The notes under the pieces: model-generated
The model's input: the letters and a program-made list of their open reading frames with translations, nothing else
The model's database searches: none
What the model was told of the DNA's origin: nothing
Shown here: piece by piece, positions 1 through 23,692 of the stretch
Position numbering within the stretch: position 1 is the stretch's first letter
How the letters are laid out: every line of letters starts with the position of its first letter
Source: a virus
IMG/VR virus record: IMGVR_UViG_3300010354_000668
Location: 1 to 23,692 of that record
Length of the DNA: 23,692 bases
Reading direction: 5' to 3' (one strand)
Position numbers and translations under genes: made by a program

Positions 1-102
1 CCGGTGCCGAAGGCTGCCCCGGTGAAGGTGCCGGCCGCCAAGCCAAAGCGCAGGCCGCCGGTGCCAAGGCTGATGCCGGATCAGTACGGCATCGCGACCT
101 GA
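1..102 (+). CDS. C-terminal end of an upstream phage protein (partial)
   Basis: The first frame is open from base 1 to a TGA at 100-102 and encodes 33 residues rich in Pro, Lys, Ala and Arg (for example KPKRRPPVPRLMP), ending PDQYGIAT. Its start lies outside the window. Position immediately upstream of a scaffold gene and capsid gene suggests the tail of a portal, protease or other head protein, but nothing in these residues identifies a family. The basic, proline-rich composition resembles a disordered C-terminal tail. Confidence 0.6.
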   Translation, partial: PVPKAAPVKVPAAKPKRRPPVPRLMPDQYGIAT

Positions 103-108
103 ATAGGT

Positions 109-126
109 TGGGGGCCGAAGCCCCCA
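109..126 (+). terminator. GC-rich hairpin after upstream gene, possible terminator
   Basis: A perfect 7-bp stem, TGGGGGC / GCCCCCA, closes a CGAA tetraloop just after the stop codon at 102. No T-tract follows, so intrinsic termination would be weak; it could also stabilise the upstream transcript's 3' end. Just before it, around 91-110, GCGACC...AATAGGTT faintly resembles the late motif described for this window, but the match is too loose to call a promoter. Confidence 0.35.
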
Positions 127-190
127 CGGCACGCGCCACCCATGGAGTGTGCCTGTTGTAGCCTACAGGCGACCATTCAGCCCTGCGGGC

Positions 191-856
191 ATGACCGAAA
201 CGAACGAAACCATCATGCCTGCGGCAGGTGGTGATGATCTGGACAAGCTGCGCGACAGCGTGGCGAAACTGGAGGCCAAGAATCGCGAACTGAAGGCCGA
301 GAAGGATCGGCTGCGGACCGCGACGCAGGAGCTGGAAGACCTGCGGCAGTTCAAGGCAGAGCAGGAGCGGCAGCAGCTCGAAAGCCGCGGGCAATACGAC
401 CAGGCCCGTGAGACGCTGCAGCAGCAGTACAACGAGGGCATTGCCCAACGCGATCAGCGCATCGCGCAGCTTGAGGCCAGGGTGCGTGAGCTGGAGCTGG
501 TGATGCCGGCGAGCTCCGCTCTATCGGCCGTGGTGCATGATCCCGATGATGTGTTCAAAACCGGCCGGCTGAAACCTGAGCAGATCGAGGCCAGCCCCGA
601 TGGCCCGGTGGTGGTGAACGGTCTGGAGCGCACCCCCATCGCGGACTGGGCACGATCGAACCTGCCCCAGCACTACCTCAAGGCCCCACGGCCGCAGGGC
701 AGTGGCGCACCGGCTGGTGCTGGTGTGCCGGCAACGATGCCGGCGGGAATGAAGAATCCGTTCAGCCGCGAGAGCTTCAACCTCACCGAACAGGGCAAGC
801 TGCTGCGCACCAATCCGGCGCTATTTGCCCAGCTGAAGGCTACGGCCGTGAAATGA
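191..856 (+). CDS. Putative capsid scaffolding protein
   Basis: 221 residues from the ATG at 191; an in-frame GTG at 149 would add 14 residues, but the ATG start MTETNETIMPAAGG is more natural. Residues about 15-100 are a long, highly charged helix with heptad-like Leu/Glu/Lys/Arg/Gln spacing, a predicted coiled coil. The C-terminal half is Pro/Gly/Ala-rich, with a basic-hydrophobic end (KLLRTNPALFAQLKATAVK). Scaffolds of HK97-fold capsids are typically such helical proteins and are encoded directly before the major capsid gene, as here. The protein would act inside the prohead and be absent from the mature virion. Family membership is inferred from architecture and position. Confidence 0.7.
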   Translation: MTETNETIMPAAGGDDLDKLRDSVAKLEAKNRELKAEKDRLRTATQELEDLRQFKAEQERQQLESRGQYDQARETLQQQYNEGIAQRDQRIAQLEARVRELELVMPASSALSAVVHDPDDVFKTGRLKPEQIEASPDGPVVVNGLERTPIADWARSNLPQHYLKAPRPQGSGAPAGAGVPATMPAGMKNPFSRESFNLTEQGKLLRTNPALFAQLKATAVK

Positions 857-859
857 TGT

Positions 860-876
860 GGCAAGATAGGCCCATG
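860..876 (+). promoter_or_regulatory. Late motif copy A, upstream of the capsid operon
   Basis: GGCAAGATAGGCCCATG lies 65 bp before the capsid ATG and just after the scaffold stop codon. It matches the repeated late-unit motif GGCAAnnTAGGn(n)ATG and is preceded by TG at close spacing (ATGATGTGGCAA). Read as an extended -10, CAAGAT keeps the A-11 and T-7 positions. No -35-like hexamer is apparent. Confidence 0.6.
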
Positions 877-933
877 AGGGGATGGCAGCGCCTAACCCAC
901 GGCCCTGCGGGCACACTGCACTTCATTCTGTGA
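874..933 (+). CDS. Possible 19-residue leader peptide before the capsid gene
   Basis: The ATG that ends motif copy A opens a short frame, MRGWQRLTHGPAGTLHFIL, stopping 7 bp before the capsid start at 941. It has no Shine-Dalgarno site. If the late motif is a promoter, this ATG would sit at the 5' end of the capsid mRNA. It contains the 11-mer CCCTGCGGGCA, which also occurs just before the scaffold ATG (181-191). It may be only a chance frame in the leader. Confidence 0.2.
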   Translation: MRGWQRLTHGPAGTLHFIL

Positions 934-940
934 ACCCACG

Positions 941-1963
941 ATGCCGACCACACGGTCAGACATTGTCATCCCTGAGATTTTTACCCCGTATTTGGAGGAG
1001 CAGACCACGCTGCGGAGCGCATTCCTGCAGTCGGGTATTGCCACCCCCATGGCGGAGCTCAATGCTGAGGAGGGCGGCGATTACCGCACCGTCCCCAGCT
1101 TCACCGCCAACCTGAGCGGCGACGCTGAGGTGATGCGTGATGATCGCTCGGCAACCCCGAGCAAGATTGGCGCCGAAAGCCAACGCGCCATCATCATGCA
1201 CCGCATCAAGGCATGGACCAGCCGCGATCTGGCCCGTATGGCTGCTGGTGCTGATCCGATGGCCGCCATTGGCAACAAGGCCGGCGCCTGGATCGCAAAC
1301 CAGCAGCAGAAGGATCTGCTGGCCATCCTTGATGGCTGCTTCGGCCCGCTGACCAGCAACACCACCGGCGCCCTCAAGGATCTTGCGGTTGATGATGGTG
1401 CCAGCGGTCAGGCCGTTCTTGGCCCGTCCACCGTGGCTCGCGTTCGCGCGACACTCGGTGATGCAGGCGGCAAGCTGACGACCTGTTGCATGCACTCGGC
1501 CATCTACTACGACCTCTACGAGAGGAAGGCGCTGGACTTCGTGACCGCTGCCGACACTGCTGGCAGCTTCCCGGATTCGGCCAATGATGCCGTCGGCGGC
1601 ACCTATCAGAACGCTTTCGGTCAGGTCGAAATCCCGATCTTCATGGGCATGCGCGTCATCGTTGATGACAGCGTTGCTGCTGTGAGCGGCAAGTATGCCG
1701 TTTACTTCTTCGCGCCTGGTGCCATTGGCACTGGCAATCAGCAGGGGCTGCGAACTGAAACCGATCGGGACATCCTGGCGAAGGAGGATGCCATGGCCGT
1801 TGACTGGCACAACGTCATGCACCCGATGGGCGTCAACTACAAGAGCACCGCTCCTGTGAATCCCGATCGGGATCAGCTGGCAACGGCTTCCAACTGGGAT
1901 CTGGTGTGGGAGCTGAAGAACATCGGCATCGCCCGTGCCACCGTGATCAGCAACTTCGATTGA
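941..1963 (+). CDS. Major capsid protein
   Basis: 340 residues, the expected length for an unprocessed HK97-fold coat protein. The sequence begins with the common coat-protein style TRSDIVIPEIFTPYLEEQT and continues with a helix-rich middle (TSRDLARMAAGADPMAAIG, then a QQQKDLLAIL stretch typical of the spine helix region). The C-terminal half holds a beta-rich segment (FMGMRVIVDDSVA) and a Gly/aromatic-rich end (HPMGVNYK), resembling gp13-like phage coat proteins. It assembles the icosahedral shell on the scaffold encoded just upstream. No N-terminal cleavage domain is evident. There is no clear Shine-Dalgarno site before the ATG; transcription probably starts at motif copy A. Confidence 0.85.
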   Translation: MPTTRSDIVIPEIFTPYLEEQTTLRSAFLQSGIATPMAELNAEEGGDYRTVPSFTANLSGDAEVMRDDRSATPSKIGAESQRAIIMHRIKAWTSRDLARMAAGADPMAAIGNKAGAWIANQQQKDLLAILDGCFGPLTSNTTGALKDLAVDDGASGQAVLGPSTVARVRATLGDAGGKLTTCCMHSAIYYDLYERKALDFVTAADTAGSFPDSANDAVGGTYQNAFGQVEIPIFMGMRVIVDDSVAAVSGKYAVYFFAPGAIGTGNQQGLRTETDRDILAKEDAMAVDWHNVMHPMGVNYKSTAPVNPDRDQLATASNWDLVWELKNIGIARATVISNFD

Positions 1964-1972
1964 GGAATCGCC

Positions 1973-2380
1973 ATGAGCCAACCTTCAACTTTTGACGCGC
2001 CTACCCAGGCGTACTTCACGGCCAGCCTCATCATGCTGGCCAATGCTGCCGTTGTGGATCAGGCGTTCTTCATTGCGCCTGAGCCCCTGGAGGTGGTGGA
2101 AATCCATGAGATCCACACCACCCTCGGCACCGGTGCTGGTGATGTGACCCTGCAGGTCGAACGGCTGCAGGGCACCGAGGCCCCCGGCGGCAACGGTGAT
2201 GCGCTGCTGGCAACCACGGTGGACCTGAAGGCAGCGAACAACACCCGTCAGTCGCCCGCGCTGACCGCCACCACCGCCAACCTGCAGCTCGCTGCAGGTG
2301 ACCGGCTGGGTGTGGACATCTCCGGCACTACCACTTCGGTGGCTGGTGTGCTGGTGACCGTGCTTCTGCGGCGGATCTGA
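1973..2380 (+). CDS. Putative capsid decoration or head-fibre-like protein
   Basis: 135 residues with a good Shine-Dalgarno site (GAGGA, 7 nt before ATG), 9 bp after the capsid gene. The protein is beta-rich, Thr/Ala/Gly-rich and almost Cys-free, with segments such as VTLQVERLQG and LQLAAGDRLGVDISG that suggest a jelly-roll-like surface fold. In many phages a small beta protein directly after the coat gene decorates the capsid, so that role is inferred. No specific family motif was recognised. Confidence 0.5.
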   Translation: MSQPSTFDAPTQAYFTASLIMLANAAVVDQAFFIAPEPLEVVEIHEIHTTLGTGAGDVTLQVERLQGTEAPGGNGDALLATTVDLKAANNTRQSPALTATTANLQLAAGDRLGVDISGTTTSVAGVLVTVLLRRI

Positions 2381-2610
2381 TGGGGATGTGGGGCTGGCGA
2401 CGGCTCCGCAGGCAGATGGAGGCAGCTGCTACGGCGGCTGCCTCTTCTGCTGCGTCGGGGCAACCTATGAACACCACTGGACAGGATGATGCTGGAACGC
2501 GAGGACTACGCGGGCGCGGAGGTGATCTCCGACACGACGCTGAGAACGGGCCGGTTCGGCGCGCTGCAGGCCGTGGCCGCCGCCGTGCTGGACACGGGGA
2601 CGGTGGTTGA
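2380..2610 (+). CDS. Doubtful small ORF bridging decoration and next head gene
   Basis: The ATG overlaps the previous stop codon by one base (TGATG). The frame encodes 76 residues, of which only the first 35 (2380-2485) lie outside the next gene; these include a Trp/Arg-rich start (MGMWGWRRLRRQME) and an Ala/Ser-rich helix. After 2486 the sequence reads as a low-complexity Arg/Gly frame, which looks like a shadow of the real gene there. Possibilities are a short real gene with a long overlap, an untranslated leader, or an N-terminal extension of the 2486 gene joined through a +1 frameshift. Confidence 0.3.
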   Translation: MGMWGWRRLRRQMEAAATAAASSAASGQPMNTTGQDDAGTRGLRGRGGDLRHDAENGPVRRAAGRGRRRAGHGDGG

Positions 2611-2722
2611 CTTCACCGGTGACAGCGTGGCAACGCTGCCGATCCCGGTCGGTACCACGATCTACGGCACGTTCACCGCGGTGAAGCTGAGCAGCGGCAA
2701 GGTGATCGCCTACCGGCTCTGA
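2486..2722 (+). CDS. Small head-region protein, unknown function
   Basis: 78 residues from ATG 2486 (or ATG 2489), preceded by GGACAGG. The body is a compact beta domain: YAGAEVISDTTLRTGRF, then VDFTGDSVATLPIPVGTTIY, then FTAVKLSSGKVIAYRL. Small proteins of this style sit between the capsid gene and neck genes in many siphovirus-like genomes and may be capsid-associated. It ends 4 bp before the MuF-type gene. No catalytic motif or family signature was recognised. Confidence 0.65.
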   Translation: MMLEREDYAGAEVISDTTLRTGRFGALQAVAAAVLDTGTVVDFTGDSVATLPIPVGTTIYGTFTAVKLSSGKVIAYRL

Positions 2723-2725
2723 TAG

Positions 2726-3691
2726 GTGGATGCGATCGAGGTGTTCCTGCGGACCGCGCTGCAGCAGCGGCGGGTAGAGGATCGGCAGATCCGGGCAGCA
2801 CTGGCCAGTCTCCGGCCGGTGCTTTCCGATGTGGACCGCATCATCCGGGAGTCGGGCGCCTTGGAACCGGGGCCAGCACGCGAGCGGATCATCCGGGCAG
2901 TGTCGGACGTGATCGCCCGGCAGGTGCGTGATCAGTGGGGCATCCCGATGCTGGCCAGCCTGCAGGATGAGCTGAGCCCGTTTGTGGAGCAGCAGATGGG
3001 GCAGGCCCGGCGGCTGGTGGAAGCTGCCGGCGGCACACTGACCAACCCGGGCGCTGCAGTAGTGAATGTGCCGGCGATCGTAAATGGCGTGATCGTGAAC
3101 GGCCGGCCCCTCGGGGAGCAGCTGACCAGCAGCCTGCCGGCGAGCATCGCCGATCGGGCGGAGCGCTACATCCGGCTGGGGCTGAACGATCCGGGCGTTG
3201 AAGCCACGTTCGAGACGGCAGTGAGGACCACGGCCGAGAATGCGGTGGAGGCCACCATCCGCAGCGGTGTGCATAGCGTGGGCAGTGCTGCGCAGCAGGC
3301 GATCTACCAGTTCGAGACGGACCCCGACTGGCTGCAGGGCCGTTTCACCTGGACCGCAGTGCTCGACAGCAGGACGTGCCCGGTGTGCGTGGGGCAGGAT
3401 GGTACGGAACGTCTGCAGGACACCCCCGGAGCGTTCTGGGATGGCCAGCGGAAGATCGACCCGCACTTGAACTGCCGCTGCTACCTGATCCCCAGCACCT
3501 GGCGCGGTGAGGACAACCGCCGGATCGTGGTGGGCGACAGCGGCGAGCAGGTGGTGCCATTCCGCACGGATGTGGAGGGCTGGATCCGGCAGAACCCTGA
3601 TACCGCTGCGGAGATCTTCGGCAAGGCCCGCGCGAAGCGGCTGATCGATGGCGAGATCAGCCTTGACCGTGCGGTGCGTGAGGCAACCTAG
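2726..3691 (+). CDS. MuF-type minor head protein
   Basis: 321 residues from a GTG start at 2726, 4 bp after the preceding gene. The C-terminal half carries the Mu gpF-like signature. After FTWTAVLDSRTCPVCVGQDG come H247, C250 and C252 (PHLNCRCYLIP), so C218, C221, H247, C250 and C252 form a probable zinc-binding or structural cluster. The N-terminal 200 residues are helical and charged. MuF proteins are minor head components that interact with the portal and may enter the cell with the DNA. The gene stops with GCA ACC TAG, where the TAG belongs to late motif copy B. Confidence 0.8.
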   Translation: MDAIEVFLRTALQQRRVEDRQIRAALASLRPVLSDVDRIIRESGALEPGPARERIIRAVSDVIARQVRDQWGIPMLASLQDELSPFVEQQMGQARRLVEAAGGTLTNPGAAVVNVPAIVNGVIVNGRPLGEQLTSSLPASIADRAERYIRLGLNDPGVEATFETAVRTTAENAVEATIRSGVHSVGSAAQQAIYQFETDPDWLQGRFTWTAVLDSRTCPVCVGQDGTERLQDTPGAFWDGQRKIDPHLNCRCYLIPSTWRGEDNRRIVVGDSGEQVVPFRTDVEGWIRQNPDTAAEIFGKARAKRLIDGEISLDRAVREAT

Positions 3692-3697
3692 GGCATG
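3682..3697 (+). promoter_or_regulatory. Late motif copy B, upstream of the H1-like gene
   Basis: GGCAACCTAGGGCATG overlaps the stop codon of the MuF-type gene and precedes the next ATG (3711) by about 14 bp. Its core is identical to the minus-strand copy at 6943-6958. The ATG inside the motif opens only a three-codon frame (Met-Ile-Pro-stop), so the working start is the next ATG. Confidence 0.65.
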
Positions 3698-3710
3698 ATC
3701 CCCTGAGACT

Positions 3711-4187
3711 ATGGCCCGTTCCTATCGGCGTGATTCCAGTGGCAGGTTCTCCGGCGGCGGCGGGGGAGGTGGTGGCCGTAGCGGCGGCAAGCCGAAGACC
3801 ACCACCGCCAAGGGCCGGGCACGGACTGCGGAGGCCAGCGCACGGGCGCAGGTGAAGGCTGGCGGCGGCAGCAAGGCCACCCGCAGCCTGCTCACCGCTC
3901 AGCGGGCACGGGACTACTACAAGGCCACAGGGACCGGCACGAAGCGCAGCCCGGCGAAGGCCGCTGCTGCACCGGCAAAGGCCCCGGCCAAGGCTGCTGC
4001 CAAGCCAGCCGCGAAGATGGGCAAGGCCGCGCCCAACCCGGCGAAGCAGAAGTACCAGGCCGCTCGCAGCCAGGTTCGGGAGCTGAAGATGTACCGCGGC
4101 GGCAAGACCGATGCCGTGGTGAAGAAGGCCGAGGCCAAGGTGACCAGAATGGAGAAGAAGCGCAAGTCCAGCCGCGCACGGGTCTAA
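3711..4187 (+). CDS. Histone-H1-like basic DNA-binding protein
   Basis: 158 residues, very basic: I count about 42 Lys/Arg against about 7 Asp/Glu. The N-terminus has an eight-Gly run in an Arg/Ser/Gly region. The middle is built of Ala-Lys-Pro repeats (APAKAPAKAAAKPAAK) like the C-terminal tail of histone H1 and bacterial Hc1/AlgP-type proteins. The C-terminus is a charged helix (VVKKAEAKVTRMEKKRKSS). Such proteins bind DNA non-specifically and condense it. Encoded in the head module, it could help pack or eject the genome or compact host DNA. The first codons, ARSYRRDSSGRFSGG, resemble common phage structural leaders. Function is inferred from composition. Confidence 0.65.
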   Translation: MARSYRRDSSGRFSGGGGGGGGRSGGKPKTTTAKGRARTAEASARAQVKAGGGSKATRSLLTAQRARDYYKATGTGTKRSPAKAAAAPAKAPAKAAAKPAAKMGKAAPNPAKQKYQAARSQVRELKMYRGGKTDAVVKKAEAKVTRMEKKRKSSRARV

Positions 4188-4190
4188 TCC

Positions 4191-4757
4191 ATGCCTACAG
4201 CGATTGATGCCACGGTCGGCGGTGCTGCCGCGAACAGCTACATCACGGTGGCGGAGGGCACGTCCTATGCGGACGATGTGCTCGGAACCCTGAACTGGAC
4301 CACCGCGAGCGCGGATAACCGCACGCGGGCGCTGCTGGCCGCTACAGCACGGCTGGACGAGCTCAGCTGGATCGGCGAGCGTGCAGCGACCACACAGTCG
4401 CTGGCATGGCCCCGGAGTGCCGCTGAATGCGGCGAGCACAGCTACAGCACCTCCGAGATCCCAGCACCGGTGAAGCGGGCCTGCTGGGAGCTGGCGGAGC
4501 TGCTGCTGGGCGATGCCGATGCGTTCTCCACCGTGGCGCAGGTATCGGGCGAGCTGGTGCCTGGCATCCCGAACGCCAACCTGCGGAGCGCCAGCCTGGG
4601 CAATGGTGCGCTTGATCTGGAGTTCAAGGATGGCGGCGGCGCACCGCTCTACCGCAACGCGCTGAATGTGCTGCCATCGCTGGTGCCACTGCTAGGGTGT
4701 CTCTGCACCTCGGCTCCGGCATCGTCGGTTGGGACGGTACGGCTGGTGCGTGGATGA
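4191..4757 (+). CDS. DnaT-like head-tail connector (adaptor) protein
   Basis: 188 residues starting 3 bp after the H1-like gene. The N-terminus follows the DnaT-like phage family closely: AANSYITVAEGTSYADDV, then an Ala-rich helix with LLAATARLDELSWIGER, then SLAWPRS, then IPAPVKRACWELAELLL. Despite the family name, such proteins sit at the head-tail connector position after capsid genes and are thought to form the adaptor ring under the portal. The last 35 residues (LPSLVPLLGCLCTSAP) are atypical and may be a divergent tail. A strong hairpin terminator follows 12 bp after the stop. Confidence 0.7.
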   Translation: MPTAIDATVGGAAANSYITVAEGTSYADDVLGTLNWTTASADNRTRALLAATARLDELSWIGERAATTQSLAWPRSAAECGEHSYSTSEIPAPVKRACWELAELLLGDADAFSTVAQVSGELVPGIPNANLRSASLGNGALDLEFKDGGGAPLYRNALNVLPSLVPLLGCLCTSAPASSVGTVRLVRG

Positions 4758-4769
4758 ATGTGGGATGAC

Positions 4770-4797
4770 GCCCAGGGCTTCGGCTCTGGGCTTTCTC
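4770..4797 (+). terminator. Rho-independent terminator with UUCG loop
   Basis: GCCCAGGGC (4770-4778), loop TTCG (4779-4782), GCTCTGGGC (4783-4791), then TTTCTC. The stem is 9 bp with one G-U pair and the exceptionally stable C(UUCG)G tetraloop; the T-tract is short. It ends the head operon and isolates the sigma-like gene. Confidence 0.8.
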
Positions 4798-4807
4798 ATT
4801 GCGACCG

Positions 4808-4813
4808 TAGACT
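4808..4813 (+). promoter_or_regulatory. Possible -10 box of the sigma-like gene
   Basis: TAGACT fits the TAnnnT -10 pattern and ends 6 bp before the ATG at 4820, so transcription would begin at or next to the start codon. It lies just after the terminator that closes the head operon, so a separate promoter is needed here. It differs from the late motif (GCGACCGTAGACT rather than GGCAAnnTAGG), which would fit expression by host polymerase before the late units. Confidence 0.4.
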
Positions 4814-4819
4814 GCAGCG

Positions 4820-5356
4820 ATGCAACTGTCGCTGCTGGAGGAGCCCGCGCAACCGCCACCGAAGCGGGCCGGCAGCTGGCTGGCGACACCATTCAGCAAA
4901 CAGGAGCAGCGTGATGCCGGGCGGCTGTATGCGGAGAACATCAAGCTGATCCGATGGCTGGGCCACCGGCTGACGCGGCGGTTTTCGATGATGCGCCGGG
5001 AGGATGTCTACTCCTGCATCGACGTGGCATTTCTGAAGACATTCAGGGCATGGGATCCTGAGCGGGGAAAGCTGAGTACAATCCTTGAGAGGTTTGCGAG
5101 CGGTGAATGCTCGCATTTCGTGCGTGATCACAACTTCTCTGTTTCTGCCCCTGGCCATGTCCGGGATCTTGGCCGCCGGGCCCGCAAGCTGCTCGACATC
5201 GGGATGCCGGCCGCTCAGGTGTGTCGTGATCTTGGCATCACGACCGATAAGCTGCGCGAGGCGCTCGTTGCAACCAGCGGTGTGGACCATGAGACCAGGG
5301 ACTGGGCCATGCACGAATGCCCCAGGCCGACACCATGGGATGTGCTCACGGATTGA
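4820..5356 (+). CDS. Phage sigma-70-like factor, regions 2 and 3 only
   Basis: 178 residues. Residues 38-108 line up with sigma region 2: ENIKLIRWLGHRLTRRF (2.1), EDVYSCIDVAFLKTFRAWDP (2.2, core-binding), ERGKLSTILERF (2.3, DNA melting) and SGECSHFVRDH (2.4, -10 reading). SVSAPGHVRDLGRR follows the order of region 3.0 in sigma factors (there, IPVHM-type). Residues 128-150 (GMPAAQVCRDLGITTDKLREAL) form a helix-turn-helix like region 3.1. Region 4, which reads -35 boxes, is absent. Its own terminator and promoter isolate it, and a late motif copy starts one base after its stop. It probably directs host RNA polymerase core to late promoters lacking a -35; this role is inferred. A non-sigma HTH regulator is the alternative. 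Confidence 0.65.
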   Translation: MQLSLLEEPAQPPPKRAGSWLATPFSKQEQRDAGRLYAENIKLIRWLGHRLTRRFSMMRREDVYSCIDVAFLKTFRAWDPERGKLSTILERFASGECSHFVRDHNFSVSAPGHVRDLGRRARKLLDIGMPAAQVCRDLGITTDKLREALVATSGVDHETRDWAMHECPRPTPWDVLTD

Positions 5357-5376
5357 GGCAAGCTAGTAGGGCACTG
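5357..5376 (+). promoter_or_regulatory. Late motif copy C, upstream of the tail tube gene
   Basis: GGCAAGCTAGTAGGGCACTG begins at the first base after the sigma-like gene and ends 13 bp before the tail tube ATG. Compared with other copies it has a 3-bp insertion (TAG duplicated as TAGTAGGG) and CACTG in place of CATG, so it is the most divergent clear member. Confidence 0.55.
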
Positions 5377-5389
5377 ACACTGGATCACC

Positions 5390-6124
5390 ATGGCCGGCGA
5401 GTTTCTCGCGTTTGGGTATGAGCTGTACATCGGCGCGGGCACCACGTCGAGCAGCTACCCGACTGCTGTTGGGTCGCTGACCAAGGTCTACAACCTGACC
5501 AACGCACCGCTGGCGGGCACCAGCAACAGCACCAGCATCCTGGACTACGACTCTGACCCCGGCTGGACCCGCGACCGGGTGACCAGCGTTGGCTACAGCC
5601 TGCCGATCACCACGAACTTCAAGCCGAGCGATCCCGGCTACCGGATCCTCAAGGAGGCATTCGAGGAGGCCCCGAATGGTGCTGCGGTGCAGTTCTGGCT
5701 CAAGACCCCGGTGAAGGATGGTTCGGGTGATGACGGCGAGATCCATGCCGGCGTCGCCACTGTGACGGCCTTCGACCCCGGCAACACCGTGGGCGAGACC
5801 AGCACGATGAGTTTCACGCTGACGGGCTTTGGCCAGCTGAAGTGGTGGCCGCAGGGCAACCCGATCGCCACGCTGACCGTGACCACTGCCGGCTCGGGCC
5901 TGACGGCTGCGACCTACGACGATGTGGTGCTGATCGGCGGCAGCGGTGAGGGTGCTACGGCTGACATCACGGTCGCCGCTGGCGGCACTGTGACCACTGC
6001 ACCGACGATCATCCTGGGCGGCAGGAACTACGTCGTTGGTGACGTGCTGCAGGTTGCGCTGGCATCGGTGGGTGGCGCGGGCGCTGATGTGGCTCCCACG
6101 TTCACGGTGGCAACGGTCAGCTGA
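5390..6124 (+). CDS. Major tail tube protein
   Basis: 244 residues. Residues 1-160 read like a siphovirus tail tube subunit: beta-rich, with YELYIGAGTTSSS, DPGWTRDRVTSVGYSLPITT, DPGYRILKEAFEEAPNG and a closing strand TSTMSFTLTGFGQLKWW. These form the hexameric rings of the tail lumen. Residues about 163-244 are a separate Gly/Thr/Val-rich domain (TLTVTTAGSGL..., APTIILGGRNYVVGDVL), probably an Ig-like or beta-sandwich decoration on the tube surface. The stop is directly adjacent to the stop of the minus-strand neighbour (TGA|TCA). Expression is presumably from motif copy C. Confidence 0.75.
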   Translation: MAGEFLAFGYELYIGAGTTSSSYPTAVGSLTKVYNLTNAPLAGTSNSTSILDYDSDPGWTRDRVTSVGYSLPITTNFKPSDPGYRILKEAFEEAPNGAAVQFWLKTPVKDGSGDDGEIHAGVATVTAFDPGNTVGETSTMSFTLTGFGQLKWWPQGNPIATLTVTTAGSGLTAATYDDVVLIGGSGEGATADITVAAGGTVTTAPTIILGGRNYVVGDVLQVALASVGGAGADVAPTFTVATVS

Positions 6125-6550
6125 TCAGAGGCCGAGCGATCCGAGGCGGTTCCATTCGTCTCGGAAGAATCGTTCGATCGGGTGACGACTCAGTGCGGGG
6201 CTGATCCAGTCCCGTGCTGGGTAGTTGCGATCGGGGATCCCGTTGAGGATGTAGCCGGCATAGGTGACGCTGCCACCGCCCCAGACGAAGCGGATTTGTG
6301 TGGCCGTGTCGCGGCGCCGCACCTGGCTGTTGAGGAATGCGCCGGTGTCCACGATGTCGCGGGGGCTGCCGACCCTCCGGCCGTCGCTGCGCTCGGTCTC
6401 GCGTGGCCAGTCGTATTGCACGGCCCGGATCTGCTCCTTGAATTCAGGCCCGAGGCGGTCGGCATAGTTGGCCAGGATGACCGGTACCCTGTCCCGAAGC
6501 CTGTCACCACTCCACCCGCTCAGGTCCAGTTCTGCCCGGATGGTGGTCAT
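6125..6550 (-). CDS. HK97 gp10-like neck/tail-completion protein, inverted
   Basis: 141 residues on the minus strand; its ATG overlaps the preceding stop (ATGA). It has an N-terminal helical region (LRDRVPVILANYADRLGPEFKEQI), DTGAFLNSQVRRRDTATQIRF around residues 67-87, and YAGYILNGIPDRNYPARDWI with Trp/Pro motifs near the C-terminus. This order (helices, an aspartate-Thr/Ser-Gly turn, a central sheet, then a Pro-Ala-Arg loop) is typical of gp10-like proteins that join or complete the tail. In most phages this gene is co-directional with the tail tube gene; here it faces it, with no intergenic bases between the stops. Confidence 0.6.
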   Translation of the reverse strand: MTTIRAELDLSGWSGDRLRDRVPVILANYADRLGPEFKEQIRAVQYDWPRETERSDGRRVGSPRDIVDTGAFLNSQVRRRDTATQIRFVWGGGSVTYAGYILNGIPDRNYPARDWISPALSRHPIERFFRDEWNRLGSLGL

Positions 6551-6945
6551 GCAGCCTGCCGGTAGCGGACCAGGCGGATGCGATCACCCAGCACGGATTG
6601 CAGGGTGGATCCCAGAAGGCCGGTGGTGCCGAATGGTGTCCGGGCTTCGACCACTTCGCAGGGCATGGCAGTCTGACCGGCAAAGGTGAGTGTGCCAAGG
6701 GTGCCGGTTTGCACGCGAGCATCAAGGGCAACAGGATTGAGCACATAGCCATCGAACGCATCCCCTTCGATGTTGATGCCCGGCAGATCAGTGGGGCTGA
6801 TGGTGCCCTGGCGCAGGTAGAGGCTGATGGTGACGGTTTCGGTGTTCGCGCGGATGTTGCCCGTTACCGGATCGGTGGTGGTGCCGGTGGTGGGCAGGTT
6901 GAGGGTTGCCGTGGCATTAGCCAGGGCAGTGAGTGCGGAAGCCAT
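6547..6945 (-). CDS. Putative head-closure (stopper)-like neck protein, inverted
   Basis: 132 residues, first gene of a two-gene minus-strand unit. The ATG (6943-6945) is embedded in the minus-strand late motif. The protein is Thr/Gly/Val-rich and beta-predicted: TETVTISLYLRQG, then INIEGDAFDGYVLNPVALD, then VQTGTLGTLTFAGQTAMPCE, ending with FGTTGLLGSTLQSVLGDRI. Such small beta-barrels occur as head-closure or connector proteins next to gp10-like genes, the relation seen here. Family is inferred from fold pattern and neighbour, and no catalytic motif is present. Confidence 0.5.
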   Translation of the reverse strand: MASALTALANATATLNLPTTGTTTDPVTGNIRANTETVTISLYLRQGTISPTDLPGINIEGDAFDGYVLNPVALDARVQTGTLGTLTFAGQTAMPCEVVEARTPFGTTGLLGSTLQSVLGDRIRLVRYRQAA

Positions 6946-6958
6946 GCCCTAGGTTGCC
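6943..6958 (-). promoter_or_regulatory. Late motif copy D-minus, driving the inverted neck genes
   Basis: On the minus strand this reads GGCAACCTAGGGCATG, where the last ATG is the start codon of the neck gene. It abuts the plus-strand copy with zero spacing, giving a near-palindromic divergent promoter region. Its core is identical to copy B at 3682. Orientation of the motif follows orientation of the gene, the best evidence that it is functional. Confidence 0.7.
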
Positions 6959-6974
6959 GGCAAAATAGGGTATG
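6959..6974 (+). promoter_or_regulatory. Late motif copy D-plus, driving the tape measure unit
   Basis: GGCAAAATAGGGTATG, with its last three bases being the tape measure ATG (6972). It differs from the abutting minus copy at three positions (AAA versus CCT-side bases and T versus C), so the pair is conserved by function and is not a perfect palindrome. Confidence 0.7.
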
Positions 6975-8951
6975 GCTGAGACACTGGGCACCGCTGAGCT
7001 GATCCTGACGGCGGATGCCACGCGGCTGCAGGCTGGGTTGAACCAGGCGCAGCGGCAGGCGCAGCAGACCGGCAGGGCGATTGAACAGTCGTTCACGAAG
7101 CCCGGTACGCGGATTGATGGAGCGGCTGCGCAGATCAGAAACGTAGGAGAGGAGGCCAGGCGAGCGAGCGGTGGAATTGGCTCGTTCGGCAGCCAAGTAG
7201 CCGGCCTGGCCAAGGAGATGGGGATTGCCGTATCGGCAACCGGTGCCCTTCTGTATGCCTTCAATCAGATCAAGGCCGCTGATGATGCCGGCGCTGCTGT
7301 GCGCACGCTCGGGGTGGATTCGGAGCAGCTGCGGTCGAAGCTGTCGGACCTCAGCCGCGAACTGGACGGCAGTGTCAGCACCCTGGATCTGCTCAAGGCT
7401 AGCTATGACGTGGCCTCCAGTGGCTTTGCAGATGCTGCGAGCGCAACTGACATCCTGAGGGCCTCGGCAGCTGGCGCAAAAGGCGGCTTTGCGGACATCA
7501 ACGAGGTGGCCAAGGCAACAACCGCCGTGCTCAATGCCTACGGCATGAGTTCCGCTGAGGCTGCCCGCGTGGTGGATGGTTTCGTTCAGGCACAAGCCGA
7601 CGGTGTGCTGACCGTGCGGCAGTATGCGGACAACATCGGTGAGATCGTGTCGGTTGCATCTGCCGCTGGCATCACGATCGAAGAACTGAACGCCGCCATC
7701 GCAACAGCCACCCTGAAGGGTGTGCAGGTGAACCAGGCATTCACCGGCTTTCGGCAGGTCATCAGCAGCATCCTCAAGCCATCCAAGGAAGCCACGGATT
7801 TGGCAACGTCGCTGGGTATTGACTACAGCCTGGCGGGGCTGCAGGCAAAGGGCTTTGCAGGCTTCCTGCAGGACGTGGCAGCCAAGACAGGTGCTGCCGC
7901 AGACAAGACAGCCATCCTGCTTGGCTCGGTCGAAGCACAGGCCGCATTGCAGCCGCTGCTCAATGACCAGCTCGCGAAATACAATGAGCTGCTGGAAAAG
8001 CAGGCCGAGAAAACCGGAGTCGCGGCAAAGGCGTCAAACGTTGCGACTGAGACAATCAGCGGCAACATCACCAAGATTCAGAACAAACTATCGAATCTGG
8101 TGCTCGAATACAGCAGCACCACGAATACAGCACTTGGCGACACGCTGTCGCTGGTCAATGACACGCTGACAGCACTTGAGAAGCTCGGGCGTGCGTTGCC
8201 AAAGGGCCAACAAGGTGGTGCCAGAAATGAAATCCTGCGGTTGATCGGTGCTACTGCCCCTGGTGCTGGCCCTGGAGGCATTGGCACTATTTACGATGTG
8301 GCCAGAGACTTTATCGGAAGGCTGTTCGGCGGAGGCCAACCGCCGCAACAGCAGCAATCGAAGCCGCAGGAAGCACAGCAGGCACAGCAGGCGGGGGGCT
8401 CTGGGACATTCGGCCCGACCAGTGCCGAAAGCGATGCCTTCTGGTCACGGGTGAAAGAACTGCGTCAAAACGACCTGATCATCGCAAAAGAGCAGGTCAA
8501 GATTGCAACCGAGTTGAAGTCACTGGCGGGAGCAGTCCGCAGTGCTGCGCAATCGCTCCTGGAGGCTCGCCAAGGCTTCGCCGGTGCCGTCGGCCAGTCG
8601 TTTGCCATCGCCACCAATGAGCAACGCCTGAGGGCGCGGCAGATCAACGAAGAACGGATCCGTGCAGCGGAGCGGTCCGGCGCGTTTGATCCGGCACGGG
8701 TTGCCACCCGCTACGGCCTGGAGCAGACCGGCGCTGGCCTCAACCTGCAGAGCCTGACCTTCCGCCAACTGGAGCGCCTGGCGGGAGAGGTGGGCACCTT
8801 GGCTGACGCTGAAACCAACCTGCAAACCGCGATGCGAGACAACACCCTCGCCCTGAATCAGCTGGCAAAACGGAGGTGGGAGGTGCAGGTCAACGTCCGC
8901 AACAACGCTAACGGCACCACAGCCGTGGACTATGTGAACAACCTCCGATGA
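6972..8951 (+). CDS. Tail tape measure protein (TP901 family)
   Basis: 659 residues. The N-terminus (GTAELILTADATRLQAGLNQ) and the core at about residues 110-300 match TP901-type tape measures: a SYDVASSGFADAASATDIL helix, ATTAVLNAYGMSSAEAARVV, QYADNIGEIVSVASAAGI and GFRQVISSILKPSKEA. A Gln/Ala-rich linker near residues 455-475 is followed by coiled coil. The protein spans the tail lumen and sets tail length; with the usual ~1.5 A per residue, about 100 nm is expected (inference). The start codon is the ATG at the end of motif D-plus; no Shine-Dalgarno site precedes it. The tail assembly chaperone normally encoded just upstream is missing here and lies at 15100. Confidence 0.9.
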   Translation: MAETLGTAELILTADATRLQAGLNQAQRQAQQTGRAIEQSFTKPGTRIDGAAAQIRNVGEEARRASGGIGSFGSQVAGLAKEMGIAVSATGALLYAFNQIKAADDAGAAVRTLGVDSEQLRSKLSDLSRELDGSVSTLDLLKASYDVASSGFADAASATDILRASAAGAKGGFADINEVAKATTAVLNAYGMSSAEAARVVDGFVQAQADGVLTVRQYADNIGEIVSVASAAGITIEELNAAIATATLKGVQVNQAFTGFRQVISSILKPSKEATDLATSLGIDYSLAGLQAKGFAGFLQDVAAKTGAAADKTAILLGSVEAQAALQPLLNDQLAKYNELLEKQAEKTGVAAKASNVATETISGNITKIQNKLSNLVLEYSSTTNTALGDTLSLVNDTLTALEKLGRALPKGQQGGARNEILRLIGATAPGAGPGGIGTIYDVARDFIGRLFGGGQPPQQQQSKPQEAQQAQQAGGSGTFGPTSAESDAFWSRVKELRQNDLIIAKEQVKIATELKSLAGAVRSAAQSLLEARQGFAGAVGQSFAIATNEQRLRARQINEERIRAAERSGAFDPARVATRYGLEQTGAGLNLQSLTFRQLERLAGEVGTLADAETNLQTAMRDNTLALNQLAKRRWEVQVNVRNNANGTTAVDYVNNLR

Positions 8952-9700
8952 CCGTAACGATCGGCGCCGCGACATTCCCAACCCTCACCGCACAGCCCTA
9001 TGGCTACGAGGGCGAGGCTCGCACTGGCCTGACCGCTCGCCGGTGGGCAGTCTCCGGCCTGCTCACCGCTGCGCAGTGGGCAGCCCTCACCGGTGCCTAT
9101 GACACCTGGCGGGATGCACGCCTGGCCGATGATGACACCCTGCTCACAGCCACGGTCGGCACCACGATCAGCCTCACGGCAACCGGCTTCGGCCAGTCGT
9201 GGTCCGGCATCGCCTGTTGGTTCACCAGTGCCCCATCGGGTGAGCAGATTGGTGCGTTGGTGCAGGCCTCGGTCGAGCTGGTGGATGCCAACCAAGCCCT
9301 CGCGGTACTGCTGCGGGAGCAGGAGAAGAATCGCGAGTCCAGCGAGGCCCTCAGCCGCCCGAGCCTGGGCACCGTCACCGTGGGCACCACCACCCTCACG
9401 CTGATCGAGCCCATGGAGCGGTATCAGGAGGCCCCATCGCCGCAGCTGACTGCAGCAGGGCGGCACTACATCTCCGGCCCGCTGGGTGCCACACAGGTAC
9501 GGCAGATCAATGGCACCACCAATGCCGCCGGATGGTCCGCGATCCGGTCGTGGTATGAAGCGATCGTGCAGACCACACCAGCGGCCGGGACGTGGTTCCC
9601 GATCGGTGATGGCCCATCAGCCTCCGCAGAGGCGATCGTTGACGCTGGCGTGAAGACCACCCGCTACACCGTGTCCCTAACCCTGGCGCTGATCCGATGA
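8948..9700 (+). CDS. Putative distal tail protein
   Basis: 250 residues, start overlapping the tape measure stop (ATGA). The sequence is beta-rich, with two halves that look loosely repeated: VTIGAATFPTL...LTAAQWAALTGAYDTWRD (residues 2-55) and VTVGTTTLTLIEPMERY...NAAGWSAIRSWYEAIVQ (residues about 140-205). Each is followed by a strand-rich segment ending near the junction or C-terminus. Position between tape measure and hub gene is the usual place of the distal tail (Dit-like) ring protein, which caps the tube and anchors the tip. Assignment rests on position and fold pattern, and the duplication is tentative. Confidence 0.55.
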   Translation: MTVTIGAATFPTLTAQPYGYEGEARTGLTARRWAVSGLLTAAQWAALTGAYDTWRDARLADDDTLLTATVGTTISLTATGFGQSWSGIACWFTSAPSGEQIGALVQASVELVDANQALAVLLREQEKNRESSEALSRPSLGTVTVGTTTLTLIEPMERYQEAPSPQLTAAGRHYISGPLGATQVRQINGTTNAAGWSAIRSWYEAIVQTTPAAGTWFPIGDGPSASAEAIVDAGVKTTRYTVSLTLALIR

Positions 9701-11844
9701 CCCTGGACATTCGCGCGAACGTCTATTGCAGCATCGGCCCGATCATCCAGGGCAGCTTCGCTGATGACCACCTGCAGGGCAGCGGGCTGATCAAGACCCG
9801 TGGCAGCGTCGAACTGGCCGGCATCTACCGGCCGGACATCGGGCAGGTCGTGGAGTTCGCGTGGAGCCGTGGTGGCATCGCGGCACGGATCCCCCGCAAG
9901 CTGCGGGTGCTGTCGAGCTTCGCAGACCCGTTCCGGCGCGTCACCACCGTGCAGCTGGGCTGCAAGCTGACGATGTTCGATGACGTCACGCCGAACATCG
10001 GGCTGCGCAATGCGGTGTCTGGTGAGTCTCTGTATGTGACCAGCAGGGTTGCCGGGCGGCGTGCGGAAACCGGCGGCGTGTTCGTGCCCTCGACCGAGGT
10101 GCCCACTGAACTGGCCGAGGTTGCCGCACTGGCCAAGGAATACCAGTACCTGCAGCGATTCGTCGCAGTGCCGATGACCGCAGCCGGCATCGTGCGGTAC
10201 CTGTGCGACTACATGAAGATCACGATCGCCAATGACATCCCACTGCAGAACACCTACACCAAGCTGCGTGAGATCGACCTCACCGGTGGCATCCTCCCCG
10301 TGCTGTCTGATCTGCTGGTGTCAGAGTCCTACGTCGGGTTTCTGAATGAACGCGAGCGGCTGGTGATCCGCTCCCTGGACACTGACACCGGCACTGGCCC
10401 GGTGGTGGATGCTGACACGATCATCGACCTCTCGCCTATCGGTGTGGGCAACCGTCCGGGTGAGGCAGTGGTGGTGGCCTATACCACGACCCGCCGGATC
10501 GCACGGACCGCTGATCTGGAGGTTGACTACGATCCGGCCAACCCGATCACCAATGAACAGCTGCCGGACCCTGGCGCACCGGCGCCGCCCGCTCCACCGG
10601 CCAACCCCGTGGATCCGTTGGAGGATGTGAGCGGCTGGCGGGAGGATCGCACCGTTGGGTTCCCGGTCAGTGTGCCGATCAACTACACCACCACCGCAGG
10701 CGATGAGGTGACAGTGACGTACAGCTACAAGCCGCTGTCAGTGTCGGTGACTGAGTATCTGAACGGCAAACAGACCAAAACAGTGCAGACCAGCAGCAAG
10801 CCGCTCTGGGCTGCAGCACCGGCCTATACGGCGCAACGACTGGCGGCAGGCCTGGGCACCAGCAGTGCGGATTGCGTCACACGGTCGGAGAGCTCCTACA
10901 TCTACGACGAACAGGGCCGGCAGCTGCGGATGGTGACCCGAGAGTACGAATCAGAGGCTGAGATTGCCGGCGGTCTGTCGCTGCAGTTCGTCTTTGAGGA
11001 CATCGACGGTGGCGGTAGCGTGACGCTGACCAATGCCGAAGTGCAGACCAGCGAGACAATCGTCGAAAAGTTCTACGCCGGCAACTTCGAGAAGACGGTT
11101 ACGGCACGCTACGTCCACTGGGCCAAGACCCAGGCCGGTCAGCAGAACAGCAGTGAGTCACGACTGACCTTCCAGACCGCAGCTCGCACGCAGGCATACG
11201 TCAGCCAAATCGCTACGGCCACGCTGGTGGCTGATGGCCTTGAGGTGCAGACCACCCTGACCAGTCCTGAGAACCAGGTTGATGCCACGGCCGTGCAGAC
11301 CGAAACCGGCCGTGACCAGCCGTCACCGGTTGACCTAGAGCGCCGGGCCTACGGCAAGCCTGCTGCAACCGAGAAGTACAGCCGCAATGAGTTCAACGTC
11401 GAAGTGGTGCAGGAAACCGCGAACATTCTCTACCGCTACGGCTCAGTGGATGCCGACCGCGTGATCAGGCTGAGTCTGCCGTATGCGGATGATGCGGCAT
11501 TCACGCCGACCAATGAGTTCTCGATCAGTGGCGGCACCGGCACCGGCGCATCGTCGGTCGGCATTGCATACATGCCCACCAACTGGACCCCGAAGCTATC
11601 GCGGGTGCAGGAGCAGGCATTGCAGTTCGGCCGGGTGCAGAATCGCCTGCTGATCGGCAACCGCCAAGGCGTGAGCCTGCAGCTGCCGGCTGAGCTGCTG
11701 CCATCGAAGCCGTTTGATCCGCTCTACATTAAGGCCGACAATCTGACCGGTCAGTATCGGGTGAACGCTGCATCATGGACCTTCAGCCGTGATGGCATCG
11801 TGGCATCTGTTGATGCACTCTTCTGGGGAGGTGTTGGATCATGA
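9697..11844 (+). CDS. Tail hub / tip protein
   Basis: 715 residues, ATGA-overlapped with the previous gene. The N-terminal ~260 residues contain strands typical of gp27-like hubs: DIGQVVEFAWSRGGIAARIP, then VTTVQLGCKLTMFDDVTP, then AGIVRYLCDYMKITIANDIP, then GFLNERERLVIRSLD. A proline-rich linker (PGAPAPPAPPANPVDP) near residues 290-310 leads into a large beta-rich section with repeated TYSYKPLSVSV-type strands. This is the usual layout of a siphophage hub attached below the distal tail ring. No lysozyme or peptidase signature was seen in the C-terminal part. Confidence 0.65.
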   Translation: MTLDIRANVYCSIGPIIQGSFADDHLQGSGLIKTRGSVELAGIYRPDIGQVVEFAWSRGGIAARIPRKLRVLSSFADPFRRVTTVQLGCKLTMFDDVTPNIGLRNAVSGESLYVTSRVAGRRAETGGVFVPSTEVPTELAEVAALAKEYQYLQRFVAVPMTAAGIVRYLCDYMKITIANDIPLQNTYTKLREIDLTGGILPVLSDLLVSESYVGFLNERERLVIRSLDTDTGTGPVVDADTIIDLSPIGVGNRPGEAVVVAYTTTRRIARTADLEVDYDPANPITNEQLPDPGAPAPPAPPANPVDPLEDVSGWREDRTVGFPVSVPINYTTTAGDEVTVTYSYKPLSVSVTEYLNGKQTKTVQTSSKPLWAAAPAYTAQRLAAGLGTSSADCVTRSESSYIYDEQGRQLRMVTREYESEAEIAGGLSLQFVFEDIDGGGSVTLTNAEVQTSETIVEKFYAGNFEKTVTARYVHWAKTQAGQQNSSESRLTFQTAARTQAYVSQIATATLVADGLEVQTTLTSPENQVDATAVQTETGRDQPSPVDLERRAYGKPAATEKYSRNEFNVEVVQETANILYRYGSVDADRVIRLSLPYADDAAFTPTNEFSISGGTGTGASSVGIAYMPTNWTPKLSRVQEQALQFGRVQNRLLIGNRQGVSLQLPAELLPSKPFDPLYIKADNLTGQYRVNAASWTFSRDGIVASVDALFWGGVGS

Positions 11845-13193
11845 CCTATAGCCTGTCATGCGCTGCTGGTGCGCTGGCGATCACCGGCCAAGCTGCCCGC
11901 CGCGGTGCATCATCGTTCTGCGCGATCAATACCACGGCCCTATGGTTCCCGGTGGCACCGGGCACCACGAGTCTGCCAGCGGCACCGGCAGAAGTAGTCA
12001 ACGCCACGCCTGCAGCAGCCAACCAGGCCAGCCTGCCGCCGGACTGGAACGATAACGCCCCGGACCTCTGCTACCTGTTTCAGGACATCCTGCCGGTGGA
12101 TGTGCCGCCGGTGTTCCCGGTTGAGCTGACCGTTGACTATGTGCTGCCGCCGTTCCTCGAAACGGTGGAGGTGGTTGGCATCGTCAAGACCAAGCTGGTG
12201 GTAAGCGACCTGCCCTATGCGCTCACTCTGCCCGGCGAGAGCGTGGTTGCCGTCACCCGCACAGCGCTGTCGGTGATCGATTACAGCATGACGGCCGATG
12301 CGGGCAGCCTGGCGGTTGATGGCCAGGCCGTGGACATGCGGCAGGGCTGGGCACTGGCTGCCGGCACCGGTGCGCTGGTGATCACCGGGCAGGATGTGGG
12401 CACGGTGCTGTATCCCACGGCCGTGCTCAGTGCAGCGGCAGGCACCCTGGCAATCACCGGGCAGGAGGCCGGGCCGTTCCTGCTGGTCGCTGATGCTGGC
12501 ACCGTGGCGATCACAGGCCAGGCCGCAACGCTAGGCGATTCGGATCCGCTATTCGCTGATGTGCGCATCCTGGCGCACATGGACGGCAGCGGCACCAGCT
12601 ACACCGATTCCAGCAGCTATGCCAACACCATCACCGCCTATGGCAGCGCGACGCAAAGCGGCAGCCAGGTCAAGTTCGGTGCCGGCGCAACCGACCTCCC
12701 CGATGGTCTCGGCGTGCTCTACATGAACAACACCGCCACAGCACTGGGCACCGGCAACTGGAGTATTGAGCTATGGGCACGACGCACCAGCAGCACCGGC
12801 ACATCGCGGCGGATTGTCACGCTGCCGGTCAATACATCGTCGTTCGTCTACCTTGGCATGGATTCAACCGGTGCCCTGAACTGGTCTGGCTTCCTGTCAC
12901 TGTCGGGTGCCACGATGTCGCTCAACACCTGGCACTACATCCTGATCGTGAACGAGGCCGATGAGATCACGGTATGGCTTGACAGCACAGAACTGGTGGC
13001 AACCGGCAGCTATGGGCCGGAACCGATCACCGGTAACTATGACTTCAACAATGGCGTCTACATCGGCCAGGGCAACCTGACCAGTGGCTTTAATGCAAGC
13101 ATCGGCTTCATCGGCCAGGTGGATGAACTGCGGATCACGAAGGCCGTCCGCACTGGCGGCACAGTGCCGAGCGCAGCATTCCCGAACCAGTGA
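11841..13193 (+). CDS. Tail-tip protein with ITGQ repeats and LamG domain
   Basis: 450 residues, overlapping the hub gene by 4 nt. The N-terminal ~230 residues carry short repeats with core (L/V)AITGQ: one near residue 10 and four spaced about 20 residues apart between about 150 and 233. Residues about 235-450 are a LamG/concanavalin-like jelly roll: ILAHMDGSGTSYTDSSSYAN, then NWSIELWARRTSS, then NTWHYILIVNEADEITVWLD, then the end motif GFIGQVDELRITKAVR. This domain binds glycans or other surface ligands and suggests host recognition. A second, different LamG protein lies at 18099. The gene ends 2 bp before motif copy E. Confidence 0.75.
   Translation: MTYSLSCAAGALAITGQAARRGASSFCAINTTALWFPVAPGTTSLPAAPAEVVNATPAAANQASLPPDWNDNAPDLCYLFQDILPVDVPPVFPVELTVDYVLPPFLETVEVVGIVKTKLVVSDLPYALTLPGESVVAVTRTALSVIDYSMTADAGSLAVDGQAVDMRQGWALAAGTGALVITGQDVGTVLYPTAVLSAAAGTLAITGQEAGPFLLVADAGTVAITGQAATLGDSDPLFADVRILAHMDGSGTSYTDSSSYANTITAYGSATQSGSQVKFGAGATDLPDGLGVLYMNNTATALGTGNWSIELWARRTSSTGTSRRIVTLPVNTSSFVYLGMDSTGALNWSGFLSLSGATMSLNTWHYILIVNEADEITVWLDSTELVATGSYGPEPITGNYDFNNGVYIGQGNLTSGFNASIGFIGQVDELRITKAVRTGGTVPSAAFPNQ
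12294..12540 (+). repeat. Four tandem ITGQ-type repeats in the tail-tip gene
   Basis: Within the tail-tip protein, units of roughly 20 residues with core A-G-[ST/T]-L-A-[IV]-[TD]-G-Q recur: AGSLAVDGQA, TGALVITGQD, AGTLAITGQE and AGTVAITGQA. A fifth lies at the N-terminus (AGALAITGQA). At DNA level the units share GGCA...CTGG...ATCAC[CA]GG[CG]CAGG. They may form stacked beta units on a tail fibre shaft. Confidence 0.6.
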
Positions 13194-13194
13194 C

Positions 13195-13209
13195 GGCAAG
13201 CTAGGGGCA
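13195..13209 (+). promoter_or_regulatory. Late motif copy E, upstream of tail accessory unit
   Basis: GGCAAGCTAGGGGCA lies just after the tail-tip stop and 14 bp before the next ATG (13223). It keeps GGCAA, TAGGGG and a preceding GTGAC, but has CACGAG in place of CATG, so the unit starts at the downstream ATG. No Shine-Dalgarno site precedes that ATG. Confidence 0.6.
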
Positions 13210-13222
13210 CGAGTGAGCACCC

Positions 13223-13651
13223 ATGGCGACCTACAACAAGTTCCACCAGTTCCCGGAGGATCTGGCGAAGAAAATCCACAACCTCAGCGCGGACAGCCTG
13301 AAGGTCTACCTGAGCAACAGCACCCCGTCCGCGAGCGATGATGCCGTCAAAGCCGACCTGGCCGAGATCAGCACCGGCAACGGTTACAGCGGACCGCTGG
13401 CAATCACGATCACCAGCTGTGAGCAGACCGGCGGCACCCTCAAGCTGATCCTGGCCGACCCGGCACTGATTACCGCGAGCGGTGGCAGCATTGGCCCGTT
13501 TCGGTATGTGGTGCTGTTCAACGACACCCCGACCAGCCCAGCAGATCCGCTGATTGCCTGGTGGGATTACGGCTCGGCATTTACGCTGGCCGATACGCAG
13601 ACCTTCCAGATTGACTTCAGCGCCGCCAATGGCGTCCTGACGATCGCCTGA
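13223..13651 (+). CDS. Tail-region structural protein, unknown exact role
   Basis: 142 residues. The opening YNKFHQFPEDLAKKIHNLSADSLKVYLSNSTPSA, followed by KADLAEISTGNGYSG and a beta-rich remainder ending FQIDFSAANGVLTIA, matches a widespread family of small phage virion proteins in tail modules whose function is not established. The middle holds FRYVVLFNDTPTSPADPLIAWWDYG. It is the first gene of the unit after motif copy E and is followed 3 bp later by a structurally similar beta protein. Confidence 0.7.
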   Translation: MATYNKFHQFPEDLAKKIHNLSADSLKVYLSNSTPSASDDAVKADLAEISTGNGYSGPLAITITSCEQTGGTLKLILADPALITASGGSIGPFRYVVLFNDTPTSPADPLIAWWDYGSAFTLADTQTFQIDFSAANGVLTIA

Positions 13652-13654
13652 CCC

Positions 13655-14068
13655 ATGGCCATCACCATCACGATCAGCCAGAAGGAACTGCAACGGCAGG
13701 CGGCACTGGCACTGGAGGGCGAGGCCTATGAGGTGTTCCTGGCGTTCAATGACACCACCGGCCTGACGGCTGAGAGCACCTACTCGGCATGGCAGGCGGA
13801 GGAGATCACCGGCGATGCCAGCTATGCCCCGGTCACCGGCACCCTGGCAACCGGTGCCTACGACGCGGGCGATGCACGGTATGAGCTGCCTGCCGTGACT
13901 GCGACATTTACCGCCGCAGCGGCCGGCACCGGCTACACCTACGACACGGTGTGCATCAGGATCGCGACCGAGACCTACCTGTACGGGATCATCACCGAAT
14001 CGCCTGCAGTGCAGCTGGCACCAGGGCAATCGAAGACGTACACCATCCAGCTGGCACAGGATGACTGA
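13655..14068 (+). CDS. Tail-region beta-rich protein, unknown role
   Basis: 137 residues, starting 3 bp after the previous gene with no Shine-Dalgarno site. It opens ITISQKELQRQAALALEGEAY and then shows repeated beta stretches (YEVFLAFNDTTGLTAESTY, TGYTYDTVCIRIATETYL, VQLAPGQSKTYTIQLAQ). The EVFLAFND start and the C-terminal strands resemble the preceding gene's fold, so the two may be diverged duplicates that associate at the tail tip. No enzymatic motif is visible. Confidence 0.6.
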   Translation: MAITITISQKELQRQAALALEGEAYEVFLAFNDTTGLTAESTYSAWQAEEITGDASYAPVTGTLATGAYDAGDARYELPAVTATFTAAAAGTGYTYDTVCIRIATETYLYGIITESPAVQLAPGQSKTYTIQLAQDD

Positions 14069-14984
14069 CACCCGGATCACGGTTGATGTCAGCACAGAGG
14101 CCCTACTGCAGCGTGCGCGGCAACAGCAGGCACAGAGCCGACAGGCCGTGATCCAGCAGGAGGAGGAGAAGCGCGAGAAGGCCCGCCAGCAGCGCGAAGC
14201 GCAGAAGGCCGGCCGTGGTGGTGTGCCGGGCCAGAGCAGGCTGCAGGGCCGCAGCAGGGCACCGCAGACGGGCAGCAAGCGGCGGGAGGTGGCGGCTGGG
14301 TATGTGGTGGATCAGATCCTCTGCATCGCCCTGTACCCGCGAACATCCGGCCTGACCATCACACCAACAGCCGAAGGCGTGCCTTATGCGTTCTTTACGC
14401 CCGAAACCATTGCAGGATGGTGGAAGCTGTTCAATGCCAAGCATCACAGCTCCAGGCGCATCGTTGCATACATGGACACGGTTCCATTCGATGAAGACGA
14501 TCCTAGCCAAACCTTCTTTGACGGCAATTTTGAGAACAGCCGTATTTACATGACGACTCAGTTCGGCATCATAGGGCCGGGGTTCGTGGTCCCTAGCGGC
14601 GATCTGTTTATTGACTTTCCGGCACCTTACGCACGCCTGAAGCGTTTCAGCAATGACCCCAAGTACACACCTGGAGCGGAAACTAATCCAGGTTACTCCG
14701 ATGCGCTGATAGAGCAGGTGCTGGCCAAAGAGCTTGCCGGCGTGCGCAAAATAATCATGACGGCTTTCCGGCCTGGCGAGACCGAGCCTGTTGAGTGGTC
14801 AGAAAATACAAGCGTTGCCAAGTTTGTGAGATGGTGCGCCGACAACAAAAAGATCCTGAGAGGCTGTGAGTACAAAGATCTTTCCGGTTACACCACCGGC
14901 AGTGGCACTGGTGCCTACAACTACATCAACTGTTTTGACCGTCCATTCAGCTCTTATCCCCTCCTGCTGCCTCCTGTGTCATGA
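14061..14984 (+). CDS. Putative tail fibre / host-interaction protein, mosaic
   Basis: 307 residues, overlapping the previous gene by 8 nt. Residues 1-75 are a charged, Gln/Arg/Glu-rich helix (QQEEEKREKARQQREAQK), a probable coiled coil or attachment segment; this part is GC-rich like its neighbours. From about residue 100 (14360 on) the DNA is clearly more AT-rich, with codons such as AAA, ATA, AAT and TTT that are rare nearby. This part encodes an aromatic-rich globular domain (GVPYAFFTPETIAGWWKLF, HHSSRRIVAYMDT, DLFIDFPAPYARLKRF). The DVSTEALLQRARQQQ start plus a swapped C-terminal domain is typical of receptor-binding modules. Family not recognised. Confidence 0.6.
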   Translation: MTDTRITVDVSTEALLQRARQQQAQSRQAVIQQEEEKREKARQQREAQKAGRGGVPGQSRLQGRSRAPQTGSKRREVAAGYVVDQILCIALYPRTSGLTITPTAEGVPYAFFTPETIAGWWKLFNAKHHSSRRIVAYMDTVPFDEDDPSQTFFDGNFENSRIYMTTQFGIIGPGFVVPSGDLFIDFPAPYARLKRFSNDPKYTPGAETNPGYSDALIEQVLAKELAGVRKIIMTAFRPGETEPVEWSENTSVAKFVRWCADNKKILRGCEYKDLSGYTTGSGTGAYNYINCFDRPFSSYPLLLPPVS

Positions 14985-15100
14985 TCACTCCCGCCCAGCT
15001 GTTGGAGATTGCCCGTCTGGTGCAGGCTGCCAACCGCCAAGCATTGCTGAGGCGTGAGGATGCCCAGCGTATGCTCAAGCAATCTGCCACCCGCCGCTGA
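14981..15100 (+). CDS. Small 39-residue helical protein
   Basis: The ATG overlaps the preceding stop by 4 nt (ATGA) and its own stop overlaps the next ATG (TGATG). The 39-residue product reads as one amphipathic helix (PAQLLEIARLVQAANRQALL) with a basic end (MLKQSATRR). Tight coupling on both sides supports a real gene, possibly a tail-assembly accessory peptide. No family was recognised. Confidence 0.55.
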   Translation: MITPAQLLEIARLVQAANRQALLRREDAQRMLKQSATRR

Positions 15101-15621
15101 TGGATCCGCTGATCGTTGGTAATCTCACCATCCCCCGTTATGGCTACATCACGGTGGAGGAAGACGATCTGATCGCTGATCTGCTGGATGCCGAGCAGTC
15201 GCCATTGGTCAAGGCTGCCCAGCTGGCTGATGCGGTGGCCCTGGCTGAGGGCATCACGATCCTGGAGGCCTACAAGGTCATCGGTGACGCGATCGACGGC
15301 AAACGACTGGAACCTGAGGCTGAGGCGATCCGCTTGCGGCACGCTGAGGCCATCCATGCCGCAACCCGTGCCCTCAGTGCTGCCGGTACTGCCCGGATTC
15401 GTGCATCGGTTACCGCGATCCTCCGCGAGCGGTGCGGGATGGCCGGCATCCCTGCCCGCTGGCCACGGAAACACCGCGATGCGGTCTGGCAACTGGTGCA
15501 GGAGGAGCAGGCAGCCGAAAACATGCCCGTGCAGCCGGTGACTGAGGAGCTGCTGGGAAAGCCGCTGCCGGCCGATGGTCCCCAGACCCCGGCCGATGGC
15601 GTGACCGATTCTGGGAGCTAG
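15100..15621 (+). CDS. Tail assembly chaperone, zero-frame (gpG-like) product
   Basis: 173 residues, ATG coupled to the previous stop (TGATG). The body is helical and acidic, consistent with a gpG-like chaperone that coats the tape measure: IPRYGYITVEEDDLIADLLD, then a long Ala-rich helical stretch. The codons at 15553-15561 form CTG GGA AAG, containing the lambda-type slippery heptamer G GGA AAG. Ribosomes that do not slip continue to the TAG at 15619-15621, and the last ~20 residues in this frame (PLPADGPQTPADGV...) are low complexity. The role is inferred from the frameshift site and the -1 frame extension; position, far from the tape measure, is atypical. Confidence 0.7.
   Translation: MDPLIVGNLTIPRYGYITVEEDDLIADLLDAEQSPLVKAAQLADAVALAEGITILEAYKVIGDAIDGKRLEPEAEAIRLRHAEAIHAATRALSAAGTARIRASVTAILRERCGMAGIPARWPRKHRDAVWQLVQEEQAAENMPVQPVTEELLGKPLPADGPQTPADGVTDSGS
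15555..15594 (+). promoter_or_regulatory. Programmed -1 ribosomal frameshift site
   Basis: GGGAAAG at 15555-15561 is in the phase G GGA AAG relative to the 15100 frame, identical to the phage lambda G/GT slippery site. It is followed after 8 nt by a possible stem: GGCC (15570-15573) and GGTC (15577-15580), loop CCCA, then GACC (15585-15588) and GGCC (15591-15594), with a small internal loop. A -1 slip continues through the whole -1 frame to 16193 with no stop. Confidence 0.8.
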
Positions 15622-16193
15622 CCCATGCGTTCCCGGGCCAATTCACGCGGGCCGGCTGGCGGCTTGAGGCACGCCGCACAGTCCGCGAGGCATGGGATGC
15701 CTGGCAGGCAATCCAGCGGCAGCGGGCGCACCTGGCAGAGGTGCCGATCGCTCAGCTGACGGCACTGATGAGGAACGTGAACACCGTGAGCGGCCAGCCT
15801 GCCTCGCCGGCCGACTTCCTGCTGTTCGATCGACCGGAGCCCGATCGGCAGTTCAGCGCTGAGGTGGCGGCAGTGCTGCTGGCACTGGAGCAGGAGGGCA
15901 GATCTGAACCGCTGCTGCGGGTGGTGTGGCAGCAGGTCAAGGCTGCGGCCGACCCTGCGGCACAGGTGCCGCCGATCAGGGCCTGGCGCTCGGATTGCGG
16001 TGATGTGTGGCTGGTGTGCCCCGTGCGCGAGGGCGAGGCCGTGCGTGCGGGGCTGGTGGCCGTGGGCACCTGCAACCCAGGCACCGTGACCATGCGCGAT
16101 GTGGACCGGCCGCTGATGGCCTATCAGGTGACCATCCCAAATCGCCCACTAGCCGGCTGGTTTGAGGCGGGCCTGCTGCTGCGGGCAACCTAG
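15561..16193 (+). CDS. Tail assembly chaperone frameshift extension (gpT-like)
   Basis: This frame is open from the slippery site to the TAG at 16191-16193, adding about 210 residues; with the first 154 codons of the chaperone the fusion is about 364 residues. The region before the GTG at 15741 is plainly coding (RFWELAHAFPGQFTRAGWRL, then VREAWDAWQAIQRQRAHLAE), so that GTG is not the true start. Around residue 230 of the fusion, SPADFLLFDRPEPDRQFS resembles the proline-Asp-Phe-Leu-X-Phe motif common in gpT-like parts. The downstream domain is beta-rich (DVWLVCPVREGEAVRAGLV) and ends LLLRAT. The fusion product would bind both tape measure and tail tube. The stop TAG is part of motif copy F. 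Confidence 0.75.
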   Translation, partial: AAAGRWSPDPGRWRDRFWELAHAFPGQFTRAGWRLEARRTVREAWDAWQAIQRQRAHLAEVPIAQLTALMRNVNTVSGQPASPADFLLFDRPEPDRQFSAEVAAVLLALEQEGRSEPLLRVVWQQVKAAADPAAQVPPIRAWRSDCGDVWLVCPVREGEAVRAGLVAVGTCNPGTVTMRDVDRPLMAYQVTIPNRPLAGWFEAGLLLRAT

Positions 16194-16199
16194 GCCATG
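16184..16199 (+). promoter_or_regulatory. Late motif copy F, upstream of the fibre unit
   Basis: GGCAACCTAGGCCATG overlaps the TAG stop of the chaperone and ends with the ATG (16197-16199) of the next gene. Such placement means the predicted mRNA would have essentially no 5' leader. Preceded by CTGCTGCG, which is near the TG-containing upstream context shared by other copies. Confidence 0.65.
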
Positions 16200-16697
16200 A
16201 CCGCGATCCTGGATCTCCGCACAGCCCTCACCACGGCGCTCAATGGCTTGCTGGGCACCTACACGCTGGCGAATGCCACCACCACCCCGGCGGTGGATGT
16301 GCGGGCCATTGGCGAGGGCCGTGAGACCGGCACCAGCGTGACGGGCCTAGAGCTGGTGATCCAACGCGACCCGGCGATCGTGCCGATCCGGGCGCAGGAG
16401 GTCGAATCGGTCTTCATGGAGTGGACTGCCTTCATCGTCGAATGGGCCAACCCGGCAACCACTGCAGCCGATGCCGCACGCATCGTGGTGGCCAGCATTC
16501 CAGGGTGCTCGGCTGAGGTTGTGGCGGTACCGGAGAACACCGGGCCGAAGCATCAGATGCGGCTGGTGATCAGGCAAGCTAGCGCAGCCACTGCAACCGA
16601 TCTGACGCTGGGGGTGGCAGAAGTCACCTACCTGACCACGTTGGATGGCACCTACATCACAACCCTCGACGGCACCCGCCTGGTGATCAATGCCTGA
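16197..16697 (+). CDS. Putative tail terminator/completion protein
   Basis: 166 residues starting directly on motif copy F. It has an N-terminal helix (LRTALTTALNGLLGTYTL), a beta core (GLELVIQRDPAIVPIRAQEV, FMEWTAFIVEWANP), then another helix (AADAARIVVASIPG) and a final sheet. This helix-strands-helix-strands pattern with a Trp-containing strand is like tail terminator proteins, which cap the tube end before it joins the head. The last 20 residues contain a twofold TLDGT repeat, which is unusual for terminators. In most phages this gene is near the tail tube gene; here it follows the displaced chaperone, so the assignment is tentative. Confidence 0.45.
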   Translation: MTAILDLRTALTTALNGLLGTYTLANATTTPAVDVRAIGEGRETGTSVTGLELVIQRDPAIVPIRAQEVESVFMEWTAFIVEWANPATTAADAARIVVASIPGCSAEVVAVPENTGPKHQMRLVIRQASAATATDLTLGVAEVTYLTTLDGTYITTLDGTRLVINA

Positions 16698-18102
16698 AAC
16701 CACTATCACGGGGCTGCCGAACGCGACGACGCCGCTCAGCGGGTCTGAGCGGGTGCCGATGGATCAGGCCGGCACCACGAAGGATGCCACCACGCAGGAC
16801 ATCGCGAACCTGGCACCGGGGACGAACCTGAGCTTCACGCAGAGCACCCGAACGCTGGCCAGCAGCACTGGTGACGATGTGGTGCTGCCGCTGGCAACCG
16901 ACAGTCTGCCGGGCCTGATGACTGCGGCCGACAAGCTGCGCATCGATCAGCTGGGGGCAGATGATTCCCCCAGCTTCGCCGGCCTGACGATCACCGGCAG
17001 TGATGCGGTGACGATCCCGCACATCCACGGCGAGCTGGCCGGCCCGGTCTACATCCATGTCAAACAGACTGGCGCGACAACGCTGGCCAAGGGCACGCCG
17101 GTCTACGTCACCGGCGCCGTGGGTGACACCTCCACGCTGGAGGTGCAGGCGGCTGATGCGAGCGATCCGGCGAAGATGCCGGCGATCGGCCTGCTCGGCT
17201 CCAGCCTGGCGCAGAACGCCACCGGCCACGCGATCGTTGCGGGTGAACTGCTGAACGCCGCGACCGGCAGCTATGGCGTGGGCGATGCGCTGTACGTGGC
17301 GGCCGGCGGCGGGTTGACGGCGACGAGGCCAACGAGCGGCACGATCCAGCAGGTTGCCATCGTCGGCCGGGTGAACGCCAGCACTGGCAGCCTCACAGCA
17401 ACGATCGGCAGCCAGCAGGATCCGAACTGGGACACGGCCTATAGCCAGCGGCTGCGGTGGGATGGTGGCGCCACAGGGCTTGATGCTGCGACCGGCCGCA
17501 CCAGCCTGGGGTTGGGCACACTGGCCACGCAATCGGGCACGTTCAGCGGCTCCAGCTCCGGCACGAACACAGGGGATGTGACCCTGGCGGCCAGCGTTAC
17601 GGATGTGCTGGACCTCAGCGGGCAGGAACTGCGGGCCGATGACCCGGGCGCGGATCGGATCCTCTTCTGGGACGACTCGGAGGGCAAGCTCCGTCATCTG
17701 TCACTGGCCGGCGGGCTGAGCATCTCGGGCACGGTGCTCACGGTGCCGGTTGAGCTCGGCCTGGCCTGCTCGGATGAGGACACGGCGCTAACCACCGGCA
17801 CGGCCAAAGTGTCGTTCCGGATGCCCTACGCCATGACGCTGACGGCGGTGCGGGCCTCAGTGAAGACTGCGCCGACCGGCTCCACGCTGGTGGTGGACAT
17901 CAACGAGGCGGGGACCAGCGTGCTTTCCACGAAGCTGAGCATCGACGCCAACGAGAAGACCAGCACGACGGCCGCGACCGCTGCGGTGATCAGTGACGCC
18001 AGCTTGGCGGATGACGCTGAGATCACCATCGACATCGACCAGATCGGCGCGACAATCGCCGGCGCTGGTCTCAAGGTCTGGTTGATCGGGGTGAGGCTAT
18101 GA
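16690..18102 (+). CDS. Tail fibre protein
   Basis: 470 residues, start overlapping the previous gene by 8 nt. It opens with a common tail-fibre start (TTITGLPNATTPLSGSERVP). Residues 100-240 form a Gly/Ala/Thr-rich beta section (VYIHVKQTGATTLAKGTPVY, then VGDALYVAAGGGLTATRP). Near residue 255 is the widespread fibre signature RLRWDGGATGLDAATGRTSL with GTFSGSSSGTNTGDVTL after it. The C-terminal third is another Thr/Val-rich beta domain ending GLKVWLIGVRL. It likely forms a trimeric fibre for host binding. The following LamG gene overlaps by 4 nt. Confidence 0.75.
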   Translation: MPETTITGLPNATTPLSGSERVPMDQAGTTKDATTQDIANLAPGTNLSFTQSTRTLASSTGDDVVLPLATDSLPGLMTAADKLRIDQLGADDSPSFAGLTITGSDAVTIPHIHGELAGPVYIHVKQTGATTLAKGTPVYVTGAVGDTSTLEVQAADASDPAKMPAIGLLGSSLAQNATGHAIVAGELLNAATGSYGVGDALYVAAGGGLTATRPTSGTIQQVAIVGRVNASTGSLTATIGSQQDPNWDTAYSQRLRWDGGATGLDAATGRTSLGLGTLATQSGTFSGSSSGTNTGDVTLAASVTDVLDLSGQELRADDPGADRILFWDDSEGKLRHLSLAGGLSISGTVLTVPVELGLACSDEDTALTTGTAKVSFRMPYAMTLTAVRASVKTAPTGSTLVVDINEAGTSVLSTKLSIDANEKTSTTAATAAVISDASLADDAEITIDIDQIGATIAGAGLKVWLIGVRL

Positions 18103-18791
18103 CCAGCTTCCTGATCAATCCGTACAGGTTCACGGCAGCTGGTGATCCGTACTTCTCCAGCGTCTCGCTGCTGCTCCACGGCGATGGCACCAATGGCAGC
18201 ACCACGATCACCGACAGCAGCGGCAGCCCCAAGACCGTCACGGCTTTCGGCAACGCACAGATCAGCACGGCGCAGAGTAAGTTCGGCGGGGCGTCAATCG
18301 CGTTTGATGGCAACGGCGATTATCTGACGGTTGGCGCAAACAGTGCTCTTTCGTTTGGATCCAACCCGTTCACCATTGAAACGTTTGCTTACTTCAGTTC
18401 ATCTGCAAACATGGCCCTGTACGATACGCTGCCGATCGGTGGCGCCGGGGTAAGAAACAGCGGGTTTGTACTTATTAAAGACAATACGAATAGGCTAAAT
18501 GTATTTAGTGCGGGCGGCTTTCGGGGAGTCTCCTCCATCTCGGCTCCCATTGGCCAATGGTGCTACATCGCTCTGACCAAATCCGGCAGTACATGGTCGT
18601 ACCAAATTGACAACCAGCCAGCCGGATCATTCACTTATGCGTTCTCACCTACGGACAATAATGCCACGATCGGCAGGCTTGGCGATGGAGCCGATTACTA
18701 CATCAATGGATACCTAGATGAATGTCGAGTGACCAATGGCGTGGCCCGCGACGTGTCAACGGTCCCGACCGCCCCGTTCCCCGACAGCTGA
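18099..18791 (+). CDS. LamG-domain tail fibre or adhesin
   Basis: 230 residues covered almost entirely by one LamG-like jelly roll: SVSLLLHGDGTNGSTTITDS, a strand with YLTVGANSALSFGSNPFTIE, then WCYIALTKSGSTWSYQIDNQ and the closing motif GYLDECRVTNGVARD. These features match the C-terminal domain of the 11841 gene, so the two are related adhesins. The DNA from about 18320 to 18720 is richer in A/T and uses codons such as ATA, TTA, AAT and AAA that are rare upstream, suggesting recent acquisition of the binding domain. It overlaps the fibre gene (ATGA) and is likely expressed with it. Confidence 0.75.
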   Translation: MTSFLINPYRFTAAGDPYFSSVSLLLHGDGTNGSTTITDSSGSPKTVTAFGNAQISTAQSKFGGASIAFDGNGDYLTVGANSALSFGSNPFTIETFAYFSSSANMALYDTLPIGGAGVRNSGFVLIKDNTNRLNVFSAGGFRGVSSISAPIGQWCYIALTKSGSTWSYQIDNQPAGSFTYAFSPTDNNATIGRLGDGADYYINGYLDECRVTNGVARDVSTVPTAPFPDS

Positions 18792-18794
18792 CCC

Positions 18795-19328
18795 ATGCGC
18801 CTCCTCTACGACCAGCAGACCGCCGCGCTGCGGCCCTATCCCCGGCCGGATGATGAGCCCGTGGTGGGCCTCGATCCGCGCTACATCAGCATGGCGCTGA
18901 TCCAGGAACCGCAGCCCGCCTACGACCCCGCCACCGAGCGGCTTGAGCCCACCGAGGCGATCGACCTCGATGCCCTCACGGTGACCCGTGGCTGGGCCAT
19001 CATCCCGATTGAGCCCCCCGCCCCGCCGGAGCCCGCGCCCGACTGGTTGGGGTTCGCCGGTTGGCTCTACGGCTACGAGCCGATGGCCGCTGCGATGGAG
19101 GCCGCGCGTGCCAGCCGTGACCCGCAGGGCGAGCCCGCGACCACGGGCCTGCCGGCCGCGATGGATGAGGCCCGCCTGCGCTCGAACTACGTCCCGTTCG
19201 CCCTGTCGTGGGGCCTGTTCCTCGCGGCCTCCGGCCTGCCGCCCGATGAGGTGGGCGCCATCGTCGCCCGCGCGACCGAGTGCCATCTGCCCGCGCAGTT
19301 CGTCGCGGCATTGCAGCCGGCAACCTAG
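18795..19328 (+). CDS. Fibre-accessory-like protein, unknown function
   Basis: 177 residues, 3 bp after the LamG gene. It starts RLLYDQQTAALRPYPRPDDE, with a Pro/Glu-rich middle (IIPIEPPAPPEPAPDWLGFA) and a helical end rich in Ala/Leu (PFALSWGLFLAASGLPPDE, ATECHLPAQFVAALQPAT). This layout, directly after fibre genes, resembles a tail-fibre assembly or chaperone protein, but no family was recognised. The stop is GCA ACC TAG, whose TAG belongs to motif copy G. No signal peptide is evident. Confidence 0.6.
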   Translation: MRLLYDQQTAALRPYPRPDDEPVVGLDPRYISMALIQEPQPAYDPATERLEPTEAIDLDALTVTRGWAIIPIEPPAPPEPAPDWLGFAGWLYGYEPMAAAMEAARASRDPQGEPATTGLPAAMDEARLRSNYVPFALSWGLFLAASGLPPDEVGAIVARATECHLPAQFVAALQPAT

Positions 19329-19334
19329 GTCATG
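19319..19334 (+). promoter_or_regulatory. Late motif copy G, upstream of the lysis unit
   Basis: GGCAACCTAGGTCATG overlaps the TAG stop of the preceding gene and ends with the ATG (19332-19334) of the first lysis-region gene. The preceding bases are TTGCAGCC. It repeats the pattern seen in copies B and F, where the previous gene ends Ala-Thr-stop. Confidence 0.65.
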
Positions 19335-19589
19335 GACAGACGACAGCTCCCCGGTTGGGTGCAGGCTCTCAATCAGGCCGCACCTTCCATCATCTCCGCT
19401 ACAGCCCTCGGTGCTGGTGCGCTTCTGTTCAACATGAACCAGAACGTTACCCGCATCGATGGCCACATGCGATCGTTCTCCGATGCCCTCAATCGCATCA
19501 CCCTCAGGGTGGACCGGGTAGAGGCCGACATCCAGGCGGCACAGCTTGAGGTGCGGGAGCTGCAAACCATCGTTCGGATCAGGCGATGA
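19332..19589 (+). CDS. Small membrane/coiled-coil protein, lysis region
   Basis: 85 residues. A hydrophobic stretch at about 17-35 (APSIISATALGAGALLFNM) looks like one membrane segment, followed by a charged coiled coil (LNRITLRVDRVEADIQAAQL). The next gene has the same layout. Small proteins with a single N-terminal membrane helix and a periplasmic coiled coil are typical of spanin subunits or holin partners, so a lysis role is plausible. Assignment is from topology only. It starts on motif copy G and overlaps the next gene by 4 nt. Confidence 0.6.
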   Translation: MDRRQLPGWVQALNQAAPSIISATALGAGALLFNMNQNVTRIDGHMRSFSDALNRITLRVDRVEADIQAAQLEVRELQTIVRIRR

Positions 19590-19819
19590 ACTCAGGCCCT
19601 GGCGATTTCTGGGTTGGCGTCAAGAAAGAGGCGCTCGCCGGTATCGCCGTACTGGCCTTTGCCAGTGCCATAGGTGGCATTGCCTATCTGATCCACACGG
19701 TGCCCCGCCAGCTAGATGAGGTGCTGGGCAATCAGAAGGCCTTCACGCAACGCATGAACGACACAGAGAAGCATGTGGATGACCTGCGTCAGCGCGTGCT
19801 TAGATTGGAACTGAAATAG
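19586..19819 (+). CDS. Second membrane/coiled-coil protein, lysis region
   Basis: 77 residues, ATGA-overlapped with the previous gene. A membrane helix at about residues 16-37 (ALAGIAVLAFASAIGGIAYL) is followed by a strongly charged, heptad-like tail (QLDEVLGNQKAFTQRM..., VDDLRQRVLRLELK). The layout repeats that of the preceding gene, so the two may form a hetero-oligomer or be duplicates. Possibly spanin-like; no lipobox or Cys is seen. Confidence 0.6.
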   Translation: MNSGPGDFWVGVKKEALAGIAVLAFASAIGGIAYLIHTVPRQLDEVLGNQKAFTQRMNDTEKHVDDLRQRVLRLELK

Positions 19820-19829
19820 GAGCACTGCT

Positions 19830-20027
19830 ATGGAGTGGATCACCGGGAACCTGCGTGAGCTGTTCGAGATCGGCCTGGCCATCCATGGCGTGGCGGTGCT
19901 CGTGGTGAACCTCACCCCGACCCCGAAGGACGATGAGGCAGTGGCCGGCGCTGGTGCTGCCCTGCGGCAGTCCTACCGGATCATCGAAATCCTCGCGGGT
20001 GTCGTGACCCCTCTGGTCAAGCGATGA
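19830..20027 (+). CDS. Holin-like small membrane protein
   Basis: 65 residues with a clear Shine-Dalgarno site (AGGAG, 7 nt before ATG). It has two hydrophobic segments, IGLAIHGVAVLVVNLTP (about residues 14-30) and IIEILAGVVTPLVK near the C-terminus, separated by a polar linker with PTPKDDEAVAG. A tiny two-segment membrane protein directly before the endolysin, with a 4-nt overlap, is the usual holin context. The segment NLTPTPKDD, followed by a short C-terminal hydrophobic helix, recurs in other small phage proteins that neighbour endolysins. Function not proven. Confidence 0.65.
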   Translation: MEWITGNLRELFEIGLAIHGVAVLVVNLTPTPKDDEAVAGAGAALRQSYRIIEILAGVVTPLVKR

Positions 20028-20764
20028 GCAACCCGGCCCCGATCACGCTCGCCCAGCTGTTCCGGTTCTACCGGGGGCTGCCGCATCAGTCCGCGGCGAT
20101 CACGCAGCTAGAGCGTGACCTGCTGGTGAACGGCTATGAGGTGGCCATGCGCCGGGACCGCGAGTGGTTCCACGTCTGGAGCCAGGACGGGAAGCAACCC
20201 GAGACCGAGCCTGCCCCAGCGCCAGAGCGGCCGGGATCGGTGCTGCTCAAGGTGCCCTACTTCCAGCAGAACGACAACGCCAGCGGCACCGGCTACCGGG
20301 AGTGCTTCAGCTCCTCCATGGCCATGGTCGCGGCCTACCACGGGAAGCTCACCGGTGGGGATGATGCCTACAACCGCATCCGTGCCCCATTCGGTGACAC
20401 CACCAACGCGCAGGCGCAGATCAGCGCACTGCGAAAGCTGGGCCTCGACGCCCGCCTGGTGACGAACGCTGCGCCGGGCCTGCTCGAATCCGAGATCCGT
20501 GCCGGCCGGCCCGTTGCCGTCGGCTGGCTGCACCGTGGCCCGATCAGCAAGCCCACCGGCGGCGGCCACTGGTCCGTTGTGATCGGCTTCGACCCCGAGA
20601 ACTGGGTCCACCACGACCCGAACGGCGAGGCCGACATGATCCGCGGCGGCTATGTCAACCACTCCGGCGGCCGGGAGGTGCACTACTCCCGCCGGAACTG
20701 GGAGCGCCGGTGGGAAGCCGATGGCCCCTCCACCGGCTGGGCCATGCTGATCAGGCCGGCCTAG
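20024..20764 (+). CDS. Endolysin candidate, C39-like cysteine peptidase domain
   Basis: 246 residues. The N-terminal ~60 residues are a small helical domain. Residues 72-246 form a papain/C39-like peptidase: VPYFQQNDNASGTGYRECFS places the probable catalytic Cys94, His182 is in GGGHWSVVIGFD, and Asp198 is in WVHHDPNGE; Gln81 or Gln82 could supply the oxyanion hole. Such domains serve as amidase/endopeptidase-type cell-wall lysins in several phages. No signal peptide is visible, consistent with holin-dependent export. The gene overlaps the holin-like gene by 4 nt. A bacteriocin-processing role is the alternative but unlikely in this context. Confidence 0.75.
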   Translation: MSNPAPITLAQLFRFYRGLPHQSAAITQLERDLLVNGYEVAMRRDREWFHVWSQDGKQPETEPAPAPERPGSVLLKVPYFQQNDNASGTGYRECFSSSMAMVAAYHGKLTGGDDAYNRIRAPFGDTTNAQAQISALRKLGLDARLVTNAAPGLLESEIRAGRPVAVGWLHRGPISKPTGGGHWSVVIGFDPENWVHHDPNGEADMIRGGYVNHSGGREVHYSRRNWERRWEADGPSTGWAMLIRPA

Positions 20765-20791
20765 CATTTCCGCACCACTGCTTCGCTACCC

Positions 20792-21070
20792 ATGGCCTGG
20801 TCTTCCTGGATGTGCATTGAACGCACCCCTGAACTGGACTTCGAGCTAGAGAAGGGCCGCGTGATGTTCCAGGAGGCCGACCATGAGAAGCTCCGCGATT
20901 TCACGCTGAATCTGTATCAAGACTGGCTGCTGCAGCAGAAAGTGCTTCAGCAAGCCGTGCGCAGGATTGCTGAGTTGGAATGTCGCGAGGCACTCTCGGG
21001 TGCAATCGTTCCGAAGCGTCAAGGCTGGCGCGGGCGACTTCAAGGGCTTCTACCATTCCGCGCAGGTTGA
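20792..21070 (+). CDS. Small coiled-coil protein at end of late region
   Basis: 92 residues from ATG 20792. The sequence is Trp/Glu-rich at the N-terminus (WSSWMCIERTPELDFELEKG), then helical (EKLRDFTLNLYQDWLLQQ..., LQQAVRRIAELECREAL) with a basic C-terminus (KRQGWRGRLQGLLPFR). No family was recognised. The 27 bp before it contain GGCCTAGCATTT, a degenerate partial match to the late motif. Its stop is back-to-back with that of the sulfotransferase-like gene (TGA|TCA). Confidence 0.55.
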   Translation: MAWSSWMCIERTPELDFELEKGRVMFQEADHEKLRDFTLNLYQDWLLQQKVLQQAVRRIAELECREALSGAIVPKRQGWRGRLQGLLPFRAG

Positions 21071-21901
21071 TCAGATCCAGAGCGCCCATCTGATCTCCTC
21101 TGCGGTGAATGGTGCTGGCGGTTGCCATGGCCTGTTGGTGTCAGGCGCTGCAATGATGCCGGTCATGTAGGCCTCGGCCTCAGGGCACCACCGGCGGCAG
21201 ATCTCACGGTTGCTGTAGCAGTGCTCTGCCAGCATCCGTAGGTGGGCATAGGGGCTGAACAGCCACGGCTCGCCGTCATCCTGAACTGCTGCCGCAACCT
21301 GGCTCCGCACACGGGCAGCATGCGTGCGATCAACCTTTGGAGTGAGTGACATGAACTGCACGGCCCGCCGATGCAGCCGCTGGTTCTGCCGTTCGATGGT
21401 GCCAAGCCTGATACCAGTGAGCCGTTGGAACTCGGCCGCTACATCCCAGCCGGGTAGGTCGTCACGGAAGATGCCGACCTGCACCGCATCAATGCCGAAG
21501 AGTGCCTGCAGCGCATCGATTCGATCCATGTGATCGAACTGGTAGTCCAGGCTGGCGAATGGGCCTTCATGCCACCGGGATGCTGCTTCGGCATAGATCG
21601 ACTCCATCAGGTGATCCTGCCGACGCAGGAAGATCAGCACCGTAATGCGATCGTAGACAGCGCGGCAGTTGGCGGCCCATTCCTTCGCGAGTTGTCGGTT
21701 GTGATCAATCCACGGGAACAGCGATTCGCTGCTGAAGACCGTGAGCGCACCGACCGGATCCGGTGGGGCCGGCATTTTGCGGGCGACGTGGTGGTGATGA
21801 TCGCCGGGTGCTAAGTGGTACCAGGCATCACGCTGCAAGAGGGCCTGGATCGTGGTGGTGCCGGTCTTGTGCATCCCGGCATGGATGAGCAGATGCCTCA
21901 C
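21071..21901 (-). CDS. Sulfotransferase-like protein (PAPS-binding P-loop)
   Basis: 276 residues from the GTG at 21899-21901, which overlaps the preceding stop as GTGA. Residues 1-19 hold the 5'-phosphosulfate-binding loop (HLLIHAGMHKTGTTTIQ). Further on, VLIFLRRQDHLMESIYAEA supplies the Arg and Ser of the 3'-phosphate-binding motif. The remainder (FRDDLPGWDVAAEFQRLTGI) is like bacterial sulfotransferases acting on carbohydrates. It would move sulfate from PAPS to a hydroxyl, possibly on a host or virion glycan. It is the last gene of a minus-strand operon of small unknown genes and looks like an accessory (moron) gene. Substrate unknown. Confidence 0.75.
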   Translation of the reverse strand: MRHLLIHAGMHKTGTTTIQALLQRDAWYHLAPGDHHHHVARKMPAPPDPVGALTVFSSESLFPWIDHNRQLAKEWAANCRAVYDRITVLIFLRRQDHLMESIYAEAASRWHEGPFASLDYQFDHMDRIDALQALFGIDAVQVGIFRDDLPGWDVAAEFQRLTGIRLGTIERQNQRLHRRAVQFMSLTPKVDRTHAARVRSQVAAAVQDDGEPWLFSPYAHLRMLAEHCYSNREICRRWCPEAEAYMTGIIAAPDTNRPWQPPAPFTAEEIRWALWI

Positions 21902-22101
21902 GGCTCCTCCGCCGGAATGTGGTATTCGCACGGCTGAGGCTGCGAATCGAGCCACTGCGACCGGCTCGGATCGGACGGATGATCCGGCGCCAGGCGGCGC
22001 AGGCAGCAGCGGCAGTCGGCCCGCCACACATGGGCCGGATCGGTGGACAGCTCGCCGGTGCAGCGGTCGTAGTCGTAGGGGAGGTGGTACGGCTCAGGCA
22101 T
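21898..22101 (-). CDS. Small Cys-rich protein, possible metal binder
   Basis: 67 residues from ATG at 22101 (an upstream in-frame start at 22149 is less likely because it would overlap deeply into the previous gene). It is Tyr/Pro-rich at the N-terminus (PEPYHLPYDYDRC) with four closely placed Cys (RC..., ADCRCCLRRL) plus one near the end, a possible metal site. It overlaps the upstream gene by 8 nt and the sulfotransferase gene by 4 nt. Unknown family. Confidence 0.6.
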   Translation of the reverse strand: MPEPYHLPYDYDRCTGELSTDPAHVWRADCRCCLRRLAPDHPSDPSRSQWLDSQPQPCEYHIPAEEP

Positions 22102-22303
22102 CAGCGGGTGCCTCACGGTTCCAGATCGTGTCGCGGCGCGGTGCGCCACAGGATGGGCAGTGGTTGATGCGCCAATACTCGCCGTCCGCGAGCAGGCTGG
22201 GCATCACACTGATGTGGGGTTCATCGGACAGGTTGGTCCAGGAGAACCTCCCGGCGATCTTCGGCCAGACGTAGCAGCAATGCGGGGTGGATGGGAGGTT
22301 CAC
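22094..22303 (-). CDS. Small protein with CPSCG motif, unknown function
   Basis: 69 residues starting with GTG (22301-22303) that overlaps the upstream stop as GTGA, exactly the junction type of the sulfotransferase gene. It carries PHCCYVWPKIAGRFSW near the start and INHCPSCGAPRRDTIWN near the end, so the paired Cys residues could bind zinc. No specific family was recognised. Confidence 0.6.
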   Translation of the reverse strand: MNLPSTPHCCYVWPKIAGRFSWTNLSDEPHISVMPSLLADGEYWRINHCPSCGAPRRDTIWNREAPADA

Positions 22304-22755
22304 GGCTCCACCTCCCCGCCCTGGGGCGCGGGCAGCGGCACGGGCGCAGCATGGCGCTCCAGCAGCTCGGCGGCGCGGCGGAACATCACCGCATCCTCGG
22401 GATCAGCTTGATAGTCCGAATACTCGGCGTTCTCCTTCAACCACGCCACCAGCTCCCCCACCTCGCCCTCGGCGGGTGAGACCATTTTGCTGGCGTCAGC
22501 AGAATGGTTGCCCCAGCGGGCGAGCACGGCGCGGGCGAACTTGAGGGCGCCCCAGGCTTCGCTGGTGTCCCACGGCTGGCACCACACCTCCAACAGTTCC
22601 TTATCGCTCGGCCGCTCAGCGACGGCGGCCGGTGCATCCGCCGGCTCGGCCAGCGCGGCGCGGGCGCGGTCGATCAAGTCACGGTCAAGGAGCACCGGCT
22701 TGAAAACCAGCTCATCCAGCAGCTCAGCGCACAGGGCGCGGAAGTCAGTGCTCAT
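22300..22755 (-). CDS. Small accessory protein, unknown function
   Basis: 151 residues from ATG at 22753-22755, preceded by a Shine-Dalgarno site (GGAGA). Longer upstream starts would overlap the neighbouring gene deeply and look non-coding. It opens STDFRALCAELLDELVFKPV, a start common to small phage accessory proteins, with acidic helices afterwards (LVAWLKENAEYSDYQADPED) and a C-terminal helix (AVMFRRAAELLERH). Its role is unknown; it may regulate early metabolism. The overlap with the next gene is 4 nt. Confidence 0.6.
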   Translation of the reverse strand: MSTDFRALCAELLDELVFKPVLLDRDLIDRARAALAEPADAPAAVAERPSDKELLEVWCQPWDTSEAWGALKFARAVLARWGNHSADASKMVSPAEGEVGELVAWLKENAEYSDYQADPEDAVMFRRAAELLERHAAPVPLPAPQGGEVEP

Positions 22756-22972
22756 TGGTGTTCTCCAGTTCGGTGGCGATGGCAAGTAGATCGCGGCGGA
22801 TGCGGGCCGCGCTGGCGGTCGAGAGGAAGACCCCGTCCTCCGGCACCACCGCATCCGCCAGAGCGCGGAAGGCAGCGGCCAACTGCGGAGGAGGATCGCA
22901 CTCGGAATAGGCATCAATAGCTTCGTACCATGCGTCGTACACAGCCTGCGCGGCGGGGCTCAGTTCAGTCAT
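22745..22972 (-). CDS. Small helical protein, unknown function
   Basis: 75 residues from ATG 22970-22972, with Shine-Dalgarno GGAGG about 9 nt upstream. Sequence: TELSPAAQAVYDAWYEAIDA, then a Pro/Ala turn (ECDPPPQLAAAFRALADAVV) and a charged C-terminal helix (RIRRDLLAIATELEN). It overlaps the next gene by 11 nt. Compact helical proteins of this kind are often regulatory or anti-host factors, but no family is recognised. Confidence 0.6.
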   Translation of the reverse strand: MTELSPAAQAVYDAWYEAIDAYSECDPPPQLAAAFRALADAVVPEDGVFLSTASAARIRRDLLAIATELENTNEH

Positions 22973-23297
22973 CGTTAAGGGCCTCCAGGGCGCGGCGGAT
23001 TGTGTTCTCGTGGGCGGCATCCAGCCTGTCGCTGCAAGCGTCGAGCACAGTTAGTGCCACCTCCTTCAAGCTGGGCGGCTTGGGGCGACGCCATTCGCGC
23101 AACAGCGTGGCTTGGCCAGCGAAGCACTTTTCAGCCAGCACTTCACAACACGCCTCCAGCTCCTGATCGGCGCCCCAGCGGGCGGCCTGGGTGGCGATCC
23201 AGGCCTCACGGGTCACGCCGCCATCACGGGCTACGGGCGCATGGATGCGCCACCAATTTATCAGTGCCGACGGTGGTGTGATCGGTTGGTCAGTCAT
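22965..23297 (-). CDS. Helical phage accessory protein, unknown function
   Basis: 110 residues from ATG 23295-23297, with a GGGAGG Shine-Dalgarno site before it. Features: TDQPITPPSALINWWRIHAP near the start, AARWGADQELEACCEVLAEK in the middle, then a Leu-rich C-terminal helix (LKEVALTVLDACSDRL). Mostly helical, with a Cys-Cys pair. The next gene overlaps it by 8 nt. Not identified. Confidence 0.6.
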   Translation of the reverse strand: MTDQPITPPSALINWWRIHAPVARDGGVTREAWIATQAARWGADQELEACCEVLAEKCFAGQATLLREWRRPKPPSLKEVALTVLDACSDRLDAAHENTIRRALEALNDD

Positions 23298-23575
23298 CAC
23301 GCCCCCTCCCGAGTCCGGCGGGCTTCGATGCGGAGGGCAGACGCGGCGCCGCAATGCTCACGGGCGGCCAGCCAATCGGCCACGGCAAGCTGGGCGGCAA
23401 GCCAGTCGATCTCATTGGGCACAGCTTGCATGGCATCCCGAACCTCACGCCACAGCGGCCGATCCGCTGCGGGTGCGGGTGCCGGCTCAGTTGCCGAGGA
23501 TTGCTCGGTAGCTGCCCGGGCCTCCAGGGCCTCCACGCGGCGGCGGAGGTCGAGGATGTATTCAAGCTTCGTCAT
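23297..23575 (-). CDS. Small coiled-coil protein, unknown function
   Basis: 92 residues from ATG 23573-23575, with a GGAG Shine-Dalgarno site 8 nt upstream. A coiled coil at the start (LEYILDLRRRVEALEARAA) is followed by an Ala/Pro linker and a second helical half (EIDWLAAQLAVADWLAAREH). Its stop shares one base with the next ATG (TGATG). Unknown function. Confidence 0.6.
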   Translation of the reverse strand: MTKLEYILDLRRRVEALEARAATEQSSATEPAPAPAADRPLWREVRDAMQAVPNEIDWLAAQLAVADWLAAREHCGAASALRIEARRTREGA

Positions 23576-23692
23576 CGGTGCTCTCCTCAGTGGTGTGAAT
23601 CGACCGCAGCCATTCGAGCGCGGTCTCATTGGAGTCGTAGAAGTGCTCGGCCGCCTCAACACCGATCAACAGCAGCCCTGCCAGATGTGGCC
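23562..23692 (-). CDS. C-terminal part of a further minus-strand gene (partial)
   Basis: On the minus strand one frame is open from the window edge to a TGA at 23562-23564, encoding about 43 residues (…GVEAAEHFYDSNETALEWL..., TTEESTDDEA). It overlaps the following gene by 14 nt, the same coupling seen along this operon. The start is outside the window. Confidence 0.6.
   Translation of the reverse strand, partial: PHLAGLLLIGVEAAEHFYDSNETALEWLRSIHTTEESTDDEA

Follow-up and report, generated by a model that had tools for sequence, protein, structure and literature searches.

The window (the whole stretch of viral DNA analyzed here, 23,692 nt) comes from a virus of the cyanobacterial type, whose late genes are those that build the virion. 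Upstream of these late genes lie repeated copies of a short, oriented motif, and among them is a gene that very probably encodes a SigF-like sigma factor. The features are as follows.

157..165, + strand: one-mismatch motif variant TGTAGCCTA, 34 nt 5' of the scaffold gene ATG (191)
860..874, + strand: motif copy GGCAAGATAGGCCCA, upstream of the major head protein gene 941-1963 (phrog_247)
2459..2472, + strand: extra motif copy GGCAACCTATG / GGCAACCTATGAAC, 27 nt before the ATG at 2486; ranked fourth with an independent PWM
3682..3695, + strand: motif copy GGCAACCTAGGGCA, 29 nt 5' of gene 3711-4187
4770..4791, + strand: terminator-like hairpin (9 pairs, T-rich tail), just 5' of the sigma gene
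4806..4814, + strand: CGTAGACTG, directly 5' of the sigma gene; conserved in the related contig L005
4820..5356, + strand: gene for P0001 (178 aa), very probably a SigF/SigB-like (group 3) phage sigma factor that has regions 2 and 3 and no detectable region 4; proposed motif reader
4823..4837, + strand: codons of QLSLL (sigma residues 2-6), inferred beta-sliding-clamp-type N-terminal peptide, without binding data
5357..5373, + strand: motif copy GGCAAGCTAGTAGGGCA, directly 3' of the sigma gene and upstream of the major tail protein gene 5390-6124
6945..6958, - strand: motif copy GGCAACCTAGGGCA, presumed to serve the leftward genes 6547-6945 and 6125-6550; ATG from motif position 14
6959..6972, + strand: motif copy GGCAAAATAGGGTA, for the tape measure gene (6972-8951); forms a back-to-back pair with the copy on the - strand
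13195..13209, + strand: motif copy GGCAAGCTAGGGGCA; gene 13223-13651 begins 28 nt further on; L005 counterpart at 11376
16184..16197, + strand: motif copy GGCAACCTAGGCCA; position 14 coincides with the ATG of gene 16197-16697
16573..16586, + strand: exceptional copy GGCAAGCTAGC / GGCAAGCTAGCGCA, within gene 16197-16697 and 117 nt before gene 16690
19319..19332, + strand: motif copy GGCAACCTAGGTCA, heading small genes and the endolysin gene (20024-20764); ATG at position 14

The exact pattern GGCAANNTAGG was present at seven sites (860+, 3682+, 6958-, 6959+, 13195+, 16184+, and 19319+), and the copy at 5357+ (GGCAAGCTAGT) differed from it by a single mismatch. For GGCAAnnTAGG, the 7 exact matches compare with a mean of 0.068 and a maximum of 2 in 400 Markov-1 simulations; when up to one mismatch was allowed, 13 sites were found, against a shuffle mean of 3.5 and a largest shuffle of 8. 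All 8 copies lie 13 to 81 nt 5' of a gene start on the same strand, with both strands used, and this upstream zone makes up 5.4% of strand-positions (binomial p = 7e-11 for 8/8). The late-gene motif in the window is real and exceeds chance. Its core is inferred from sequence alone to be GG[C/A]AAnCTAG, with a pyrimidine-A coming about 13 to 15 nt from the first G.

The initial annotation had listed eight copies, all of which were located as described, and had read them as a phage-specific late promoter. Its list was incomplete, since the copy at 2459 was overlooked, and its statement that no good copy lies inside a gene run is not strictly true, given the intragenic copy at 16573. With this exception, strong enrichment upstream of genes was observed in the window and in relatives. 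The ATG had been included in the motif. In four window genes it does sit exactly at motif position 14; the copies at 5357 and 13195 have none, and relatives keep the motif with their start codon 28-31 nt away instead of 13, so the ATG is not part of it. The ATG-fixed pattern GGCAANNTAGGNATG at 3 mismatches performed no better than chance. CCTAGG is indeed confined to four motif copies, and its supposed rarity was not borne out (4 occurrences against a shuffle mean of 2.85). The TG said to occur upstream was not conserved across 35 related sites, which rules it out as an extended -10. The absence of a visible -35 box held, with no conserved -35 or other upstream element in the 63 + 35 motif sites examined. 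The suggestion that CAAnnT keeps the letters of a -10 element is geometrically consistent with a transcription start near the A located 13-14 nt from the first G, which would put the A of CAAnnT at about -11/-10 and its T at -6/-7.

Several individual copies could be followed into related contigs. The 3682 copy, which includes the TAG stop of gene 2726-3691, is kept in L005 at position 1707. The 5357 copy has orthologues in L005, L018, and L040, and, compared with L004, it has an additional TAG (a 3-nt duplication). The divergent pair (6945-6958 / 6959-6972) is conserved in L005, L015, L018, and L020. Perfect copies (GGCAAGCTA and GGCAACCTA) precede the corresponding scaffold gene in L018 and L040. 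Where a TG does stand upstream, in some copies it is merely part of the preceding gene's TGA stop.

The gene at 4820-5356, overlooked by the initial annotation as the likely reader of the motif, matched the sigma factor family phrog_351 (E = 3e-11) and the SigB structure PDB 8x6g_H, and a 30-row profile of the sigma led to SigB/SigF (E = 9e-14). In Pfam, Sigma70_r2 alone was matched in P0001, below the curated cutoff, and was above it in L005 and P-SS2; the NCBIfam SigBFG/SigF match of P0001 was weak (best at profile positions about 30-120 of 258) and also below the cutoff. The sigma assignment rests on the PHROG, profile, and structure matches together. An earlier AF2 model from a 5-row alignment was poor (pLDDT 64) and was improved with the 30-row alignment (pLDDT 75). 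When this model was used in Foldseek, sigma factors led the list, with 8x6g_H SigB first (prob 1.00, E = 2e-3); the global TM stayed at about 0.38, most likely due to a differing domain orientation. Pfam region 4 was not detected in the P0001, L005, L018, S-CBS2, S-CRES1, or P-SS2 sigmas, while the same search detected it in the control, the KBS-S-2A sigma. On sequence and predicted structure, the gene is very probably that of a SigF-like sigma with a region 2 homologous to SigF/SigB. The gene itself probably has a promoter of a different class, inferred from CGTAGACTG directly 5' of it. Terminator-like hairpins numbered 11 in the window against 9.1 expected, and the one at 4770-4791 is only suggestive.

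Beyond the window, the sigma is 72% identical in L005 and 45-49% identical in further clades, and both L005 and these clades have the motif at corresponding places. The cultured cyanophages S-CBS2, S-CRES1, and P-SS2 carry sigmas only ~28% identical to that of the window, and the motif is present in them as well. In contigs with a 45-72% identical sigma, the core GG[A/C]AnnCTAG was the top de novo upstream signal; GGCA-N2-CTA and GCAA-N2-TAG were the leading gapped words upstream of genes in window-like contigs, and GGAA/GGCA-N2-CTA led in S-CBS2, S-CRES1, and P-SS2 (p = 1e-11 to 1e-20). In KBS-S-2A (sigma with regions 1.2-4) and P-HS2, the de novo word search did not find this signal upstream of genes; S-CBS1 had 1 motif hit and S-CBS3 had 0. 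Enrichment 12-60 nt upstream of ORFs was 33.5-fold in window-like contigs (p = 2e-22), 14-fold in 45 S-CBS2-like contigs (p = 4e-36), and only 1.1-fold in cyanosiphoviruses without a SigF-type phage sigma. This negative set is small (S-H1, KBS-S-2A, P-HS2, and the fragments L002 and L003, whose length is insufficient to establish the absence of a sigma). Altered spacings or letters gave about 0-2-fold enrichment, apart from one value of 5.6-fold that came from a single upstream hit.

The motif was also biased toward structural-block genes, in S-CBS2 (25/41 against 4/48 elsewhere, p = 9e-8), S-CRES1 (20/43 against 2/53, p = 5e-7), and P-SS2 (10/33 against 6/87, p = 0.002). The nine best hits of a blind PWM built only from cultured phages included 6 of the 8 reported window copies. 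The 860 copy ranked 19th and the 6959 copy fell outside the top 25; neither has C at motif position 7, where the sites used for the PWM were all required to have it. Across divergent phages, occurrence of the motif follows that of a SigF-type phage sigma.

The excess of the motif, its position, its conservation across phages, its co-occurrence with the sigma, and the absence of both a -35 element and a detectable region 4 are shown; binding of the sigma to the motif, the start site, and the timing are inferred, with no transcript, binding, or timing data. The motif is probably a -10-only late promoter in this phage and in its relatives, read by the phage's own SigF-like sigma. Under this model, the small SigF-derived sigma would be carried to the motif by host RNA polymerase, having retained region 2 (for -10 recognition and core binding) and region 3 and lost region 4, so that a -35 element would not be needed. 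Transcription would probably start near motif position 14, and the four window genes with an ATG there would therefore be leaderless or nearly so.

T4 late transcription, which uses the gp55 sigma, the gp33 co-activator, and the gp45 sliding clamp (PMC2988020), is comparable in having a small phage sigma without region 4 and late promoters without a -35 element. A conserved clamp epitope, here inferred from sequence only, would also stand at a terminus of the sigma behind a divergent linker; in the S-CBS2-like group this is the C terminus, where gp55 has its own. In contrast to T4, the sigma here is SigF-derived with region 3 kept, and its peptide resembles those of bacterial beta-clamp binders (QxxLF), lying at the N terminus in the window's group. 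Neither a gp33-like sigma-4 mimic nor a phage clamp was identified, in a window that is only a fragment and without a systematic search. The T4 late promoter is TATAAATA, whereas the promoter proposed here is GG[C/A]AnnCTAG; the T4 box is absent from the window (one hit with 1 mismatch against 0.49 expected). The cyanobacterial SigF (group 3) regulon includes the pilA1 promoter, with TAGGC (-32) and GGTAA (-12) (PMC2758279). The phage GGnAA resembles this -12 element, and NCBIfam SigF/SigBFG were among the best models for the phage sigmas; the phage sites differ in having no -32 element (63 + 35 sites) and an extra downstream CTAG, and the phage sigmas differ in having no detected region 4.

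The sigma termini also carry clamp-type peptides, which at the N terminus were QLSLL in the window, QLQLF in L005, QLNMF/QLSML in a sister clade, and QLSLF, called a full clamp-binding consensus (PMC4549789), in a third clade. In the main S-CBS2-like group the peptide is a C-terminal QxxLF, with QGSLF in S-CRES1. By sequence, most sigma members carry one; it is missing in S-CBS2 (shortened C terminus), in P-SS2-type sigmas, and in L094/L095. S-CBS2 and P-SS2 have the promoter motif without the peptide. As inferred from sequence only, the peptide could bind the beta-sliding-clamp, tethering the polymerase and coupling late transcription to replication. It is just as possible that the peptides are coincidental or serve another contact (e.g., the RNAP flap or an anti-sigma), as binding data are absent, the peptide is missing from several members, and QLNMF and QLSML fit just 3/5 consensus positions. 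Against coincidence, the Q and F are invariant in 34/34 sigmas at the extreme C terminus after a linker of only 41-49% pairwise identity, a near-consensus peptide occurs at the opposite end in another clade, and C-terminal occurrences elsewhere were 2/1155 phage proteins (N-terminal background, about 5/1155). A bolder reading, on which the evidence is evenly balanced without binding data, is that cyanosiphoviruses evolved replication-coupled late transcription independently of T4. In that case, a host-type SigF would have lost region 4 and gained a clamp peptide, N-terminal in one lineage and C-terminal in another, and the sliding clamp would replace -35 anchoring at -10-only GG[C/A]AnnCTAG promoters.

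As for the motif itself, an operator or stoperator-like site for a phage repressor or activator is highly improbable, explaining less than a promoter, and is not excluded by experiment. In its favor, mycobacteriophage stoperators are likewise asymmetric, strand-aware repeats at gene junctions (PMC9283540), and P-SS2 carries an integrase. However, the distribution follows the sigma-factor family rather than a repressor. In addition, units are headed on both strands, with a conserved divergent pair and concentration in the late block; the letters of the motif are -10-like; and the window shows no other promoter-like element, sigma-70-type promoters being at chance level (2 sites against 3.2 expected). 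Stoperators and the start-associated sequences (SAS) of mycobacteriophages (PMC3203893) are similar to the motif in being short, asymmetric, oriented repeats close to gene starts; the motif differs from them in sequence, in its variable distance to the start, and in following a sigma factor.

A host-type promoter, with the motif read as a -10 by the principal sigma or SigF of the host and the phage's own sigma incidental, is equally hard to sustain. Host SigF might read a similar -10, given GGTAA at -12 in the Synechocystis promoter, and TAGGnn is superficially like a TAnnnT -10. However, host SigF promoters also require TAGGC at -32 (PMC2758279), not found at motif sites; the motif is unused in KBS-S-2A, S-CBS1, S-CBS3, and P-HS2, all without this sigma; and with TAGGnn as a -10, transcription of four genes would begin ~6 nt beyond their ATG.

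A translation signal (ribosome-binding or SAS-like, as in cluster K mycobacteriophages) is virtually ruled out: in four window copies the end coincides with an ATG and SAS also lie immediately 5' of starts (PMC3203893), but the motif-to-start distance spans 13-81 nt, the same two genes have 13/13 nt in the window and 31/28 in the sister clade with the motif kept, and there is no Shine-Dalgarno core. An Rfam search found nothing.

The reading as a phage-specific late promoter is thus supported by evidence extending well past the window, without transcript 5' ends. The P-SS2 "type III rpoS" group 3 sigma was predicted by its authors in 2009 to have a particular, unidentified regulon; only sigma-70 promoters were predicted (BPROM), and no cognate promoter was named (PMC2784084). 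The motif is probably the promoter of this regulon, and it would provide a cognate promoter for group 3 cyanosiphovirus sigmas, unnamed in the literature searched. The P-SS2 sigma is a distant relative (27-28% identity) without the clamp-type peptide. The motif allows late units to be predicted in many uncultured contigs, and the sigma and motif together could also serve for orthogonal gene expression in cyanobacteria. Should the clamp peptide be functional, coupling late transcription to replication would be a recurring strategy assembled from differing components rather than one confined to T4.

Another word family, TG[AG]TAnnCTG, also reached high values in S-CBS2-like contigs; it was not taken as a second genome-wide promoter class because these contigs are all centered on the sigma gene and complete genomes have only 0-5 sites upstream of genes. 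S-PM2, S-CBWM1, and Cr-LKS4 were rich in GGHANNCTA words (word counts only, placement not considered). A scan of genome contigs found no host or prophage with the window-type sigma; for the S-CBS2-type sigma, it returned a single MAG contig labelled Proteobacteria, most likely a co-binned phage.

The proposed late-promoter signal, with the core GG[C/A]AnnCTAG, is likely a -10-only late promoter read by a phage-borne, SigF-type sigma factor lacking region 4; promoter activity, sigma binding, and timing are inferred, without experimental data. The cognate promoter was not named in the literature searched, which did not extend to subscription papers and supplementary files. The features concerned are as follows.

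860, motif copy
2459, motif copy
3682, motif copy that contains the previous gene's TAG stop codon
4820-5356, plus strand, sigma factor gene
5357, motif copy starting directly after the sigma gene stop codon, before the major tail protein gene
6943-6958, minus strand, motif copy
6959, plus strand, motif copy
13195, motif copy
16184, motif copy that contains the previous gene's TAG stop codon
16573, motif copy within a gene
19319, motif copy that contains the previous gene's TAG stop codon

The initial annotation had reported eight of these copies, and all were recovered where it placed them, seven as exact GGCAANNTAGG sites (0.07 expected under a Markov-1 model) and one near-exact. All eight lie 13 to 81 nt upstream of a gene start on the same strand. 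Other details failed: the motif does not include the ATG, CCTAGG is not statistically rare, the copy at 2459 had been overlooked, and the claim that no good copy lies inside a gene run was partly refuted by the copy at 16573. The observation itself was confirmed, and its reading as a phage-specific late promoter was supported and extended. Also overlooked was the sigma gene, the likely "missing piece" behind the motif. In the copy at 5357-5373, 3 nt are duplicated (TAGTAGGGCA, against TAGGGCA at L004 1125 in a near-identical phage), which makes it a natural spacing variant of the proposed promoter.

The 178-residue product of gene 4820-5356 matched phrog_351 (E = 3e-11), SigB in the PDB (8x6g_H), and, as best though weak NCBIfam matches, SigBFG/SigF. 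Its profile matched SigB/SigF at an E value of 9e-14, and the top Foldseek matches of its predicted structure were sigma factors, with SigB first. Only region 2 was detected by Pfam, region 3 being visible in the profile alignment; region 4 was not found by Pfam in this protein or in the five relatives tested. In the same test, the sigma of the cyanosiphovirus KBS-S-2A showed regions 1.2, 2, 3, and 4.

The sigma gene may be a unit of its own, served by a different and perhaps earlier promoter. A terminator-like hairpin and then CGTAGACTG immediately precede it (4770-4814), and an inverted repeat followed by CCCGTAGACTG lies upstream of the sigma gene in the related contig L005. Another word family, TG[AG]TAnnCTG, is found repeatedly ahead of genes in S-CBS2-like contigs (L045-L106, sigma-gene regions) and also immediately before the S-CBS2 sigma gene (S-CBS2 56800); it looks like an extended -10, and transcription of sigma and neighboring genes may depend on it.

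The cultured cyanophages S-CBS2, S-CRES1, and P-SS2 encode sigmas about 28% identical to that of the window. In an unbiased gapped-word search upstream of annotated genes, GGAA/GGCA-N2-CTA was one of the leading words in all three (P = 1e-11 to 1e-20); upstream of genes, no word reached the threshold in KBS-S-2A, and only weak AT-rich words were found in P-HS2. Plus/minus-strand counts of GGHANNCTA were 36/4 in S-CBS2, 30/4 in S-CRES1, 18/1 in P-SS2, and 31/5 in S-CRES3, and 6/3 in KBS-S-2A, 3/5 in S-H1, 6/2 in P-HS2, 1/0 in S-CBS1, and 0/0 in S-CBS3. Motif sites are concentrated in the structural block (25/41 versus 4/48 elsewhere in S-CBS2, 20/43 versus 2/53 in S-CRES1, and 10/33 versus 6/87 in P-SS2). 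A matrix built from the cultured phages alone placed six of the eight copies reported for the window among its nine best matches.

The motif was also conserved in uncultured relatives. L005, whose sigma is 72% identical, retains all comparable copies with diverged flanks, and in two further clades (sigmas 45 to 49% identical) copies precede the counterparts of the scaffold, head, major tail, and tape-measure genes. The divergent back-to-back pair between the tape measure and leftward genes is retained; its spacer is 0 in both the window and the sister clade, and 11 nt in L005. The start codons of the two genes lie 13 nt from the motif in the window, but in the sister clade these distances are 31 and 28 nt; the motif is therefore linked to the DNA or to transcription rather than to the start codon. 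Contig L001, which is near-identical, has an extra copy upstream of a 496-amino-acid ORF in the portal position, again with ATG at position 14. Enrichment just upstream of ORFs was 14-fold in 45 dereplicated S-CBS2-like contigs and 33.5-fold in window-like contigs, and only 1.1-fold in the cyanosiphovirus negative set. Control patterns with altered spacings or letters gave about 0- to 2-fold, the single exception (5.6-fold) resting on one upstream match. In a metagenome-assembled contig labeled Proteobacteria UBA4457 (L044, DGOV01000074.1), an S-CBS2-like sigma (71%) occurs together with motif copies; this is probably a mis-binned cyanophage contig.

In 63 sites from cultured phages and in 35 from the window-like group, information content was at most modest at each of the 30 positions upstream. 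The window-like logo reads GG[C/A]AA[C/G]CTAGG, then C, then A at about positions 13 to 15. With this A as the start, the A and T of CAAnnT would fall near -11/-10 and -6/-7; start sites and leaderless messages are inferences. The Synechocystis SigF promoter combines GGTAA at -12 with TAGGC at -32 (PMC2758279). The phage sites keep a GGTAA-like element but lack TAGGC at -32, in step with the absence of region 4 from the phage sigma.

The sigma might also be linked to the replication clamp, although clamp binding has not been shown experimentally. Its N terminus reads MQLSLL in the window, MQLQLF in L005, QLNMF/QLSML in the sister clade, and QLSLF in a third clade; PMC4549789 gives the last of these as the complete consensus for binding to the beta sliding clamp. 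In the main S-CBS2-like group, all 34 sequences with a long C terminus end in QxxLF (once QxxVF), with Q and F invariant despite only 41 to 49% pairwise identity in the preceding linker. Equal similarity occurred in only 5 (N-terminal) and 2 (C-terminal) of about 1,155 other proteins of these phages. The peptide is absent from the shortened S-CBS2 protein, P-SS2-type proteins, and L094/L095. S-CBS2 gp077 (L010 19989-20609; 206 amino acids) lacks the QxxLF tail that its close relatives S-CRES1-3 (244 amino acids) keep, providing a natural comparison bearing on clamp dependence. T4 gp55 has the plan of sigma domain 2, divergent linker, and terminal clamp epitope (PMC2988020), which these sigmas would share to judge by sequence alone; we propose a likeness in design, not membership.

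The 23,692-base IMG/VR contig has no end repeats, is likely a fragment, and contains genes for head, neck, tail, and lysis. The host is likely a picocyanobacterium, although this is not shown, because the major head protein is 48 to 55% identical to those of the marine Synechococcus/Prochlorococcus siphophages S-H1, KBS-S-2A, and P-HS2. A near-exact tandem repeat of about 60 bases (GGTGCCGAAGGCTGCCCCGGTGAAGGTGCCGGCC...) lies right upstream of the scaffold gene (window 1-100; L001 4180-4310). At 15100-16193, a slippery heptamer, G_GGA_AAG, lies at 15555-15561, and the overlapping -1 frame is open from position 15546 onward; the product of that frame weakly matched Phage_tail_T (E = 0.013). These features suggest a lambda G/GT-like frameshifted tail assembly chaperone, which would lie much farther downstream of the tape measure gene than is usual.
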